Shown: positions 1 through 64,000 of the stretch, piece by piece
Layout of the letters: each line of letters begins with the position of its first letter
How positions within the stretch are numbered: position 1 is the first letter of the stretch
NCBI GenBank assembly: GCA_022787565.1
Contig: JALFVN010000077.1
Location: 1-64,000 of the forward strand
Source of the DNA: Clostridiales bacterium
Lineage (GTDB): Bacteria > Bacillota > Clostridia > Oscillospirales > Oscillospiraceae
DNA length: 64,000 bases
Direction of reading: 5' to 3'
Notes under the pieces: generated by a model
Databases searched by the model: none
Told to the model about the DNA's origin: nothing
The model's input: only the letters and a program-made list of their open reading frames with translations
Translations under genes and position numbers: made by a program

Positions 1-214
1 CAGGACAAGAGTAGTCGGCTGCTTTCCGGACGGCAATTCGGCTTTGATGCTGGTCTGCGCACGGCTGCGTCATGTGGCTGGCACCCAGTGGGGCAACAAA
101 AAGTACATGAACATGAAGCACTTAGAGACGGCTCTGGAAGATGCCTCTGTTGCCGGCTGACCTCATTCGGCCAGAGTCTGCAAATAAATTTGCGCATAAC
201 TCTTGACACTACCA
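1..214 (+). mobile_element. Right end of an IS256-family insertion sequence (truncated by window edge)
   Basis: Contains the 3' end of an IS256-family transposase gene followed by about 55 bases that end in a motif resembling the outer end of this IS family (TCTTGACACTACC, ending near 214). The left end lies outside the window, so the exact tip and target duplication cannot be confirmed. The end position is inferred from the last bases before an unrelated inverted repeat. Confidence 0.55.
2..160 (+). CDS. IS256 (mutator) family transposase, C-terminal 52 residues
   Basis: Open from the window edge to TGA at 158-160. The residues read TRVVGCFPDGNSALMLVCARL, split here as TRVVGCFPDG then NSALMLVCARL, followed by RHVAGTQWGNKKYMNM. 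This is the conserved C-terminal block of IS256-family DDE transposases (F-P-[DN]-x2-SAL-x-L-x2-ARLR-x-[VI]AG-x-xW-x2-[KR]-[RK]-Y-[ML]). Only the end is visible, so it cannot be said whether the element is intact. The catalytic DDE residues would lie upstream of the window. Confidence 0.8.
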   Translation, partial: RTRVVGCFPDGNSALMLVCARLRHVAGTQWGNKKYMNMKHLETALEDASVAG

Positions 215-218
215 AAGT

Positions 219-253
219 TTAGGTAGGTTATTCTATCAAAACAACCTACCTAA
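219..253. repeat. 11-bp perfect inverted repeat next to the IS end
   Basis: TTAGGTAGGTT at 219-229 is the exact reverse complement of AACCTACCTAA at 243-253, with a 13-base loop. It lies just outside the presumed IS256 end. It could be a stem in the IS readthrough transcript or a protein site. There is no T-run on either side, so it is not a standard terminator. Confidence 0.7.
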
Positions 254-283
254 TATGAAGACTGACCCTAATTTTAATACAAA

Positions 284-351
284 TGCACCCCCTTTTATAG
301 TTAGGGGGTGCAAAGTCATTTTAGGGGGTGCTTTTTTAGGTCAGGGGGTGC
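284..351. repeat. Three direct repeats with exact 20-bp period plus one inverted copy
   Basis: AGGGGGTGC begins at 303, 323 and 343, giving an exact 20-bp spacing, and the reverse complement GCACCCCCT lies at 285-293. The first pair forms a hairpin (TGCACCCCCT/AGGGGGTGCA). The array lies just 3' of the hypothetical gene at 387-1088. The spacing of two helical turns is typical of protein-binding iterons. Confidence 0.8.
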
Positions 352-386
352 AAAGAATTTCGAATTTATAAAGCCATTCAAGCTAA

Positions 387-1088
387 TTAGTATATGTTAT
401 TGGGATTATTAAGTTTTTCTGTTATATGACGCACGATTGCTTTGTGAAGCTCGTCGTATGCAGGACCTTCGTTTTTCCAAATCAGTTGATTTGCTTTGTT
501 GATGCCATCGTACATTTGCTCTATTTGCTCATCATTCAAAGGAAGCGACACATTATGAAAATACTCGTCGATAACTTGGGTAAGAAGATCGACATATCGA
601 TTTGCACCAATTGTTTTTAATGCTTCTATTGTGTATGAAAGATTGCTTGATGCAAGAACCTCTTGAATGTCATCCATAATGCTATAACTGAAATTCAAAC
701 ACAGAACAAGAACTTGCTCATCCGGGGACAACTGATCAATGCTATCATTAAAAACAGCATTCATAAAACGATCGAAATGAAAAGAAGGAAGTTGGTCAGA
801 TGTATCATCATTATCAATATAGAATTCATTATATGAATCAGTACGCCATCCACCTGCTCTTTTTATCAAGATATTATAATCAATTGTGTTGCTATTGATA
901 ATTACAGCATTTCTTTCAAAAGAACTATTGTCTTCAAGATAATAAATATCTGCTTCGGGAACATCAACGTTAAGTGTCTTGCCATTTTTAATGGTGCCCA
1001 CAAACTCGCCGTTGATATAGATGTTGTATGGCAAAAGTGCTCCTGCAAATGCAGCTTTTCTGAAAATATTAAATCGAATATGCTTCAC
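387..1088 (-). CDS. Hypothetical protein with PEGA-like N-terminal beta domain
   Basis: No function is recognised. A 233-residue AT-rich gene. I choose the GTG at 1088 because GGAGGTG lies seven bases upstream; a TTG one codon earlier is also possible. Residues 22-50 (YNIYINGEFVGTIKNGK, then TLNVDVPEADIYYLED) match the pattern 'Y-x-N-G-x-x-V-G-x-[IL]-K-N-G-x-[ST]-x-x-V-x-V-P' seen in small PEGA/DUF2846-like beta-sandwich domains of Firmicutes. The rest is acidic and probably helical. There is no signal peptide or clear membrane segment. The gene stands alone, with its own promoter and repeat arrays on both sides, and its low GC suggests acquisition. Confidence 0.7.
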   Translation of the reverse strand: MKHIRFNIFRKAAFAGALLPYNIYINGEFVGTIKNGKTLNVDVPEADIYYLEDNSSFERNAVIINSNTIDYNILIKRAGGWRTDSYNEFYIDNDDTSDQLPSFHFDRFMNAVFNDSIDQLSPDEQVLVLCLNFSYSIMDDIQEVLASSNLSYTIEALKTIGANRYVDLLTQVIDEYFHNVSLPLNDEQIEQMYDGINKANQLIWKNEGPAYDELHKAIVRHITEKLNNPNNIY

Positions 1089-1121
1089 CAAATCGCACCT
1101 CCCGAGTGATAATATTGTTTC

Positions 1122-1150
1122 ATAATACCATAATCATAATGAAGTTTCAA
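1122..1150 (-). promoter_or_regulatory. Sigma-A promoter of the hypothetical gene
   Basis: On the minus strand TTGAAA (1150-1145) and TATTAT (1127-1122) are separated by exactly 17 bases, about 30 bases upstream of the start codon. Four ~20-bp repeats end immediately upstream of the -35 box. Confidence 0.65.
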
Positions 1151-1151
1151 T

Positions 1152-1225
1152 AATTCAACGATTATTGGCTGTAATTCAACGATTACCCCTGTAAATCAAC
1201 GATTATGGCTATGATTTAACGATTT
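1152..1225. repeat. Four phased 20-21 bp direct repeats upstream of a promoter
   Basis: The core AATTCAACGATTA occurs at 1152 and 1173, AAATCAACGATTA at 1193 and the weaker GATTTAACGATTT at 1213. Steps are 21, 20 and 20 bases. They abut the -35 box of the hypothetical gene, which places them where an activator or repressor array would bind. Confidence 0.8.
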
Positions 1226-1297
1226 GAAGTGGAATTAAATTGTCGTTTTAGAGATTTCTCTCCCAAAAAGTTCTCAAAATGCTGATTTTGGGTATAA

Positions 1298-1336
1298 AAT
1301 AACCGTCATTCCGTTGTATCAGAATGACGGTTATTC
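1298..1336 (-). terminator. Hairpin terminator downstream of tRNA-Ser(UGA)
   Basis: ATAACCGTCATTC and GAATGACGGTTAT pair across a 10-base loop. On the minus strand the stem is followed by a TTTTAT stretch. It ends the tRNA-Ser transcription unit. Confidence 0.75.
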
Positions 1337-1338
1337 TT

Positions 1339-1427
1339 TGGCGGAGAGTAAGGGATTCGAACCCCTGTGGCGTTGCCGCCTAACGGTTTTCAAGACCGCC
1401 CCGTTATGACCGCTTCGGTAACTCTCC
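1339..1427 (-). tRNA. tRNA-Ser (anticodon UGA)
   Basis: The minus strand folds as an 89-base tRNA: acceptor GGAGAGT/ACTCTCC, a long variable arm typical of class II serine tRNAs, anticodon loop CTTGAAA giving UGA, T-arm GGTTCGAATCC and an encoded GCCA 3' end. Confidence 0.95.
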
Positions 1428-1441
1428 ATATTCTGATTCAT

Positions 1442-1477
1442 ATAATTTATCCCCTGCGTAAGCAGGGGATAAATTAT
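1442..1477. repeat. Perfect 16-bp palindrome between the two tRNA-Ser genes
   Basis: ATAATTTATCCCCTGC and its exact complement flank a GTAA tetraloop. Its last base overlaps the encoded CCA end of the upstream tRNA-Ser(GCU). Without a T-run after the AT-rich base of the stem it may act as a processing stem or as an unusual terminator. Confidence 0.85.
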
Positions 1478-1568
1478 GGCGCAGAAGGAGGGATTTGAAC
1501 CCTCGCGCGCTTTATACACGCCTACTCCCTTAGCAGGGGAGCCCCTTCGGCCTCTTGGGTACTTCTGC
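1477..1568 (-). tRNA. tRNA-Ser (anticodon GCU)
   Basis: A 92-base class II tRNA on the minus strand: acceptor GCAGAAG/CTTCTGC, anticodon loop CTGCTAA giving GCU, extended variable arm, T-loop GTTCAAATC and an encoded GCCA end. It is transcribed ahead of tRNA-Ser(UGA), from which it is separated by the 16-bp palindrome. Confidence 0.95.
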
Positions 1569-1651
1569 AAGCCGAAATCAGCATACTTAAATGCTGCTAA
1601 AGTATGATAGCACAGAGGTTCGGCCTTGTCAAGACAAAGTTTGGCGAAAGC

Positions 1652-3010
1652 CTACTTGCCCACACAGAATCGCTGGAAAATGCGATTAGTCACATCCTCC
1701 CGGACGGTGCGTCCGTTCAGCTCACCCAGGGCAGCCATGGCCCCCTCGGTCTCCGTCAAGACGATGTCCGGCGTCATACCCAGGTTCATGGCCTCCAGCG
1801 CCGCTTCCAGATAGTCAAGGGCCCGCTTTACCGCCTCTGCGTGGCGGGAATTGGTCAGAATCTCCCCGGCTGGCACCGGCGGAACCGGGAACATGGCGCT
1901 TATGGCCTTTTCCAGTTCCTCTATGCCCTCTCCGGTGACGGAACTGAGTTCTGCAACGGGCAGTCTGGTATCCACTGCCCCGGAATTTACGCCCAGATCG
2001 CGCTTTGAAAGCACTACGATCCCCTTGGGCGCACGCTCGGCTGCGGAGATGATCTCCCGATCCTCGTCTGTGAGTTCAACGCTGCCGTCAACTACGGCGA
2101 TGACCAGCATGGCCCTCTCCATGGCGCTGCGGCTGCGCTGGACGCCGATACGCTCCACCTCGTCCTCCGTATCCCGGATGCCGGCAGTATCCGTGAGCCG
2201 CAGGCAGACACTGCCGATGCGAAGCTTTTCCTCAATTGTATCCCTCGTGGTGCCGGGAACAGCGGTGACGATGGCCCGGTCATAGCCCAGAAGGGCGTTC
2301 AGCAAAGAACTTTTTCCGGCGTTGGGCCGCCCAACGATGGCAGCTGGGATGCCGGAGTGCATCAGCTTGCCCCGCTCAAAGGTGGACATCAGGGCGCGGA
2401 GCGTCTGAATGGCCTGTGCCAGCGTATCGCGGTAGACTGCCAGCCGGAAATCCTCAATATCCTCGTCGGGGTAATCCAGCACCGCGTGGTAGTGGGCGCT
2501 GATGTCCGTCAGGGCGGAGTAGATATCCTCCGCTTTCTGATCAATAGCGCCGGAGAGCTGCCCGGCAGCGTTTTTTGCGTATTCCACGCTCTCCGCGTCG
2601 ATCATATCCGCCACGGCTTCGGCGGCGGTAAGCGCCATACGTCCGTTGAGAAAAGCCCGCTTGGTAAACTCACCGGGCCCGGCCTGCCTTGCGCCCAGGG
2701 CGAAAATCTCCTCCAGCACAGCGCGGAGCACCACAGGAGAGCCGTGGCACTGAAGTTCGGCAGTGTCCTCGCCGGTGTAGCTGTTGGGGCCGCGGCTGAT
2801 GGTGCACAGGCACAGGTCCAGAAGCTCGCCCTTTCTGTCCCGCAGGCTGCCGTAGACCAGCTTCCGGCTCTCGCTGTCCCGCATGGGTTTCCCGGAAGCA
2901 GGGAAAAACAGGCTGTCTACGATACTGATGGCCCGGTCGCCGGAGAGGCGGATGATGCCGATGGCGGAGACCTGGGATCCTGTGGCAATGGCGGCAATGG
3001 TATCTGACAT
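1652..3010 (-). CDS. mnmE: tRNA uridine-5-carboxymethylaminomethyl modification GTPase MnmE
   Basis: With MnmG, MnmE installs the cmnm5 group at U34 of tRNAs reading split codon boxes, using 5-formyl-THF and a K+-activated GTPase. The 452-residue length is standard. The N-terminal folate-binding domain starts SDTIAAIAT; the inserted G domain has P-loop G227-RPNAGKS-234 and switch II DTAG at 274-277; the C-terminal C-x-GK motif is present as CVGK (449-452). The start is the ATG with the family-typical N-terminus. No mnmG or jag neighbour is seen: the gene stands alone between the tRNA-Ser pair and a hairpin cassette. Confidence 0.97.
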   Translation of the reverse strand: MSDTIAAIATGSQVSAIGIIRLSGDRAISIVDSLFFPASGKPMRDSESRKLVYGSLRDRKGELLDLCLCTISRGPNSYTGEDTAELQCHGSPVVLRAVLEEIFALGARQAGPGEFTKRAFLNGRMALTAAEAVADMIDAESVEYAKNAAGQLSGAIDQKAEDIYSALTDISAHYHAVLDYPDEDIEDFRLAVYRDTLAQAIQTLRALMSTFERGKLMHSGIPAAIVGRPNAGKSSLLNALLGYDRAIVTAVPGTTRDTIEEKLRIGSVCLRLTDTAGIRDTEDEVERIGVQRSRSAMERAMLVIAVVDGSVELTDEDREIISAAERAPKGIVVLSKRDLGVNSGAVDTRLPVAELSSVTGEGIEELEKAISAMFPVPPVPAGEILTNSRHAEAVKRALDYLEAALEAMNLGMTPDIVLTETEGAMAALGELNGRTVREDVTNRIFQRFCVGK

Positions 3011-3029
3011 AATTTTTTCCTCCCATAAG

Positions 3030-3293
3030 AAAAAGCTCCCTTCCGGGAGCTTTTTTTCAGCTTGTCAAAAAAGTCCTGTCGGGACTTTTTTGACCGCTTC
3101 AACCGCCGAGCGTTTTGAAAAATTCAAAACGCTGCTTCGCCCAAAAACCTTGAAAAATCAAGCTTTTTGGCGGCGGGTTATTGTAACGCGAGGTGGGTCT
3201 TAACCCCCTCGCGCTCCCCCGCGGCTCTATTGTCGACGAAAAAGCATAGTTTTTTGACAGTCTCGAAAAAGCTCCCTTCCGGGAGCTTTTTTT
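3030..3293. repeat. Hairpin-rich intergenic cassette flanked by identical terminators
   Basis: A 264-base gap with at least five stems. The same 26-base terminator (AAAAAGCTCCC-TTCC-GGGAGCTTTTT) occurs at 3030-3055 and 3266-3291. Between them are a 13-bp stem at 3064-3094 (GTCAAAAAAGTCC/GGACTTTTTTGAC), a 10-bp stem at 3110-3132 (GCGTTTTGAA/TTCAAAACGC), a 13-bp stem with one mismatch at 3141-3170, and a stem around 3189-3213 (GCGAGG/CCTCGC). The outer copies can terminate mnmE-side and rex-side transcription. Confidence 0.8.
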
Positions 3294-3304
3294 ACTGTTA
3301 TCGC

Positions 3305-3976
3305 TCAGTTTTTTTCCGCTCTTGCGGCGCGGGCCGCTTTTTCGTCGTTGCGCTCGGACACATAGTAGCTGAGAGAGAGCAGACTGTCAGAGAAGTGGAC
3401 ATTTTCCACGATGGTGTTGCTGTTGGGCTCGGTAAGCTCCACGTTGGTAAAGTTCCAGATGGCCTCAACGCCGCAGGCCGTGAGCCGTTCTGTTACGGGT
3501 ATCGCTACGGTCTTGGGCACGGAGAGCACCGCCACGTCTACCGGATTGTTGGCAATGTAGGTTTCAAGCTCGTCGATGCTGCAGATGGGAACGCCGTTGA
3601 ACTCGGTTCCGATCAGTTCAGGTTTAACATCGAACGCGCAGGAGAGCTTGAAGCCCCACTCGCTGAAGCAGAAATTGTCCATCAAAGCGCGGCCGATGTT
3701 GCCCACGCCGATGAGGATGGCATGGAAGCCGCGGTCCATACCCATGATGGAGGCGATCTGGGTACGCAGAGCGGGAACATTATAACCGTAGCCCTGCTGG
3801 CCGAATTCGCCGAAGCAGCTGAAGTCCTGCCTGATCTGGGAGGGAGTCAGGCCAAGCTGCTGGCCCAGATCGAATGAGGAAATACGGCTGACACCGTTTT
3901 CAGACAGCTCGTCCAGCTTGCGAAGATACCTGGGCAGCCGCCGGATAACGTTATTGGAAACCTTGACACGCTTCAC
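3305..3976 (-). CDS. rex: Redox-sensing transcriptional repressor Rex
   Basis: Rex senses the NADH/NAD+ ratio and represses fermentation and respiration genes until NADH rises. The 223-residue protein has an N-terminal winged helix (residues 8-60, including RRLPRYLRKL and GLTPSQIRQDFSCFG) and a Rossmann fold with G90-VGNIG-95 for NAD(H). Both blocks are diagnostic of the family. It is transcribed alone from a clear sigma-A promoter, with a terminator after the stop codon. This fits an anaerobic fermenter. Confidence 0.96.
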   Translation of the reverse strand: MKRVKVSNNVIRRLPRYLRKLDELSENGVSRISSFDLGQQLGLTPSQIRQDFSCFGEFGQQGYGYNVPALRTQIASIMGMDRGFHAILIGVGNIGRALMDNFCFSEWGFKLSCAFDVKPELIGTEFNGVPICSIDELETYIANNPVDVAVLSVPKTVAIPVTERLTACGVEAIWNFTNVELTEPNSNTIVENVHFSDSLLSLSYYVSERNDEKAARAARAEKN

Positions 3977-4045
3977 TTAAAAATCTCTCCTTATATCCTA
4001 AGGGGAATCAAATGGTAACATTCCCCTTTTACATCTCATTTATTA

Positions 4046-4093
4046 ATTATATCACAAACAACCGACGGTTTCAAGCCAAAAAATGTGATATAA
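4046..4093 (-). promoter_or_regulatory. rex promoter with flanking 10-bp inverted repeat
   Basis: Minus-strand TTGAAA (4074-4069) and TATAAT (4051-4046) lie exactly 17 bases apart, about 70 bases before rex. TTATATCACA (4047-4056) and TGTGATATAA (4084-4093) are exact complements spanning the promoter, a plausible operator pair. A canonical Rex box (TTGTTAA-N4-TTAACAA type) is not evident, so autoregulation is only a guess. Confidence 0.65.
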
Positions 4094-4112
4094 CTGTCAT
4101 TCTGCAGCAAAA

Positions 4113-4961
4113 TCAAGAATTCTTCGGAAAAATCAAAGGCGCAAAGTCCGATTTTGCAAAAGAACTGAGATAAAACCGGCTTCCGTCAAGGCTGTAATAC
4201 ACCTGTTGACCGAAAATCCGGAGAGAGATACGGTATTCCTCCTGCTCAATGCTGTAGCAGACAGTACAGGCGGTGTCTTCCTGCTGCGCGGGAAGCTGCG
4301 CCTCGTCCCCGTTGAGCAGCGCGGCAAAGGATGCTGCGCTTTCGCCCTCAAGGGTTATGAATTCACCCTCAACAGCCGCCTCGCGGCTGCCGGCAGTAAA
4401 CTGCGCGGGGAGAACGTCCGGTTCTTCGGAGGGCGCCTCATCCACGCTGCCGATCTCCGCGGACTCAGCGGGTACTGCAGCTTCCTGCGCTCCCGCTTCG
4501 GGAGCAGACACGGTGTCCGTGCCCGCGGGTGCCGGGGCGATCCCCTCTGCCGGAACGGCGTATTCTTCAGCCCGGGGCGCAGCCTGGTCGCTTGCTGCCG
4601 CCGGCATCTCTGCCGGAGCGGCGGAACCGGCCCGGAACAGGTTAGGCATCAGCCATGCTGCGGCGATGACTACGGCCAGACAGGCCGCCGTGGCCAGGGG
4701 ACCCTTCCAGTGCTTCTGTTTTCTGCTTTTTGCACGGATATCTGCCCGCCGCAGTTCGGCCATCACGTTTTCCGACAGCACTTCAGGCGGCTCGGCCAGG
4801 TCCCCGGCAATAAGGCCGGAGATGCTTTGAAATGCCTCATACAGCGCGGCACAGTCCGGACAATGTTCAAGGTGCGGGGCCAGAACAGCCTGCTCTTCGG
4901 CGGAAAGTTCCCCGTCCGCCATGCTGCTGATCAGCTCCTGATAAAATTCGCAACTGTTCAC
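4113..4961 (-). CDS. Anti-sigma factor with zinc-finger (ZAS) domain
   Basis: A 282-residue membrane-bound regulator expected to hold the adjacent ECF sigma factor. The N-terminus has the zinc-binding anti-sigma motif H30-x3-C34-x2-C37 (HLEHCPDC). A single transmembrane segment covers residues 88-106. The long Ala/Pro/Glu-rich linker and extracytoplasmic C-terminal domain (about 180-282) are not recognised. Its start overlaps the sigma-factor stop by four bases (ATGA), the usual coupling of such pairs. The signal sensed is unknown. Confidence 0.88.
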   Translation of the reverse strand: MNSCEFYQELISSMADGELSAEEQAVLAPHLEHCPDCAALYEAFQSISGLIAGDLAEPPEVLSENVMAELRRADIRAKSRKQKHWKGPLATAACLAVVIAAAWLMPNLFRAGSAAPAEMPAAASDQAAPRAEEYAVPAEGIAPAPAGTDTVSAPEAGAQEAAVPAESAEIGSVDEAPSEEPDVLPAQFTAGSREAAVEGEFITLEGESAASFAALLNGDEAQLPAQQEDTACTVCYSIEQEEYRISLRIFGQQVYYSLDGSRFYLSSFAKSDFAPLIFPKNS

Positions 4962-5578
4962 GGCTCGTCACCTCCTCCTGTATTGCTTGACGAGACGAAT
5001 TGAGGAATGTTCCCGTCCCGGAGCAAAAAAGCGCAAAGCCGTTTCCGGGCGCGGAAAATACGGGACTTCACCGTCCCGGTTTCCAGATCCAATGTGCCGG
5101 CAATCTCTTCATAGCTGAAGCCCTGGATCTCCCGCAGCAGCAGGATCTGCCGGTACTCCTCGGGCAGAGCATCCAGCCCCCGGCGCACGGCCTCCCGGGT
5201 GAGCTTGCGCTCCAGAAGAGCCTCGGGAGACTGACTCTCGTCGGGGATCTCCAGCTCCACTTCCTCGCCATCCTCGTTCTCTGCCGAGAGGGAGACGGTC
5301 GGACGGCGTTTTTTGCTCCGGAGAAAATCCAGACACAGGTTGGAAACAATCCGGTACAGCCAGACGGAAAACTTACTGTCTCCCCGGAAACTGCTCAGGG
5401 AGTTATACGCCTTGATAAAGGCCTCCTGCGAGAGATCTGCGGCGTCCTCCGGGTTTCCCGTCATCTTCAGAGCCAGATTATATACGTTTTTCTCGTATTC
5501 CTTTACGATAGGTTCAAAGGAGTTCACATCGCCGTCCAGCACCTGCTGAATGGCCATGGCTTCCTGCTCCCGTGTCAA
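4958..5578 (-). CDS. ECF RNA polymerase sigma factor (SigW/RpoE-like)
   Basis: A 206-residue group 4 sigma factor. Region 2 (about residues 22-92) reads YEKNVYNLALKMTGNPEDA then DLSQEAFIKAYNSLSSFRG and WLYRIVSNLCLDFLR. Region 4 (about 135-185) has LPEEYRQILLLREIQGFSY followed by EEIAGTLDLETGTVKSR, a typical -35-recognising HTH. It is the fourth gene of the trmB-exoA-dus-sigma-antisigma operon, 30 bases after dus, and is translationally coupled to its anti-sigma partner. The regulon is unknown. Confidence 0.93.
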   Translation of the reverse strand: MTREQEAMAIQQVLDGDVNSFEPIVKEYEKNVYNLALKMTGNPEDAADLSQEAFIKAYNSLSSFRGDSKFSVWLYRIVSNLCLDFLRSKKRRPTVSLSAENEDGEEVELEIPDESQSPEALLERKLTREAVRRGLDALPEEYRQILLLREIQGFSYEEIAGTLDLETGTVKSRIFRARKRLCAFLLRDGNIPQFVSSSNTGGGDEP

Positions 5579-5608
5579 GCCCTTCGCCTCCTCTCGTATT
5601 GTATGGGA

Positions 5609-6580
5609 TCACTTCAGGTCCCGTTTCATTTCCTTTGCCAGACGGTGAATGTCCTCCAGTGTCTCCACGTGCACCAGCTGCTGCCGGTAATAGCCGGAAT
5701 AGGGCACGCCGTGAAGATACCAGGGCAGATGGTGGCGGGCTTCAAGGCAGGCAATCCGCTCACCGCTGCGCTCCGCCAGCAGCTGAATCTGGGCCACCGC
5801 CGTGTCGATCCGCTCGGCCAGAGGGGGCAGCGCCGGCTCCGGCTTACCCTCCAGCACCGCGTTTCCCTGCATGAAGAGCCAGGGGTTACCGAAGCTGCCA
5901 CGGCCGATCATGGCCAGATCACAGCCTGTATATCTTAAAATGTGTTCCGCGTCCGCGCCGGAGAAAATGTCTCCGTTGGCGGTGACGGGGATGTGTACGG
6001 CTTTCTTGACCTCCCGGATGATGTCCCAGTCGGCCTTGCCGGCGTACATCTGCACCCTTGTGCGTCCGTGGACGGCAATGGCGGAAGCCCCCGCCTGCTC
6101 GCAGATTTTGGCAAACGCCACCGCGTTCACACTGCCGCCGTCCCAGCCCTTGCGGAATTTCACCGTCACCGGCTTGTCCACTGCGGCGCAGACGGCCTCG
6201 ATGATGCGTCCGGCCAGTTCCGGGTCCTTCATCAGCGCGGAACCGTCGCCGGATTTGACGATCTTTCCCACGGGGCAGCCCATGTTGATGTCCAGAATAT
6301 CCGCCCCGGCGTATTCCAGAGCCATACCGGCGGCCTGGGCCATGACCTCCGGTTCGTGCCCGAAGATCTGTACGGCGCAGGGGTGCTCGTCTTCGGGGAT
6401 ATACAGAAGGGCTTTGGTCTTTTCATCGTGGTAGACCAGGGCCTTGGCGCTGACCATCTCCGTGGTGGTAAGGGCCGCGCCCTGCGCCCGGCAGACCTGT
6501 CGGAAAGCAAAGTCCGTCACGCCGGCCATGGGGGCCAGCGTCAGCCGCCCCTGGATTTCCACATTGCCGATCTTCACCAT
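5609..6580 (-). CDS. dusB: tRNA-dihydrouridine synthase (DusB type)
   Basis: An FMN enzyme that reduces specific uridines in tRNA to dihydrouridine. The 323-residue protein begins [20 protein letters not shown] and has the catalytic Cys102 in NMGCPVGK (99-106), plus the FMN-site motif [11 protein letters not shown]. The open frame extends upstream to 6733, but homology begins at the ATG at 6580, which overlaps the end of exoA by seven bases, as expected in this tight operon. The DusB-type assignment rests on overall similarity to the Firmicutes Dus1-like proteins. Confidence 0.93.
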
Positions 6581-7329
6581 GTTATATCCAGCCCCACGGG
6601 ACAGTGGTCGGAGCCCATAACCTCGGGCAGAATATAGGCGTCCTTGATGTTTTCCCGCAGCCGGTCGGAGACCACAAAATAGTCGATACGCCAGCCTACG
6701 TTCCGCTCTCTGGCGGCGGCGCGGTAGCTCCACCAGGAGTAGGCGTCGGTCCGGTCCGGGTACAGATAGCGGAAGCTGTCGGTAAAGCCCGCTTCAAGAA
6801 GCTCGGTGAACTTGCCCCGCTCCTCATAGGAAAAACCGGGGTTTCCGATGTTGGTCTTGGGATTTTTCAGGTCGATCTCCTCGTGGGCCACGTTCATGTC
6901 GCCGCAGACGATGACCGGCTTTTTCCGGTCCAGAGATACAAGGTAGTCCCGGAAGGCGTCCTCCCAGCTCATGCGGTAGTCAATGCGCCTCAGGCCATCC
7001 TGGGCGTTGGGGGTGTATACGCAGACCAGATAGAAGTTTTCATATTCCAGCGTGATGACCCGGCCCTCGGTGTCATGCTCGGGCAGACCGAGATTGTAGC
7101 TTACGGATAAGGGCGTGTGCTTTGTAAAGATTGCGGTACCGGAATAGCCTTTCCGCTCCGCGTAGCACCAGTAGCTCTCATAGCCGGGCAGCTCCAGGTC
7201 GATCTGTCCCGCCTGGAGCTTAGTCTCCTGCAGACAGAAAAAGTCCGCGTTCAGGTTCCAGAATATGTCCTCAAAGCCCTTTTTCATCACGGCCCGCAGA
7301 CCGTTTACGTTCCAGGAAATCAATCTCAT
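6574..7329 (-). CDS. exoA: Exodeoxyribonuclease III / AP endonuclease
   Basis: Class II AP endonuclease and 3'-5' exonuclease of base-excision repair. At 251 residues it is the standard ExoA/XthA size. Motifs: WNVNGLR (6-12), the metal-binding Glu35 in [18 protein letters not shown], and the C-terminal catalytic pair in [11 protein letters not shown] (Asp241-His242). The start overlaps the trmB stop by four bases. Confidence 0.96.
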
Positions 7330-8075
7330 GGTTCTCTCTCCTCTGTGTTGGCGCTCACGCTCTCCGTGTAGCCCCGGGCATCGGAGAGGGAGGCGTTGTG
7401 AAGTCTGGGGACGGCCCCGGCCGCAGTTCCCCTGGTGTCGGGCGTCTTTTCCGCCTCAAGCCGGTTGATCTTCAGCCCTTCGGCGTAAAATTTTGCCTCA
7501 TAGTCCGTCATAATTCCCACCGGCCCCTTACCGTGCAGGTCGTGGGTCAGCGCAGAGAGCTGCCAGAGCTCGCTTTGAAACTGCTGTATCGACCAGTCGA
7601 ACAGGGGGGTGTTGTCGGTTTTGAAATGGATCTGCCCGCCGGGCTTCAGAACGTCGGCATACAGGCGCAGAAATCCGGGGGAGGTCAGACGAAATTTGGC
7701 GTCCCGGCTTTTGGGCCAGGGGTCGCAGAAATTGATGTAGATCCGGTCCGCCTCGCCGGGGGCAAACATGTCCAGAAGGCCGGCGGCGTCGCCGTTGATA
7801 AAGCGGACGTTTTTCAGCCCCCGCTCTTTTACCCGCTCCATGGCGATGATCATGGCGTCAGGGACTTTTTCCAGGGCGATGATCAGGGTATCCGGCATGG
7901 CTTCGGCAGTGTCGGCGGTAAAGCGGCCCTTGCCGCAGCCCAGTTCCAGATGCAGGGCGGAAAAGCCGGGAAAGCTCTCCTGCCAGTGTCCCCGGAAGAG
8001 GCCCGGCTCATCGATCATCAGCGCGGCGCATTTTTCCATGCGCGGCGCAAGGTTTGGTCTTTTTCTCATCCTCAT
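7326..8075 (-). CDS. trmB: tRNA (guanine-46-N7)-methyltransferase
   Basis: SAM-dependent m7G46 methyltransferase. The frame is open to 8210, but the family N-terminus [16 protein letters not shown] begins at the ATG at 8075, giving 249 residues. The SAM loop is [10 protein letters not shown], followed by the conserved blocks [24 protein letters not shown] and the substrate-side FKTDNTPLF. It is the first gene of the minus-strand operon and reads away from tRNA-Val. The C-terminal ~30 residues are low-complexity and not conserved in the family. Confidence 0.94.
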
Positions 8076-8175
8076 GGGTGAACTCACACTCCTGCCGACA
8101 GGATACCACAACCGGGAAAAAACATCAATCAATAAATGTTCCCGGGGAGAAAACGAAAAACTGCAAAATTTCCTC

Positions 8176-8204
8176 TTGAAATGTGCGGAAAGATATGATA
8201 TCAT
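8176..8204 (+). promoter_or_regulatory. Promoter of tRNA-Val
   Basis: TTGAAA (8176-8181) and TATCAT (8199-8204) with a 17-base spacer, 11 bases upstream of the mature tRNA 5' end. Confidence 0.65.
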
Positions 8205-8215
8205 ATACAAGCTCT

Positions 8216-8292
8216 GGAGGGCTAGCTCAGCTGGTTAGAGCGTCCGCCTCACACGCGGAAGGTCAACGGTTCGAGTCCGCTGCTCTCCACCA
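8216..8292 (+). tRNA. tRNA-Val (anticodon CAC)
   Basis: A 77-base class I tRNA: acceptor GGAGGGC/GCTCTCC with one G-U pair, D-arm GCTCAGCTGGTTAGAGC, anticodon loop CTCACAC giving CAC, T-loop GTTCGAGTC and an encoded ACCA end. It lies at the left edge of the accessory block and is a possible integration site. Confidence 0.96.
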
Positions 8293-8350
8293 AAGCAAGA
8301 TGATCCGAACCACATCTTCTCACTCGGAGATGGGTTCGGATTTTGCTTTA
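8293..8350 (+). terminator. Terminator after tRNA-Val
   Basis: Immediately follows the CCA. AAGCAA...ATCCGAACC pairs with GGTTCGGAT...TTGCTT in a long interrupted stem ending in a T-rich stretch. Confidence 0.7.
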
Positions 8351-8422
8351 TCATCGATGATTTCCAATCCAATTGCAAATATGGTAAGCGCAAGCCAAAA
8401 TAACGATATGGAGGAAATCATC

Positions 8423-8668
8423 ATGAAGAAATTGTTATCCTGTGAGTTCAACATCGACACGGCCCGCGTGGAGCTGAGGCATTCCGATGGCTCTATGCTG
8501 GCCATCGACTGCGATGGCGTTGAGGACGAGTACGCCAAAACCATCCGCCAGCGCTCCGCGCTCGACTACTTGGTCTATAACGCCCCGCTGGAGTATGCGG
8601 AACTGGTGCTTTGCAGGAATGTGGAGGGGTATTTGCAAAATTGGTCATCTCTAGATTTGTTGGACTAG
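8423..8668 (+). CDS. Small mobile-element protein, DUF6061-like
   Basis: An 81-residue protein starting at the ATG at 8423 (GGAGGA seven bases upstream). The sequence MKKLLSCEFNIDTARVELRH followed by an LAIDCDGVEDEY stretch and a YLVYNAPLEYAEL segment resembles the small DUF6061 proteins often encoded in Clostridia conjugative and integrative elements. Its biochemical role is unknown. It sits just downstream of tRNA-Val as the first gene of the accessory block. Family assignment is from memory of the pattern, not a search. Confidence 0.7.
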   Translation: MKKLLSCEFNIDTARVELRHSDGSMLAIDCDGVEDEYAKTIRQRSALDYLVYNAPLEYAELVLCRNVEGYLQNWSSLDLLD

Positions 8669-8756
8669 TTGTCACGAACGAAAATGGGAAAAAACATGTT
8701 GTTTATAAATGGCAATATAAAGACCAAAAACAGAATAATAGCTAGGGCAAAAGAAA

Positions 8757-8787
8757 AGGGTCCGACCAGTTTGGCGGAACCTTTCCT
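8757..8787 (-). terminator. Terminator of the 8.8-9.9 kb minus-strand gene pair
   Basis: On the minus strand GGTTCCGCCA pairs with TGGTCGGACC around a short AAC loop, with one mismatch and two wobble pairs, and is followed by CCTTTTCTTTT. It lies directly downstream of the stop codon at 8792. Confidence 0.6.
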
Positions 8788-8791
8788 TTTT

Positions 8792-9211
8792 TCACAGTTG
8801 ATGAAGTCTGTTTTCGATTTTCTGAAGTTCCCGGTTAAAAGCGGGTATCCAATCTTCCTTTAGCCTTAAACAATAGGACAAATCTCTGATACCATCTCTA
8901 ACAATCAAACGAAGCCGACGATCCATACGATAGTGTGGAGATGAAACCACAAAGGAAAGCCAATCAACTAAGTCTTGAGCACCAATACTGCCGGCACGAT
9001 ACTCACGAATCTTTTGAAGAATCATGCTAGCTGTGATTAGCTGCCTTTTTTCTTGAGTTTGAGCCGTGCTTCCTGCCTGACTGCCTGTTTTGCTGGCTAC
9101 CGCTGATGAATCCCAACCATCCTTTCGGATGCAATCGGGGAACAGGCTGTACTGATACTCATGCTTAGCCCCCTTCGTTCCGAAGAACAGTCCACTTGTT
9201 CCTCCGCCCAT
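8792..9211 (-). CDS. Hypothetical protein of accessory DNA
   Basis: Function not recognised. 139 residues. The N-terminus MGGGTSGLFFGTKGAK resembles the glycine-rich 'GGGTSG-x-F-x-GT-x-G' opening of small hypothetical proteins often found in phage and mobile islands. The C-terminal half is charged and helical (SMILQKIREYRAGSIGAQDL, then RMDRRLRLIVRDGIRDLSY). There is no signal peptide or membrane segment. The start overlaps the stop of the DUF4417 gene by one base (TAATG), so the two are co-translated and may work together. Confidence 0.75.
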   Translation of the reverse strand: MGGGTSGLFFGTKGAKHEYQYSLFPDCIRKDGWDSSAVASKTGSQAGSTAQTQEKRQLITASMILQKIREYRAGSIGAQDLVDWLSFVVSSPHYRMDRRLRLIVRDGIRDLSYCLRLKEDWIPAFNRELQKIENRLHQL

Positions 9212-9873
9212 TAGTTCACACCTGCCTTTGCTTCGCGTTCGTGAACCCGACGCATTTCAGATGGATATTGGACCACGTTGATACCAGACTCAATGTACTT
9301 CTGAAACATATCATCCGGAGCGGGACCATAAACCAAGATATGCGCAGGCGAGAGCCTGTGGCACATTTCATCCAACCCGGACTTAAAAAGCATCCGATCG
9401 TCTGCGTTACGGAGACATCCGTTTGTTCCGACGGCAACCACACTATTCGAAGGAAGGCCATCAAAACAGAAGTCATAGCTTCGTTTGTCACCCCACCTAA
9501 CATTAGGAATGACAGGAATCCCCTGCGTGGATAACCAGTAAGCTACAGCCCGATTCTGAAACACTCCGTAGATTTGCATGGCCAGTGGCATATCATTGTA
9601 CACACTGAAATCTGGAGAGATAGCTCCTTTGAATCTGCGAAGTTGAGAAAGATGCTTAGTGGGAGCGGTCCAAATAGACTTAAACCTGCGATCGTCGGTG
9701 TAGAAGTGAACCCATGCGTCACATGTTTTAGCCTTTTGCATTTCTGAGAAGAGTACCAACTCCACAGGGATGGAAAGCGGGACATTTTCGATAATCGGCA
9801 TTTCCCACTTTTCGGTGAATCCTGCGCCCCTCAGCATGTAGGCGTTGAAGCTGTCATATTTAGTTTTTTTCAT
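9211..9873 (-). CDS. DUF4417 domain protein
   Basis: 220 residues. The blocks SPDFSVYNDMPLAMQIYGVF, then RAVAYWLSTQGIPVIPNVRWGD and the later VAVGTNGCLRN match the DUF4417 family, which is common in phages and integrative elements of Firmicutes and has no established function. The start ATG at 9873 follows a weak AAAGGG. The upstream intergenic region carries a divergent candidate small RNA. Family call is confident; role unknown. Confidence 0.8.
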   Translation of the reverse strand: MKKTKYDSFNAYMLRGAGFTEKWEMPIIENVPLSIPVELVLFSEMQKAKTCDAWVHFYTDDRRFKSIWTAPTKHLSQLRRFKGAISPDFSVYNDMPLAMQIYGVFQNRAVAYWLSTQGIPVIPNVRWGDKRSYDFCFDGLPSNSVVAVGTNGCLRNADDRMLFKSGLDEMCHRLSPAHILVYGPAPDDMFQKYIESGINVVQYPSEMRRVHEREAKAGVN

Positions 9874-9919
9874 TTTACCCTTTAGTAAATCCTTTCTTTA
9901 AAATGTCGTAAATGTTTCC

Positions 9920-9947
9920 TTGATTCCCACGGGTAAAATGATATAAT
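9920..9947 (+). promoter_or_regulatory. Promoter of candidate small RNA
   Basis: TTGATT (9920-9925) and a perfect TATAAT (9942-9947) with a 16-base spacer, reading into a short non-coding segment closed by a strong terminator at 9990-10032. Confidence 0.6.
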
Positions 9948-9953
9948 CTGATT

Positions 9954-10032
9954 GCGAGATGTGATTACATCACTACCCGTCCCGCTGATAGTACGCTGTT
10001 CGTTGTGCCCGCAACGGATAGCGTACTTTTTT
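9954..10032 (+). ncRNA. Candidate ~79-nt small RNA
   Basis: A promoter and a factor-independent terminator enclose about 79 bases with no open frame of note. The terminator stem AGTACGCTGTTCGTTG / CAACGGATAGCGTACT (9990-10005 and 10012-10027; 16 bp, two wobble pairs, TGCCCG loop) is followed by six Ts. The 5' part includes the dyad GTGAT-TAC-ATCAC. It runs antisense to the 5' leader of the DUF4417 gene. Transcription is inferred, not shown. Confidence 0.55.
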
Positions 10033-10057
10033 ATATCCACATTTCTTCCCCTCCTTC

Positions 10058-10438
10058 CTAACTAATTGGCATGGCTTTGTTCAGATCAAACAGCAGAGCT
10101 TTTTCTGTTTTAATGTACTCGCCATTGACTCTGTACCCGTTGCATTTTTCAAGGTCCCAAGACATGAGGCTTGAAAAGAGCCGCAACAAGTCTTTGCTGT
10201 TCCATCGAACATTAGGAGCGTTTGGCTTCTGCGCAGTGAAAGCAAGTGCATTCGGGTCGCTTTGACTGCATTGTTTAATTGCGAACTGTTTCGAATCACG
10301 ATTCACCAACAAGACAACGTGAGTTGCCCCGTTTACTTTCTCGAGAGCTGCTTTGTTAAACGTTAACCCATTTCGCGTAATCGAAACATATGCGCCTGTG
10401 TTTCCAAAAGTTATTACTTCAAATCCTTCAAGTGCCAT
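10058..10438 (-). CDS. Hypothetical protein of accessory DNA
   Basis: Not recognised by function. 126 residues from the ATG at 10438, chosen because GGGAGGTGA lies six bases upstream; the frame opens six codons earlier without a better site. Sequence features: MALEGFEVITFGNTGAYVSI, then SITRNGLTFNKAALEKV and a C-terminal YRVNGEYIKTEKALLFDLN. It is a compact alpha/beta protein of a type common in Firmicutes mobile elements. It has its own strong promoter and no signal peptide. Confidence 0.75.
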   Translation of the reverse strand: MALEGFEVITFGNTGAYVSITRNGLTFNKAALEKVNGATHVVLLVNRDSKQFAIKQCSQSDPNALAFTAQKPNAPNVRWNSKDLLRLFSSLMSWDLEKCNGYRVNGEYIKTEKALLFDLNKAMPIS

Positions 10439-10461
10439 TTTGTCACCTCCCTTCACGATGC

Positions 10462-10490
10462 ATTATAGCACTTTGTCGTGTTTAGTGCAA
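10462..10490 (-). promoter_or_regulatory. Promoter of the 10.06-10.44 kb gene
   Basis: Minus-strand TTGCAC (10490-10485), 17-base spacer, TATAAT (10467-10462), 24 bases before the start codon. Confidence 0.7.
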
Positions 10491-10576
10491 TAATATTTTT
10501 CTCTTCACTCTTGGCGATTCGTGTTGTTGCTGTTCGCGGAATGTTTTTATAGTCGCGCAAAGTGCATTAATAAAAA

Positions 10577-10620
10577 AGATTGGCTTTGGTCTGCTTCGAT
10601 GACCAAGTCAATCTCTTTTT
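10577..10620 (-). terminator. Terminator of the XRE regulator gene
   Basis: AGATTGGCTTTGGTC pairs with GACCAAGTCAATCT (10577-10591 and 10601-10614, one bulge). T-runs on both sides make it potentially bidirectional. It lies directly after the XRE stop codon. Confidence 0.7.
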
Positions 10621-10624
10621 ATAT

Positions 10625-10867
10625 TCACTTGATTTCCTGTTCCAGGGCGTCGAACTCCGGGGTGGAGAAGAATTCTGCAAGGGTGATATCCAGACCGTCG
10701 CAGATCTTTTTTATTGTCAGAATCTTTGGGTCAACGCTCCTGCCGTAGAGGATGTTCTTCACGGATGACGGAGGCAGGGCGCACATTGTCGCAAGTTTGT
10801 TGATAGAAATATTCCGTTCCGCGCAGAGCCGCAGGATTCGGTTCTTGATGGCCGTAATCGTATCCAT
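10625..10867 (-). CDS. XRE-family helix-turn-helix regulator
   Basis: An 80-residue single-domain HTH_3 protein. Residues 8-62 form the fold: ILRLCAERNISINKLATM then CALPPSSVKNILYGRSVD and KILTIKKICDGLDITLAEFF. It reads divergently from the small gene and recombinase to its right, across an intergenic region with an 8-bp-arm palindrome, so it most likely represses that promoter and its own. This is the arrangement of a mobile-element maintenance switch. Confidence 0.88.
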   Translation of the reverse strand: MDTITAIKNRILRLCAERNISINKLATMCALPPSSVKNILYGRSVDPKILTIKKICDGLDITLAEFFSTPEFDALEQEIK

Positions 10868-10917
10868 GTCATCGCCGTCCTTTCTCTTGCAAGCATATAG
10901 AATTCAGCTTGCAAAAG

Positions 10918-10957
10918 TAGGCTATCCATGCTACTATTTAGGCTATACATAGCCTAA
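10918..10957. promoter_or_regulatory. Palindromic operator between XRE regulator and recombinase unit
   Basis: TTAGGCTATACATAGCCTAA (10938-10957) is a dyad with 9-10 bp arms. A second, imperfect copy GTAGGCTATCCATGCTAC lies at 10918-10935, 20 bases upstream. Two sites one to two helical turns apart between divergent genes suggest cooperative binding by the XRE protein. Confidence 0.65.
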
Positions 10958-10979
10958 ACTAAAATTAAAGGGCGACGGT

Positions 10980-11216
10980 ATGGATTATAGAAAAGATCTG
11001 CTGCTGGCTTCGGCGGCGCGGTTGTACAGCATGGGCGTAGATCTGGAGGTGGCGCGGGCCAAGCTCAAAGAGCTGGTGGAGCAGGGTGTTCCCTACGATT
11101 CTGACGAAATGAAGCAGGCCTATCAGGACTTCAAGGCGCTGGAACAGCAGTGGAAAGCGCTGGAGCGGCAGCACCTGGAGCTACGGGACGAGATCGTGAA
11201 AGATGAGCAAGGCTGA
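10980..11216 (+). CDS. Small coiled-coil protein upstream of recombinase
   Basis: 78 residues, no recognised family. After a short YSMGVDLEVARAKLKELVEQ helix the second half is strongly coiled-coil (FKALEQQWKALERQHLELRD). It lies under the XRE-controlled promoter and precedes the recombinase by about 90 bases, so it may be a co-expressed accessory factor. The ribosome-binding site is weak. Confidence 0.6.
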   Translation: MDYRKDLLLASAARLYSMGVDLEVARAKLKELVEQGVPYDSDEMKQAYQDFKALEQQWKALERQHLELRDEIVKDEQG

Positions 11217-11307
11217 CACAGCCCTATTTCTCAGACAACTGAATACAGACATCGAGGTTTCCTCTATCGGGTATAATAGTTTCAAACAGATGGGAGGAGA
11301 TCGAAAC

Positions 11308-11943
11308 ATGTACACTTATGGCTATATACGGGTCTCGTCACGGGATCAGAATGAAGACCGGCAGCGGATCGCCATGCGGGAAGCCGGCGTGGAAGATGCG
11401 CGGATCTACATGGACAAGCAATCTGGAAAGGACTTTGACCGGCCCGGTTATCGGCGTTTGCTGAAAAAGCTGAAACCGGGCGACACTCTGATCATCAAGA
11501 GCATCGACCGGCTGGGCCGCAACTATGACGAGATCCTGGAGCAGTGGCGGCTGATTACAAAGGAGAAGCAGGCCGCGATCGTTGTCCTGGACATGCCGCT
11601 GCTGGACACGCGGCAGGGGCGGGATTTGACCGGAACGCTGATCGCAGATATCGTTCTGCAGCTGCTGAGCTATGTGGCGCAGACCGAGCGTGAGTTCATC
11701 CGTCAAAGGCAGGCAGAAGGCATTGCGGCAGCAAAGGAACGCGGCGTTCAATTCGGGCGGAAACCTATGGAACGGCCTCCGGAATACGAAGCTGTCAAAT
11801 CAGTATGGCAGCATGGCAGTATTTCTGCAAGGGAAGCCGCAAGCAGGCTATGCGTGGCACACAAGACCTTTTTGAAGTGGATTCGCGAGGATTTGGAAAA
11901 AAGTATACCTTTGGCACCAAGCCCCGGAAACCTTGATACATAA
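11308..11943 (+). CDS. Serine recombinase, resolvase/invertase type
   Basis: 211 residues from the ATG at 11308, with GGGAGGAG nine bases upstream; the frame is open to 11203 but the family N-terminus is MYTYGYIRVSSRDQNEDRQ with the nucleophilic serine in RVSS. Conserved blocks: DKQSGKDFDRPGYRRLL, IIKSIDRLGRN and QTEREFIRQRQAEGI. A C-terminal HTH for site binding covers about 165-205 (SISAREAASRLCVAHKTFLKW). The size is that of Tn3/Hin-type enzymes, not the large phage integrases, so it resolves or inverts DNA rather than being an obvious island integrase. Confidence 0.92.
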   Translation: MYTYGYIRVSSRDQNEDRQRIAMREAGVEDARIYMDKQSGKDFDRPGYRRLLKKLKPGDTLIIKSIDRLGRNYDEILEQWRLITKEKQAAIVVLDMPLLDTRQGRDLTGTLIADIVLQLLSYVAQTEREFIRQRQAEGIAAAKERGVQFGRKPMERPPEYEAVKSVWQHGSISAREAASRLCVAHKTFLKWIREDLEKSIPLAPSPGNLDT

Positions 11944-12050
11944 CGCATTTTCCCTTATACTACTTATTTTACTATACCAAATTCTTAGTTAATTGACAAG
12001 TAAGGTCTGGGGACACAGGTATACCCATTTACGCGCTGACAAGGCGCTGC

Positions 12051-12095
12051 AAGGGAGGCATTTGCTCCGTTTTTCGGGCGAATGCCTCCCTTTTT
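12051..12095 (+). terminator. Terminator between recombinase and restriction-modification genes
   Basis: AAGGGAGGCATT (12051-12062) pairs with AATGCCTCCCTT (12081-12092), followed by TTTTTC. It separates the recombinase unit from the downstream operon. The rest of the gap (11944-12050) holds AT-rich sequence with a TTGACA at 11993 but no well-spaced -10. Confidence 0.75.
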
Positions 12096-12147
12096 CGTTT
12101 CTTGGAGGCTTTGCTTGATGCATAGCAGCTCGGAAAGGAGCGGCGCG

Positions 12148-14136
12148 TTGGTCATCAACATCCAAGACGATATTCTCCGGCTCCACGCCATGGGCCTGCT
12201 GGATCGGCTGCTGGCCGACAAGGCTACCCGCGGCAATATCCTGTGGGCGACAGACGCCTATGTCCAGCTTGGCGAGTGGTACAGTCCGGGAAATGAGATC
12301 CGCCCGCTGAGGATCACGGGCGACAATTCTGACCTCATCAAGACGCGCGCCCGCCGGGCCATGGAGCAGCGCACGGAGCGCACCCGGCAGCACGCCGAGG
12401 TCTTCACCCCTCTGTGGGTTGTGAAGGAAATGAACGACTTTGCGGATGAACAGTGGTTCAGCCGAAAAGACGGCATCTACAAATATACGGACGATGGCAA
12501 AATCTACTTCTCCACCAAGAAGCACTGGAAGCTGTATGTGGACGCGAGGCGGCTGGAGATCACCTGCGGCGAGGCGCCGTTTCTGGCAACACGCTATGAC
12601 GTGGAGACCGGCGAGGCTATCCCGGTAGAGGAGCGGATCGGCCTGCTGGACCGGAAACTGAGGGCGGTATCGGAAAACACGCAGGATGCAGAAGAATGGA
12701 AGCGCTGGGCACTGCGGGCGGTGCAGGCCATCTACGGCTATGAGCTGCAGGGCGACAACCTGCTGATCGCCCGGGTGAACATTCTCTGCACAGTGGAGGA
12801 GCATTTGTTCCATCGTTGGAGACTGAAGGCGGAAAGGGCGTGGCTGGAAAAGCTCTGCAATGTGATCGCCTGGAACCTGTGGCAGATGGACGGGATTCAC
12901 GGCTGCGTCCCCGTCCCACCGGCCCCCACGGAAGAGCAGCTCTCCCTGTTCCCGCCACTGGAGGGGCAGACGAATCTCTTCGGGGAAATAGAAAAGCATG
13001 ACATTCCCTGCCGCCTGTTTGACTGGCGCGGGGATCGGAGCATCAGTTATACAACGCTGAGAGAGAAAGGAATGAAGGCCATGAAGTTTGATTTCATCAT
13101 TGGAAATCCGCCATATCAAGAAGAACAGATATCCGAAGATTTTGAAGGGTCTCTAAAAAACTATGCTCCTCCCATATACAATCACTTTATGGACGAATGC
13201 TATAGAATTGCAGATGCAGTGGAGCTTATTCACCCTGCGCGATTCCTTTTTAATGCAGGTTCAACGCCAAAGGCGTGGAATGAAAAAATGTTGGCCGACA
13301 AGCATTTCAAAGTTTTGTCCTATGAAGAGGATGGGCACAAGGTATTTCCTACGCTATCAACTCCCCTGAGAGGCGGTGTAGCTATTACATACCGAAATGC
13401 AAAGCACGAGTATGGCGCAATACAAGCATTCACAAAATATCCTGAGGTAAATGACATTCTTCATAAGGTTATATATGATAGCTCTTTCTCAACCTTAATG
13501 GATATTGTATATTCAAGAACGTCGTACCGTCTCACGGATAAGATGCATGAGGAAAATCCATTTGCAATCAGCCGCGTTAGCAAAGGCCACGCCTATGATA
13601 TGTCCTCAAATATCATGGACTTGATTCCGGAGTTATTTCTTGATGAGATGCCACGAGACGGAAAAGAGTATATTCAGATCCTAGGAAGGGCAAAAAATAG
13701 GCGCATCTATAAATTCATTAGGCGTGACTATGTAAAAGAGGTTGATAATCTCGATTTCTATAAAGTCTACGTTGCCCAGGCGAACGGTAGTGGAGAATTT
13801 GGGGAAACTATGAGCGAGCCGGTTGTTGAAAAGCCAGGTGTCGGTTCAACCGAGACTTTCTTAAGTATCGGGAAATTCAAGATAGAGGATGAAGCCCGAG
13901 CCGTTGAGAAGTATATAAAAACAAAGTTTGCACGAACTCTCCTAAGCGTACTCAAAGTGACGCAAAACGGCAATAAATCTGTCTGGAAAATGATCCCCCT
14001 CCAAGACTTCACCCCCGCATCCGACATTGACTGGACCAAGTCCATCCCGGAGATCGACCGGCAGCTCTATGCCAAGTACGGTCTGGACGCATCCGAGATC
14101 GAATTCATCGAAACCCATGTAAAGGAGATGAGCTGA
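12148..14136 (+). CDS. Eco57I-like N6-adenine DNA methyltransferase
   Basis: A probable DNA adenine methylase of a restriction-modification system. Start uncertain: TTG at 12148 (AAAGGAG eight bases upstream; homologous proteins begin at this point with I-x-I-x-DD-x-L) or ATG at 12118 (GGAGG ten bases upstream). With the TTG the protein has 662 residues. Motif X region RQHAEVFTPLWVVKEMND, a degenerate SAM motif I ITCGEAPFLATRYD, catalytic motif IV NPPY at 320-323, and target-recognition-like C-terminal sequence follow in order. The gene is one base from the next, forming a two-gene operon. The middle (about 13.1-13.95 kb) is visibly AT-richer than both ends, as expected if the recognition module has been exchanged. 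Confidence 0.87.
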   Translation: MVINIQDDILRLHAMGLLDRLLADKATRGNILWATDAYVQLGEWYSPGNEIRPLRITGDNSDLIKTRARRAMEQRTERTRQHAEVFTPLWVVKEMNDFADEQWFSRKDGIYKYTDDGKIYFSTKKHWKLYVDARRLEITCGEAPFLATRYDVETGEAIPVEERIGLLDRKLRAVSENTQDAEEWKRWALRAVQAIYGYELQGDNLLIARVNILCTVEEHLFHRWRLKAERAWLEKLCNVIAWNLWQMDGIHGCVPVPPAPTEEQLSLFPPLEGQTNLFGEIEKHDIPCRLFDWRGDRSISYTTLREKGMKAMKFDFIIGNPPYQEEQISEDFEGSLKNYAPPIYNHFMDECYRIADAVELIHPARFLFNAGSTPKAWNEKMLADKHFKVLSYEEDGHKVFPTLSTPLRGGVAITYRNAKHEYGAIQAFTKYPEVNDILHKVIYDSSFSTLMDIVYSRTSYRLTDKMHEENPFAISRVSKGHAYDMSSNIMDLIPELFLDEMPRDGKEYIQILGRAKNRRIYKFIRRDYVKEVDNLDFYKVYVAQANGSGEFGETMSEPVVEKPGVGSTETFLSIGKFKIEDEARAVEKYIKTKFARTLLSVLKVTQNGNKSVWKMIPLQDFTPASDIDWTKSIPEIDRQLYAKYGLDASEIEFIETHVKEMS

Positions 14137-14137
14137 A

Positions 14138-17100
14138 ATGAGCGCACCCAACATTCGCTCCTTTGAGCCCGTCGTCCCGATGATCTATGCCTACTCCCAT
14201 CCGGATTACACGCCGCACCTTGGCTGGACAAAGATCGGCTACACCGAAAAGCAGAGCGTGGAGGAGCGGGTCAAACAGCAGCACCACACCTCGGACATCG
14301 CCTACAAGATCCTCTGGCGGGACAACGCCATTTACAAGGACGGCAGCGGTCTGCCCTTTACCGACCATGAGTTCCACCATTATCTCAGCACCGTCGCCCA
14401 TGTAAAGCGCAAGCCGAAAACCGAGTGGTTCCAGGTGGACGGTCCGGAAGCGCGGGCGTACTTCGACGAATTTGCCGCTCGGCGTCCCTCTGCCGAGGAA
14501 AGCGGTCTGAGCTATACGCTGCGCGAAGAGCAGGAGCGCGCCGTCTCCCAGACGGCGGACTGTTTCTCTCATGGTGGGAAACAATTCCTGTGGAACGCCA
14601 AGCCCCGCTTTGGCAAGACACTGAGCACCTATGGTCTGATCGTGCGGATGGGCTTCCAGCGGGTGCTGATCGTGACCAACCGCCCTAGCATCGCCAACTC
14701 ATGGGCGGAGGATTTCAACAAGTTTATCGGCTGGCAGCATAATCTCTGCTTTGTCAGTGACACGGATTCTCTGCGCGGCAAGCCCGGCGTCCTGACCCGG
14801 GACGAGTACATCCAGGGCCGCTTCGACAAGGGCATGGTGGCTTTCGTCTCCCTGCAGGATCTGAAGGGCTCCATCTACTTCGGCGGCAACCACGAAAAGC
14901 TGGGTTGGATGGCCAAAGAGTATGTGGACCGCACGACAGGCGAGAAGAAAAAGGGCCTGGCCTTCGATTTGCTGGTGGTGGATGAGGCGCAGGAGGGCGT
15001 GGAGACCTACAAGACTGAAAAAGCCTTCGATAATATCCAACGTGCTCACACGCTGTACCTGTCCGGCACGCCCTTCAAGCAGCTGGCCGGGGATCAATTC
15101 TCAGACCGGGAGATCTTCAACTGGTCCTATGCCGACGAGCAGGATGCCAAGACCCGCTGGGAGGAAGAGGAATACAACCCCTACGAAAGTCTGCCCCAGC
15201 TCTTGATGTACACCTATCAGCTGGGTCCCATGATCTACGACACGCTCAGCCGCGGGATCGTGCTGGAGGATGAGGACGAGGCCGTTGACCCGGCCTTTGA
15301 CCTGAATGAGTTCTTCCTGACCGATGACAACGGGAAGTTCCTGCACCGGGACGACATCAAAAAGTTCCTGCTGATGCTGTTCAAGGGCGAGAAGTATCCC
15401 TTCTCCACGCCGGAGCTGCGGAAAGAGCTGAGCCATACCATGTGGTACTTAAACCGCGTGGCCTCCGCAAAAGCGCTGCACAAGCTGATGCGGGAGGACG
15501 AGGACTTAAAGCCGCTGTTTAGCGAGTACGAGATCGTGCTGGCGGCAGGCGACGGGCGGCTCACCGAGGAAGAGGACACCAAGCGCTCTTATGACAAGGT
15601 GAAGGAGGCCATCGCCGCCCATGAGAAAACCATCACGCTCACAGTCGGGCAGCTGACGGTCGGCGTCACGATCCCGGAGTGGAGCGGGGTATTCATGCTC
15701 TGCAACATGCAAAGCCCCTCGTCTTATATGCAGGCAGCGTTCCGGGCACAGAATCCCTATCGCTTCTTAGGCGCGGACGGGCGCCGATACCGCAAGGAGC
15801 GGGCCTATCTTTTTGACTTTGATCCGGCCCGGACGCTGATCATTTACGATCAGTTTGCCAACAATCTGATACGCGAGACGGCCACGGGCGGCACGACGGA
15901 GGATCGGGAAAAGAACATCAAGCGGCTGCTGAATTTCTTCCCTGTGCTGGGCGAAGACGACGAGGGCCGCATGGTGGAGCTGGACGCGGCCCAGGTGCTG
16001 ACTATCCCGCGCAAGCTGAAAAGCGCGGAGGTCGTGCGCCACGGCTTCATGTCCAATTTCCTCTTTGCCAATATCAGCGGTATCTTCGGCGCGGCGGGCT
16101 TCGTGCGGGAGATTATCGAGAAGCTCACGCCTGCCCACGAAGAGGGCGGAAAATCCGATAAGGACAAGCTGGACGCCATCAGCACCGTCAAAGTCGATGG
16201 CGAGGGCAACGCCGTCTCGGATGAAGGTATCGTGATCGGGAAGACTCAGGAACTCTTCGGGGATAAGATCTATGAGACTATACCCGCCGATGTGGATAAG
16301 GCCGTTTCTACCGTGGCTGAGAGCACGCCGGACGAGGTGGGGCGCCACGTCAAGGCTCTGACGGATTCGGTCAAGGGCAAGGTGGCGCAGGAGATCATCG
16401 CGCCCATTGCAGACAGCTACGGCATGACCCAGAAGGCGAAGAAGCGCATGGAGGAGCAGGCCGGCAAGGAGATCGAGATCGCTATGTCCCGCGCCAAGGA
16501 CGATTTCGACCAGCAGAAGCGGATCGCCCAGGCCGCGCTGGATGCCAAGCGCAAAAGCGCCGAGACCGAGCAGGAAGTGAAGAAGGCGGAAAGCGAGTTT
16601 GCCGCCGACATGCAGGACGCGCTGAAAGCGCTCACGCGGACAGTCACGGAAACGGTGCAGAAAACCCTGCAGGAGAAGCCGAAGGAGCTCGTGGAGCGGC
16701 TGGAGCAGAAGAAGGAAGAGGACAAGAAAAAGTCCGTGGAGGATGAGATCCGCGCTCATCTGCGCGGCTTTGCCCGGACGATCCCGTCCTTCATCATGGC
16801 CTACGGCGACGAGAATCTGACCCTCGCCAATTTCGACGATTACACCGAGGACGCGGTTTTCCTAGAGGTCACCGGGATCAGTGAGGAGGAGTTCCGCTTC
16901 CTGCGGGACGGCGGTAACAAACTCAATCCCGAAACCGGGCTGGTTGAGCATTTCGACGGGCATCTGTTTGACGAGGGCGTGTTCAACGACTCCATCCGGG
17001 AGTTTCTGCGAAAGCGCTCGGAGTTGGCGGATTACTTCGACGAGAGCAAGACCGAAGACATTTTCGATTATATCCCGCCGCAGAAGACCAATCAGATCTT

Positions 17101-17479
17101 CACCCCCAAGCGGATCGTGAAGATGATGGTGGACAAGCTGGAGGAGGAAAACCCCGGCTGCTTCGATGATCCGAACAAAACCTTTGCGGATCTGTACATG
17201 AAGTCCGGCTTATACATCACGGAGATCGTCAAGCGGCTCTACCGCAACGAGGCCATCAAGGCTGTGTACCCGGACGACAAGGCGCGCATCCGGCACATTC
17301 TGCAGCACCAGGTCTACGGCATGGCGCCCACGCGGATCATCTATCTCATCGCCACGAATTACATTCTCGGCTTCGACGAGGAGCTGAAGGCCGAGACCCA
17401 CCACTTCGTCCAGGCCGACGCCGCGGAAGCGTCCAAGAACGGAACGCTGAAAGAGCTGGTGGATCGGTGCTTTGGGTAA
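14138..17479 (+). CDS. GIY-YIG nuclease / SF2 helicase / methylase-remnant fusion, restriction subunit
   Basis: A 1113-residue multidomain protein, the likely restriction partner of the methylase one base upstream. Residues 15-110 form a T5orf172-type GIY-YIG nuclease (MIYAYSHPDYTPHLGWTKIG). A superfamily 2 helicase follows: P-loop KPRFGKT (155-161), DEAQ box (282-285) and SGTPF (motif III). Residues about 730-900 are a long charged coiled coil. The C-terminal ~180 residues look like a methylase fold: QIFTPKRIVKMMVDKL (motif X-like) and FADLYMKSGLYITEIV (motif I-like), without an NPPY box. The order nuclease-helicase-coil-pseudo-methylase resembles ATP-dependent restriction enzymes of type I/III ancestry. 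Cutting specificity is unknown. Confidence 0.85.
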   Translation: MSAPNIRSFEPVVPMIYAYSHPDYTPHLGWTKIGYTEKQSVEERVKQQHHTSDIAYKILWRDNAIYKDGSGLPFTDHEFHHYLSTVAHVKRKPKTEWFQVDGPEARAYFDEFAARRPSAEESGLSYTLREEQERAVSQTADCFSHGGKQFLWNAKPRFGKTLSTYGLIVRMGFQRVLIVTNRPSIANSWAEDFNKFIGWQHNLCFVSDTDSLRGKPGVLTRDEYIQGRFDKGMVAFVSLQDLKGSIYFGGNHEKLGWMAKEYVDRTTGEKKKGLAFDLLVVDEAQEGVETYKTEKAFDNIQRAHTLYLSGTPFKQLAGDQFSDREIFNWSYADEQDAKTRWEEEEYNPYESLPQLLMYTYQLGPMIYDTLSRGIVLEDEDEAVDPAFDLNEFFLTDDNGKFLHRDDIKKFLLMLFKGEKYPFSTPELRKELSHTMWYLNRVASAKALHKLMREDEDLKPLFSEYEIVLAAGDGRLTEEEDTKRSYDKVKEAIAAHEKTITLTVGQLTVGVTIPEWSGVFMLCNMQSPSSYMQAAFRAQNPYRFLGADGRRYRKERAYLFDFDPARTLIIYDQFANNLIRETATGGTTEDREKNIKRLLNFFPVLGEDDEGRMVELDAAQVLTIPRKLKSAEVVRHGFMSNFLFANISGIFGAAGFVREIIEKLTPAHEEGGKSDKDKLDAISTVKVDGEGNAVSDEGIVIGKTQELFGDKIYETIPADVDKAVSTVAESTPDEVGRHVKALTDSVKGKVAQEIIAPIADSYGMTQKAKKRMEEQAGKEIEIAMSRAKDDFDQQKRIAQAALDAKRKSAETEQEVKKAESEFAADMQDALKALTRTVTETVQKTLQEKPKELVERLEQKKEEDKKKSVEDEIRAHLRGFARTIPSFIMAYGDENLTLANFDDYTEDAVFLEVTGISEEEFRFLRDGGNKLNPETGLVEHFDGHLFDEGVFNDSIREFLRKRSELADYFDESKTEDIFDYIPPQKTNQIFTPKRIVKMMVDKLEEENPGCFDDPNKTFADLYMKSGLYITEIVKRLYRNEAIKAVYPDDKARIRHILQHQVYGMAPTRIIYLIATNYILGFDEELKAETHHFVQADAAEASKNGTLKELVDRCFG

Positions 17480-17494
17480 GTGAATAGACATATG

Positions 17495-17532
17495 AAAAGG
17501 CAAGAGTATCGTTGGATGCCCTTGCCTTTTGC
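17495..17532 (+). terminator. Terminator of the restriction-modification operon
   Basis: AAAAGGCAAG (17495-17504) and CTTGCCTTTT (17521-17530) form a 10-bp stem 16 bases after the stop codon. Confidence 0.65.
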
Positions 17533-17801
17533 TGCGAAAACGAAAATGTTTTTCGATTCAATATATCGCGCTATGCCACGCCGTCGGTCAGGCCAGCTCG
17601 GTGGTACATACGGCCGGACACGCCATCGGCTATCCGCTCTACGAGCTGAGCGCTATTGTATACCGGCTGGGCGTTGAACACTGCCGGGAAGCGGTGGAGC
17701 GCAGAAAACAGCACTATATCGACCGGCTTCTCTTCTGGGAGACCCATCTGCCGGACTATGGCGGAGAATGGGCGGACTTCCTGAATGGAAAAAAGAACTA
17801 A
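17529..17801 (+). pseudogene. 5'-truncated gene for an Imm-5-like 'putative immunity protein'
   Basis: The frame from about 17547 encodes ALCHAVGQASSVVHTAGHAIG then YPLYELSAIVYRLG and a WADFL end. This matches, as far as I recognise it, the C-terminal half of a roughly 130-150 residue family of histidine-rich putative immunity proteins. The only start codon (TTG 17529) falls inside the upstream terminator stem, with no ribosome-binding site. The N-terminal half is absent, so the gene was probably cut by arrival of the restriction-modification block. The family name is tentative; the truncation is the firmer point. Confidence 0.6.
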
Positions 17802-17819
17802 AAAACACATATTCCACAG

Positions 17820-17850
17820 CTCCCCTCCGACACGGCGGAGGGGAGTAGTT
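17820..17850. terminator. Bidirectional terminator between the truncated gene and spoIIID
   Basis: CTCCCCTCCG (17820-17829) and CGGAGGGGAG (17836-17845) with an ACACGG loop. It is followed by TAGTTTT on the plus strand; the minus-strand flank is not T-rich, so it works better for the left-hand gene. Confidence 0.65.
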
Positions 17851-17851
17851 T

Positions 17852-18100
17852 TCATTCTCCTCGGTATTTTCGCCGGGTGGCCAGACCGCCGCGGATATGG
17901 CGCTCGGCTTTGTTCAGGTCCAGCAGCTCCCGCACCTGGCGGTACAGCGCCGGGTTGACCTTTGACAGCCGCTCGGTGATGTCTTTATGTACGGTGGATT
18001 TGGAAATGCCGAACTGTGCTGCGGCGGCCCGGACGGTGGACTTGTTTTCAATGATATACACAGCCAGATCGCAGGCACGCTGTTCGATATTTGTATGCAC
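17852..18100 (-). CDS. spoIIID: Sporulation transcriptional regulator SpoIIID
   Basis: Mother-cell DNA-binding protein that switches sigma-E to sigma-K programmes during sporulation. 82 residues. The sequence MHTNIEQRACDLAVYIIENK continues into TVRAAAAQFGISKSTVHKD and a C-terminal RHIRGGLATRRKY, aligning end to end with B. subtilis SpoIIID. That alignment favours the GTG at 18100 (GGGGAGTGG six bases upstream) over the GTG at 18109. It establishes that the organism belongs to a spore-forming lineage. Confidence 0.95.
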   Translation of the reverse strand: MHTNIEQRACDLAVYIIENKSTVRAAAAQFGISKSTVHKDITERLSKVNPALYRQVRELLDLNKAERHIRGGLATRRKYRGE

Positions 18101-18183
18101 ATATACCACTCCCCATACTCTCGTGTTTCATGTATATGAGCGGGGGAGGGGAGATATGAAATTCAGCCGGGACGGGAAATTCT

Positions 18184-18212
18184 TTGACAAGGGGAAAAAA
18201 ATGGGATAAACT
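18184..18212 (+). promoter_or_regulatory. Promoter of the macro-domain gene
   Basis: TTGACA (18184-18189), 17-base spacer, TAAACT (18207-18212), about 80 bases before the start codon. It overlaps a 17-codon reading frame (18156-18209) that has a strong GGAGGGGAGAT leader, reported under findings. Confidence 0.6.
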
Positions 18213-18292
18213 TCAGGCAGATGCCGCGCAGTTTATCTGAGCGGAATGCGGGGAAAACAAACAGAACCAGATGGGAAAGAAGGCAGGCTGCC

Positions 18293-19477
18293 ATGCCCTT
18301 TGAGATCGTAAGAAATGACATTGCGAATATGCGTGTGGACGCCATCGTAAATACGGCCAACCCCAGGCCCCAGATCGGCTACGGCGTGGATGCGGGGATC
18401 CACAGCAAGGCGGGGCCCGGGCTGCTGGAAGCACGGAAGAAGATCGGCAATATCCGGGTGGGCGATGCGGCCATCACTCCCGGCTTTGCGCTGGAGGCAA
18501 AGTATGTGATCCACACCGTGGGTCCGGTATGGCAGGACGGCAGGCACCGGGAGGAAAAGCTGCTGCGCTCCTGTTATGAACGGAGCCTGAAGCTGGCCAA
18601 ACGGTACCGGTGTCAATCCGTTGCCTTTCCGCTGATCTCTACAGGCAATTACGGCTTTCCCAAGCCTCTGGCCCTGCAGATCGCCATGGATGCCATCAGC
18701 AAATTTTTGCTGGACAATGAGATGCAGATCTATCTGGTGGTGTTCGGCCGGGACGCCTTTCAGCTGTCGGAAAAGCTGTTCCGGGGCGTGTCCAGTTTCA
18801 TTGACGAAAATTATGTCCGGGAAAAGACTTATCGGCAGTACGGCCTTGCGCGGGAAAGCGGGGTCTGTGATAACCGGCAGGAGATAATCCTCCGGGAACA
18901 GATGCGCCGGCGGAGACTGGAGGAAGATACCGCCGGCTTTGAGGATGAGTTCCGGGAAGCGATGGCGGCGCCGCCGGAACCTGGAACGGAGGACAGGGAA
19001 TTTACCGCAACTTTTGCCGCAGCGCCCTGCGCCGCCATGGCACCGGCGGAGCCAAAGCCAAAGAAAGCCGAAACCAAGGTCTTTTCCATCCGGAAAGCAA
19101 AGCCCAGCCTGGCCCAGCTGCTGGCCGAAACAGACGCGGGCTTTTCCGAGACCCTGCTGAAGCTCATTGACCAAACCGGGAAAAAGGATTCGGAGATCTA
19201 CACCAAAGCCAATCTCTCCCGGCAGCACTTTTCCAAGATCCGCAACAACCCGGACTATAAGCCCACCAAAACCACGGCAATTGCCCTGGCTCTGGCTCTG
19301 GAGCTGGATCTGGAGCAGACCCGGGACCTGATCGGCCGCGCGGGCTATGCCCTGACCAACAGCAGCAAATTTGACGTGATCATCATGTACTTTATCGGGG
19401 AGAAAAATTACAATCTGTTCGACATCAACGCGGCCCTGTTTGAATTTGACCAGAGCCTGCTGGGCGCGACCTCATGA
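18293..19477 (+). CDS. Macro-domain (ADP-ribose-binding) protein with C-terminal helical domain
   Basis: 394 residues from the ATG at 18293. Residues 1-180 are a macro domain: FEIVRNDIANMRVDAIVNTA, then GYGVDAGIHSKAGPGLLEA and ISTGNYGFPK at the ADP-ribose site, so it should bind ADP-ribose or remove it from a target. A low-complexity linker (about 230-285) leads to a C-terminal helical domain (ETLLKLIDQTGKKDSEIYT, then ANLSRQHFSKIRNNPDYKPT), similar to an XRE-like fold often fused to macro domains in Firmicutes. The next gene is a VWA protein. Role in stress signalling or phage defence is a guess. Confidence 0.85.
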   Translation: MPFEIVRNDIANMRVDAIVNTANPRPQIGYGVDAGIHSKAGPGLLEARKKIGNIRVGDAAITPGFALEAKYVIHTVGPVWQDGRHREEKLLRSCYERSLKLAKRYRCQSVAFPLISTGNYGFPKPLALQIAMDAISKFLLDNEMQIYLVVFGRDAFQLSEKLFRGVSSFIDENYVREKTYRQYGLARESGVCDNRQEIILREQMRRRRLEEDTAGFEDEFREAMAAPPEPGTEDREFTATFAAAPCAAMAPAEPKPKKAETKVFSIRKAKPSLAQLLAETDAGFSETLLKLIDQTGKKDSEIYTKANLSRQHFSKIRNNPDYKPTKTTAIALALALELDLEQTRDLIGRAGYALTNSSKFDVIIMYFIGEKNYNLFDINAALFEFDQSLLGATS

Positions 19478-19593
19478 CCGTCTGAAACAATATGCGCCCG
19501 GGAAAATGTCCCCTGACAGTTGACCATACGGGGCAAAAAACCTCCTATAATGTGGACGTAAACAAGAAAACCACATTACAGGAGGTTATTTTT

Positions 19594-20244
19594 ATGAAGA
19601 AGAATCTGACTGAGCTGGTATTCATTCTGGACCGCAGCGGCTCCATGTCGGGCCTGGAGGCGGACACCATCGGCGGCTTCAACGCCCTGATCGAAAAGCA
19701 GAAGAAGGAAGCCGGAGAGGCGCTGGTTTCTACGGTGCTGTTTGACAACGACAGCCAGGTCATCCACGACCGGGTGCCTCTGGACCGGGTTCCCGCCCTG
19801 ACGGGGAGAGAGTATTTCGTTCGCGGCTGCACCGCCCTGTTGGACGCGGTGGGCGGAGCCATCCACCACATCGGCAACGTTCATAAGTACGCCCGCGAGG
19901 AGGACCGCCCGGAGAAGACCCTGTTTGTCATCACCACCGACGGCATGGAAAACGCCAGCCGCTTCTACACCTACGACAAAGTCAGAGCCATGATCCGGCA
20001 CGAGAAGGAAAAATACGGCTGGGAATTTCTGTTCCTGGGGGCCAATATTGACGCCGCCCGGGAGGCTTCCCGCTTCGGCATCAGCGCGGATCGGGCTGCC
20101 AACTACCACGCCGACCATCAGGGCACCGGCGTGATCTACGAAGCCGTCAGCGAGGCGGTCTGCCAGGTCCGCAGCTGCGCTGCGCCCCTGTCGGAGGACT
20201 GGAAGCAGAAGATCGACGCGGATTACCAGGAGAGAATGAAATGA
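19594..20244 (+). CDS. VWA-domain protein (TerY-like)
   Basis: 216 residues from the ATG at 19594 with AGGAGG eight bases upstream. A von Willebrand A fold with MIDAS motif D13-RSGS-17 (FILDRSGSMSG), the Thr in GCTALLDAV and Asp in TTDGMENASR. It resembles the TerY-like VWA proteins of tellurite/stress (ter) clusters, which use the metal site to bind partner proteins in the cytoplasm. The gene has a TATAAT at 19546-19551; the best -35 (TTGACC) is 20 bases away, so promoter strength is unclear. It follows the macro-domain gene. Confidence 0.88.
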   Translation: MKKNLTELVFILDRSGSMSGLEADTIGGFNALIEKQKKEAGEALVSTVLFDNDSQVIHDRVPLDRVPALTGREYFVRGCTALLDAVGGAIHHIGNVHKYAREEDRPEKTLFVITTDGMENASRFYTYDKVRAMIRHEKEKYGWEFLFLGANIDAAREASRFGISADRAANYHADHQGTGVIYEAVSEAVCQVRSCAAPLSEDWKQKIDADYQERMK

Positions 20245-20378
20245 GCGGATGGAAAACGCAACCGTTACACCTCCTGCCTCTGCAACCGCAGTGCTGAGAT
20301 TAAGACCTGTTCCGAATATGCCCAGGAGCTGGCGTCCAGGTCAATATTTCGTCCCTGCGCAATCAGATCGACCGGTTT

Positions 20379-20738
20379 ATGGACTTCTTTTCGGCCAGAA
20401 AATACCGGCATGACATTCTTTTGCACAGAATTCGGGAGCTGATGCGTCTGACGGAGGCAGAGGATCCACGGGTCAGCCGGGAGATTGCAGAACAACTGCT
20501 GAAAACCGGCGGCGGCCTGCTGCTGTTCATCTGCGCGGCCAACGGTCTGGCATTGGCAATGCCCCTGTGGCTGCTTGCGCTGCTGTGGGTCGCGGCGGCC
20601 GTGGGGCTGGGGTACATGAGCTTCTTTGCCCCGGAGAGCAACAGGACAAAAGCATTCCGCGCAGGCTTTTTCGCCTTGCTGATCTCGTCTGCGATTCTTG
20701 CCGTAATCATCCGGAAAGGGCTTGCCGGGATGCATTGA
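20379..20738 (+). CDS. Small membrane protein, possibly 5'-damaged
   Basis: 119 residues, not recognised. A charged helical N-terminus (KYRHDILLHRIRELMRLTEA) leads to membrane segments at about 44-83 (two passes) and 92-113. The ATG at 20379 has no ribosome-binding site. The frame stays open upstream without a start codon, continuing as NISSLRNQIDRF, and another frame just before reads IKTCSEYAQELAS, so a frameshift may have separated an N-terminal part. It could be the remains of a TelA/XpaC-type gene such as those beside VWA genes in ter clusters; this is speculation. Confidence 0.45.
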   Translation: MDFFSARKYRHDILLHRIRELMRLTEAEDPRVSREIAEQLLKTGGGLLLFICAANGLALAMPLWLLALLWVAAAVGLGYMSFFAPESNRTKAFRAGFFALLISSAILAVIIRKGLAGMH

Positions 20739-20770
20739 GGTCTGCCGGAAAAAATGAAAACACAGACTTA

Positions 20771-20803
20771 CGCTCCTTGCCCAATGCAAGGAGCGGAGTC
20801 TTT
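20771..20803 (+). terminator. Hairpin after the small membrane-protein gene
   Basis: CGCTCCTTGC and GCAAGGAGCG (20771-20780, 20786-20795) with a CCAAT loop, followed by GAGTCTTTAT. The T-run is short, so termination may be partial. Confidence 0.6.
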
Positions 20804-20895
20804 ATAGGGCAGACCGAAGAAAAATGGCCCGGAAACAGGAGAAGGGGAATACTGCCACTTTCCGGAAAAAAGTGTTAAGGAATCTAAGGATATAA

Positions 20896-20923
20896 TTGAC
20901 AAAACGAGGAAAATGCATATAAT
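20896..20923 (+). promoter_or_regulatory. Likely promoter of the type VII secretion operon
   Basis: Consensus TTGACA (20896-20901) and TATAAT (20918-20923) with a 16-base spacer. The first gene starts at 21400, which implies a leader of about 470 bases. A second TTGACA near 21213 lacks a good -10. Confidence 0.65.
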
Positions 20924-20929
20924 AAAACC

Positions 20930-21399
20930 GAAGGATTGTAATGGGATAATTATGCGGCCGGTTTGGCAGAAAAACATGGGGAAAGTTTATTCTGCTGTTG
21001 TTATATAGGTGTGCAGTGACCGGCGCCGGGCTTCTGACTGAGCACGCAAAAGAGGATTTTTCAACAAACGGACAAGCCCCAATTCAATTCGGCACTGGAT
21101 TCGCCGGTTTCCCGGAAGGATAAGCGGTCGGAAAGCCGGAGCAGCGCAGGCAGGAAGAGGGGAATTTGGTCATGTGCTTGTCCGCGCAGAAGAGAAAAGA
21201 AAAAAGGGAATTGACAGAAATGACGGTTTGGGCCAACATTTTACATACATACAAGCAGCTGACTGCTGCCTGTGGTGTTTCCAAAAGCGCAAAAATAAAA
21301 ACAATACATTCAACAGGAAAAGACTCGCAGCTGGCCCTTTGCTGACCAGCTGAGGGTCTTTTGCTGCTTTTTTCATATTTTTTACGGGGAGAAAAGAAG
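20930..21399 (+). promoter_or_regulatory. Long untranslated leader of the secretion operon with attenuator-like hairpin
   Basis: No credible gene lies in this 470-base stretch. Its last feature is a 16-17 bp stem (AAAAGACTCGCAGCTGG with CCAGCTGAGGGTCTTTT; one mismatch, one wobble) at 21318-21362, followed by GCTGCTTTTTT and then the GGGGAGAAAAG ribosome-binding site. The stem would stop most polymerases before the operon unless regulated. Several GC-rich stems lie around 21015-21140. No known riboswitch class was identified. Confidence 0.6.
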
Positions 21400-22671
21400 A
21401 TGAAGATCAAGTCGGCAATCAAAAACGGGAAAAATGTTGTAAATCTGAAGCTCGACGCAGAGTATGCGGTCAATGCAAGAGAGTTCGATCTGCTGTCCAC
21501 AAAGGGCGTGCGCGGCCTGATGAAAGTGGTTTCCTTCAAACGCAGGCAGTTTGAGTATAACGGCCCCCTTGGGATCCCTGTAGCGGAAAGACTGGCAATG
21601 CCGGTTTCTTCCAGGGAGTTTTTCTTCTTTGCTGCGCAGGTTGCGGAGCTGGTGAAACAGGTGCAGAAAAACGGATTTGCTATGTGCAACCTGATTCTGG
21701 ACCCCGGCTTTGTCTACGTCAACGGAGCAACGAAACAGCTGCAGTTTTTGTATGTGCCTATCGTGGCCAACACCTTTTATGTGGATGTGCGCCAGTTCAT
21801 CGGGGCCATGCTTGCACAGACCCATTTTGATACAAGAGACGATTCCGTGACGGTTGCCCAGTTTGATAATTTCCTCGGGGAGCTTTCGTATTTTGACCCG
21901 GAGAAGGTCCTTGCGTATATCGCGAAAGCCGACCCGGCGGTAATGGATCAGCTCAAGAGAGCAAGCTACGGGAACAGCGGCTTTCTGACGGACGACAGAA
22001 GAGAACAGTATCAGCACTACAATCAGCGCACGCCGCAGCAGAACGGCTATGAGATGCAGAATGGCCAGGCCCGGCGCAACGAGGTATCCCATCAGACCCT
22101 GTACACACCCCAGCACGGCAGCACGGGGGAGGCAGACAGCCGCGGTCAGGGAGGTTCCGGAAACAACCAGACCAATGGCAACGACTACTATGACGCGACA
22201 GGGCTGCTGAAAGAAGATTACGTACAGACGGGTCTGCTCAATGAGGAATTCGGTACGTCCCTGCTGGATTCAACGGAATTTACCGGCCAAGGCGGCGGGC
22301 AGACTGACGAATATGAAACAACGTTTTTGAACGAGTCTGATACATACTCCCGCAACGGGAGAAGACCGGCAGTATCTTACCCCAAGCTCAAAAGAGCGTC
22401 CACCGGTGAGACTGTGGAGATCAATAAACCGGTATTCAGAATCGGCAAGGAGAGGAGCTATGTTGACTATTTCATTGCCGACAACAGCGCCATAAGCCGC
22501 AGCCATGCCGACATCGTATGCAGAAACGGCAGATATTATATCGTAGACAGAAATTCCAAAAACCGTACCTTTGTAAACGAAGAGCCGATACCGGCGGGTG
22601 TGGAGATCGAAATCAACAGCAGCACAAGGCTGAGACTGGCAAACGAAGATTTTTCGTTCATTGCGGGATAA
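21400..22671 (+). CDS. DUF6382-FHA regulatory protein of the secretion locus
   Basis: 423 residues from the ATG at 21400. The N-terminal ~180 residues are a DUF6382-like domain (SFKRRQFEYNGPLGIP, then LILDPGFVYVNGATKQLQF); the pattern recalls the pseudokinase-like fold of EssB/YukC, an inference. A Gln/Gly-rich linker (about 200-330) holds TGLL (Thr267), TGLL (Thr277), TSLL (Thr286) and ETTFL (306-310). The C-terminal FHA domain (about 335-420) has SRSHADI and NSKNRTFVN, with GK in place of the usual GR. FHA domains bind phosphothreonine, preferring a specific residue at +3, so the linker could be a self-ligand phosphorylated by the kinase two genes downstream. First gene of the operon. Confidence 0.85.
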   Translation: MKIKSAIKNGKNVVNLKLDAEYAVNAREFDLLSTKGVRGLMKVVSFKRRQFEYNGPLGIPVAERLAMPVSSREFFFFAAQVAELVKQVQKNGFAMCNLILDPGFVYVNGATKQLQFLYVPIVANTFYVDVRQFIGAMLAQTHFDTRDDSVTVAQFDNFLGELSYFDPEKVLAYIAKADPAVMDQLKRASYGNSGFLTDDRREQYQHYNQRTPQQNGYEMQNGQARRNEVSHQTLYTPQHGSTGEADSRGQGGSGNNQTNGNDYYDATGLLKEDYVQTGLLNEEFGTSLLDSTEFTGQGGGQTDEYETTFLNESDTYSRNGRRPAVSYPKLKRASTGETVEINKPVFRIGKERSYVDYFIADNSAISRSHADIVCRNGRYYIVDRNSKNRTFVNEEPIPAGVEIEINSSTRLRLANEDFSFIAG

Positions 22672-22685
22672 AGGAGCTGGGATAA

Positions 22686-23447
22686 ATGCGTTTTACGGCA
22701 ACAGCGGACACAGACGTGGGAATCGTCAAAGCGACCAATCAGGACAGTGTCCTGATCAAGCATGCAGCTGCTCCTGAGGGCGAGGTCCTGATGGCGATCA
22801 TGTGCGACGGTATGGGCGGTTTGTCAAAGGGCGAGCTGGCCAGCGCCCATGTGATCCGGGCGTTCAACAAATGGTTTGAAGACGAATTGCCCGGCCTTGC
22901 GTACCGGGTTCCGCTTCAGCAGATCGGGGAAGAATGGGAGAACCTCCTTTCCCGGCTGAACCGGGAGATCATGGCATATCTGAGCGACCCGAATGAGAGC
23001 ATGGGTACCACATTTACAGGGATGCTGTTTCTGGGAAATGAACACATCATCATGCATGTAGGCGACTCCAGAGCCTATTATATCGGCCCCTCCCTGGATC
23101 TGCTGACAAAAGACCAGACCTTTGTCGCCCGGGAGGTGGAGCGGGGCAATATGACCCCCGAACAGGCGCGGATTGACCGGCGGCGCAGTATCCTTCTGCA
23201 ATGTGTGGGCGCATCCAAGAATATGAAGCCGGATATTTTATACGGAATGACCCGCAGGGGCGCGTACATGCTCTGCTCCGATGGCTTCCGTCATGAGATC
23301 AGCCCGGCAGAGATATATGACTCTCTCAACCCGATCAACCTGCTTAATAAGGAAGCCATGCACAGCAACGTGAAGTATTTGATCGACCTCAACAAGAAAC
23401 GAAGAGAGAGGGATAATATTTCTGTTATCCTGATTAAAACGGAATGA
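22686..23447 (+). CDS. PP2C-family Ser/Thr protein phosphatase
   Basis: Metal-dependent phosphatase (PPM/PP2C, Stp/PrpC-like), 253 residues, cytosolic. All signature motifs are present: ATNQDS (16-21), D41-GMGG, MGTTFTG (106-112), GDSRAY (127-132), SDG (198-200) and the C-terminal RDN (242-244). It should reverse phosphorylation by the adjacent kinase. Located 14 bases after the FHA gene and 11 before the kinase gene, an order typical of kinase/phosphatase pairs. Confidence 0.95.
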   Translation: MRFTATADTDVGIVKATNQDSVLIKHAAAPEGEVLMAIMCDGMGGLSKGELASAHVIRAFNKWFEDELPGLAYRVPLQQIGEEWENLLSRLNREIMAYLSDPNESMGTTFTGMLFLGNEHIIMHVGDSRAYYIGPSLDLLTKDQTFVAREVERGNMTPEQARIDRRRSILLQCVGASKNMKPDILYGMTRRGAYMLCSDGFRHEISPAEIYDSLNPINLLNKEAMHSNVKYLIDLNKKRRERDNISVILIKTE

Positions 23448-23458
23448 GGTGACGGATC

Positions 23459-25153
23459 GTGATCAGAATAGGCGATACCTTTAACGGACGCTATGAAATA
23501 CTGAAAGAAATAGGCCACGGCGGCATGTCCACGGTGTTCCTCGCCATGGACAAAAACATGAACAAGCAGTGGGCGGTCAAGGAGATCAGACGTTCTGGCC
23601 GGGATGCCAACGACGAGATGTACAGCCACAGCCTGCAGGCTGAGGCGAACATGATGAAGGCGCTGGACCATGGCGCGCTGCCCCATATTCAGGACATCAT
23701 TGATCAGGGCGAGACCTTCTGCGTCATCATGGACTACATCGAAGGCGAGTCGCTGGACAAGATCATCAATGAATACGGCGCCCAGCCGGAACAGCAGGTT
23801 CTGGAGTGGTCCATGCAGATCTGCGACGTGCTGTCCTATCTGCACTCCCAGCGTCCCCCCATCATCTACCGCGACATGAAGCCCGGCAACGTGATGCTCA
23901 AGCCGGACGGCAACATCAAGATCATCGACTTTGGCATCGCCCGCGAATATAAACAGGATATGGCCGATACTACCGTGCTCGGCACCCGGGGCTATGCACC
24001 TCCCGAGCAGTACAACGGCAGGACAGACCCCCGGTCCGACATCTACGCGCTGGGCATGACCATGCACCACATGCTCACCGGGCTGGACCCCCGGGCAAAG
24101 GATTATGAATACCATCCGGTGCGCTACTGGAATCCGGAAATATCGGATGGCATTGAGGCGATCATCGAAAGGTGCGTGCAGCCCGCAGCGGAAAACCGGT
24201 ATCAATCCTGCGCCGACCTGATGTATGACCTGCAGCATCCCGAGCTGGTCACAAAGGGACATAAACGCAGGCAGCGCCGCAGACTGGCAGCATTTATTTC
24301 CTGTCTGGCGCTCAGCGTGGTCTTTGCGGTGACGGGCTTTCTATGCAGCAACCAGGCAACGCGCATCAACAACAACCAGTACGACAAGCTGATCAACAGC
24401 AATATTGAAGAGAACATTCTTGACGGCATTAAAATCTACCCCGACCGGGTGGACGGGGTGGAAAAGCTGGTGGAATATTACGGTGAATCGGCCAGCTTCG
24501 GCGCGGAGGAGAACAGCCGTCTCAACAGCGTGTACTCGGCCAAAACCATTGACAACATGCTGGAGGACAGGGCCAACACAACGGCAGATATTGCCGAGCT
24601 GAACTACCGCATCGGCGCGCTGTACTTCAGCTATTACGATCCCGGCACCGGAACGCTGAACATCTTCCGTGACCGTGTGAACAAGGCTTTCCAGTTTTTT
24701 AAGGCCAACGCAACGGATTCCCGGCTTGAAGGCCTTGACTACGAACACAAGCAGGTGTCCGATTGCTTCTACCAGGTGTGCCTGTTCAACAAGGAGTTCA
24801 TTTTTGAAAGCGCCAGCGTCGCGGAGGCGTCCAAGTCCGACTACGATGAGCTGATCGAGACCATGGATCAATCCGTGGACGCCATCAGAAACGCCGATGC
24901 GTATACAAGACTTTCCCTTTATAACGCAGTGTTCACCCTGCTGAACGACCAGCGCCCGACCATGAGCCAGCTGGGCGTCGACAAAGAATCCGTGCTCCAG
25001 CTGATGGACAAGATCTATAACGAGGCCGTGAGCGTACAGCCCCATAAGGACGGCGCCATCTCTCTGCGCAACGAGATCATAGACAACTATGAAAGCTACC
25101 GGGCGAACATCGAGAACTGGGATATGATAGAAAGCGGGGGTGATCGGAAATGA
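23459..25153 (+). CDS. Membrane Ser/Thr protein kinase with extracytoplasmic domain
   Basis: A Hanks-type kinase of 564 residues starting at GTG 23459 (GAGGTG seven bases upstream). The kinase domain (12-265) looks catalytically complete: G-loop IGHGGMSTV (18-26), AVK with Lys41, Glu62, YRDMKPGN (137-144; catalytic Asp139), DFG (157-159), and GTRGYAPPEQ in the P+1 loop. A basic stretch (268-275) precedes one membrane segment (276-295), and a 270-residue helical ectodomain follows without PASTA repeats. This layout, kinase fold-TM-ectodomain, is that of EssB/YukC, the pseudokinase core subunit of type VIIb systems, which is otherwise missing here. It may both phosphorylate FHA partners and form part of the machine. 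Confidence 0.93.
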   Translation: MIRIGDTFNGRYEILKEIGHGGMSTVFLAMDKNMNKQWAVKEIRRSGRDANDEMYSHSLQAEANMMKALDHGALPHIQDIIDQGETFCVIMDYIEGESLDKIINEYGAQPEQQVLEWSMQICDVLSYLHSQRPPIIYRDMKPGNVMLKPDGNIKIIDFGIAREYKQDMADTTVLGTRGYAPPEQYNGRTDPRSDIYALGMTMHHMLTGLDPRAKDYEYHPVRYWNPEISDGIEAIIERCVQPAAENRYQSCADLMYDLQHPELVTKGHKRRQRRRLAAFISCLALSVVFAVTGFLCSNQATRINNNQYDKLINSNIEENILDGIKIYPDRVDGVEKLVEYYGESASFGAEENSRLNSVYSAKTIDNMLEDRANTTADIAELNYRIGALYFSYYDPGTGTLNIFRDRVNKAFQFFKANATDSRLEGLDYEHKQVSDCFYQVCLFNKEFIFESASVAEASKSDYDELIETMDQSVDAIRNADAYTRLSLYNAVFTLLNDQRPTMSQLGVDKESVLQLMDKIYNEAVSVQPHKDGAISLRNEIIDNYESYRANIENWDMIESGGDRK

Positions 25154-25848
25154 CAGCGGGAACTTATACTCTGTTATCTTACATCGCCTATGGCGCCGCG
25201 GGCCTGATGGTCGCGCTTGCGGTTCTGTTCTTCTTCCTGTTCAAAATCCCGGAGGTCATAGGCGATCTTTCCGGACGCACGGCCAGAAAGAACATCGCAA
25301 AGATCCGTTCTGCCAATGAGCGCAGCGGAGACAAGTCCTTCACCCCGGGCCGGGTGAACGAAGACCGCGGAAAGCTGACAAAGTCCATGCGGCTTGACGA
25401 AACCGGTGCCAAGGGAACGGTAGACCTGAAGTCAAGTCAGAATACCACACGTCTTGCGGCGGAGGGCGCCGCGACCACCGACCTGCTCAACGACCAGGGC
25501 GGATTTATCCGCGAAGAGACGGATACCCTGCCCGGTGCAGATGAAACAACGCCCCTGACCCAAGTTGGCGCGGAGGAGACCGCCCCGCTGAGAGAAGCGG
25601 AGGAGACCGCCCCGCTGAGAGAAGCGGAGGAGACCGCCCCGCTGAGAGAGGCGGAGGAGACCGCCCCGCTGAGAGAGGCGGAGGAGACCGCCCCGCTGAG
25701 AGAGCCGGAGGAGACCACAAGGCTGAACGAGCCTGCCCCGGGTGAGACGGAGCTGCTCTCCGGCCCCGGGAAAACGCCGCTCCAGGAAAAGGGCTGGGTA
25801 CTTCTTGAAAGTGTGGTGTTGATACACACTGAGGAGGTGATCCGTTGA
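25150..25848 (+). CDS. Single-pass membrane protein with tandem EETAPLRE repeats
   Basis: 232 residues; the start overlaps the kinase stop (ATGA). One N-terminal membrane segment (about 12-33) leaves a cytosolic acidic tail. The tail carries NTTRL, ATTDLL and ETTPL, then five exact EETAPLRE repeats (142-181), then EETTRLNE and ETELLS. Every Thr in these units has Leu at +2 or +3, a ligand type accepted by FHA domains when phosphorylated. No enzyme domain is visible. I infer a phospho-scaffold that recruits the FHA proteins to the kinase at the membrane. The repeat number is likely to vary between strains. Confidence 0.8.
   Translation: MTAGTYTLLSYIAYGAAGLMVALAVLFFFLFKIPEVIGDLSGRTARKNIAKIRSANERSGDKSFTPGRVNEDRGKLTKSMRLDETGAKGTVDLKSSQNTTRLAAEGAATTDLLNDQGGFIREETDTLPGADETTPLTQVGAEETAPLREAEETAPLREAEETAPLREAEETAPLREAEETAPLREPEETTRLNEPAPGETELLSGPGKTPLQEKGWVLLESVVLIHTEEVIR
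25573..25692 (+). repeat. Five tandem 24-bp coding repeats
   Basis: Unit GAGGAGACCGCCCCGCTGAG plus AGAA/AGAGGCG-type ending, nearly identical five times (the last two units differ by synonymous GAA/GAG changes). It encodes EETAPLRE and is in frame, so gain or loss of units would lengthen or shorten the protein without frameshift. Confidence 0.9.
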
Positions 25849-26327
25849 ATCCTGTGCGTAAGCTGCGCGACAGTTTTCAAAAATGTGTTATCAGTTTCAC
25901 TCTTTTTGCACTGTCCTTCGCATTCATGCCGCTGCCCTACTGCTTTGAAGGCGCGGCGCAGAGAGCAAGCTTTATCATCAACGGCCTGCTGTTCTGGGCG
26001 ACACTCATCGCCGGATGCTTCTTTCTTATGAGAGCGTCGGGATATGCCAAAGCGGTGTACAGAGCTGATCCGGACACCGCATACATCCGGAGTCTTCCGC
26101 CCGGGATCATCCGGTTTTTTACCAACCGGACGGCAGCGTTCTTTGACGTTTTGCTTCTTGCGTCGGCCGCAGGTACGGCAGTGCTCCTGCTGAAGGGAAA
26201 CAGCGGCGCAGAGGTATTCGCGGTTATTTCCATTGCTGTTTTTTCATTGATCATGCACAGCCTGTTCAATGGGAGAATATATAATTTGACAAAAAAAGGA
26301 ACATATAAGGAGAGAAAAACAAAATGA
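25845..26327 (+). CDS. Four-pass membrane protein of the secretion locus
   Basis: 160 residues, unrecognised family. Start is a TTG at 25845 preceded by GAGGAGGTGA and overlapping the previous stop. Hydrophobic segments lie at about 14-32, 42-62, 92-113 and 121-143. The central loop (ADPDTAYIRSLPPGIIRFFT) is short. Overlapping start and stop codons with both neighbours show it belongs to the operon. It could fill the place of a small membrane subunit such as EssA, but no similarity supports that. Confidence 0.75.
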   Translation: MNPVRKLRDSFQKCVISFTLFALSFAFMPLPYCFEGAAQRASFIINGLLFWATLIAGCFFLMRASGYAKAVYRADPDTAYIRSLPPGIIRFFTNRTAAFFDVLLLASAAGTAVLLLKGNSGAEVFAVISIAVFSLIMHSLFNGRIYNLTKKGTYKERKTK

Positions 26328-29300
26328 GCAGGAAAAGCAAAGAACTTGTCAAGCGTTTGCTCGCTGTTGCTTTAACGCTGGTGCTGGTACTGGGCATGCT
26401 GCCGCTCACCTCCGTCAGCGCCTATGCTGAGGGGGAGACGCTGGAGACCCTTGAGGAATCCCCCACACCTGAGGTAACCCCCCCCTCTGTGGTATCCCCC
26501 TCCCCTGAGGTAACCCCCCCCCCTGAGAGCCCTTCACCCAGCCCGGACTTGAAAGAGCTGGAAGTGACTCTGGATACTGTTGGCAATTTCACCTATGACG
26601 GTGAAAGCCACGACCTGATCAAAGAACTGAAGGTAAGCCCGAAGGTTGATTATACAGTTGAGTATAAGCTCACCTATACCGACACCGACAATCGCGAGTC
26701 TGCTCCTGTGGAGTTTAAAAATGCCGAGGATGTAAAGGCTACCGACGCCGGCGAATACAAAATCACCGCAACCGTCACGGCAGAGGGTTTTGCCGTTACT
26801 GAGGTACAAAAGACCGTCACAGTCGAAAAAGCGGGTTGGGCGATCACCTTTACCGATGATGCGGATAAAGTAATAGAAGCAGGCAGCACAATAGAAGGCA
26901 CGGTTTCCGATGGCAGCTGTGTTAAGACGGTTTATCTGAAAGAGAAGTATGAAAATATCCAGTTTACTCTTTCCGAAGACGAAGCAACTGCTGAAGTAGC
27001 TGCGCCGGTTTATTCCAGTGAAAATGGCGAACTCGTATTAACTTTCGCTGTGGCTGGTAGCTATTCTCTGAAGGCAAGCCTGGATGCAGACAACAACCAC
27101 AACAAAACTGAGGCGACTCTGTCATTTGCCATCAGTGCCGATTCAACAGTATCATCTGCAATATCAGCCAATGATGTGACAGCAGTACTGAATATTAAAG
27201 AGGAAACATTTAAAATTTCAGTCCCGTTTGAGCTGATCAACGGCGCAAGTGGCAAAGTCTGGGCAAGTATAAACGACAAAGAAATAGCCAAGCTTTTTAC
27301 AGTTTCTCCGAATGAAAAAAACAAGGTTAATTCATCTTCTGGTAATATAGAACTCAAAGCAAACGCAAAGGATCTGGCCGATGCGATGAGTGATGGTGAA
27401 CTCAGCTTTGATCTCACAATAATAAAAGATGAAAAAAAATCAGGCCTTTGGGGCAAAAAAATACTCTCTCCTAAGGCCAGCATGGCAGTGAAAATTACAG
27501 TCAATTTCGCCGACATTGAGATTTCCGATGGCGATCTCGCTATTGCGGGCGGAATTTACGAGAACGGCTGGTATCGTGCTGACGCAGAAGGCAAAACACC
27601 TTCGGTGACGATCATCAATGAAAGCCTTGGGGGATATACGCTTTCGGCTTCTGCAGGCGGCGACTATGCTGAATCCTGTGAACTTCCCGAAGGCATGGAC
27701 CCCGTGGTATATGTATGTAATTCAGCCGGCGATGTTGCCAGAATAGCCCTGGACGCCAAGGCCGACTACAATGCGCCAGTTACGATCATTGAAGAAGTTC
27801 CCGGTTTGAAGTCGACATGGCAGCAAATCTTGAAAAACATCACGTTTGGTGCGGCGGAACCCAAAGATGAATATAAAGTCAAATTATCAGCAAGTGACAA
27901 GAACGCAGTAGCAAGTGTGCATGTTGTTGTTAAAACTATTTCTTTAGCTCAAATCCAGGAAGATATAAAAGCAGCTGAACCTGTTAAAGAAAGCTATGTG
28001 GATGAAGAGGCTTACAAGGCCGCACACGATGCATGGGAAGCAGAGCACGGGGAAGATGATCCTGAACCCCAGCCGACTGACTATATTGATGAAAGTGCGT
28101 ACGAAGAGGCCCACGACGATTGGATGAACGGGAAGGTTAATATTGATTTTACCTTTGCCGATGAAGACAAGAGGGAGTACACCATTGGGAAAGGGCTTAC
28201 TCTTAATGAAGACGGAACCTATACGACTGAAGATCTCAGAGTAGAGGCAAACACTGACCAGATCTGCCAGATCGACTTCTGGGCCGTTGACGAGGCAGGA
28301 AACGTAGAGCGCGTTCGTCATACAGGAAACTACGACGAAGTAGCAGGCAAAGTATATGATTTTCTCCTGATCGATAACAATGCGCCGGAAATCACGCTTT
28401 TCTTCAATGGCGAAGAACTCGATGGGAATACGTTTTACTTCAACAAAGATGTAACGATAAGCGCAGAGGTAGAAGAAGAGTATTATGACGTGATCGATAA
28501 GGATGGCTTGCTGACTGTATTGATCAATGAAAAATCCAATGCAGATGAAGACAGAGACCAGAAAGTGGAATGTGAAGCTTTAACTGTTGACGAAAACAGT
28601 GTCGAAACATACACAATCAAAGCCACTTGCACTGACCGCTCCGGCAACTCAAAAACAATAGAGAAAACGCTTATCATTGACAAAGCTGCCCCCGCCCCCA
28701 CCGCTGCCTTAGCGGAGGATTACAACGGTTATTTGGATGAACCCGACGAATTGGATGACCCCGACACAAATCGGCGGTATTTCAATACCGAAATTGATTT
28801 TGTAATAGACGCAGGCGACGACAATCCCGGCAAAACAGTTGAGATTACTACCGACGATGCAGAAAAAGCCGATACTGTCGAGCTCGACAAAGGAAAGGGC
28901 GCCTACACACTCGACACAGAAGGCGAGCACAGCTTTACTCTGGCTCACACCGATTTGGCCGGCAATACCGGAAACGGGGAGTCTGAGCACATTTACGTCA
29001 TTGATAAAACAAATCCCACTGTGAACGTCAATCTCAGAGCCCCGGCGAACATGGAAGGCGCTACCCGCTACTACAACGGCCCGATAAGCGGCACCATCCA
29101 GATCGTTGAGAAGAACTTCGCTGAAAAACTGATCAGTGTCGCAGTAAACGACATAGGGCGCAAAGCCGACTTCACGAAGGGCAGCGAAGACACATATAAC
29201 GGGTCTGTCTACATCACCGGAGACGGCAATTACAAGCTCTCCGTCAACGGCAAGGACAAGGCCGGAAATTCCATGACCGGGTATGCAAGCGACAACCTGG

Positions 29301-30409
29301 TTGTCGACACCAAGATCGAAGCGCCCGTGATCAGCGGCGTGACCAGCGGCAAGGCCTACACGGACAAGAACATCACCGTCACCGTGACGGGTGAAGATAC
29401 GAACCTTGAAGAGATCAGCGTCAAAATCACCCGCGTGACCAAGGACACCAGCGAAACCGTCTTTACCACCAGCGGCAAGGACCGTACCGTCAGCTTCTCT
29501 ATCCCCGATGACCAGAGCGCAGACGGCATCTACACCGTTGAGGCAAGCATCCGCGACAAGGCCACCAACAAGGCCAGCGCAGTGCCTGTAACCTTTACCG
29601 TCAACCGCTACGGCTCTGTCTACGAATTCGTCTCGGGTATTGACGAGGTGAACGGCAAGCATGTTCAGGCCGTGGAGAAGGACCTGGTCATCAGAGAGTA
29701 CAGCGCCACCAAGCTCAAGACTCCTCTCGACAGCAACGTCCAGATCACCATTAACGGCAAGCCCGTCAGCGCGGCGGTCGTGAACGCGGAGGAGAAGCAC
29801 GAGAACGGCGGATGGTATGAATACACCTACACCGTCGCTGCTTCCAGCTTCGCAGAGGACGGCTATTACAAGCTGGAGGTCAGCTCCACCGACAGCGAGA
29901 ACGGCAAGGTATCCGGCACGGCGAAGTATGCCGACATGGGACTGGCCTTCTTCAAGGATGGCACCAAGCCCCAGCTGGAAAGCATCCTGGGTATGGAGAA
30001 GCCGACCTACAACGAAAATGAGCATGGTATCGACTTCAACGTATACGATGCCATCGGCCTGGCCTCTGTCAAGGTTTATGTTGACGGAAAGGAAGTTCTC
30101 ACCCAGACCGAGTTTGAAGATGCCAACACCTTCAACGGCAGCCTTCTGCTCAATGAAATGAGCAGCAAGCAGCATGTCCGCTTCGTGGTGGAAGACCTGG
30201 CAGGCAACGTAACGGATACAGACGACGAGATCGAGGCATTCGCTCCCGCCTACGAGTTTGTGCCCGATATCACCGTATCCACCAACTTCTTCGTCCGCTG
30301 GTATGCACAGCCCGGTCTGTTCTGGGGCAGCATCGGCGGCGGAGCGGCACTCATCGCCCTGATCGTCTTCCTCATCAGCAGAAAGAAGAAGACTGCCAAG
30401 GCTGAGTAA
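26324..30409 (+). CDS. Large surface protein with Ig-like repeats and C-terminal membrane anchor
   Basis: 1361 residues. A signal peptide (about 1-35, ending SAYA) leads to a Pro-rich stretch (PTPEVTPPSVVSPSPEVTPP), many beta-sandwich Ig-like domains (for example around 860-1120, with 'DKAGNS', 'DRSGNS', 'DLAGNT' loops typical of bacterial Ig-like modules), and a final membrane segment (about 1331-1351) with a positively charged RKKK tail. There is no LPxTG. An internal duplicate motif YVDEEAYKAAHDAW / YIDESAYEEAHDDW lies near 558 and 586. Residues up to about 900 come from visibly AT-richer DNA than the last third. The gene overlaps its upstream neighbour by four bases. In position and build it could replace EsaA/YueB, the surface-exposed part of type VIIb systems; this is inference. 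Confidence 0.85.
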   Translation: MSRKSKELVKRLLAVALTLVLVLGMLPLTSVSAYAEGETLETLEESPTPEVTPPSVVSPSPEVTPPPESPSPSPDLKELEVTLDTVGNFTYDGESHDLIKELKVSPKVDYTVEYKLTYTDTDNRESAPVEFKNAEDVKATDAGEYKITATVTAEGFAVTEVQKTVTVEKAGWAITFTDDADKVIEAGSTIEGTVSDGSCVKTVYLKEKYENIQFTLSEDEATAEVAAPVYSSENGELVLTFAVAGSYSLKASLDADNNHNKTEATLSFAISADSTVSSAISANDVTAVLNIKEETFKISVPFELINGASGKVWASINDKEIAKLFTVSPNEKNKVNSSSGNIELKANAKDLADAMSDGELSFDLTIIKDEKKSGLWGKKILSPKASMAVKITVNFADIEISDGDLAIAGGIYENGWYRADAEGKTPSVTIINESLGGYTLSASAGGDYAESCELPEGMDPVVYVCNSAGDVARIALDAKADYNAPVTIIEEVPGLKSTWQQILKNITFGAAEPKDEYKVKLSASDKNAVASVHVVVKTISLAQIQEDIKAAEPVKESYVDEEAYKAAHDAWEAEHGEDDPEPQPTDYIDESAYEEAHDDWMNGKVNIDFTFADEDKREYTIGKGLTLNEDGTYTTEDLRVEANTDQICQIDFWAVDEAGNVERVRHTGNYDEVAGKVYDFLLIDNNAPEITLFFNGEELDGNTFYFNKDVTISAEVEEEYYDVIDKDGLLTVLINEKSNADEDRDQKVECEALTVDENSVETYTIKATCTDRSGNSKTIEKTLIIDKAAPAPTAALAEDYNGYLDEPDELDDPDTNRRYFNTEIDFVIDAGDDNPGKTVEITTDDAEKADTVELDKGKGAYTLDTEGEHSFTLAHTDLAGNTGNGESEHIYVIDKTNPTVNVNLRAPANMEGATRYYNGPISGTIQIVEKNFAEKLISVAVNDIGRKADFTKGSEDTYNGSVYITGDGNYKLSVNGKDKAGNSMTGYASDNLVVDTKIEAPVISGVTSGKAYTDKNITVTVTGEDTNLEEISVKITRVTKDTSETVFTTSGKDRTVSFSIPDDQSADGIYTVEASIRDKATNKASAVPVTFTVNRYGSVYEFVSGIDEVNGKHVQAVEKDLVIREYSATKLKTPLDSNVQITINGKPVSAAVVNAEEKHENGGWYEYTYTVAASSFAEDGYYKLEVSSTDSENGKVSGTAKYADMGLAFFKDGTKPQLESILGMEKPTYNENEHGIDFNVYDAIGLASVKVYVDGKEVLTQTEFEDANTFNGSLLLNEMSSKQHVRFVVEDLAGNVTDTDDEIEAFAPAYEFVPDITVSTNFFVRWYAQPGLFWGSIGGGAALIALIVFLISRKKKTAKAE
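26478..26523 (+). repeat. C8 and C10 homopolymer tracts inside the surface-protein gene
   Basis: Eight Cs at 26478-26485 and ten at 26514-26523, within the codons for PEVTPP and PEVTPPP. Loss or gain of one C at either tract brings a stop codon within about 12 codons. Long C-tracts of this kind are known slippage hot spots. Confidence 0.9.
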
Positions 30410-30477
30410 AATTCGCCACAGCATACCGCAGCGCAGTCAGCGGCGGATATGCGCGCCAGGCAAAACAAAAAACAAAA

Positions 30478-30552
30478 AGGGCAGGGGCTGAAAGCCCCTG
30501 CCCGGGCGGCGTTCCTGTAGAATCCGCTGCATACGCTGTGTGCAGCGGATTG
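30478..30552. repeat. Two hairpins in the gap between surface-protein and second FHA genes
   Basis: GGGCAGGGGCT/AGCCCCTGCCC around GAA (30478-30503) and AATCCGCTGCA/TGCAGCGGATT around a 9-base loop (30513-30544 region). Neither has a T-run on the plus strand, so they are more likely mRNA processing or stability elements than full terminators. The first has a T-rich flank on the minus strand only. Confidence 0.65.
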
Positions 30553-30583
30553 TGTAAGAACATAGTGCAGAGGAAGAAAATAT

Positions 30584-31489
30584 ATGGATAAAATCGGCCG
30601 TAGAAAAGACATAGAAGAGGTCATGTGCGGTTCCAACTTCGCCTACGTCCTGGCGGAGAACGGCGGCTACTCCCCGACGGAATATAAGGTGATGCAGTCC
30701 CAGTCGGCTGACAGCTTCGTGAAATGTATGAGGATGCAGTATAACGGCAGACCCCAGTTCTACTACATAACAGAAGGCAGATATACCCTTGAATACCTGC
30801 TCCCGTCCATCAACGGCAGCACATATCTGCACATTATCACCAACATTCTGAAAAATGCCATAACCGTGAAAAAGAACGGTTTCCTGTCCTGCTGCAACAT
30901 TGATCTGAGCGCGGACAAAATATATATCGATAACGTCACGCACAAGGTATTTCTGGTGTATGTTCCGCTGAACAACAGGCTTTACAAAGAGGAAGCGGAG
31001 TTTGAAAACGACCTGCGCAGACTGGTCTGCGACACCGTCAAGGCCTACCCCAATGTGGCCTCGTCCAAAAGCATACAGTTTGCGGAGGATGTGCAAAACC
31101 CCATGCTGTCGCTGAACATGCTCTATAAAAAGCTGGGAGGCGCGGTGCAGGATACGCCGAAGAAGGAAGAGGAAAAGCCCGGCGGCGAGAGCCGGCTGCG
31201 CCTTGTAGCTATCGGAGGAAATAAGCTCACCATCAATGTGGACAAGGACAATTTCCTCATCGGCAAGGACGCCTCCAAGGTGGACGGTGTTATCGGATTC
31301 AACAAATACATCGGGCGTGTGCATTGCCGCATCAACCGGATCGGCGGGCAGTATTTTGTCACGGATCTGAACAGCACCAACCACACCTATCTTGACAAAG
31401 TGATGCTTTCCTCCAGCAAGGCCTATCCCCTGCATAACGGAAGTATTCTCCGGCTTGCGAACTCAGATTTTCGGATAGAGACCGTTTGA
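30584..31489 (+). CDS. Second DUF6382-FHA protein
   Basis: 301 residues. The N-terminal ~175 residues are DUF6382-like (GRPQFYYITEGRYTLEYLLP, then NIDLSADKIYIDNVTHKVFLVY), matching the first FHA protein in layout, including the 'I-D-x-V-T-x-K-x-x-x-x-Y-V-P' block. The C-terminal FHA domain (about 205-300) has IGKD, GRVHCRI and DLNSTNHTYLD. It lacks the long Thr-rich linker and the ETT motif of its relative. Presumed cytosolic phosphothreonine reader. The gap before it (30410-30583) contains only hairpins, so it may be separately controlled. Confidence 0.82.
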   Translation: MDKIGRRKDIEEVMCGSNFAYVLAENGGYSPTEYKVMQSQSADSFVKCMRMQYNGRPQFYYITEGRYTLEYLLPSINGSTYLHIITNILKNAITVKKNGFLSCCNIDLSADKIYIDNVTHKVFLVYVPLNNRLYKEEAEFENDLRRLVCDTVKAYPNVASSKSIQFAEDVQNPMLSLNMLYKKLGGAVQDTPKKEEEKPGGESRLRLVAIGGNKLTINVDKDNFLIGKDASKVDGVIGFNKYIGRVHCRINRIGGQYFVTDLNSTNHTYLDKVMLSSSKAYPLHNGSILRLANSDFRIETV

Positions 31490-31503
31490 CAGGAGGAAAC
31501 AGA

Positions 31504-32556
31504 GTGAAAAAGCCAAGAATAATCATCGCGGACACGGACCATGAGTATACGCTGACGCTCCAGCTCAAGTTCGCGCAGGAGTATTTTGAAGTGGTGGAGA
31601 TCGAGATCATCACCGACCGGAACTATTTTGAGCAGCTGTTCCGCACGCCCCAGAGCGCTGAGATCCTGATCGTCTCCGACGACCTTTATGACAACTCCAT
31701 TGTACGCCATAACATCAGCAACATTTTTGTGATGACGGAGTACGACACAAGCGGACATACTGAGGCGCTGAATATCCACAAGCTGTATAAATACACCAGC
31801 GTCAACGATATTTTCAACAAGATCGTGGGCGAGAGCCAGCTTTATGTCTCTCCCATCACCAAAAAAGACCCGCAGCTCATCGTGGTCTGCTCTGCCAGCG
31901 GCGGCGTGGGAAAAACCACCATTGCCATCGGTATTTCGGCCTGCCTGCAGAAAAACTACAAAAGAGTGCTTTATATCAACGCCGCGCGTATGCAGACCTT
32001 CCAGCACTATATGCACGACCCCGCCCCCATATCCTCCACAGAGATTTATGCACGGCTGAATAAAAATATCAGCGATGCGTATAACGAAGTGAAAAACGAG
32101 ATCAGGCAGGAGGGCTTTGACTATCTCCCGCCCTTCAAGGCGGCGCTGATGTCCCTGGGACTGAAATATTCCGTGTTTGAGAAGATTGCCGTTTCCGCCC
32201 GCCAGTCCAACAAGTACGACTATGTTATCGTGGACTGCGACACGGCCTTTGATGAGGACAAGGCATCCCTGCTCAACGCGGCCGACCAGGTGCTCATCGT
32301 TCTGAATCAGACAAGCTTCTCCGTGTATGCCACCAATGTTCTGGTGAATAATATCAACGGCATCAACGGAGACAAATTTCTGTTCCTCTGCAACAACTTC
32401 GATGATTCGGCCCATAACGCGCTGCTTCTCAACGAGAGCACCCTGCGCTTTTCCGTCAACGAGTACATCAATCATTTCGCAGACAGTGATTCCATGAAAT
32501 GCGAAGAAATCTCCGCTGAAAACGGGATCCAAAAAGCAGCTTTTCTGGTTATCTGA
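31504..32556 (+). CDS. TadZ/CpaE-like ATPase with pseudo-receiver domain
   Basis: 350 residues from the GTG at 31504, chosen for the AGGAGG seven bases upstream rather than the earlier TTG. Residues 1-115 resemble a degenerate response-regulator receiver (RIIIADTDHEYTLTLQLKF); 124-350 are a ParA/MinD-type ATPase with P-loop SGGVGKTT (132-139). The signature Lys of the deviant Walker A is Ser132. VIVDCDTAFDEDKASLL is the Walker B region. This is the domain order of TadZ and CpaE, which place pilus machines at cell poles. Here it probably positions or assembles the secretion apparatus, comparable to EspI-like ATPases of ESX loci. Confidence 0.85.
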   Translation: MKKPRIIIADTDHEYTLTLQLKFAQEYFEVVEIEIITDRNYFEQLFRTPQSAEILIVSDDLYDNSIVRHNISNIFVMTEYDTSGHTEALNIHKLYKYTSVNDIFNKIVGESQLYVSPITKKDPQLIVVCSASGGVGKTTIAIGISACLQKNYKRVLYINAARMQTFQHYMHDPAPISSTEIYARLNKNISDAYNEVKNEIRQEGFDYLPPFKAALMSLGLKYSVFEKIAVSARQSNKYDYVIVDCDTAFDEDKASLLNAADQVLIVLNQTSFSVYATNVLVNNINGINGDKFLFLCNNFDDSAHNALLLNESTLRFSVNEYINHFADSDSMKCEEISAENGIQKAAFLVI

Positions 32557-32568
32557 CAGGAGAAACAT

Positions 32569-32823
32569 ATGAACAGAGATGTAGCGATCATTATTTTCCA
32601 AATCCCGAGAAGAAACTTTTCCGTAGATCTTGAGGTACCTCTGGACATCACGGCCAACGAGCTGGTCAATGCGCTGAACAAGGCATATGATCTGCAAATT
32701 GACACCTCTGATATCAAAAATTGCTATCTGAAGGCTGTCGACCCCATTGCCCTTTTGCGCGGAAACAAGACGCTGGCTGAGTTCGGGGTAAGAAACAATA
32801 CCGTTATAGGCTATACAGAGTGA
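32569..32823 (+). CDS. esaB: Ubiquitin-like type VII secretion protein (EsaB/YukD)
   Basis: 84 residues. MNRDVAIIIFQIPRRNFSVD followed by LEVPLDITANELVNALNKAY and a hydrophobic C-terminal strand (NNTVIGYTE) fit the YukD beta-grasp family. EsaB is a cytosolic core or regulatory component of type VIIb secretion and here directly precedes essC (10-base gap), its usual neighbour. Confidence 0.9.
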   Translation: MNRDVAIIIFQIPRRNFSVDLEVPLDITANELVNALNKAYDLQIDTSDIKNCYLKAVDPIALLRGNKTLAEFGVRNNTVIGYTE

Positions 32824-32833
32824 GGAAGGGACT

Positions 32834-35800
32834 ATGGATTACCGATATAAAATCATTATTACCAACCGAAATCTGTATAAAGAGATCGAATTGACGCCCA
32901 CTACAAGACAGGTGAAGGTGGGTACCGGCGTTGACTGCGACATCCGTCTGAGAAAAAGTCTGTTTTTCGGTGATATCGAGATTCTTTTTACCAAGAACGA
33001 GGACGAATGGTCGATCATCTGCGCAGACAATCTCTACCTGACCGAAGGCGATGTCCGCAAGCTGATGACCAAACAGCTTAACCACGGCGATATCCTGGAG
33101 GTGCGCTACAACGACTCGGGAAACAGCGTGTTTTTTGTTGAGTTTATTATCGACTTCGACAACGGCAGCGTTTCCTACGAGCGTGCTGCGGACGTCTCCT
33201 CAATGAGTCAGGTGACCATCGGCTGCGCTCCCAGCGCAAACATATCCATTAACAGCATGTATACCCGCGATGAAGCAATTAAGCTGGTGCGTCAGGGCGG
33301 GAAAACCGTGCTTCAGATCATCCACGCCTCCTACGGCGTGTACCACAACGGCCGAAAGGCAGAAAATCTGGAAGTCATCAAAGACGGCGACTTTTTTACT
33401 CTGGCAGACTTCTTCTTCTGCTATAACAACGGCCGGCTCTGGATGCAGATACGCAATGATATGCGCATCAACGGGCTGCAGTACAGCGACCGGCCCGCCC
33501 GCAACAGCTATCCGCTTTTCAAGCGCACAACCCGGATCAAGACGGTCCTGAGCGACGAAAAGATTGAGATCCTTGAGCCGCCAGCCCAGCCTGAAAAGCC
33601 CAAAAACAATCTGCTTATGCGCTTACTTCCCTCTCTGGGAATGCTTATCGCCGCAGGCGTCATGGCGGCTCTGGGCGGCGCAACGATGATCATCTTCTCC
33701 GGCATTTCCGGCGGTATGGCCATCTTTACAAGTATACTCGGCTTCCGCGAAGGAAAGAAGGAGTACAGGGAAAAAACCGCTGAACGCCAGGAAAAATACA
33801 ATGCCTATATTATGAACAAGCGGGCAGAGATCGAGCAGGCGCGCCGGGAAGAGCTGAAGCTGATGGAGGATATTTACATCTCTCAGGACGCCGAGCGGAA
33901 AATGCTGGACGCATTCTCCTATCAGCTCTTTGACCGCAGGAGTACGGACGAGGACTTCCTTGCTGTGCGCCTGGGCAACGGCGCGGTGGAGGCACAGCGC
34001 CAGATCAACTACAAAAAGAGAGAGCGCCTGGAGATCGAAGACGAGCTGCAGCTCTATCCCGAGCAGCTTTGCGAAGAATACAGGTACATCAGCAACGCGC
34101 CGGTTGTCTGCCGGATGAAGGACGCCGGGGCTGTCGGCGTAGTCGGCAGCGAAGAATACCGCTTTGACATGCTCAAGAATATTGTGGTAGATCTTGCGGC
34201 CAGACAGTATTATACCGATGTGAAATTTGTTTTTGCCGCCGAAGAGGAGCACCATGAGCGGATACACTGGCTCAGAATGCTTCCCCATGTCTACTGTGAT
34301 GACACAAAAAGCCGTCTGCTGGTTTGTGATGACGAGAGCAAAAACCTTGTATTTGAATACATATACAAGATTCTGACCCAGCGCGAACAGGGCAGGGCCT
34401 GGAGCGAACATCTCATAGTATTCTTTTATGACGAGTGCGGCTTCCAGAAGCATCCCATTTCAAAATTTGTGGATAAGGCAAAGGAGCTTGGCATAACCTT
34501 TATCTTTTTCGGTGAAAAAGAATCGGACATTCCCATGGGCTGCTCCTGCTTTATCAAACTCCATGACCGAAGCAGCGCGACGCTTATTGACGCAAAAGAC
34601 AAAAGCGGGAATGTGGATTTCAGCTATCCGCACATCGGCGATGACGCCGCCCGAAGGATTGTCAAGCTGCTGGCGCCGGTCTACACGGAAGAGATATCTC
34701 TGGAAAGCACCTTGACCAAGAATATCTCCATGTTCCAGCTGCTGAATATTCTGGCTGTGGACGACATCAACCTTGCAGATAACTGGGAGAAATCCCAGAT
34801 CGTCAAGTCCATGGCGGCGCCGATCGGCGTGTCCAAGTCCGGCGTGGTGAGCCTTGACCTCCACGATAAGGCCCACGGCCCCCACGGCCTTGTGGCCGGA
34901 ACCACCGGCTCCGGCAAGTCTGAGATCCTGCAGACCTATATCCTCTCCATGTCGATCCTGTACCACCCCTATGAAGTGGGCTTTGTGATCATCGACTTCA
35001 AAGGCGGCGGAATGGTCAACCAGTTCAGGAGTCTTCCCCACCTGGTAGGTGCAATAACCAATATAGACGGCAAGGAGATTGACCGCTCCCTCAGATCCAT
35101 AAAAGCGGAGCTGCAGCGCCGTCAGAGATGCTTTGCTGAGGCCGATGTAAACCATATCGACAAATACATCAAGAAGTTCAAGGCCGGGGAAGTCAAAGAA
35201 CCTATCCCGCACCTGATCATCATCGTGGACGAATTTGCTGAGCTGAAGGCTGAGCAGCCGGAATTCATGAAAGAGCTGATCTCCGCGGCCCGTATCGGCC
35301 GAAGCCTGGGCGTCCACCTTATCCTTGCCACACAGAAGCCCTCCGGCCAGGTCAATGAACAGATCTGGAGCAACTCCCGCTTCAAGCTCTGCCTGAAGGT
35401 TCAGACGCAGGAAGACAGCAACGAAGTGATCAAGTCCCCCCTGGCGGCGGAGATCAAGGAGCCCGGCCGCGCTTATCTGCAGGTGGGCAACAACGAGATC
35501 TTCGAGCTGTTCCAGTCGGCTTACAGCGGCGCATCGGAGAAAGCCGAGGAAGGCAGCGTAAGGGAGTTTACCATCTACAGCCTCAATGATTCCGGCCGCC
35601 GCACGCCGATTTATGTGCAGAAAAAGAACAAATCTGACGCGGCAAACGCAACTCAGCTGGACGCCATTGTGAGGTATGTCCATGGATACTGCGACAGTCA
35701 TGGGGTAAAGAAGCTGCCGGATATCTGCCTGCCCTCACTGGCCCATGTGATTGATTTTCCCTCTGAGCTTACCCGCAGCAGGCAGAAAAGCATCAACATT

Positions 35801-37357
35801 CCCATCGGTATTTTCGATGACCCGGACAACCAGTACCAGGGGGTATACAGCATTGATATCTCCAGCGCCAACCTGATGATCATCGGCTCGTCCCAGAGCG
35901 GAAAGACAAATATCCTTCAAAGCATGATCCGCTATCTGTCCACATGCTACTCGCCGGAGGAAGTGTCCATATATATCATAGACTTCGCCTCCATGACGCT
36001 CAAAAACTTTGAGAAGCTCAACCATGTGGGCGGCGTGGTGTGTGCATCCGATGACGAGAAGCTGAAAAACCTGCTGAAACTCCTGAATAACGAGATCCAG
36101 CAGCGCAAGGCCAAGCTGATGTCCGTCGGCGTGAGCTCCTTTGCCGCATACAGAGAGGCGGGCGGAAAAGATCTGCCTCAGATGGTGCTGATGATCGACA
36201 ATCTGACGGCGCTGAAGGAGCTGTATTTCAAGGACGATGACGAGCTGATAAACCTTTGCCGTGAAGGAATCACTGTCGGCCTGTCCATTGTTGTGGCCAA
36301 TGCGCAGACCCAGGGCATCGGTTACCGCTATCTCTCCAATTTCTCGGCGCGCATTGCCATGTTCTGCAATGACTCCAATGAGTACAGTGCTCTGTTCGAC
36401 AACTGCCGCGAGCGTGTGGACAACATTCCCGGCAGATGCATCATCATGGCAGAAAAGAGAAAGCTGGAGTGCCAGACCTTTATTGCATTCCCGGGAGAGA
36501 AGGAGATCGAGCGGGTCAACAAAATGCGCAGCTATGTTCAGGAGACCAACGCAAAATACAGCGACATGTTTGCCAGAAAGATACCGGTCATCCCGGCGGC
36601 CCTCACAGACGCATATGTGCGCGAAGAGCTGGCCTCCTATACGCGCACGGAATTCAAGCTGGTGGCCGGTCTGGACTATGCCACAGTCAACCCCTTCGTT
36701 ATGGACTTTACGGCACTGGGCGTACTCGGCGTCTCCGGACGGGAAAAGGGCGGAAAGCACAACTGGATACGGTATGCTGTCAATATGCTTGAACAGCAGA
36801 ATCCGGGCCGCCTGAGGCTGTATATTGCCGATGGCATCAACAAAAAGCTGGCCTGCTTTAAGAATACAGACTATACATCATCGTACAGTATCATCGCCGA
36901 CGACGCGCTTGCCCAGGTAAAGCTGATAGAAAATGAACTGAAGGCAAGGTATGACGCTCTGGTCCGCGGCGACGAGAACTTTGTATCTGAAGCTCCTCTG
37001 CTCCTGTATATCATCGACAACCTTGATGCCGCAGTGGCGATCAGCAATGACCGGGAGACCCTGAATGCCTACAAGAATATTACCGGCAAATACAAGAACC
37101 TGAAGGTGGCGGTGATCATCTCGGCTCTGGAAAATGCCAGTATCCCCTACGGCGCGCCTGAGGTGATCAAGGGACTGAAGGAGCAGAAGAATCTGCTGTT
37201 CTTTGATGATCTGGTCAACCTGAAGATCTACGACCTGTCTCTTGCCCTTACAAAGCAGTTTAAGAAGCAGATCGAGCAGGGCGACGGATATTACATCAAA
37301 GATAATGACTGCTTCAAGCTGAAAACGCCGCTGTATACCGGCAGAAGCGGAGAATAA
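32834..37357 (+). CDS. essC: EssC-type FtsK/SpoIIIE ATPase, motor of type VII secretion
   Basis: 1507 residues. Two N-terminal FHA-like domains (about 5-100 and 115-195) lacking phosphothreonine-binding signatures, two membrane segments (about 257-301), then ATPase domains. D1 is complete: G689-TTGSGKS-696, FVIIDFKGGG and VDEFAEL (Asp799-Glu800). D2 has an intact P-loop G1018-SSQSGKT but Asp1122-Asn1123 in Walker B. D3 is degenerate (SGREKGGKHN, then YIIDNLDAA). Thus D1 should be the hydrolysing motor and D2/D3 substrate-binding or regulatory. The size and order are those of EssC/YukBA. It energises export of WXG100 and LXG substrates. Confidence 0.96.
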   Translation: MDYRYKIIITNRNLYKEIELTPTTRQVKVGTGVDCDIRLRKSLFFGDIEILFTKNEDEWSIICADNLYLTEGDVRKLMTKQLNHGDILEVRYNDSGNSVFFVEFIIDFDNGSVSYERAADVSSMSQVTIGCAPSANISINSMYTRDEAIKLVRQGGKTVLQIIHASYGVYHNGRKAENLEVIKDGDFFTLADFFFCYNNGRLWMQIRNDMRINGLQYSDRPARNSYPLFKRTTRIKTVLSDEKIEILEPPAQPEKPKNNLLMRLLPSLGMLIAAGVMAALGGATMIIFSGISGGMAIFTSILGFREGKKEYREKTAERQEKYNAYIMNKRAEIEQARREELKLMEDIYISQDAERKMLDAFSYQLFDRRSTDEDFLAVRLGNGAVEAQRQINYKKRERLEIEDELQLYPEQLCEEYRYISNAPVVCRMKDAGAVGVVGSEEYRFDMLKNIVVDLAARQYYTDVKFVFAAEEEHHERIHWLRMLPHVYCDDTKSRLLVCDDESKNLVFEYIYKILTQREQGRAWSEHLIVFFYDECGFQKHPISKFVDKAKELGITFIFFGEKESDIPMGCSCFIKLHDRSSATLIDAKDKSGNVDFSYPHIGDDAARRIVKLLAPVYTEEISLESTLTKNISMFQLLNILAVDDINLADNWEKSQIVKSMAAPIGVSKSGVVSLDLHDKAHGPHGLVAGTTGSGKSEILQTYILSMSILYHPYEVGFVIIDFKGGGMVNQFRSLPHLVGAITNIDGKEIDRSLRSIKAELQRRQRCFAEADVNHIDKYIKKFKAGEVKEPIPHLIIIVDEFAELKAEQPEFMKELISAARIGRSLGVHLILATQKPSGQVNEQIWSNSRFKLCLKVQTQEDSNEVIKSPLAAEIKEPGRAYLQVGNNEIFELFQSAYSGASEKAEEGSVREFTIYSLNDSGRRTPIYVQKKNKSDAANATQLDAIVRYVHGYCDSHGVKKLPDICLPSLAHVIDFPSELTRSRQKSINIPIGIFDDPDNQYQGVYSIDISSANLMIIGSSQSGKTNILQSMIRYLSTCYSPEEVSIYIIDFASMTLKNFEKLNHVGGVVCASDDEKLKNLLKLLNNEIQQRKAKLMSVGVSSFAAYREAGGKDLPQMVLMIDNLTALKELYFKDDDELINLCREGITVGLSIVVANAQTQGIGYRYLSNFSARIAMFCNDSNEYSALFDNCRERVDNIPGRCIIMAEKRKLECQTFIAFPGEKEIERVNKMRSYVQETNAKYSDMFARKIPVIPAALTDAYVREELASYTRTEFKLVAGLDYATVNPFVMDFTALGVLGVSGREKGGKHNWIRYAVNMLEQQNPGRLRLYIADGINKKLACFKNTDYTSSYSIIADDALAQVKLIENELKARYDALVRGDENFVSEAPLLLYIIDNLDAAVAISNDRETLNAYKNITGKYKNLKVAVIISALENASIPYGAPEVIKGLKEQKNLLFFDDLVNLKIYDLSLALTKQFKKQIEQGDGYYIKDNDCFKLKTPLYTGRSGE

Positions 37358-37367
37358 TCAACAGTAT

Positions 37368-37390
37368 ATTTCCGGACAAAGTCCGGTGAT
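37368..37390 (+). repeat. Hairpin between essC and the WXG100 gene
   Basis: CCGGAC-AAA-GTCCGG (37372-37386) extended by partly pairing TATATTT/TGATATA flanks. It is directly upstream of the WXG100 ribosome-binding site and could be a processing or stability element. Confidence 0.6.
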
Positions 37391-37418
37391 ATAAAAAAAC
37401 AATTTGGAGGAAAAAGAA

Positions 37419-37679
37419 ATGGCAATTAGCGTATCTCCTGATCTGCTGGACGAGAGAGCTCAGCAGTTCCGCACTGAAGCGGAGAACTTCAACGAGGTTG
37501 TGGGCAGAATGGAAAGCCTGAAGAACACCCTGGAGTGGCAGGGCAATGCAGCGACCAAGTTTGATTCCGTCTTTACCGAACTGAAGCCCGGCTTCCAGAA
37601 GGTAAACGAGGTCATCAACGAGCTCGCCACCGCACTCAACACGGCCGCAAAGAACTTCAGAGAGGCCGACCAGGCATGA
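37419..37679 (+). CDS. WXG100 family protein (EsxA-like)
   Basis: 86 residues from the ATG at 37419 (GGAGGA eight bases upstream). A helical hairpin with W40-QG at the turn (LEWQGNAATKF), starting AISVSPDLLDERAQQFRTEA. This is the small secreted component that also activates EssC, normally the most abundant product of the locus. The canonical C-terminal Y-x3-[DE] export signal is not obvious (end NFREADQA). The gene is bracketed by two hairpins. Confidence 0.93.
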   Translation: MAISVSPDLLDERAQQFRTEAENFNEVVGRMESLKNTLEWQGNAATKFDSVFTELKPGFQKVNEVINELATALNTAAKNFREADQA

Positions 37680-37687
37680 GCTAACTG

Positions 37688-37722
37688 TATATAGGGCATA
37701 CCAAAACGGTATGCCCTATATA
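37688..37722 (+). repeat. Perfect 15-bp hairpin downstream of the WXG100 gene
   Basis: TATATAGGGCATACC and its exact complement around AAAAC, eight bases after the stop codon, with no T-run. It probably protects the 3' end of a WXG100 mRNA or acts as a partial terminator. Confidence 0.85.
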
Positions 37723-37808
37723 CCAAAACGATGTACACCGCAATAAGCTGCGACAGGACTCGGGGCGGTAAGACGCTCCACAGACAGGGATGAAAATGGG
37801 AGAAGGCT

Positions 37809-39380
37809 ATGGGAGTTGACTATTACAGCGCGAAAAGGCTGACCGATAGCGTTTACGACAGTGCTGTGCTCTATCTGCAGGATCAGCATAGAGAAATCCA
37901 TCTGAATAAAAAATCCCTGCTTATCGGGCGGGATAAGGGCTGTGATATCTGCTTTGTAAAGAACACCATCAGCCGCCGCCACGCAAGGCTCCAGTTTGAC
38001 AGCGACAGCGGCAGCTGGCTTATTGAGGATCTGAGCTCGGTAAACGGGACCGTTGTGGACGGGAAAGCAGCAGAGCCGTATAAACCGGTCAGACTGCATG
38101 AAGGAAGCGTCATCGAGTTTGCCGGGGCGGAGAGGTGCAGCTTTCTGACAGGCCGGGGCGATCCCCTTCCGGAGCCGGCCATCGAGACCACCGTCTTCCG
38201 GGAGGAACAGACCGGCTGTGGCGCCGGAGTGTCCGCCGGACAGCAGAAGGAAAGGGTAAACCAGAACAGCGCAGGGTGGAGAAACCCCTATTACGAAACC
38301 CCATCCCGGAACACACGGTTTGGCAGCGCAGATCCTTTTGAACCAACCGTCAGGCAAAATGCCTACAGTGATATACCACAAAATTTTTATGCGCCGGTAC
38401 AGCCGATAAGAAAGGCCGCATCCGGCCGCAGCCAGACCGCCGTCAGGATCATTATCGCCGCGGCAGCGCTTTTGCTCTGTGCAGCGATCATCCTGGCTTC
38501 AGGGTATAAAAAATGCGATTTCAGCACGAAACAGGGCAATTATACGATAAAATACAGCACATTTTTTGGAAAAATAACAAGCGCTGCCGTTGTGGACCAG
38601 CAATACTGGGACAGTACGCAGGTGGACCTGAGCGATGACGGCAGAACCATTCGCTCCGCCGAATTCAGAATACCGGGCGGAGGAAATAAAAAGACTCAAT
38701 TTGAAGGCAATGAACCGGTTTCGGAGACCGAGAGGGACAGCGCAGGGAAGCTTGTCCGCACATGTGAGTACGACAGTGAAGCAGACGAATTCACCGTGCG
38801 CCTGTTCTCAGACGGAAACGAAACCGAAATGTATAGATACCGCAGCGACGGAACGCTGCTGAGCAGCCGTACCGAAACGGAAGAAGGGTATGTCTGCACA
38901 ACATATTATGAAAACGGTGGATATCGCAGCGAATGGTATGCCCGCGCCTACCTGCTGCAGCGTCAGGAATGCATAGGCGGAGGAACCTTTGTCAGTACCT
39001 TTGACCAATCCGGCAGGCAGCTCAGCTTTTGCGAGCTGCTGGATCAGGCGGAGCTTGCGTATGAGCAGAAGCAGCAAATATCCGGGACAGAGGCCAATAT
39101 ATATGTTCCGGCTGAAGCGCCGATGGCATGCACAGCCTTTGACCTCAGCTATAAACGCCAGGGCGAGCATGATATCATTTCTGAACAGAAAATTTATGTT
39201 CAGACCGCGGAGGGCCTGTGGCTGGAGAAGTGTACTTTTCAGATTCCGGGAAACGATACGATCACGCTGCATATTTCCTTTGACACCCCCACAGAGATCA
39301 AAGCCATAGCGATAACCTGCATCCCGGGAGAAGAATATGAAGAGTATGCAGCCATGACGAATGTCTGTCTGCCAAAGTGA
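37809..39380 (+). CDS. FHA-TM-ectodomain protein, copy 1
   Basis: 523 residues. The N-terminal FHA domain (about 20-115) has a full binding signature: G40-RD, S55-RRH, N79-G80. It is followed by ETTVF (126-130), a flexible linker with WRNPYYETP (158-165), a membrane segment (211-231) and a 290-residue ectodomain of beta-rich character. ETTVF resembles the ETTS/ETTV phospho-acceptor next to the FHA domain of GarA/OdhI. It shares this whole plan with the protein at 46607-47989. It probably reads kinase output at the membrane and relays it to the cell surface. Start ATG 37809 in TATGGGAG context with GAGAAGG upstream. Confidence 0.85.
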   Translation: MGVDYYSAKRLTDSVYDSAVLYLQDQHREIHLNKKSLLIGRDKGCDICFVKNTISRRHARLQFDSDSGSWLIEDLSSVNGTVVDGKAAEPYKPVRLHEGSVIEFAGAERCSFLTGRGDPLPEPAIETTVFREEQTGCGAGVSAGQQKERVNQNSAGWRNPYYETPSRNTRFGSADPFEPTVRQNAYSDIPQNFYAPVQPIRKAASGRSQTAVRIIIAAAALLLCAAIILASGYKKCDFSTKQGNYTIKYSTFFGKITSAAVVDQQYWDSTQVDLSDDGRTIRSAEFRIPGGGNKKTQFEGNEPVSETERDSAGKLVRTCEYDSEADEFTVRLFSDGNETEMYRYRSDGTLLSSRTETEEGYVCTTYYENGGYRSEWYARAYLLQRQECIGGGTFVSTFDQSGRQLSFCELLDQAELAYEQKQQISGTEANIYVPAEAPMACTAFDLSYKRQGEHDIISEQKIYVQTAEGLWLEKCTFQIPGNDTITLHISFDTPTEIKAIAITCIPGEEYEEYAAMTNVCLPK

Positions 39381-39405
39381 GAGGAAACTGTTCGGAGGGT
39401 AATAA

Positions 39406-39828
39406 ATGTCGGATTATGCTGAATATGACAGCCTGGTCAGCCAGAAGAGCCAGGCCGAGGGACAGGCAAGAGCTTGTGAGAAAAGGGTCGAAGATTACGA
39501 CAACAAGATTGAACGGCTGAAAAGAGCGGCCCATCAGTTGCCGGGCATGAAAAGCAGCTTTAAAAGCATTCGCAAAGCGGAAAAAGCACTGGCGGACACG
39601 GGCGATGACTGGATGGGTGAAACAAAAAACAAGTTTGCCCAGAAGATCGATACGCTTGAAACACAGAACGATAGATATTATAAAAACACCCTTGACTATG
39701 TGCACGATGAGCTCAACAACGAAATCACCCGGCTGCAAAATCTGCGCGCCGAAGAATGGGGGGTTTTGGGAAGACTCTATGGCGTGATCAATGATCTTGG
39801 CACAAAAATAGCGAATTTCTTCAACTGA
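39406..39828 (+). CDS. WXG-like helical protein (DUF5082/YwqH-like)
   Basis: 140 residues. A long N-terminal coiled coil (SQKSQAEGQARACEKRVED) and a W69-MG turn (DDWMGETKNKF) followed by another helix give a WXG-like fold. It resembles DUF5082/YwqH proteins found just upstream of LXG toxins, where such small partners bind the toxin's N-terminus for export. GGAGGG lies seven bases before the ATG. Confidence 0.75.
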   Translation: MSDYAEYDSLVSQKSQAEGQARACEKRVEDYDNKIERLKRAAHQLPGMKSSFKSIRKAEKALADTGDDWMGETKNKFAQKIDTLETQNDRYYKNTLDYVHDELNNEITRLQNLRAEEWGVLGRLYGVINDLGTKIANFFN

Positions 39829-39855
39829 AATCTGAAGAAGCGACGGTGATGATCT

Positions 39856-40116
39856 ATGGCAGAAATTAAAGTATTTGAGCCGGTAAGAGGCGAAATAAAG
39901 GCAATGAAATCGGCAGGCTTAAGCCTGATAGACGTGAGCCAGGTGATGTCGGGCGATGCTCCGAATATGCTCTGTGCGGAGAAATATGCGTCACAGCAGG
40001 AAAAAATCTGTACACTGATAGCCTTGTATCAGCAGCTTGTGAAAAAAGACACGAGAGAGTTCAGCAAAATTGTTGAGAACTTCTTTGCTGTCGACGAGAG
40101 TATGAGTGGAGGCTGA
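39856..40116 (+). CDS. Small helical partner of the LXG toxin
   Basis: 86 residues, mostly helical (EKYASQQEKICTLIALYQQL). No definite family; in position and size it matches the Lap-type targeting proteins encoded immediately before LXG toxins. Nine bases separate it from the toxin gene, so co-translation is likely. No signal peptide. Confidence 0.7.
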   Translation: MAEIKVFEPVRGEIKAMKSAGLSLIDVSQVMSGDAPNMLCAEKYASQQEKICTLIALYQQLVKKDTREFSKIVENFFAVDESMSGG

Positions 40117-40125
40117 GAAATAAAG

Positions 40126-42090
40126 ATGAGTTATGTGGTTGACTACGGCGCGCTCGATTCCCTCGACAGCAGTATTTTTTCGCAGTGCTCCCAGTGGCAG
40201 GGCCGGCTCAGCGACATGGAATCGGCCGTGTCGGTCCTGATGGGCACAGCAAATTTATCCGGCAATTCAGCGAATAATATTAAAAACTATCTCAAAAGCG
40301 TACACGGCACTGTGATCAGCTTGCTGGGAGAGCTGATTTATCTCCATTCCTGCAATTTCAAGGTGTACAAGAGCGACTATCAGGCCGGGGTCGATACGGA
40401 CCTTCACGCGGTCATCCGCTCAGAGAAGCTGACAGAAATTCAGGAGGATCTGTGGACCTACAGGAATCAGGCTGCCAGTGTGGACGATCAGCTTGCCTAT
40501 GTGCTGAGGGACGTGCGGGATATTTTCAGCATTACCTACAGCGGTATCTACAGCGCAGATAACGCCAACCGTATCGCGGAGAATTACGTCAGGGAGCTTG
40601 ACCAGCAGATCCAGCAGCTGGAGGCAGAACATTCCGGCCGGGACTTTGAGGCTACTGAGGCACTGATCACCTCTCTGACGACCTTTCTGAATGAGCAGCT
40701 GAACCGCCCGGCGGGAATGCTGACCGGCTTTGATATCATGCAGCTGGCGGCCTCCGGCAGCTTTGCAAGCCTGTATGAGGCCCATAACCTGGCCTATGAT
40801 CAGATCACAAGCCGGCAGGGCGCCTTTGAGATCGCAATGGAGAACGACGCTCTGCGCAACGAGGCGCTCCTGAAGGAGTATGAAGAACGGCAGAAAAAAG
40901 CGACGGCCGTCAAATGGATCGTTACCGGGGTATGTGTAATTGGCTCAATTGTGGCAATTGCGGCAACGGGGGGCGCGGCGACACCGCTTGTTGTGGGCTC
41001 AGTATCCGCGGTGAGCGGAGCAGTCATGGCCGGAGCCAATAATCTTGCTGATCAGTATGTACAGCACGGCAACCTGATTGAAAATGCGGATAAGATCGAC
41101 TGGGGTTCCTTTGGCAAGGAGACTGTGCTTGCGGGCGTTGCAGGATTTGCTACCGGAGCAATAGGCGCAAGTGTTGGCGGAGTGATCACAAGTAAACTGA
41201 GCAGTACCGCTATAGGAAATACCCTTCTTCATTCCGGCTCAAACTTCGTGAGAATCGGAACTGCCGCAGCCATTGGTTCCGTCTCAGAAATGGGCTCCGG
41301 TGTAGTGACGCGCGGTGTTGGCACATTCATTACAACGGAAGGAGACCTGGGCAAGGCATTGGATGATGCAATGGATATAAAAAATATTGCGCTTGATGCG
41401 GCCCTTGGCGGTGCAGGCGGTGCGATTAATGAGTACACAACAACCAAGGAAGCGCAGAAGGCGGCTGACGACTTTGCCTCATCTTATAACCAGAAACATA
41501 ATCCGCTGAAAGACGGAGAAGACTATGGCCTTGAAAACCTGAAACAAACAGCAAACGGCGGCGTGGACTTTTCGGATTCTGATTACATACTCCGAACTGA
41601 GGCAGGAGAGCCCATTCAGGTAAAAATCAAGGCCACAGGAGACAGGTCAAAAGACTATAAGCTCGCCGAACAAATTCTGAAAGATGACTATGGAATTGAT
41701 ATAGATTTCAAGTCAATGAGAACCGGCAGTGATAAGACACATGTGTGGCATCATCTGGACGATTATAATGTTGCAACAAATGAAACAACATTGCAATTTA
41801 TAGACATTGACGCACACAAGGCGATCAAAACGCATGCGGGTTCCGCAAAACAGTATCACATTGCAAATGGAACCGGCTACGGCAAGGACAGCTTTGATGT
41901 AAATTATGGACTTGATCTTACGGATGAAATGTCCAAAGTAAAAGACGGAGTGATGGATAATCTTGATAATATAGCCAATACCCCGTCGATGAGCTCAGGG
42001 AACGCCTTTAATTTTAGATTGGATTCCCTGAATCTGAATGGATTGAATGACCATTTCAGCAGTATAGCGAATTTCAGCGCTGCCGGATAG
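40126..42090 (+). CDS. LXG-type polymorphic toxin with WHH (HNH/EndoVII) nuclease end
   Basis: 654 residues. The N-terminal ~220 residues are LXG-like (LSGNSANNIKNYLKSVHGTV and a long coiled coil), the type VII export region. A Gly/Ala-rich hydrophobic centre (about 265-450) is typical of polymorphic toxins. The C-terminal region around 480-590 has a HVWHH motif (Trp541-His542-His543) with His564 and His570 in DIDAHKAIKTHAG, the pattern of WHH nucleases in the HNH/EndoVII superfamily. About 60 residues follow the nuclease. The next gene is a SUKH-type protein, the expected immunity partner. I infer a DNase used against competing bacteria. Confidence 0.87.
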   Translation: MSYVVDYGALDSLDSSIFSQCSQWQGRLSDMESAVSVLMGTANLSGNSANNIKNYLKSVHGTVISLLGELIYLHSCNFKVYKSDYQAGVDTDLHAVIRSEKLTEIQEDLWTYRNQAASVDDQLAYVLRDVRDIFSITYSGIYSADNANRIAENYVRELDQQIQQLEAEHSGRDFEATEALITSLTTFLNEQLNRPAGMLTGFDIMQLAASGSFASLYEAHNLAYDQITSRQGAFEIAMENDALRNEALLKEYEERQKKATAVKWIVTGVCVIGSIVAIAATGGAATPLVVGSVSAVSGAVMAGANNLADQYVQHGNLIENADKIDWGSFGKETVLAGVAGFATGAIGASVGGVITSKLSSTAIGNTLLHSGSNFVRIGTAAAIGSVSEMGSGVVTRGVGTFITTEGDLGKALDDAMDIKNIALDAALGGAGGAINEYTTTKEAQKAADDFASSYNQKHNPLKDGEDYGLENLKQTANGGVDFSDSDYILRTEAGEPIQVKIKATGDRSKDYKLAEQILKDDYGIDIDFKSMRTGSDKTHVWHHLDDYNVATNETTLQFIDIDAHKAIKTHAGSAKQYHIANGTGYGKDSFDVNYGLDLTDEMSKVKDGVMDNLDNIANTPSMSSGNAFNFRLDSLNLNGLNDHFSSIANFSAAG

Positions 42091-42102
42091 GAGGGGAAAT
42101 AG

Positions 42103-42528
42103 GTGTTTAACTTTATTGCCAGAGATTCAAATCAAAACAATGTCACACTGGAATATATCAGAAATTTTGAAGAAATAAGAGGCATTTCTTTTCCAGATGT
42201 TCTTGTTGACTTCTATATGAATCACAATAAAGCTGTACTGGAGGATGTTTCTTTTTCTGTTCACAATTTGGAGTTTACTGTTGAGTTTATCATTCCTCTA
42301 CAGCATGGAAATGTGTGTGTGGAGAAAATTCTATCGTTTAACGAAAATAATGAATATATTTCAAAAACCCTTATTCCTTTAGCTGAGGATACAGACGGAG
42401 AGGACTTCTATTGGGACTCGGCAAGCGGAAAAGTATATTACATATCCATGGAAAACGTTGAGAATCCTGTCCCAATCTGCGACAGTGTTGAGCAATTTTT
42501 TGAAATATTAAATAAATCATGTGAATAA
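42103..42528 (+). CDS. SMI1/KNR4 (SUKH) family immunity protein
   Basis: 141 residues, GTG start (ATAGGTG context with GGAGGGGAAATAG upstream). The order FEEIRGISFPDVLVDFYMNH ... LIPLAEDTDGEDFYWDS ... PVPICDSVEQFFEIL is that of SUKH-superfamily immunity proteins, which neutralise nuclease toxins in the cytoplasm. It starts 12 bases after the WHH toxin and is AT-rich compared with the secretion genes, which fits exchange as a toxin-immunity cassette. Confidence 0.88.
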   Translation: MFNFIARDSNQNNVTLEYIRNFEEIRGISFPDVLVDFYMNHNKAVLEDVSFSVHNLEFTVEFIIPLQHGNVCVEKILSFNENNEYISKTLIPLAEDTDGEDFYWDSASGKVYYISMENVENPVPICDSVEQFFEILNKSCE

Positions 42529-42542
42529 GAAAGGTGATGGCT

Positions 42543-42851
42543 ATGACAGAGTATCTTCCTCTTGGAAGCGTTGTGCTATTAAAGGGCGGTATGCAGAAAG
42601 TCTTAATTATATCGAGAGCCTTAAAGGTTCGCAACGGAGCCAAAGAGTTCTTTTTTGATTACGGCGGAGTGCCCTATCCGGAGGGACTGGTAGGGGACCA
42701 AATGGCCTATTTTAATCACAACAGCATTTCCCGGGTTGTGTTTACGGGCTACAGCGACGAGGATAACCTCAACATGGTGGAAAATATCAACCGCTATCTG
42801 GAAGAAAACCCCGATATCCTCCGCGGTGATCCCGCAAGCTGGGAAGCTTAA
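42543..42851 (+). CDS. DUF4176 protein
   Basis: 102 residues from the ATG at 42543. TEYLPLGSVVLLKGGMQKVL then FDYGGVPYPEGLVGD is diagnostic of DUF4176, a small family found almost only in type VII secretion and LXG loci. Its role is unknown. Start chosen because AAAGGTGA lies five bases upstream; the frame opens three codons earlier. Confidence 0.85.
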   Translation: MTEYLPLGSVVLLKGGMQKVLIISRALKVRNGAKEFFFDYGGVPYPEGLVGDQMAYFNHNSISRVVFTGYSDEDNLNMVENINRYLEENPDILRGDPASWEA

Positions 42852-42877
42852 AGGAAGGCATTGGAGGACAGCAGCAT

Positions 42878-43300
42878 ATGTATGAGACCGAAATCAGCAC
42901 ATGCAAGGCAAATATAAAGGCATACAACGACCAGATTGAAGCGCTCACAGAGGAAATTTCCGACCTGGAAACCTACGCTGAAAGATACTCCGGCAAAGTC
43001 GGGGAAGTGGATGGCCTGAAAAACGGTCTGCTGGACCAGGTACGGAAGATCTGTGACATCGACGCCGGCCTTGCGATTCAGGAAAAGATCAGAACCACCA
43101 TGACGGCTGCGATATCCGGACATGCCTTTGCCTCATTCTGCCAGAGCGTGTCCTCCTGCGGAACAGATATCAGCGAGGAGATCAAGTCCCGGGAAGAAGA
43201 GATCGAATCTCTGAACACGAAAATTACAACGGAAAAAAATCTCCTGACTCAATATGAGACCATGGCAGGAGAAGCGGGGGAGGATTTGCAGAATGGCTGA
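42878..43300 (+). CDS. Coiled-coil WXG-like protein (DUF5082/YwqH-like), copy 2
   Basis: 140 residues, same length and build as the protein at 39406-39828. N-terminal coil TCKANIKAYNDQIEALTEEI, a C-terminal coil EEIKSREEEIESLNTKITTE, no clear WxG. Probably a targeting partner for the large helical protein at 43913, as the first copy is for the LXG toxin. GGAGGA nine bases before the ATG; its end overlaps the next gene. Confidence 0.7.
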   Translation: MYETEISTCKANIKAYNDQIEALTEEISDLETYAERYSGKVGEVDGLKNGLLDQVRKICDIDAGLAIQEKIRTTMTAAISGHAFASFCQSVSSCGTDISEEIKSREEEIESLNTKITTEKNLLTQYETMAGEAGEDLQNG

Positions 43301-43607
43301 TACGGTGAATGCCGCAGGCACGGGCTCCGGAAGCGGACTTGTTCTGGATGACGCGGATATCGGCGCTTATTGCGAATTTTTCAATAAAACATCACGAAAA
43401 GCGGATCTTCAGCTGGACAGACTGATCCAGACCCTTAACGCCGCCGCAGAAACGGCTTTTATTGAGGGCAAAACGGCAGAAGCCCTGAAGGAATACATTA
43501 CGCGCCTTGAAACGCTGCAGGGCACGATCCTGGAGTTTGGATTTGCTTGCAGCAAATTGCTCACGGATTTTAAAGAAAGAATAAAAGAAATCGACGAACT
43601 GTATTGA
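43293..43607 (+). CDS. Small WXG100-like helical protein (YwqI-like)
   Basis: 104 residues. The ATG at 43293 overlaps the previous gene by eight bases and has GGAGG ten bases upstream. Helical hairpin build: DADIGAYCEFFNKTSRKADL, then FIEGKTAEALKEYITRLE, with E-G-K at the turn in place of WxG, and KERIKEIDELY at the end. Resembles YwqI/TIGR04197-type proteins of type VII loci. Confidence 0.7.
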   Translation: MADTVNAAGTGSGSGLVLDDADIGAYCEFFNKTSRKADLQLDRLIQTLNAAAETAFIEGKTAEALKEYITRLETLQGTILEFGFACSKLLTDFKERIKEIDELY

Positions 43608-43622
43608 GAATGAGGGATAATC

Positions 43623-43883
43623 TTGAGCGACAAAATATATTTTGACCCAACAAATGCCCAAATTTATCATCAGCAGTTAGCTGAAGCCAGTTTGGATGAC
43701 TATGTGGTCGACCCACCTTCAAGGTCGTCTGAAGGGCAGATGCCCGCAATGTTCGATGCGCTGGCCGGAACCATGGTGGAGCTGTATAACCAGGTACAGG
43801 AGCTGATCGTAAGCTCCGAAGAAATGATAGAGAAGATGGCGGAGAAGCTCGTAAAGGCGGATGAAGGCTCTGCCGTGACGTAA
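43623..43883 (+). CDS. Small helical protein of the secretion locus
   Basis: 86 residues from a TTG start (GAGGG seven bases upstream). KIYFDPTNAQIYHQQLAEAS then a helix MVELYNQVQELIVSSEEMIE. No assigned family. It equals the 39856-40116 gene product in length and position relative to a large downstream protein, so the four-gene order small-small-small-large looks like a second effector module. Confidence 0.65.
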   Translation: MSDKIYFDPTNAQIYHQQLAEASLDDYVVDPPSRSSEGQMPAMFDALAGTMVELYNQVQELIVSSEEMIEKMAEKLVKADEGSAVT

Positions 43884-43912
43884 GTAAAGCCAGGAGCGGG
43901 AAGTGAGACAGG

Positions 43913-45766
43913 ATGAGACGGGATTTCAGGCCGGAAACCAAGAAAAAGATGCTCAAGTATATCGAAGAGATGAAGGACGACACCTTATGGGGCGCGGTAA
44001 AGGATTTTATTGGAGACCTTTTGCTGGAGATCAAGCATTTTTTCAAGTACACGCTGTTTGGTTCAAAGCCGAACACAGAGGATGAACTGAACAAATACCA
44101 TAAGGAGGTCGTCGACAAAGCCGACGCTCTTGCCGAAGAGGTCAATACAATATTTGAGATGGCCAATGAGGAAGACGGGAATTTTGCCGCAAGGGCGGCT
44201 CTGCTGAACCAAAGCGGCCAGGAGCTTCTGAGCGTACTGAAACAATACACCGGCATGGCTACGCCCGGCGGGATCGTCGCAATTCTTTCTCCCCCGGGTG
44301 TGGGCGGTGTGGACGGCGTGGACGTTGCCATCGTTACCCAGGAGCCGGAGATATCCGACGTTGAGCTGGCAGCATTCAGCCAGACTGCTTCGACACATGA
44401 GTACTATAAAAGCATACAAAATGTTCAGGATGCAGTTCTTGGAATGGATTTAGAGATGGCATTACAAATCGCATTTGTGAATCGGCATGAAATCTTGGTT
44501 AACTTGCTCTTATCCGGTGATCGAGGAGAAGATTTACGACGGGCAGTACGCCAGATGATGCTTGACGGAGAAAATGGACTGATAATCCCCGTGACAGAGA
44601 TTGCAGAAAAACTCGGTGTAAGTGTGGGTATTGTGAAGTACGTCATTGCAAACGGAGGCTTGAACAGATTCGCCAGAGATCTCCCAACAGGCATGAGCGA
44701 AACGGATTTTTATGCGGAGTTAAAGAAGTATGCTGACGTTGATAAGTGTTTTAAAACCATTATGAACGATGAGCAACTATTTAAGAAGTTCTGTGATGAA
44801 CTGGGAGTCAACAAAAAAACCGTGGATGCAATCCTTGAAGGGAATGTCAATGAATACTCTGTCAAGCTATATAAAGAGAGCATTATGAAGTCCCTTCAGG
44901 ACGTATGCGGCAAGATGGAAATCAAGCTGTTCCCGGACACAAAGAAGATATTGAGCGGATTGAATGATTCATACAAGCTGATGACAGCTGGTGATCAGAG
45001 CAAGGTTTTGAAAGATATTTGGTCGGATGGGGATATATCTCCAGAAGAAGCAACAGAGTTCCTGCAGAAATACTGTGGCATTAAAAATGTAAGTGACAGT
45101 CATATCAAAGCACTTAAAAATATAACTGGCACTATGAATACGTCAAAGGAGATCAGCGGCTACATCAAGAAGGGCCAGCAGGCGATCGATATGCTGGACT
45201 ACTGGTTCTCGGACTACACCGGGGAGATGGAAATGCTTGATCGGCTCATTGCAGCCAATAGCGACGACCCGGAATATGTTCTGGCTTTAACGGATATAAA
45301 AGAAGAATATACTAACAGGTTTAACGGAACCGTTGAAAAAGCGTGCGAGTTAATAGCAGAAAAAGGAATTAGTGCAGTAGAAGATTTCACTCCATTAGGC
45401 ATTGTGGATTTAGTAGCGGAAAAAACCGGAATCAAAGATACTGTTGATGCGGCAGAAAAAATAGTTGCATATTCGTCTATCTGCCCGGAGACTGTAGAGG
45501 CCTACGGAAAAGCTTTGGAGGCTCTGAAAACCGCTCCAACAGACGAAAATGCCCTGACGCAGGTCAGATCCACCTTCAGCATGATGAAACAGACCCTTAC
45601 AGACTATTATGACGCGCAGACCGAATATGCAGAACATACCAAAGATAGCAGAAGCTATCAGGCCTATCTGAGCTACCAGAAAAACAAGATCGAAAATCTC
45701 CGCCTGGGCGACGACTTCACAGCGATCTCTTACGAGACCTTTATGGAGAAATACGGCGGGAATTGA
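43913..45766 (+). CDS. Large helical protein, probable type VII substrate
   Basis: 617 residues with no recognised catalytic domain. The N-terminal ~150 residues include EMKDDTLWGAVKDFIGDLLL and a long helix; GGIVAILSPPGVGGVDGVD is a Gly/Pro hinge (about 118-136). The remaining 470 residues are helical. Around 44.4-45.4 kb the DNA is visibly AT-richer and uses different codons from both ends, suggesting an exchanged central module. It follows three small WXG-like genes, as LXG toxins do. No gene with the look of an immunity protein follows directly, so it may be a structural or signalling substrate rather than a toxin. Confidence 0.7.
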   Translation: MRRDFRPETKKKMLKYIEEMKDDTLWGAVKDFIGDLLLEIKHFFKYTLFGSKPNTEDELNKYHKEVVDKADALAEEVNTIFEMANEEDGNFAARAALLNQSGQELLSVLKQYTGMATPGGIVAILSPPGVGGVDGVDVAIVTQEPEISDVELAAFSQTASTHEYYKSIQNVQDAVLGMDLEMALQIAFVNRHEILVNLLLSGDRGEDLRRAVRQMMLDGENGLIIPVTEIAEKLGVSVGIVKYVIANGGLNRFARDLPTGMSETDFYAELKKYADVDKCFKTIMNDEQLFKKFCDELGVNKKTVDAILEGNVNEYSVKLYKESIMKSLQDVCGKMEIKLFPDTKKILSGLNDSYKLMTAGDQSKVLKDIWSDGDISPEEATEFLQKYCGIKNVSDSHIKALKNITGTMNTSKEISGYIKKGQQAIDMLDYWFSDYTGEMEMLDRLIAANSDDPEYVLALTDIKEEYTNRFNGTVEKACELIAEKGISAVEDFTPLGIVDLVAEKTGIKDTVDAAEKIVAYSSICPETVEAYGKALEALKTAPTDENALTQVRSTFSMMKQTLTDYYDAQTEYAEHTKDSRSYQAYLSYQKNKIENLRLGDDFTAISYETFMEKYGGN

Positions 45767-45838
45767 CAAAAAAACGGCGCACAGTATCGAGGATGCTCTG
45801 CGGCGTAAAAAAATAGGAGAAAAGAAAGGAAAAGAGAT

Positions 45839-46534
45839 ATGAATTGCAGCTTTTGTGGAAAACCCGTTGCAGAAGGACAGCGCTTCTGCCAGAATTGCGG
45901 CGCTGAGATAAAGTGGCCGGAGCCCCAGCCGGTCCAGCAGCCCGGCTATAACCAGGGCTATCAGCAGCCCGGTTATAATGCAGGCGGCCAGCAGCCCGGT
46001 TACAATGCAGGTTATCAGCAGTCCGGCTACAATGCAGGCTACCAGCAGCCCGGCTACAACCAGGGCTATCAGCAGCCCGGCTACGGAGCCCGGACGGCGG
46101 ATCAAGGGGGGGCGATCGGAGACAACAGCAACCTCATCGACGTCTATAAGTATGTGATGAAAAATTACGCCAATTTCAACGGCCGTGCACGCCGCAGAGA
46201 ATACTGGCTGTTCTACCTGGCCAATATTCTGGTTCAGACGGCGCTGTATGTGCTGAGCGGCGTGTTCGGCGGACTGGCCGTGGCAGGTGACTCCGGCTTC
46301 CTTTCTGCCATCAGCGTTATTTTCACGGGATTGACCTCAATTTATGCCCTTGCGATTCTGGTTCCCAGCCTGGCCATTTCCTGGAGACGTATGCATGACA
46401 TCGGGAAGTCCGGCGGCTACATATTTATGAGCCTGATCCCTCTGGCCGGACCGATCATTGTGCTTGTTGCCCTGTGCACCGACAGCCAGGCAGAGGCGAA
46501 CCAGTACGGCCCCTGCCCCAAGGCCAGACGCTGA
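45839..46534 (+). CDS. Zinc-ribbon, YNxGYQQPG-repeat, DUF805 membrane protein
   Basis: 231 residues. An N-terminal zinc ribbon (C3-x2-C6 ... C17-x2-C20 in CSFCGKPVAEGQRFCQNCGA) leads to six near-identical 9-residue repeats (YNQGYQQPG/YNAGYQQPG, about 35-82) and a DUF805 membrane domain (ARRREYWLFYLANILVQTAL and SWRRMHDIGKSGGY) with about four helices. DUF805 proteins are widespread and of unknown function. It lies between the last effector module and the second FHA-TM gene, in the same direction. Confidence 0.88.
   Translation: MNCSFCGKPVAEGQRFCQNCGAEIKWPEPQPVQQPGYNQGYQQPGYNAGGQQPGYNAGYQQSGYNAGYQQPGYNQGYQQPGYGARTADQGGAIGDNSNLIDVYKYVMKNYANFNGRARRREYWLFYLANILVQTALYVLSGVFGGLAVAGDSGFLSAISVIFTGLTSIYALAILVPSLAISWRRMHDIGKSGGYIFMSLIPLAGPIIVLVALCTDSQAEANQYGPCPKARR
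45938..46085 (+). repeat. Tandem 27-bp coding repeats in the DUF805 gene
   Basis: About six units of TATAAC-CAGGGC-TATCAGCAGCCCGGC type encoding YN[QA]GYQQPG. In frame; likely to vary in number. Confidence 0.8.
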
Positions 46535-46606
46535 TGGTCCTGTCCTGCGGGCTGCCGTAACAAAGGCCCGAAAACGGAATAACGCGATATTAAGGAGCTA
46601 AGATAG

Positions 46607-47989
46607 ATGAGTAAGGATTACTTCCGGGATAAACGGTTGACAGACGACAGTGTGAATGAGGCAACGCTGTTTTTTGAAGGCTCCGGCAGACTTGTCAGGC
46701 TCGACAAAAAAATGATGATCATCGGCAGAGATGAAAGCTGCGATATCACCCTCAATGCGAGCACCATCAGCCGTAACCATGCAAGAATATTTACGGACGG
46801 CGCCGACTGGTACCTGGAGGATCTCGGCTCGGTAAACGGAATGACGGTCAACGGCAAGCCGGTCAACCCCTATGAGACGGTCAGGCTTTTCAACAACTGC
46901 CACATCGTTTTTGCGGATAATCTGACTGTATGTTTCCGCAATGAGCGCAGCAGTATGCGTGATGATGGGGAGACCACTTTCCTGAACCAGAACATCCCGC
47001 AGCGCGGTCCGAAGGAGTGGGAGAACCCATACTATAGCCCGAGGCCGGCGCCCCAGCGCGAAATGGGAACGCCGCCCCAGCAGCCCCAGCAGCCCCGGCA
47101 GCCCCAGCAGCCCCAGCCGCCCCAGCAGCCGCAGTACGGCGCTTATGTGCCATCTGCCGGGCCTTTGCCCGCTCAACCGGCGGTTAAGAATAAACCGAAA
47201 ACCAAGCTGTGGCTTGTCGCGGTCATTGTTCTGGCTGTGGTGCTTGCCGGCATGGCGGCGGCATGGGCGCTGCTGTCCGGCATCGATGATGTCCATATCA
47301 ACGCCGGCGTATACAGCATGGATTATCACCGCTTCCTGGGCAAGACAAAGTGGACCGTGACCGATAATCTGACCGACGCGAAGACCGAGTCTGTATTTCT
47401 GAGCGAAGACGGTAAACATGTGGAGCACGCCAGCTTTGAAGGGGAAGACGGAAGCATAAAAGTGGTTTTCTTCCGGGATGATCTGCCGGAATATGCCACG
47501 ATCGCAGGCCCTGACGGCACGGTTACGGAAATTGCCTACTACCCCGAAGACAGGTTATTCACCGTGACCCTTGGCGAAGACATGTATACCTACGATTATG
47601 ACGGAAATCTTGTCGAAACCCGACAGGAAGAGACAGCAGACGAGAGCATCTTTTCCTTTGGAACGGAAACCGTGTCCTTCGGAGGAGAAGAGGTATACCC
47701 GGTCCTTCTGTCCTCGCCCCTTGCCGTGAATGCGCTCTCCCTTTCCGCAAGGGCGACCACGGAAATCTCCGGCTTCTATGTGCTTGTCCTCCGTGAGGGT
47801 GAGGAAGAGTGGGAACCGGCCCTGCTTAAATCCGTGGATGACGGATACACGATAGAGGCTTCCATCCAGTTCCCCGAAGAGCTGTCCATTGTAGGAATTG
47901 CCATCATACCCGGATGCTACGAGGATCTGCGGATCAATGATATGGAAGTATGTGCCGCCGTCGAAGGCGAAACGGGGACTGGCGCCTAA
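46607..47989 (+). CDS. FHA-TM-ectodomain protein, copy 2
   Basis: 460 residues, paralogous to 37809-39380. FHA domain (about 20-112) with G40-RD, S55-RNH and N77-G78; ETTFL at 122-126; WENPYYSP; a Gln/Pro-rich linker (about 150-180); a membrane segment (about 203-225); and an ectodomain of about 235 residues. The start DYFRDKRLTDDSVNEATLFF matches copy 1 (DYYSAKRLTDSVYDSAVLYL). The conserved spacing of FHA and ETT motifs in both copies argues that ETT is functional. GGAGC precedes the ATG. Confidence 0.86.
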   Translation: MSKDYFRDKRLTDDSVNEATLFFEGSGRLVRLDKKMMIIGRDESCDITLNASTISRNHARIFTDGADWYLEDLGSVNGMTVNGKPVNPYETVRLFNNCHIVFADNLTVCFRNERSSMRDDGETTFLNQNIPQRGPKEWENPYYSPRPAPQREMGTPPQQPQQPRQPQQPQPPQQPQYGAYVPSAGPLPAQPAVKNKPKTKLWLVAVIVLAVVLAGMAAAWALLSGIDDVHINAGVYSMDYHRFLGKTKWTVTDNLTDAKTESVFLSEDGKHVEHASFEGEDGSIKVVFFRDDLPEYATIAGPDGTVTEIAYYPEDRLFTVTLGEDMYTYDYDGNLVETRQEETADESIFSFGTETVSFGGEEVYPVLLSSPLAVNALSLSARATTEISGFYVLVLREGEEEWEPALLKSVDDGYTIEASIQFPEELSIVGIAIIPGCYEDLRINDMEVCAAVEGETGTGA

Positions 47990-48042
47990 TGCCGGGCCAA
48001 TAACGGCTATTCACGCAAAGCCCGTACAAAGGAGGAAAAGAA

Positions 48043-48660
48043 ATGGAACAGACAGTCTGCCGGAAACGCGCTAAGGTAGCAGGCGTATTTACAATTTTTT
48101 TGGCGCTCAACGAACTGCTCAATTTTTTGCTGTATTTTGTCCGGGTCGTACAGTACAGCGGTATTCCTGCGGAAAATCTTATCCGCAACCTGGTGATGCT
48201 TTCTGCGCTTACGGTTGTTGTAATTCAGGCAATGAGAAACAAGAGCGGCGTGGTACTTTTCGTGGCCGTAACAGTATATGCGGCGGCGTTCCAGTGGTTT
48301 ACCCTCACGGGAATAATCAGGGGCACGACAAAGCCCAATGTGTATACATATATCATGCTGCTGAGTTTAGTGAGTTTGATCGTGGTCGCGGCCTTCAGCG
48401 CTTTTAAATGTGACCGGTTGGTAAGATATACCTGGTATCTGCCCGTCCTGATAACGCTGGTCTTTGCCTTGGGATACTACGCCTATAACATAGAATACTA
48501 TGCAGACCTCTTCTCCATCGGCCTGAGCTTTGAGGATTACATATACAGAGCATCCGCTGTAAACAATTTGTTTCTAAGACCGGTGTTCGTCCTGTATCTC
48601 ATGCTCTGGTTGAAATCCATGGCGGACGAGCGTTTGCGCAGAGAAACATATCGCTGGTAA
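48043..48660 (+). CDS. Integral membrane protein, end of the secretion operon
   Basis: 205 residues, unrecognised. About six hydrophobic segments (residues 12-34, 46-63, 68-88, 96-116, 127-147, 170-190). AAAGGAGG lies seven bases before the ATG. It is the last gene before a strong terminator. Nothing indicates a role beyond co-location. Confidence 0.75.
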   Translation: MEQTVCRKRAKVAGVFTIFLALNELLNFLLYFVRVVQYSGIPAENLIRNLVMLSALTVVVIQAMRNKSGVVLFVAVTVYAAAFQWFTLTGIIRGTTKPNVYTYIMLLSLVSLIVVAAFSAFKCDRLVRYTWYLPVLITLVFALGYYAYNIEYYADLFSIGLSFEDYIYRASAVNNLFLRPVFVLYLMLWLKSMADERLRRETYRW

Positions 48661-48680
48661 ATCCCCCCCGAAAAAGATAT

Positions 48681-48716
48681 ACCCGGAAGAAGACTGTTCC
48701 TTCTTCCGGGTTTCCT
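48681..48716. terminator. Terminator closing the secretion operon
   Basis: ACCCGGAAGAA and TTCTTCCGGGT (48681-48691, 48701-48711) with a 9-base loop, then TTCCT. Convergent with the activase gene, whose stop codon is just to the right. Confidence 0.8.
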
Positions 48717-48726
48717 ATTGTAAGCG

Positions 48727-51700
48727 TTACCCAACGGCCGCAGGTGAACCGGAGCCAGCTTTATCCGGTTCCATAGCTTTTTTGGCGGCGGAGAGCATCA
48801 GCTTAATGCGGTTGAGCTGATTGACTTCACTGGCGCCGGGGTCATAGTCCACGGCCACGATGTTGGCCTGGGGATAGGCGCTTTTCAGGGTCTTGATCAC
48901 GCCCTTGCCCACCACATGGTTGGGCAGGCAGGCAAAAGGCTGGATGCACACGATGTTGGGCGTGCCGTGAGTGAGCAGCTCCGCCATTTCGCCGGTGAGG
49001 AACCAGCCCTCGCCGTACTGGTTGCCGATGGACAGGAAGGGTCTGGCCAGCTCCGCCACTTTGCGGATATGGATGGGCGCTTCAAAACGGCGGCTGGCCC
49101 TCAGCGCGTCCAGCGCAGGCTTTCTCAGCCGCTGTATGGCGCCCACGGCAAGCTTTGACGCCTGGGCCGAAATCCAGGTACCGCCCAGAAATTCGTGCTT
49201 GTAGCCGGCGTTATACAGACAGTAGCACAGAAAGTCCATCAGCTCCGGCACCACAGCCTCCGCCCCCTCACGCTCCAGCAGGTCCACCAGGTGGTTGTTG
49301 GCCAGGGGCATGTATTTGACCAGAATCTCGCCCACAACGCCCACTCTGGGCTTGCGCAGATCCTCCCGGATGGGCAGGGCGTCAAACGCTTCCACAATGC
49401 GGCGGCAGAGTCCGGCGTAGCTGTGCCCGCTCTTCTCCTTCACCAGAGAGTCGATGCACATGCGTAGCAGCTTCTGGTGCAGTTCGTTGGCAGAGCCGGG
49501 CACCAGCTCATAGGGGCGCACCCGGTACAGGCAGCGCATGAACAGATCGCCGTAGACCACCGCTTTTCCGGCATCCAAAACAAGGGGAAGACTCAGCTTG
49601 AAGCCGGAATTTTTCTCCATGCCGTTGGCGTTGAGAGAGATAACGGGGATGTGGGACAGACCTGCCTTGTCCAGTGCCCGGCGGATAAAGCCCACATAGT
49701 TGCTGGCCCGGCAGCAGCCGCCGGTCTGGGTCATGATGATGGCCAGATGGTCCGTGTCGTACTTGCCGGAGAGCACCGCGTCCATCACCTGCCCCACCAC
49801 AGTGATGGAGGGGAAGCAGGCGTCGTTGTTCACATATTTCAGCCCCGTGTCGATGGCGGCCCGGTTGTCATTGTCCAGTATCACCAGATGGTAGCCGTAT
49901 TTTCGGAAAACGGGGGAGAGCAGATCAAAATGGATGGGGCTCATCTGGGGGGCCAGAATGGTGTAGCCCTGGCGGAACATCTCCCGGGTAAACTCCGTGC
50001 GGCGGTAGGCCACGTCCCTGACGGAAGGAAGGCCGCTCCGCTCCTCCCGCTGCCGCATGGCGGCCAGCAGGCTCCGGATCCGGATGCGCACCGCGCCCAG
50101 ATTGTTCACCTCGTCGATCTTCAGGCAGGTATAGATCTTGCCGCAGCGTTCCAGAATATCAGAGACCTGATCGGTGGTGACGGCGTCCAGACCGCAGCCA
50201 AAGGAGTTGAGCTGGATCAGCTCCAGCTCCGGATGCAACCCCACAAACTGGGCGGCGGAGTAGAGCCGGGAGTGGTAGACCCACTGATCGTTTGCCCGCA
50301 GCGGCCGATCCGGCGTAAAGTCGATGGGCAGACTGTCCTCGCTGAGTACCGCAAGGCCATAGGAGGCAATCAGCTCGGGGATGCCGTGGTTGATCTCCGG
50401 GTCGATATGATAGGGGCGGCCCGCAAGGACGATGCCCTGCCGGTGATTGGCCTTGACCCACTCCAGTACTCTGGCACCCTCGGCCTTGATGTCCGCTTTG
50501 GCGCGGATCTGCTCCTGTACGGCGGTATGTACGGCGGCGCGGACCTCCTTTTCCGGGATGCTCCATTCCTCCCCACAGGTACGGACCAGACGGTCGGCAG
50601 CGGTCTTTTCGCTGGTGAAGGCGATAAAGGGGCGGATATAGCGTACCTTGCCGCTGGAGATCTCCTCCACGTTGTTTTTCAGGTTCTCCGGGTAAGACAC
50701 CACAATGGGGCAGTTATAGTGATTCTGGGCTCCCGGCGTTTCCTGATGCTCATAGAAAACGCAGGGATGGAAGATGGTTTTTACCCCATGGTCGATCAGC
50801 CACTGGACATGGCCGTGGGAGAGCTTGGCAGGGTAGCACTCGGACTCGGAGGGGATAGACTCCATGCCCCGGGCGTACATTTTCCGGTCCGAAAGGGGAG
50901 AGAGAACCACGGAAAAGCCCAATTCCTTGAAAAAAGTGGCCCAGAAGGGGTAATTTTCGTAAATATTCAGCACTCTGGGGATGCCGATCACACCCCGGGG
51001 GGCTTCATTTTCGGGCAGGGGCTCATAGTCGAAGAGCCGTTTCAGCTTGTAGGCGATCACATTCGGCCCCTTGTCCTGGGAAGCGCTGCCGCCCAGGCCC
51101 TTTTCGCAGCGGTTGCCGGTGATATGCCGCCTGCCGCCGGGAAATTTGTTCACCGTCAGCATACAGTGGTTGGCGCAGCCGCCGCAGCGGCCGGTGGAGC
51201 TGGTGTAGGTGAGGGCGAGCATCTCATCCAGAGAGAGCATACTGCTCTCCTGCCCGTGATAGCGCTCCCGGGCGATCAGCGCCGCGCCGAAGGCGCCCAT
51301 GATGCCGGCAATGTCCGGGCAGGTGACCTCCACACCCGCGATGCGTTCAAAGGCCCGGAGCACGGCCCGGTTATAGAAGGTGCCGCCCTGCACCACAATG
51401 TGGCGGCCCAGGGAGGCGGGGTCGGTGAGCTTGATGACCTTGTACAGGGCATTTTTGATGACGGAATAGGCAAGCCCCGCGGAGATATCCTGAACGGAAG
51501 CGCCCTCCTTCTGGGCCTGCTTCACGTTGGAGTTCATAAACACCGTGCATCGGGTACCCAGATCCACGGGATTTTCCGCAAACAGGGCCTCCTGGGCGAA
51601 CTGCTCCGCCGTAAGCCCCAAAGAGTTGGCAAAGTTCTCCAGAAAAGAGCCGCAGCCGGAGGAACAGGCCTCGTTGAGCATAATGGTGTCCACGTTGCGG

Positions 51701-52992
51701 TTTTTCAGCTTGATGCACTTCATGTCCTGACCGCCGATATCCAGCACACAGTCCACCTGGGGGTCGAAAAAGGCGGCGGCGGTGCAGTGGGCGATGGTCT
51801 CCACCTCGCCCTCGTCCAGCCCGAAGGCGGATTTCAGCAGGGCCTCGCCGTAGCCGGTGGAGCAGCCTCTGACAATATGGGCAGAGGCGGGCAGATGCTT
51901 TTTCAGCTCCTCCACGGCCCGCATGGCGGTCTTGATGGGGCTGCCCTGGTTATTGGCATAAAAGGAATACAAAAGCTGCCCTTCGCTGCCGATCAGGGCA
52001 AGCTTTGTGGTGGTGGAACCGGCGTCAATGCCCAAAAAGCAGTTGCCGGAATAGCGCTCCAGCTCCGCCTTGGGGACAACAGCCTTCGCATGGCGGGCAA
52101 CAAAGGCGTCGTACTCCTCCCGGGTGGTGAAGAGAGGCTGGACACGGTTCAGCTCAAAGGCCATCTCGATTCCGCTTTGCAGTTTTTCAATAAGGGAGGT
52201 GAGGGAGACCGCCTCCGCGTCCTCCGCCTCCAGAGCCGCGCCCATAGCGGCGAAAAGGTGGGAGTTTTCCGGGTCCACCACCATGTCCGGCGTCAGCTTC
52301 AGGGTGCGGATAAAGGCCTTTTTCAGCTCCGGCAGGAAATGGAGCGGGCCGCCCAGAAAGGCCACGCAGCCTCTGATGGGCTTGCCGCAGGCAAGACCGG
52401 AGATGGTCTGGTTCACCACGGCCTGGAAGATGGAGGCGGCAAGGTCGGCCTTGGTGGCGCCCTCGTTGATCAGGGGCTGAATGTCCGTTTTGGCAAACAC
52501 GCCGCAGCGGGCCGCGATGGGATAGATCTCCTGATAATGGGCGGCCTCCTCGTTGAGCCCCGCGGCGTCGGTCTGCAAAAGGGCAGCCATCTGGTCGATG
52601 AAGGAGCCGGTACCGCCGGCGCAGACGCCGTTCATGCGCTCCTCCAGACCGCCCTTGAAGTAGATGATCTTTGCGTCCTCACCGCCCAGCTCAATGGCCA
52701 CGTCGGTCTGGGGCGCAGTAAACTGCAGGGCGGAGGCGACTGCCACCACTTCCTGCACAAAGTCGATCCCCAGCGCCTTGCCCAGATTGATGGAGCCGGA
52801 ACCGGTGATCTTCACCTTCAGCCGGCACTCCCCGGTCTGACTCAGCGCCTCCTGCAGAAGCTGGCCCAGAGCCTCCCGGGTGTGGGCCCGGTGCCGCGCA
52901 TATTTCCCAAAAATGATCTCGCCTTTTTCATCCAGCAATACCAGCTTGACTGTGGTAGAGCCGATGTCTATTCCTGCACGATAGTATTGCAT
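48727..52992 (-). CDS. Fused 2-hydroxyacyl-CoA dehydratase activator-type protein
   Basis: 1421 residues from the ATG at 52992 (AGGAAGG upstream; the frame opens 12 codons earlier). Two ASKHA-fold BadF/HgdC activase domains in tandem: the first with GIDIGSTTVKLVL and CAGGTGSFIDQMA, the second with GIDAGSTTTKLAL and ACSSGCGSF. Each has the Cys expected to help ligate a bridging [4Fe-4S] cluster. Then come a DUF2229 region with CGGCANHC and a C-terminal dehydratase-like part (HYNCPIVVSYP, FGCGLDAVTTDQ). The family couples ATP hydrolysis to electron injection into 2-hydroxyacyl-CoA dehydratases. No dehydratase subunits are adjacent, so the partner is elsewhere or the protein has another reductive role. 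Confidence 0.93.
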   Translation of the reverse strand: MQYYRAGIDIGSTTVKLVLLDEKGEIIFGKYARHRAHTREALGQLLQEALSQTGECRLKVKITGSGSINLGKALGIDFVQEVVAVASALQFTAPQTDVAIELGGEDAKIIYFKGGLEERMNGVCAGGTGSFIDQMAALLQTDAAGLNEEAAHYQEIYPIAARCGVFAKTDIQPLINEGATKADLAASIFQAVVNQTISGLACGKPIRGCVAFLGGPLHFLPELKKAFIRTLKLTPDMVVDPENSHLFAAMGAALEAEDAEAVSLTSLIEKLQSGIEMAFELNRVQPLFTTREEYDAFVARHAKAVVPKAELERYSGNCFLGIDAGSTTTKLALIGSEGQLLYSFYANNQGSPIKTAMRAVEELKKHLPASAHIVRGCSTGYGEALLKSAFGLDEGEVETIAHCTAAAFFDPQVDCVLDIGGQDMKCIKLKNRNVDTIMLNEACSSGCGSFLENFANSLGLTAEQFAQEALFAENPVDLGTRCTVFMNSNVKQAQKEGASVQDISAGLAYSVIKNALYKVIKLTDPASLGRHIVVQGGTFYNRAVLRAFERIAGVEVTCPDIAGIMGAFGAALIARERYHGQESSMLSLDEMLALTYTSSTGRCGGCANHCMLTVNKFPGGRRHITGNRCEKGLGGSASQDKGPNVIAYKLKRLFDYEPLPENEAPRGVIGIPRVLNIYENYPFWATFFKELGFSVVLSPLSDRKMYARGMESIPSESECYPAKLSHGHVQWLIDHGVKTIFHPCVFYEHQETPGAQNHYNCPIVVSYPENLKNNVEEISSGKVRYIRPFIAFTSEKTAADRLVRTCGEEWSIPEKEVRAAVHTAVQEQIRAKADIKAEGARVLEWVKANHRQGIVLAGRPYHIDPEINHGIPELIASYGLAVLSEDSLPIDFTPDRPLRANDQWVYHSRLYSAAQFVGLHPELELIQLNSFGCGLDAVTTDQVSDILERCGKIYTCLKIDEVNNLGAVRIRIRSLLAAMRQREERSGLPSVRDVAYRRTEFTREMFRQGYTILAPQMSPIHFDLLSPVFRKYGYHLVILDNDNRAAIDTGLKYVNNDACFPSITVVGQVMDAVLSGKYDTDHLAIIMTQTGGCCRASNYVGFIRRALDKAGLSHIPVISLNANGMEKNSGFKLSLPLVLDAGKAVVYGDLFMRCLYRVRPYELVPGSANELHQKLLRMCIDSLVKEKSGHSYAGLCRRIVEAFDALPIREDLRKPRVGVVGEILVKYMPLANNHLVDLLEREGAEAVVPELMDFLCYCLYNAGYKHEFLGGTWISAQASKLAVGAIQRLRKPALDALRASRRFEAPIHIRKVAELARPFLSIGNQYGEGWFLTGEMAELLTHGTPNIVCIQPFACLPNHVVGKGVIKTLKSAYPQANIVAVDYDPGASEVNQLNRIKLMLSAAKKAMEPDKAGSGSPAAVG

Positions 52993-53142
52993 GTCCTGTC
53001 CTTCCTGTCTGTGCCGATCATGATTCAAAGTATCTTAACTCCATTTGCCGCAGAAATAAATAAAAAAATTTGAACTAATTATAAACTTTTTCGCTGTTAA
53101 TATTGTGTTAAGATTGTATGATCCGGGAAAACTGATGTTACC

Positions 53143-53171
53143 TTGTGAAAAACAGGACCATGTGATATGAT
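53143..53171 (+). promoter_or_regulatory. Promoter of the XRE membrane-protein gene
   Basis: TTGTGA (53143-53148), 17-base spacer, TATGAT (53166-53171), about 105 bases before the start codon. The remainder of the divergent gap (53029-53276) is AT-rich with a minus-strand TATAAT at 53083-53078, a possible -10 for the activase gene. Confidence 0.6.
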
Positions 53172-53276
53172 AAACCCAAACTAAACTGATGGTTTACACC
53201 GTTCTGCTCCGGGTAGCTTTACTTTCCGGGAAGACAGGGTTTACGATTGCCCCATCCAATTGAGAGAGGTTATTTC

Positions 53277-53672
53277 ATGAAAAACAAAAGCATGGGCGAA
53301 CTGATCAGCGGGCTGAGAAAAGAAAAGGGCATGACCCAGAGAGAGCTTGCGGAACAGATGAACGTGACGGACAAGGCCGTGTCCAAATGGGAGCGGGATC
53401 TTTCCTGCCCGGATATCAATTCTTTGCCCCGCCTGGCGGAGGTGCTGGGGATATCTGTTGAGGAGCTTTTGAACACGTCCAGAAAAGATGAGGCGACGGA
53501 GAGCAAGACCGGCGCCGTGGCGGACCTGGTGTTCAGGGCCATACCGGTGGCCATGGGGGTGGCAGTGGTTGTCACATCCCTGCTGCACAGCATAGATCTG
53601 TACTCCGGCTTCTCCATGCTGGGCATTGGACTGGCCTGTACGGGGATCAGCCTTTTAAGAAAAGAGAAGTAA
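53277..53672 (+). CDS. XRE-family regulator with C-terminal membrane segments
   Basis: 131 residues from the ATG at 53277 (GAGAGGT upstream). HTH at about 6-62 (ELISGLRKEKGMTQRELAEQ, then VTDKAVSKWERDLSCPD); a linker; two hydrophobic stretches (about 82-100 and 104-122). Such HTH proteins with short membrane tails are common in Clostridia and may sense envelope state. Two bases separate it from the TraX-like gene, so it may regulate that unit. Confidence 0.88.
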   Translation: MKNKSMGELISGLRKEKGMTQRELAEQMNVTDKAVSKWERDLSCPDINSLPRLAEVLGISVEELLNTSRKDEATESKTGAVADLVFRAIPVAMGVAVVVTSLLHSIDLYSGFSMLGIGLACTGISLLRKEK

Positions 53673-53673
53673 C

Positions 53674-54414
53674 ATGAAAAAAGCGGACAGAGACAACAGA
53701 AGCTTCGGTATAGACGCAGTTTCCCTGCGTCTGCTTGCCATTGCGTTTATGGTGCTGGACCACCTGTGGGCTGCGGTTGTGCCGGGAAATCTGTGGATGA
53801 CCTGCGCAGGAAGGCTGGCTTTTCCCATCTTTGCCTTTCAGCTCTGTGAGGGCTACCGGCATACGGGGGACTTTCGGCGTTACTGCCTGCGGCTGCTGCT
53901 TTTTGCGCTGCTGTCGGAGATCCCCTTCAACCTGTTTTACGCCGGGTCGGTGATCTTTCCCTTTCATCAGAATGTGATGTTTACCCTGCTGCTGGGCCTG
54001 CTGGCCATACGGCAGGCGGACATGCTCCGCCGGGAACAGGGGATAAAAAGAAAGAGCCTGCGCTGTCTGGCTCTGCTGCTGATTTTCGCCGGGGGCGTGG
54101 TGTTTTTCCTGGATTACGGGTTGATGGGCGTGATGACGGTGCTGTGCTTTTATGTGTTCCGGGACTACCGGCTGTTCCAGCTGGCGGCCATGGCGGTGCT
54201 GAACATCTTCGCCTTTGAAGGGCAGACCATCCCCGTAAGCCTTTTCGGTCTGGCCTGTGATTTTCCCATACAGGGCTTTGCCCTGCTGGCCCTGCCCCTG
54301 ATCTGGCTGTATAACGGCCAAAAAGGTCCGGGCGGAAAGGGCCTGCGGCTTTTCTGGTATATCTTCTATCCGCTGCACATGCTGGCGCTGTATTTTATCC
54401 AGCGGATCATTTAA
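53674..54414 (+). CDS. TraX-like membrane acyltransferase family protein
   Basis: 246 residues with about eight membrane segments. The N-terminal RLLAIAFMVLDHLWA, GRLAFPIFAFQLCEGYRHT and FALLSEIPFNLFY and the C-terminal FWYIFYPLHMLALYFI fit the TraX family (PF05857), related to acyltransferase-3 proteins. In F-type plasmids TraX acetylates pilin; in Firmicutes the substrate is unknown, perhaps a surface polymer. Likely co-transcribed with the XRE gene. Confidence 0.88.
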   Translation: MKKADRDNRSFGIDAVSLRLLAIAFMVLDHLWAAVVPGNLWMTCAGRLAFPIFAFQLCEGYRHTGDFRRYCLRLLLFALLSEIPFNLFYAGSVIFPFHQNVMFTLLLGLLAIRQADMLRREQGIKRKSLRCLALLLIFAGGVVFFLDYGLMGVMTVLCFYVFRDYRLFQLAAMAVLNIFAFEGQTIPVSLFGLACDFPIQGFALLALPLIWLYNGQKGPGGKGLRLFWYIFYPLHMLALYFIQRII

Positions 54415-54429
54415 GGGAGGGAGAAACAG

Positions 54430-54831
54430 ATGAAAGAATTGATGAGCAGCAATATCTACGACGCTGCCGGCGCAGTGCTCATTGCCGGAAGCTGCCTGGA
54501 GAGTACCCACCCCAAAGCCTTTGCCCTGCTGGCAGAGGGAATGGACAGAGTATACACCCTGTGCCTGGAGCAGACCCATATCAACATGGCTATCACCAAA
54601 ATTGCCGCCATGCTGGGCACCGGGCAGATCCAACGGCTGGTTTTCGCTTCTGTGGACCGCTCGCCCCACTGTGTGCAGCTGCACTACATAAAACACGAGC
54701 TCCAACGGACCATGGAGATCAGAATCCCGGTGGAGAGCTATGTGGCAGTGGGGGACAGCTGCGTGAAAGTGAGCGAGGCGGCGGTGGAGGCTTCAAAGTC
54801 GCTGGCCCGCCTCGCGGAAGTATTCCCATAA
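54430..54831 (+). CDS. Conserved hypothetical protein
   Basis: 133 residues, not recognised. GSCLESTHPKAFALLAEGMD, a conserved-looking THINMAITKIAAMLGTG and VFASVDRSPHCVQLHYIKHE suggest a small alpha/beta protein with possibly functional Cys and His residues. It begins 15 bases after the TraX-like gene behind a GGAGGGAG site and is probably in the same operon. No signal peptide or membrane segment. Confidence 0.7.
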   Translation: MKELMSSNIYDAAGAVLIAGSCLESTHPKAFALLAEGMDRVYTLCLEQTHINMAITKIAAMLGTGQIQRLVFASVDRSPHCVQLHYIKHELQRTMEIRIPVESYVAVGDSCVKVSEAAVEASKSLARLAEVFP

Positions 54832-54841
54832 AAATGGCGGA

Positions 54842-54903
54842 GGATCCCGTGCGCAGAACATTAAGGTTCTGTTTACGGGATCCTTCGCTGCGCTCAGGAT
54901 GAC
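54842..54903. repeat. Dispersed palindromic repeat, partial copy
   Basis: GGATCCCGT and ACGGGATCC form a stem, followed by TTCGCTGCGCTCAGGATGAC. The same TTCGCT-x-CGCTCAG-A/G-ATGAC end occurs at 61849-61868. It marks a REP/MITE-like family scattered between genes. Confidence 0.75.
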
Positions 54904-54909
54904 CGTGCT

Positions 54910-56256
54910 TTAGTATACCTGCCAGCGCAGGGCGAAGGCGGTAAGGTAAAACAGGGAAAAAAGAGCCAGCAGGCCCGTCAGAACATTGTCGGCCCAGGGG
55001 CGTTTGCTGAGGGAGGACAAGGCCATAGGCAGAGGGAGCAGTGCGGCCAGATATCTGGGCGCGCTCAGCAGCCATGTGGCCCCGATGGCGATGACGAAAT
55101 AGGCCAGAAACCAGGCGGTATAGGAGGGACGCAGCCGCTTTGCCGCAGAAAGCATAAGCACAAGGCTTCCAAAAGTGCAGATCAGGTTGGGCAGCCACAG
55201 GCCCAGCACTATGGTGGGGTCTGAGGCATAATTCTCCACTGCCTCCCGGAGCTGATAGGAGGCGGTATTGAAGAAAAAGCCCATGTGCTGGCCCCAGTGC
55301 TGGCCCTGATATTCCATGAATTTGAAGGGGTCGCCGGAGACGGCGTAATTCACCGCGCAGTAGGCCCCAAAGCCCAGCGGGATCAGAAGCAGGGCCGCAA
55401 AGCGCAGCAGGGGGCGAGGGGGCTTTTTCCCTTTGGCCAGGGAGGACACCAGCTCAAAAAACAGCGGCACAAACAGCATCAGCCCCAGAGAGCGGGTGAA
55501 GGAAGCCAGCGCGCCGAAAAGACAGCCGGCGAGCCAGCGGCCCTTTCTGGCGCAATACACGCAGAGGGCGCAGAGCAGAAGAAAAAGGCTCTCGCTCATG
55601 GGGGCGGCGAAGAAAAAGGCGCCGGGCATCAGACACAGATATTTCAGTGTCCGCACAGCGCCGGCATGACCCATGTCCAGCCGGGCCAGCCGGTAAATCA
55701 CGCAGCCCGCCCCGGCAAAGGACAGGGCGGAGACCAGAAGGCCCGCATAGAGATAATTCCGTACAAAAATGTGCATCAACCGAATTGCCAGCGGATAACC
55801 CGGCAGGAACACCAGCTGCACCAGCCGGTCCATGCTGCCCTCGGAGAGATACCAGTCCCTTGCAATGTCCAGGTAGTGGGTACTGTCGGCGCAGGTCCAG
55901 AAGCGGAGATATTCCCGGAAGCTCCCGCCATAACCGGCTGATACGCGGATCAGATAGGTCAGCAGGAGAATAAAAAGCCCATAGCATAACAGGCCCAGGA
56001 AGATCTTCAGACCCATATGAGGCGGCTCGCCGCCGGTTTCGGCCGGGGAGGGAGAAGCTTTGCGCCAGAAGTCCATCCAACCGGGGACAAAGCGCAGGCA
56101 CACCCCGGCAAACAGCGCTGCGCAGACAAAGGCCGACACGCGGCCGTAACCCGGCGCGTCTGTGCCGGCGTACCAGTAAATATACAGCCCGCTCAAAACC
56201 AGCAGCCCGGCGGCGGAGATCAGGAATTCAGGTGTTTTCCAAAGCGTTTTTTTCAT
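54910..56256 (-). CDS. PIG-V-like integral membrane mannosyltransferase
   Basis: 448 residues with about 11-12 membrane segments. An extracytoplasmic loop early in the protein carries RFWTCADSTHYLDIARDWY, the acidic W-D-x-x-H/Y-Y pattern of GT-C enzymes, followed by FLPGYPLAIRLMHI, and AAPMSESLFLLLCALCVYC (the 'x-P-x-S-E-S-L-F' block of PIG-V/GPI mannosyltransferase II). Prokaryotic members transfer mannose from polyprenyl-phosphate donors to surface glycans or proteins. It stands alone and reads towards the TraX unit. Confidence 0.82.
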   Translation of the reverse strand: MKKTLWKTPEFLISAAGLLVLSGLYIYWYAGTDAPGYGRVSAFVCAALFAGVCLRFVPGWMDFWRKASPSPAETGGEPPHMGLKIFLGLLCYGLFILLLTYLIRVSAGYGGSFREYLRFWTCADSTHYLDIARDWYLSEGSMDRLVQLVFLPGYPLAIRLMHIFVRNYLYAGLLVSALSFAGAGCVIYRLARLDMGHAGAVRTLKYLCLMPGAFFFAAPMSESLFLLLCALCVYCARKGRWLAGCLFGALASFTRSLGLMLFVPLFFELVSSLAKGKKPPRPLLRFAALLLIPLGFGAYCAVNYAVSGDPFKFMEYQGQHWGQHMGFFFNTASYQLREAVENYASDPTIVLGLWLPNLICTFGSLVLMLSAAKRLRPSYTAWFLAYFVIAIGATWLLSAPRYLAALLPLPMALSSLSKRPWADNVLTGLLALFSLFYLTAFALRWQVY

Positions 56257-56348
56257 GGTGAACAGAGATCATTGCCTTTCCTTGTATGCGTCGAGTTTAT
56301 CACGGCGGGGGATAAAACGCAAATTAAGCTTTTCTTAACGAAATGGGT

Positions 56349-56377
56349 TTGACAGGTTTCGGCGGCCGCAATATAAT
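56349..56377 (+). promoter_or_regulatory. Consensus sigma-A promoter of the aldo/keto reductase gene
   Basis: TTGACA (56349-56354), 17-base spacer, TATAAT (56372-56377): a perfect match, 32 bases before the start codon. Suggests strong constitutive expression. Confidence 0.85.
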
Positions 56378-56408
56378 GAAGGCAATAACAAAGCGGAGGT
56401 ACAGGATC

Positions 56409-57530
56409 ATGACAAAAAAACTTGGCTTCGGACTGATGCGTCTGCCCAGAATAGACCCAAACGATGAAGCGAGCATTGATATGGAGCAGCTGAAAGCGAT
56501 GGTGGATCTGTTCATCAGCCGGGGCTTTACCTATTTTGATACGGCCTGGATGTACTGCGGCTACCAGAGCGAGAGCGCGGTGAAGCCTGCCCTGACGGAG
56601 CGCTACCCCAGAGACCGCTTCACCCTCACCACCAAGCTCCATGCGGACTATGTAAAATCTTTTGAGGACAGGGACAGAATATTCAAGACCCAGTTGGAAA
56701 AAACCGGCGTGGAATACTTTGATTATTATCTGATCCACGACGTGGGGCCGCTGCACAACCAGGTATACGAAAAGTATGACTGCTACAATTGGCTCCGGGA
56801 GAAAAAGGAGCAGGGTCTGGTAAAGCACATGGGCTTTTCTTTCCACGACACGCCGGAATTTCTGGACAAGGTGCTGACCGATCACCCGGAGATGGAATTC
56901 GTGCAGCTCCAGCTGAACTATCTGGATTGGGACAGCGAAGGCATCCAGTCCCGCAAATGCTACGAGACGGCGAAGAAGCACGGCAAGAAGGTCATCGTCA
57001 TGGAGCCGGTGAAGGGCGGCACCCTGGCCAAGCTGCCGGAGGAGGCGGAAAAGCTGTTCAGGACTTACGCGCCAGACAGGTCCATCCCCTCCTGGGCCAT
57101 CCGCTTTGCCGCCAGTCTGGACAATGTTTTTATGGTGCTCAGCGGCATGAGCAGCATGGAACAGATGGAGGATAACACCTCGTATATGCAGGACTTCCGA
57201 CCCCTGAATGAGGAGGAGCAGGCCATTGTCCGGCAGACGGTGGACATCATCAACCGCAGCATCGCCATTCCCTGCACCGGCTGCTCCTACTGCACCGACG
57301 GCTGCCCCATGAAGATTGCCATCCCCAAGTATTTTTCCCTCTATAACCTGGATATGCAGGAGAGCCGGGAAAAGGACTGGACCTCTCAGGGCGGATATTA
57401 TGACAATTATGAGGGCAAATTCGGCCTGGCGGGAGATTGCATCAAGTGCGGCCGCTGCGAAAAGATCTGTCCCCAGCATCTGCCCATCCGGAAATATCTT
57501 GAGGATGTGGCGGCCCATTTCGGGAAATAA
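56409..57530 (+). CDS. Aldo/keto reductase with C-terminal 2[4Fe-4S] ferredoxin domain
   Basis: 373 residues from the ATG at 56409 (CGGAGG upstream). A TIM-barrel oxidoreductase: GFGLMRLPRID, FDTAWMYCGYQSE (Asp and Tyr of the active site), LTTKLHADYVK, YYLIHDVGP and FHDTPEFLDKV. The C-terminal ~90 residues add two clusters: CTGCSYCTDGCP and CIKCGRCEKICP. This fused class is common in strict anaerobes and probably exchanges electrons with ferredoxin as well as NAD(P)H. The substrate is unknown. Confidence 0.93.
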   Translation: MTKKLGFGLMRLPRIDPNDEASIDMEQLKAMVDLFISRGFTYFDTAWMYCGYQSESAVKPALTERYPRDRFTLTTKLHADYVKSFEDRDRIFKTQLEKTGVEYFDYYLIHDVGPLHNQVYEKYDCYNWLREKKEQGLVKHMGFSFHDTPEFLDKVLTDHPEMEFVQLQLNYLDWDSEGIQSRKCYETAKKHGKKVIVMEPVKGGTLAKLPEEAEKLFRTYAPDRSIPSWAIRFAASLDNVFMVLSGMSSMEQMEDNTSYMQDFRPLNEEEQAIVRQTVDIINRSIAIPCTGCSYCTDGCPMKIAIPKYFSLYNLDMQESREKDWTSQGGYYDNYEGKFGLAGDCIKCGRCEKICPQHLPIRKYLEDVAAHFGK

Positions 57531-57545
57531 ACGACAGCAATATTT

Positions 57546-57586
57546 TACCCCTCCGGGAGCACAGGCTTCCCGGAGGGGTATAACTG
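57546..57586. terminator. Bidirectional terminator between reductase and pgi
   Basis: TACCCCTCCGGGA and TCCCGGAGGGGTA (57546-57558, 57568-57580) make a 13-bp stem. On the minus strand it is followed by AAAATATTG, on the plus strand by TAACTGTTTC, so T-runs are modest. Confidence 0.75.
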
Positions 57587-57600
57587 TTTCGTCTGGAAAA

Positions 57601-58878
57601 TCAGACCGCGCCGGGCTTGCCCAGCATACGGAACATGTTTTTCTTGTAGGCCTCTACGCCAGGCTGGTCAAAGGGATTGACGCCGGACATGTAGCCGGAG
57701 ATGGCGCAGGCCACCTCAAAGAAGCAGACCAGAGCGGCGAAGCCCTCTTCGTTGCGCTGGGGCACCTCAATGACGATGTTGGGCACACCGCCGGAGATGT
57801 GGGCGTCCTTTACCGCGTCAGCGGCGATGCGGTTGACCTCTGCCAGATCCAGACCGGCAATGTAGTTCAGCCCGTCGGAATTGGCCTCTTCAAAGGGAAC
57901 AGGGAAGCGGTTCCTGGCCTGGGAGAAGCGGACCACGGACTCCATCAGAATACGGGGGCCGGCCTGAATGAACTGGCCCATGGAGTGCAGGTCGGCGGTA
58001 AATTCCACGGAGGCGGGGTAGATGCCGATGCCGTCCTTGCCTTCGCTCTCGCCGTAGAGCTGCTTCCACCACTCGGCCATGAAACGGAAGCTGGGCTCGT
58101 AGCAGGCCAGAATCTCAATCAGCTTGCCGTTATTATACAGGTGCTGTCTTGCAGCGGCATACTGCCAGGCGGGGTTTTCGGGGGAGCGCAGATCCAGGGC
58201 CTTGAGCTCTTCAATGGCGGCGTTGATCACGCGCACCACGTCGATCCCGGCCACGGCCATGGGCAGCAGGCCCACGGCGGACAGCACGCTGAAGCGGCCG
58301 CCCACATCGTCAGGCACCACAAAGCAGGGCCAGCCCTTGGCGTCGGCCAGGGACTTGAGCACGCCGCGGTGGGCATCTGTGGTGGCAAAGATGTGCTCGT
58401 CGGCCTGATCGCCGTATTTCTTCTCCAGCAGCTCACGGAAGATGCGGAAGGAGACCGCAGGCTCCAGGGTAGTGCCGGACTTGGAGATGACGTTCACATC
58501 AAAGTCCTGGTCGCCCAGCTGCTCCAGAATGTCGCTGAGATAATCGGGAGACAGGCCGTTGCCGGCGAAAAACACTCTGGGATCGTCCTTGCCGGGCAGG
58601 GGCCTGAGCAGCTCGATGGCGCCTCTTGCGCCCAGATAGGAGCCGCCGATGCCGATGACCACCAGCGCCCTGGAGCGGCTGCGGATCTTTTCCGCGGCTT
58701 TCACGATGGCGTCAAGCTCGCCCTCTTTGATGCGAAGGGGAAGCTCCATCCATCCGGTGAAATCGGCTCCCAGACCGGATTTTTCGGCAAGAGTCCTGTG
58801 CGCTTTTTCCGCAAGCGCGTAATCGGGGCCGGACGCCGTGAAAAAGCCGGCGGCGCCGGACAAATCAACTTTAACCAT
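57601..58878 (-). CDS. pgi: Glucose-6-phosphate isomerase
   Basis: Interconverts glucose-6-phosphate and fructose-6-phosphate in glycolysis. 425 residues from the ATG at 58878 (CAGGAGG seven bases upstream; the frame extends to 59022 without similarity). Family blocks: VVIGIGGSYLGARG, VISKSGTTLEP (sugar-phosphate SIS site), VGGRFSVLSAVGLLPMA (PGI signature 1 region) and GVNPFDQPGVEAYK near the C-terminus with the catalytic Lys. The length is that of the shorter Firmicutes-type PGI. Confidence 0.96.
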   Translation of the reverse strand: MVKVDLSGAAGFFTASGPDYALAEKAHRTLAEKSGLGADFTGWMELPLRIKEGELDAIVKAAEKIRSRSRALVVIGIGGSYLGARGAIELLRPLPGKDDPRVFFAGNGLSPDYLSDILEQLGDQDFDVNVISKSGTTLEPAVSFRIFRELLEKKYGDQADEHIFATTDAHRGVLKSLADAKGWPCFVVPDDVGGRFSVLSAVGLLPMAVAGIDVVRVINAAIEELKALDLRSPENPAWQYAAARQHLYNNGKLIEILACYEPSFRFMAEWWKQLYGESEGKDGIGIYPASVEFTADLHSMGQFIQAGPRILMESVVRFSQARNRFPVPFEEANSDGLNYIAGLDLAEVNRIAADAVKDAHISGGVPNIVIEVPQRNEEGFAALVCFFEVACAISGYMSGVNPFDQPGVEAYKKNMFRMLGKPGAV

Positions 58879-58943
58879 ATTGCCTCCTGTAAAAAACAAA
58901 TTTACAGGAATAATTATACAACATTTTGCCGGGATTTCAATAG

Positions 58944-60086
58944 TCAAAGTCCGATCAGGCTGCCCGCAAGCCGGGAAAGAATACCGAAAAAGCCGATCCT
59001 GGGCACGTCGCTTCCGGCACACAGGGGGATCTCTGCAACAGGCTGGCCGTTCATGCTTACGGAAAGCGTGCCCAGCCGGTCCCCGGCTGCCACCGGGGCG
59101 TGGACCTTATCCAGCAGCTTAACATCGTACTCCGTCTCTCCGCCGCCCTTGGGCACCAGGGCATATTCCTCCCCTTGGCAGACCACATCCACGCTCTCCT
59201 CCTGCCCCAGCTCCACCGGCACCCGGGGCAGGGGCTCCGCAGAGCGCAGAGAACAGAGGGTGTAATTGGCAAAGGCATAGTTTAAAAGGGCCTTGGCATC
59301 GTTGTTCCGGTCGTTTATGCTTCCGGCGCGCATGACGACGGCAATGTACTCCACCCCGTCCCGCTCCGCCGTGGCGGAAAGACAGTACATGGCGGTGCTG
59401 GTATAGCCGGTCTTCAGCCCGGTGCAGCCCGGATACCAGTAGACCAGCTTGTTGGTGTTGCTCAGCTCAAACTCTCCGTTTCGGATGCTGTCCATCCAGA
59501 TGGTGGTGTATTCCTTGATGAAATCGTGCCGGATCAGCTCCCGGGACATTACCGCCACATCATAGGCGGTGGTGTAGTGTTCCCCGTCGTCAAAAAGCCC
59601 GGTACAGTTGGTGAAATGGGTGTTTTCCAGGCCCAGCTCTGCGGCCTTTCTGTTCATCCTTTCCACAAATACCTGTTCCGTGCCCGACAGGTGCTCCGCC
59701 ATGGCCACGGCACAGTCGTTGGCGGAGACCACGGCGATACATTTGAGCATGTCGCTGACGCTCATCTGCTCCCCTTCCTCCAGATACACGCAGCTGCCGC
59801 CGAAGGAGGCGGCTCTGGCACTGGCGGTGACGGTGTCATCAAGACTGATTTTTCCGGCCTCCAGATCCTCCGCGATCAGCAGCATGGTCATCACCTTGGT
59901 GACGCTGGCGGGAAATACCTTTGCGTGGGCATCCTTTTCATACAGAACTTCTCCCGTGCTTTTTTCCATCAGTACGGCTGAGGGGGCGGTGATATCGATA
60001 TCTCCGTCCCGCAGCGGCGCGGACGTCATCGCCCCGGTGGGCAGCAGACAGGCCACGGCCATGATAAAGGATAATATTCGCTTCAT
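58944..60086 (-). CDS. dacF: D-alanyl-D-alanine carboxypeptidase (DacF/PBP5 type)
   Basis: 380 residues. Signal peptide 1-22 (ILSFIMAVACLLPTGAM). Penicillin-binding active site: S61-VTK (nucleophile Ser61, Lys64), S121-AN, K225-TG. The C-terminal ~100 residues form the PBP5-associated beta domain, and RIGFFGILSRLAGSLIGL is a probable amphipathic membrane anchor. It trims the terminal D-Ala of peptidoglycan stem peptides. In sporeformers a DacF-type enzyme also tunes cortex cross-linking; which role applies here is open. Confidence 0.94.
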   Translation of the reverse strand: MKRILSFIMAVACLLPTGAMTSAPLRDGDIDITAPSAVLMEKSTGEVLYEKDAHAKVFPASVTKVMTMLLIAEDLEAGKISLDDTVTASARAASFGGSCVYLEEGEQMSVSDMLKCIAVVSANDCAVAMAEHLSGTEQVFVERMNRKAAELGLENTHFTNCTGLFDDGEHYTTAYDVAVMSRELIRHDFIKEYTTIWMDSIRNGEFELSNTNKLVYWYPGCTGLKTGYTSTAMYCLSATAERDGVEYIAVVMRAGSINDRNNDAKALLNYAFANYTLCSLRSAEPLPRVPVELGQEESVDVVCQGEEYALVPKGGGETEYDVKLLDKVHAPVAAGDRLGTLSVSMNGQPVAEIPLCAGSDVPRIGFFGILSRLAGSLIGL

Positions 60087-60288
60087 GCTTGCCTCCCCAT
60101 TTTTTCTTATAGGAACTTATGAGAACAGAAACGGCCTTATACCATGGTTTACACAATTATGCATATTTCGACAAAGCAAAAATGAATGGTCTGCCCGGTG
60201 CGGCTTTCATATGCCGTGAAATACGAAGACTTTTTAACATTTTCAACAGAGTTTCCAACATGCATGAAAGTGAATAAGACCCAGAAAA

Positions 60289-60328
60289 ACGATAAAACAG
60301 TTTACATAATCTTTAATCGTTTTATCGT
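60289..60328. repeat. 10-bp inverted repeat upstream of the transporter promoter
   Basis: ACGATAAAAC (60289-60298) and GTTTTATCGT (60319-60328) are exact complements with a 20-base spacer, 20 bases upstream of the -35 box. A candidate operator. The gap 60087-60403 otherwise contains only AT-rich sequence and the promoter. Confidence 0.7.
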
Positions 60329-60348
60329 AATTCTTAACATTTTCGTTG

Positions 60349-60378
60349 TTGACGCGGGGGGACAGGGAATAGTAAAAT
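60349..60378 (+). promoter_or_regulatory. Promoter of the AI-2E family transporter gene
   Basis: TTGACG (60349-60354), 18-base spacer, TAAAAT (60373-60378), 26 bases upstream of the start codon. Confidence 0.65.
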
Positions 60379-60403
60379 AACAAACAGAGAAAGGGGTGCG
60401 GCA

Positions 60404-61684
60404 ATGAGACGACCGTTCAAATGGGATAAAAAGTATCTGTATTGGGGAATAACGGCCTTCTGCGTGATCGCTGCCTCCATTTTTTTCTATATGGCCCTGC
60501 GCAATCTTCCGGACATCGGGAAATGGATCGGCGGAGTGGCGCGGATCCTCAGTCCCTTTATATGGGGTCTGGTGATCTCCTATCTGCTTATGCCCGTTAT
60601 GCGGTCAATGGAGAAGAACATTTTTCTGCCTCTTTCGGCAAGACTGTTTAAAAAGAGCAGGAAGCACACGGGGAAAAAGCTGGCCAGGGGTTTGTCGGTG
60701 TTCATGGCGATCATCATCTTCCTGGCGGTCATCGTGGCGCTGGTGTATCTCATTTTGCCGCAGTTGTACAGCAGTATCGACACCATCGTGAAAAACAGCC
60801 CCACCTATCTGGGCAACCTGGCCATATGGGTGGAAGGGCTTCTGAAGGACTATCCTGAGATAGAGGAGTACGCCCTGAACCTGATCAACAACGCCAACAC
60901 CAACATCATGAAATGGCTGCAGGATACGGTGCTGCCGGAGCTGGGCAGCCTCCTTTCCAACCTGACCGCCGGTGTGTATTATGCGCTCAAGGGCGTTTAC
61001 AATCTGATCATCGGCATCATCGTCTCCATCTATATCATGGGCAATATTGAGGGCTTCAGCGCCAGCGCCCGGCGAACGCTGTACAGCATCTGCTCCATCG
61101 GCACGGCGGAGAAGGTCAGAGAGAGCATCGCTTTCATCGACAAGACCTTCATGGGCTTTATCAACGGCAAGCTGCTGGATTCGGCCATCATCGGCCTGAT
61201 CTGCTATATTGTCTGCGCCATACTGAATATGCCCTATGCATTGCTTGTCAGCGTGATCGTGGGCGTTACCAACATCATCCCCTTCTTCGGCCCCTTTATC
61301 GGCGCAGTGCCCAGCGCCATCATCATTCTGATGGTCAACCCCATGAAATGCCTGATCTTCGTGATTCTCATCATCGTTTTGCAGCAGGTGGACGGCAATA
61401 TCATCGGCCCCAAGATCCTGGGCAGCTCCATCGGCATCAACGGCTTCTGGGTCATGTTTTCCATCATTCTGGGGGCGGGACTGTTTGGCTTCTGGGGCAT
61501 GCTTTTGGGCGTGCCGGTATTTGTGGTGATCTATACCGCCATAAACAAGCTGATCACCCGCAAGCTGAAAAACGACAACCTGCCCTGCGAAGTGGAGGAT
61601 TATCACGAGCTTGACTACATCGACCCCATAAGCCGCCAGGCGGTGAAAAAACTGAAGGACGAGGAAGCGGAAGAGGCAAAATAA
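60404..61684 (+). CDS. AI-2E family (PerM/YtvI-like) membrane transporter
   Basis: 426 residues with about eight membrane segments in the layout of the UPF0118/DUF20 family: two N-terminal helices (17-35, 45-65), a soluble helical insert, and C-terminal blocks VSVIVGVTNIIPFFGPFIGA then IIILMVNPMKCLIF and NIIGPKILGSSIGINGFWVM. Members include Na+/H+ antiporters and the TqsA AI-2 exporter, so the substrate cannot be named. AAAGGGG precedes the ATG. Confidence 0.92.
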   Translation: MRRPFKWDKKYLYWGITAFCVIAASIFFYMALRNLPDIGKWIGGVARILSPFIWGLVISYLLMPVMRSMEKNIFLPLSARLFKKSRKHTGKKLARGLSVFMAIIIFLAVIVALVYLILPQLYSSIDTIVKNSPTYLGNLAIWVEGLLKDYPEIEEYALNLINNANTNIMKWLQDTVLPELGSLLSNLTAGVYYALKGVYNLIIGIIVSIYIMGNIEGFSASARRTLYSICSIGTAEKVRESIAFIDKTFMGFINGKLLDSAIIGLICYIVCAILNMPYALLVSVIVGVTNIIPFFGPFIGAVPSAIIILMVNPMKCLIFVILIIVLQQVDGNIIGPKILGSSIGINGFWVMFSIILGAGLFGFWGMLLGVPVFVVIYTAINKLITRKLKNDNLPCEVEDYHELDYIDPISRQAVKKLKDEEAEEAK

Positions 61685-61780
61685 ACACGGCACAACAATA
61701 TTATCATTTCTGCGTTACATGGGGATTGAAATAAACCGCAAAGGACCTTTGATACGAAAAATACATCAGCTGATTTGATT

Positions 61781-61876
61781 GTCATTCTGAGGAGTGAAAC
61801 GACGAAGAATCCCGTGAATAGAAGGATAAGCTTCTAAATACGGGATTCTTCGCTTCGCTCAGAATGACTGTTTTTT
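61781..61876. repeat. Dispersed palindromic repeat, full copy, also a terminator
   Basis: GTCATTCTGAGGAGTGAAACG (61781-61801) with ACGAAGAATCCCG to 61814 pairs with CGGGATTCTTCG (61841-61852) plus CTTCGCTCAGAATGAC (to 61868). A T6 run follows. The 28-base right arm is shared with the partial copy at 54875-54903. Confidence 0.85.
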
Positions 61877-61878
61877 AT

Positions 61879-63009
61879 TTATCTGTGGGCCAGGGTATCG
61901 TGGGCCTCCTTCAGGGCAGAGCACAAAGCGTCGATGTCCTCCACCGTGGTGAAGCGGGAGAGCCCGATCCTTATTGCTCCGTCGATCACCCGGGAGGACA
62001 GGCCCATGGCCTCCAGCACATGGCTTCTGCCGCCCTTCTTGCAGGCGGAGCTGCGGGAGACATAGACGCCCTGGGCTTCCAGGTAGTTCATCAGCACCTC
62101 GCTGCGCCAGCCGGGGAGGGAGATGCTGAGAATGTGGGGCGCACCGCCGCCAATGAGCACCAGCTCCGGGATGTCGCGGGAAAGCTGCTCCAACGCCCGC
62201 GTCCGCAGGGCTTCCATCCGGGCAATGTTCTCCGCCATGCCGGCCCGGGCAATTTCGCAGGCGGCGCCGAAGGCGGCGATCTGGGGCATGGCCTCGGTTC
62301 CGGCCCTCCGCCCGTTTTCCTGACTGCCGCCCACAATGAAGGGCTTCAGCTTCAGGCCGTTTCTGATGTACAGCGCGCCGATCCCTTTTGGGGCGTGGAT
62401 CTTGTGGCCGCTGATGCTGATCATGTCCGCACCCAGCGTCTTCGCGGAGAAAGGCACCTTCAAAAAGCCCTGTACTGCGTCCGTGTGTACCAGCGCGGCG
62501 GGATTTGCTTTTTTTACGGCCTTTGCAATCGAAGAAATATCCGTCACTGCGCCGGTTTCGTTGTTGACCAGCATCAAAGAAACGAGTATAGTATCATCAC
62601 GGAGAGCGGAGAGCACCGAATCCACGCCGATTCCGCCCTTTTCGTCAGGGGGGAGGCGGGTGACGTCAAAGCCCCGGTTTTCCAGCTCGTCCAGGGAGCG
62701 GCGCACTGCGTCGTGCTCCACGGCGGAGCTGATAACATGCTTGCCCTTCCGCTTCATGGCCTCCGCGCCGCCCAGAATGGCCCAGTTGTCGCTTTCGGAG
62801 CCGCAGGAGGTAAAGACCAGCTCCCCCGGCGTACAGCCCAGAGCGGAGCAGACCTGCTTCCGGGCGCTCTCCAGCAGGCGGTTTGCCTGCCTGCCTCTGG
62901 TATGGGTGGAGCTGGGGTTGCCGTAATTTTCCGTCATGGCGGCAAGGGCCGCCTGCGCCGCCTCATCGCAGACCTTTGTGGTGGCGGCATTATCCAGATA
63001 GTGTTCCAT
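61879..63009 (-). CDS. Cysteine desulfurase (NifS/IscS family)
   Basis: PLP enzyme that removes sulfur from cysteine for Fe-S clusters or thiolated tRNA. 376 residues from the ATG at 63009; a TTG three codons earlier is possible. MEHYLDNAATTKV start, PLP Lys203 in SISGHKIHAPKG, HTDAVQ, and the active-site Cys323 in SRSSACKKGG within the short-loop NifS-like class. It is divergent from mtaB (38-base gap), a thiol-transfer enzyme, but no iscU or mnmA gene is visible. It might supply sulfur for tRNA thiolation or Fe-S assembly. Confidence 0.93.
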   Translation of the reverse strand: MEHYLDNAATTKVCDEAAQAALAAMTENYGNPSSTHTRGRQANRLLESARKQVCSALGCTPGELVFTSCGSESDNWAILGGAEAMKRKGKHVISSAVEHDAVRRSLDELENRGFDVTRLPPDEKGGIGVDSVLSALRDDTILVSLMLVNNETGAVTDISSIAKAVKKANPAALVHTDAVQGFLKVPFSAKTLGADMISISGHKIHAPKGIGALYIRNGLKLKPFIVGGSQENGRRAGTEAMPQIAAFGAACEIARAGMAENIARMEALRTRALEQLSRDIPELVLIGGGAPHILSISLPGWRSEVLMNYLEAQGVYVSRSSACKKGGRSHVLEAMGLSSRVIDGAIRIGLSRFTTVEDIDALCSALKEAHDTLAHR

Positions 63010-63047
63010 TCTTTTCAACTTCCGTTTCGTTTTTTCAGGAGATGACC

Positions 63048-64000
63048 ATGAAGTATATTATATCCACTCTTGGCTGCAAGGTCAACCAGTATGAGACCCA
63101 GGCCATGGAAACCCTTTTGCAGAGCCACGGACATGAAGCCGCGAAACCGGGAGAACCGGCCGACGCGGTGATCGTGAACACCTGCGCCGTCACCGCCGAG
63201 AGCGGGCGGAAATCCCGCCAGACCATCCGCCGTCTGCGGGAGGAAAACCCGGGAGCGGTGATCGCCGTCTGCGGCTGTTATTCCCAGCTGGACCCGGACG
63301 AGGCAGAGGAGCTGGGTGCCAGAGTGATCTTCGGTGCGGCAGACCGGACAAAGCTGGTGGAGGCGGTGGAAAGAGCCGTCAGCGAGGGCGAGAGCTGCCG
63401 GGATATCGACGCGCCTTTTGCGCGACGCATGTTTGAAAAGCTGCCTGCCGGGGCTGTCAGCGGCCGCACCCGGGCCATGCTGAAGATCCAGGACGGCTGC
63501 GTGAATTTCTGCAGCTACTGCATCATCCCCTATACCCGGGGCCGGCTGCGCAGCCTGCCTATAGCCGATGCCGCGGAGGAGACCGCCCGGCTGAATGCCG
63601 AGGGTTACCGGGAAATCGTGCTCACCGGCATTGAGGTGGCCTCCTACGGCCGGGATCTGCCGGAAAAGCCGGGCCTTGCGGATGTGATCTGCGCCGTGGC
63701 GGAGAGCGCCCCGGATATGCGCATCCGCCTGGGCTCTCTGGAGCCTACGGTGATCACGGAGGACTTCTGCCGCCGTCTTGCAGAGACCGGGAAGCTCTGC
63801 CGCCATTTCCACCTGTCTCTCCAGTCCGGCTGCGACAGGACCCTGAAAAACATGAACCGCAAGTACGACACCGCCCGCTTCTATCAGGCGGTGGAGCTGC
63901 TGCGGGCCTATTTCCCCGGCTGCGCCCTGACCGCCGATCTGATCACCGGCTTTCCCGGGGAGACGGAGGAGGACCACCTCGCTACCCTTGCATTCATCGA
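63048..64000 (+). CDS. mtaB: tRNA t6A37 methylthiotransferase MtaB, 5' part (runs off window)
   Basis: Radical-SAM enzyme that converts t6A37 to ms2t6A in tRNAs reading ANN codons. 317 residues are visible without a stop. The N-terminal UPF0004 domain has cluster cysteines C10 (STLGCKVNQYE), C46 (NTCAVT) and the VCGC pair at 75-77. The radical-SAM motif is C151-VNF-C155-SY-C158, followed by IIPYTRGRLRS. I start at the ATG at 63048 because AGGAG lies six bases upstream; an ATG two codons earlier touches that site. The C-terminal TRAM domain is beyond the edge. Confidence 0.94.
   Translation, partial: MKYIISTLGCKVNQYETQAMETLLQSHGHEAAKPGEPADAVIVNTCAVTAESGRKSRQTIRRLREENPGAVIAVCGCYSQLDPDEAEELGARVIFGAADRTKLVEAVERAVSEGESCRDIDAPFARRMFEKLPAGAVSGRTRAMLKIQDGCVNFCSYCIIPYTRGRLRSLPIADAAEETARLNAEGYREIVLTGIEVASYGRDLPEKPGLADVICAVAESAPDMRIRLGSLEPTVITEDFCRRLAETGKLCRHFHLSLQSGCDRTLKNMNRKYDTARFYQAVELLRAYFPGCALTADLITGFPGETEEDHLATLAFI

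Follow-up and report, generated by a model that had tools for sequence, protein, structure and literature searches.

What kind of type VII secretion system (T7SS) places an EssC ATPase beside a Ser/Thr kinase, a phosphatase and four FHA proteins, and which of these components belong to the secretion machine itself? The general idea of such systems is already published, largely as T7SSe/f/j: Garrett et al. (2024; PMC11217815) defined T7SSc-j, several of them with kinases, phosphatases and DUF6382-FHA proteins, and left open the gene linkage between T7SS and Tad pili. In that scheme T7SSf has a TadZ-like ATPase and a phosphatase, the kinase being absent, and the pThr consensus in the FHA region of TseC is called well conserved. 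Here we analyze a window of 64,000 nucleotides (the whole stretch of DNA, to which all positions refer) for which a first-pass annotation had proposed a phospho-regulated T7SS lacking EsaA, EssA and EssB, with the kinase standing in for EssB and an Ig-like surface protein for EsaA.

Results

Gene identities were assigned with Pfam and NCBIfam profiles at their curated cut-offs, and transmembrane (TM) segments by hydropathy. All the genes named in the first-pass annotation (essC, esaB, WXG100, kinase, phosphatase, four FHA genes, TadZ-like and Ig-like) were present, on the plus strand (Table 1). Judging from the starts of its relatives, J1 begins more probably at about 21400. The active-looking kinase D carries the YRDMKPGN and DFG motifs, the activation loop DTTVLGT and a single TM segment at about residue 278; the H gene contains a 27-bp tandem repeat (25570-25716, 5.4 copies, 98% matches), and the hydrophobic segments of I lie at residues 13 (N-terminal, signal-like) and 1333 (C-terminal TM). 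Compared with the single-TM TseK, hydropathy gave two TM segments for the protein at 20379 and four for K at 25845. Only one WXG100 protein scored above the cut-off among the window proteins scanned, and the last gene of the locus ends at 48660.

Table 1. Features of the locus, with positions in the 64,000-nt window and profile matches.
Feature	Position	Strand	Description	Profile match
J1	21361-22671	+	DUF6382 and FHA domains, joined by a linker containing T-x-x-L motifs; opens the signalling module	Pfam FHA 1.4e-12; DUF6382 25.7 bits, just below cut-off 26.7
F	22686-23447	+	PP2C-type phosphatase	Pfam PP2C_2 30.4 bits (cut-off 24)
D	23459-25153	+	Hanks Ser/Thr kinase with ectodomain	Pfam Pkinase 7.3e-47, 160.4 bits
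H	25150-25848	+	TM segment near the N terminus; seven acidic-T-x-x-L motifs in the tail; HTEEVI peptide at the C terminus	
K	25845-26327	+	Four-TM protein, probably distinct from single-TM TseK; position common to several relatives	
I	26324-30409	+	Ig-like surface protein; last gene of the module	Pfam Big_13 1.6e-11
J2	30584-31489	+	DUF6382-FHA; opens the secretion core	Pfam DUF6382 33.5 bits (cut-off 26.7), FHA 52.3 bits
V	31486-32556	+	TadZ-like ATPase	Pfam AAA_31 8.1e-15, 55.6 bits
B	32569-32823	+	YukD/EsaB-like protein	Pfam YukD 3.5e-8, 34.5 bits (cut-off 27)
C	32834-37357	+	EssC ATPase; FHA-like N-terminal region without pThr-binding pattern	TIGR03928 1137.9 bits (cut-off 778.4)
A	37404-37679	+	WXG100 protein	Pfam WXG100 5.6e-17, 62.2 bits
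FHA-TM-ectodomain protein 1	37809-39380	+	TM 211; linker with ETTVF	Pfam FHA 2.4e-19
Two small helical substrate partners	39406-40116	+		
First partner	39406-39828	+	YwqH-like	Pfam 3e-12
Second partner	39856-40116	+	DUF5344-like	Pfam DUF5344 25 bits, below cut-off 27
Candidate substrate	40126-42090	+	LXG domain and C-terminal WHH nuclease domain	Pfam LXG 7.5e-19, WHH 3.2e-6
Candidate immunity protein	42103-42528	+	SUKH (SMI1/KNR4)	Pfam 6.5e-12
FHA-TM-ectodomain protein 2	46607-47989	+	TM 201; linker with ETTFL	Pfam FHA 1.7e-20

The locus consists of two units, a J1-F-D-H-K-I module (21361-30409) and a J2-V-B-C-A core (30584-37679). The gaps within the module are 14, 11, -4, -4 and -4 bp and those within the core -4, 12, 10 and 46 bp, so that the widest break, the 174 bp separating I from J2, marks the boundary. 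The survey of gene order around essC found the kinase-phosphatase-FHA set next to it in relatives as well: the order J1-F-D-H-K-I-J2-V-B-C is mostly kept in four genomes from three other families, and the arrangement is therefore not due to chance. The exceptions are G445, where H and K were not detected and an Ig-sized protein of 1432 aa does not match the I of the window, and G462, where K was not detected. The module also adjoins the core in Pseudobutyrivibrio (L128).

A scan of 84,980 species, one genome per species, returned 442 stretches encoding EssC relatives, so this type of system is widespread. In the best 80 of the 442, with incomplete contigs scored as misses, V was found in 66 loci, YukD in 76 and J2-V-B-C consecutively in 55; L095 and L110, which duplicate the loci G408 and G445, respectively, were left out of the J2-V-B-C count and of the pThr-pattern, kinase-loop and H-model counts below. 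Sample titles indicated a gut or rumen origin for many of these 80. A single-protein EssC scan of viral contigs gave three pattern matches and zero relatives, and one plasmid-borne relative was found in Agathobacter rectalis (52.6% over 78% of the query), DUF6382 and TadZ not being annotated alongside it in a gene table that is incomplete. A search for insertion-site repeats between the flanks at 7.8-21 kb and 47-54 kb yielded one shared 14-mer, in inverted orientation.

Profile searches of the window's own genome found nothing above the curated cut-offs for the three missing components: EssB gave at best E 0.39 (9.8 bits vs a cut-off of 27.4), and EsaA and EssA gave no match. Among system-bearing genomes, EssB exceeded the cut-off in one of 52, with two further, weaker matches at E <= 0.01; EsaA did so in none of 25 (13 sub-threshold at E <= 0.01) and EssA in none of 15 (six sub-threshold at E <= 0.1). 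Plasmids gave four partial EssB matches. The joint presence of EssB, EsaA and EssA that marks T7SSb is thus lacking in the window genome.

In the EssC tree (midpoint root) the window clade grouped with TsfC of G1031, a genome taken as that of C. acetobutylicum, with support of 0.889 at the joining node, and we assign J2-V-B-C-A, the type VII secretion core, to the T7SSf lineage. The 80 EssC proteins scanned were ranked by similarity to that of the window, and their monophyly is partly by construction. The pThr pattern was missing from 74 of the 76 distinct clade EssC proteins that passed the length filter, and the two matches appear spurious; in the FHA domain of J2 it was present in 49 of 56. 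Because this pattern is a regular expression that misses variants such as SRxKH, the divergent EssC proteins (matches in 4 of 16) were not assessed by it.

With T7SSf of C. acetobutylicum the window shares F, J, V, B, C and A, the J-V-B-C order and the EssC grouping, and it differs in having the kinase D, H, K, I and a second J. T7SSf is further characterized by a J with two TM helices and by a kinase-free cluster, whereas J1 and J2 of the window lack a hydrophobic segment and its cluster includes a kinase. Shared with T7SSe, which was compared by description, are D, F, I, a DUF6382-FHA protein J, YukD, EssC, WXG100 and H, a TM protein whose tail is of cytoplasmic type, the match of H and I being one of architecture only; the presence of V, two J proteins and a four-TM K, and of one WXG100 protein instead of two, sets the window apart. 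The window fits no published type exactly, as it combines a T7SSf-type EssC with the kinase/H/Ig set of T7SSe, a set described as absent from T7SSf.

The module proved to be separable. H was found in 18 of 394 genomes of the order, four of which have a window-type EssC. The idea of H as a T7SS-specific protein was accordingly rejected, even if the window's own genome carries the gene at this locus alone. Ten neighbourhoods were read among the 14 remaining genomes, and J1-F-D-H was found in order in nine of them, the contig of the tenth beginning inside D. Tad genes lay upstream of the module in six of these ten, and TadA was detected in nine of the 14 genomes, in seven on the contig of H, and in none of five window-type genomes. 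This TadA is missing in the other five of the 14, so that the module may also have different partners or function on its own. Loci with a Tad/Flp operon followed by J1-F-D-H-K-I (G239, G365, G456, G475) have the module order of the window, and two others lack K (G290, G441), G441 also lacking I behind H. Pilus genes there replace the J2, YukD, EssC and WXG100 of the window, and the TadZ of the Tad operon is homologous to V (phmmer 4.2e-8). DUF6382 is not restricted to T7SS, given that DUF6382-FHA proteins belong to the Tad-linked module too. The kinases linked to T7SS do not form one clade, since four from Pseudobutyrivibrio join the Tad-linked ones with support of 1.0, and the kinase tree requires just one change of partner. 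J1-F-D-H-K-I is thus a portable kinase/phosphatase/FHA/Ig surface module, and its separability is a new finding here.

Since this block occurs without the present T7SS, and often by a Tad operon, the kinase, the phosphatase, H and the Ig-like protein are not dedicated stand-ins for EssB or EsaA. The same finding bears on the reading of the locus as a plain T7SSe as published, in which D, I, H and J would be dedicated subunits, with I crossing the wall in the manner of EsaA and D taking the place of EssB. Garrett et al. proposed that TsdI is EsaA-like and compared the topology of TscD with that of EssB (PMC11217815), and D, F, H, I and J are all present together with B, C and A; however, besides the independent occurrence of the block, the single WXG100 protein above the cut-off among those scanned implies that TseA2 is absent, the EssC FHA region lacks the consensus described for TseC, and EssC groups with TsfC. 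We consider this reading quite unlikely.

An independent module also raises the alternative that module and core are mere neighbours, the former controlling adhesion via the Ig protein and leaving secretion unaffected. Its occurrence elsewhere without this EssC, the gap between the units and the pThr-blind EssC would agree with this, but the two units stand side by side again in Pseudobutyrivibrio and across three further families of the order, the FHA domain of the core protein J2 mostly shows the pThr pattern, and G972, with a T7SSf-type EssC, also has a kinase upstream. To our judgement, mere proximity is a rather unlikely explanation.

The H tails are rich in acidic-T-x-x-L motifs. In 22 tails, including the hand-added L150, 80 were observed vs 6.75 after shuffling (maximum 18 in 500 shuffles), and the Ser version occurred once vs 4.1; without L150 the values for 21 tails were 76 vs 6.6. 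With each distinct peptide counted once, 21 tails gave 65 vs 6.5. Ten further tails, from genomes without the window-type EssC, gave 26 vs 2.85 (maximum 9 in 1000 shuffles) and, for Ser, 1 vs 2.46, the model that found them having been built with tails included. A Val-for-Thr control was somewhat raised both in H tails (10 vs 3.3, maximum 13) and in J1 linkers (4 vs 0.7, maximum 4). The J1 linker holds DATGLL, EFGTSLL and ETTFL. This Thr-specific enrichment in H tails and J1 linkers is new here, and because the repeats resemble the kinase loop DTTVLG they are likely pThr/FHA sites. The 44 kinase-model matches in clade loci comprised 15 with a DTxxLGT loop, 13 of DFN type and 16 with neither, and the H model matched in 10 of 13 loci with a DTxxLGT-loop kinase vs none of 13 with a DFN-type kinase. 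In G445 the motifs of J1 persist alongside a kinase without the DTxxLGT loop, and the H of L141 has no motif.

In J1, ETTFL lies N-terminal to the protein's own FHA domain. GarA/OdhI, as described in PMC8546545, are likewise FHA proteins whose ETT-type acceptor precedes the FHA domain, and they belong to a kinase-FHA circuit; the window differs by several putative acceptors, a separate membrane scaffold H and the DUF6382 fusion.

As to the proposal that the kinase replaces EssB, its ectodomain showed no profile similarity to that of EssB (hhalign score 14.7, probability 0.3), and this candidate was rejected. The EssB pseudokinase instead ranked a DUF6382-FHA family first among 63 profiles, with reversed controls scoring 13. 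The hhalign probability of the DUF6382-EssB match was 9.5% with the first J2 profile and 44-53% with a 71-sequence profile, built from other rows than alignment A3 (3 of 37 members trypsin-type, 32 of 37 DUF6382 matches). With the 71-sequence profile a broad kinase cluster scored 32.7, at a probability of 15%, vs 34.1 for EssB, so that the signal may be generally kinase-like and not EssB-specific. The narrow D kinase profile gave noise against DUF6382 (0.8%), the best match in a PDB sequence search was a Ser/Thr kinase at a non-significant E of 0.88, and the YukC Pfam model matched one of 37 DUF6382 alignment members (E 0.12). Also new here, the profile ranking and the EssC FHA region devoid of the pThr pattern together suggest J2 rather than the kinase as the more probable counterpart of EssB. 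The first-pass view is thus supported in part: for an atypical T7SS without EsaA, EssA and EssB and with the kinase-phosphatase-FHA set by essC, but not for the kinase as EssB substitute.

Discussion

According to PMC9600267, the YukC pseudokinase binds the FHA region of YukB, apparently without phosphorylation. As in this T7SSb YukC/EssB-YukB core, the window has YukD, an EssC with a pThr-blind FHA region and, we infer, a pseudokinase-like protein; it differs in lacking EssB, EsaA and EssA and in its putative pseudokinase-like domain, which is soluble and joined to an FHA domain.

We give about an even chance to a two-unit locus in which the portable phospho-module acts through J2 on the T7SSf-lineage core. 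The ectodomain of D, the Ig-like protein I, or both would sense the envelope or a neighbouring cell; D would autophosphorylate its DTTVLG loop and phosphorylate the matching acidic-T-x-x-L sites, both in the tail of the membrane-tethered H and in the linker of J1, where the FHA domains of J1 and J2 would dock until the PP2C phosphatase F reversed the process. J2 would bridge to EssC via its EssB-pseudokinase-like DUF6382, which would meet the pThr-blind FHA domains of EssC as YukC meets YukB, and EssC would then export the LXG nuclease. The two-unit architecture, the Thr-specific enrichment, the missing pThr pattern of EssC and the absence of EssB come directly from the computation; the pseudokinase fold of DUF6382, each phosphorylation and docking step, and secretion itself are proposals that we derive from these comparisons.

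More tentatively, and with some doubt, the T7SS and Tad pili of Clostridia may share a module with loop-echoing pThr docking repeats, DUF6382 being a membrane-detached EssB pseudokinase, adaptors linking the module to the pThr-blind EssC, and secretion a contact- or stress-gated phospho-switch. That the control set is shared points to a plug-in type of controller serving machines of the cell surface. Furthermore, the shared module, the kinase in a T7SSf-type locus, the Thr repeats in H and the possible DUF6382-EssB link provide testable answers concerning the T7SS-Tad linkage, the missing kinase of T7SSf and the roles of DUF6382 and H.

Gene content of the locus

Gene and domain searches bore out the gene list that the first-pass annotation had drawn up for the type VII secretion (T7SS) cluster. 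A 174-bp gap parts a tightly packed module, J1-F-D-H-K-I, from a core, J2-V-B-C-A (Table). Kinase D carries YRDMKPGN, DFG and a glycine loop, and is therefore no degraded pseudokinase of the EssB kind. Genes for small helical partners lie 3' of the core, along with an LXG-WHH nuclease and a SUKH immunity gene; judged by their domains, the latter two would be an ordinary interbacterial toxin pair for T7SS. The locus has a GC content of 0.48-0.53 per 4-kb window, lower than the 0.56-0.58 found downstream; upstream values are mixed. This composition and a genome search that did not find essC in two congeners suit acquisition as a unit. The FHA-TM-ectodomain form of two window proteins was not found in the other clade loci screened (four matches, two being the window's own and two of a different layout).

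Table. Features of the window and of one related locus
Feature	Position	Remarks
Serine resolvase	11203-11943	
Eco57I-type methylase, then ResIII-type helicase protein	12082-17479	both match type II/IIG restriction models
Macro-domain protein, then weakly VWA-like protein	18221-20244	directly 5' of the cluster
Cluster under study	20896-48716	plus strand
Module	21361-30409	J1 (DUF6382-FHA), F (PP2C phosphatase), D (Hanks kinase), H, K (four-TM), I (Ig-like)
H	25150-25848	TM and T-x-x-L tail
Core	30584-37679	J2 (DUF6382-FHA), V (TadZ-like ATPase), B (YukD), C (EssC), A (WXG100)
FHA-TM-ectodomain proteins	37809-39380; 46607-47989	
Zinc-ribbon TM protein of L064 (genome G408)	5036-5695	beside J1 and F; three T-x-L-L motifs

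Relatives of EssC and placement of the system

In an EssC tree of 113 sequences with a midpoint root, the window clade grouped with TsfC, the EssC of T7SSf, from a genome that we take to be C. acetobutylicum ATCC 824 (support of the joining node 0.889), and stood apart from the TsjC (T7SSj) of the same genome and from six EssC adjoining EssB. An EssC match at E <= 1e-100 was present in 30 of 394 genomes of the order; besides the window's, four were near full-length at 48-63%, whereas other long matches were at 30-38% and that of G302 reached 52% across a 355-residue stretch. Part of the gene company noticed around essC recurs in relatives: among 80 loci kept from the 442 EssC relatives of a one-genome-per-species scan, with cut contigs scored as misses, J2-V-B-C were consecutive in 55, V was present in 66 and YukD in 76. 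In L122 (Clostridium sp. KNHs205) and L124 (Anaerocolumna), V-B-C with a short J2 (229-230 aa) comes after a run of small single-TM proteins, which gave no match to Tad queries.

The main idea of the first-pass annotation, a phospho-regulated T7SS, was already published: the accessible part of PMC11217815 sets up the types T7SSc-j, whose components include kinases, phosphatases, FHA and Ig-like proteins, and puts forward phospho-regulation. The two loci of the TsfC- and TsjC-bearing genome agree with the T7SSf and T7SSj contents given there, while the window locus fully fits neither T7SSe nor T7SSf. That part of the paper reports no kinase with T7SSf, whereas G972, of the TsfC group, has one; this kinase (without the DTT loop), a small H-like TM protein and an Ig-sized protein lie upstream of F-J-V-B-C, separated from them by five small to mid-sized genes. 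In the literature searched, no other paper names DUF6382 and, at the level of search listings, none describes a further Tad-kinase-FHA link.

Absence of EssB, EsaA and EssA, and a proposed place for J2

The first-pass annotation had seen no obvious EssB, EsaA or EssA. In profile searches none of the three passed its cut-off in the genome from which the window comes (77 contigs, 2.63 Mb; completeness 99.14, contamination 4.04), which has one essC at E <= 1e-50. EssB passed in one of 52 system-bearing genomes (G491), where a further EssC adjoins it and a sub-threshold EsaA-type match shares the contig. Wider sampling found EssB in none of 196 genomes of the class and in 8 of 150 from the family of G491. 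Matches below the cut-offs were obtained for EsaA in 13 of 25 genomes, the stronger ones presumably being YhgE/Pip-type proteins, and for EssA in 6 of 15.

Almost all clade EssC sequences have an FHA region without the pThr pattern (74 of 76 distinct ones past the length filter); the pattern was found in J2 (relaxed, 49 of 56; strict, 44) and J1 (relaxed, 10 of 12; strict, 11). This patternless region resembles that of T7SSb YukB/EssC. According to the accessible parts of these reports, the YukC pseudokinase is bound by the FHA region of YukB, a contact that apparently needs no phosphorylation (PMC9600267), S. aureus FHA2 recruits EssB (PMC9436818), and YukC, YukB and YukD have been seen together in a cryo-EM core structure (Oka et al. 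2025, as cited in PMC13037476). When an EssB profile of nine pseudokinase domains was compared with 63 profiles (52 clusters and 11 named, partly overlapping), a DUF6382-FHA cluster ranked best (E 7.7e-6, probability 84), followed by J2 alone, a kinase cluster and an H cluster, the last perhaps through TM residues of the EssB stretch. A first J2 profile reached 9.5% against EssB and a 71-sequence DUF6382 profile scored 34-35 (44-53%), against 13 for reversed alignments. Because of this match and of the likeness to YukB/EssC, it is suggestive that J2, which adjoins YukD and EssC, may take the place of EssB. A kinase-like origin of a more general kind could also account for DUF6382, as a broad kinase cluster scored near EssB with the 71-sequence profile (32.7, 15%).

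The module outside window-type systems

An H-alignment search found H in 18 of the 394 order genomes, only four of which carry a window-type EssC. Twelve of the other 14 had no EssC match at E <= 1e-100, and two (G399, G487) had a divergent EssC on a separate contig. In the ten neighbourhoods read from these 14, J1-F-D-H occurred in order in nine (the G453 contig begins inside D), a K match followed H in six, and a long Ig-sized protein was present in nine (cut in G475, missing in G441), five of them matching I by sequence. The EssC, YukD and WXG100 models gave no match from seven genes before to eleven after H.

A Tad pilus operon lay upstream of the module in six of the ten neighbourhoods, identified by Pfam as T2SSF, Flp1, TadE and A24 peptidase in G239 and as T2SSF and Flp1 in G475 (one T2SSF match under its cut-off in each). 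G479 had no Tad genes there; the contigs of G453 and G326 start with the module or within it, that of G399 just before it. Where the operon start was read (four cases), the V model matched a TadZ at 2e-27 to 3e-29. TadA was found in nine of the 14 genomes, on the contig of H in seven, and in none of five window-type genomes. G479, G326, G399, G450 and G487 have H and neither a window-type EssC nor this TadA, and the module may have further partners there. A kinase tree built from 22 selected sequences, its root resting on a single outgroup, placed the four T7SS-linked kinases of Pseudobutyrivibrio with the Tad-linked kinases (support 1.0) and apart from that of the window; this placement argues that the module changed partner at least once, and one change would suffice.

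Threonine motifs and the kinase activation loop

FHA domains read pThr, often with a +3 preference. The motif acidic-(0-2)-T-x-hydrophobic/Pro-L/I/V occurred 80 times in 22 H tails, against 6.75 in shuffled tails (maximum 18 of 500). With Ser for Thr the count was 1 against 4.1, with Val 10 against 3.3 (maximum 13), and with Asn, Ala, Gly, Gln or Lys it was inside the shuffled range. As the window's H repeats form a tandem array (98% matches), distinct peptides were also counted alone, giving 65 against 6.5 in 21 tails. Twelve J1 linkers held 24 Thr motifs against 1.3 (maximum 6), 3 against 1.4 with Ser and 4 against 0.7 (maximum 4) with Val. In genomes without a window-type EssC, ten H tails gave 26 against 2.85 (Ser, 1 against 2.46) and nine J1 linkers 13 against 1.3. 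Many H members (alignment A4) end in an HT[DE]EVI-like peptide. The zinc-ribbon TM protein of L064 is likely another candidate acceptor; the window's zinc-ribbon DUF805 protein is without T-x-L-L motifs.

The DTxxLGT loop, which resembles ETTVL of the H tails, was present in 20 of the 22 tree kinases. The 44 distinct kinase-model matches in clade loci comprised 15 with DTxxLGT, 13 of DFN type and 16 with neither. An H-model match accompanied 10 of 13 loci with the DTxxLGT loop against none, in the stretch read, of 13 with DFN-type kinases, these loci being related and some cut. The latter, with DFN for DFG and no DTxxLGT loop, are G445, L084, L086, L087, L088, L091, L092, L097, L107, L123, L140, L156 and L163; L107 has an apparent split H remnant, one fragment with the TM segment and another that ends in HTNESI. 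Contrary cases were L141, with neither the loop nor H motifs, and G445, with J1 motifs and no loop.

Proposed chain

From these observed sequence features we infer that kinase D would phosphorylate Thr of H and J1, that the FHA domains of the J proteins would dock on the resulting pThr and then lead to EssC, and that the chain would end in secretion via EssC. We rate neither this account nor its bolder extension higher because one partner change suffices, the DTT loop is found in a minority of all kinase matches, and the kinase cluster scores close to EssB. With about an even chance, then, the locus may join a core of T7SSf lineage to a portable phospho-module working through this chain; a more doubtful possibility is that the module is common to T7SS and Tad pili, with DUF6382-FHA proteins as its adaptors to EssC.
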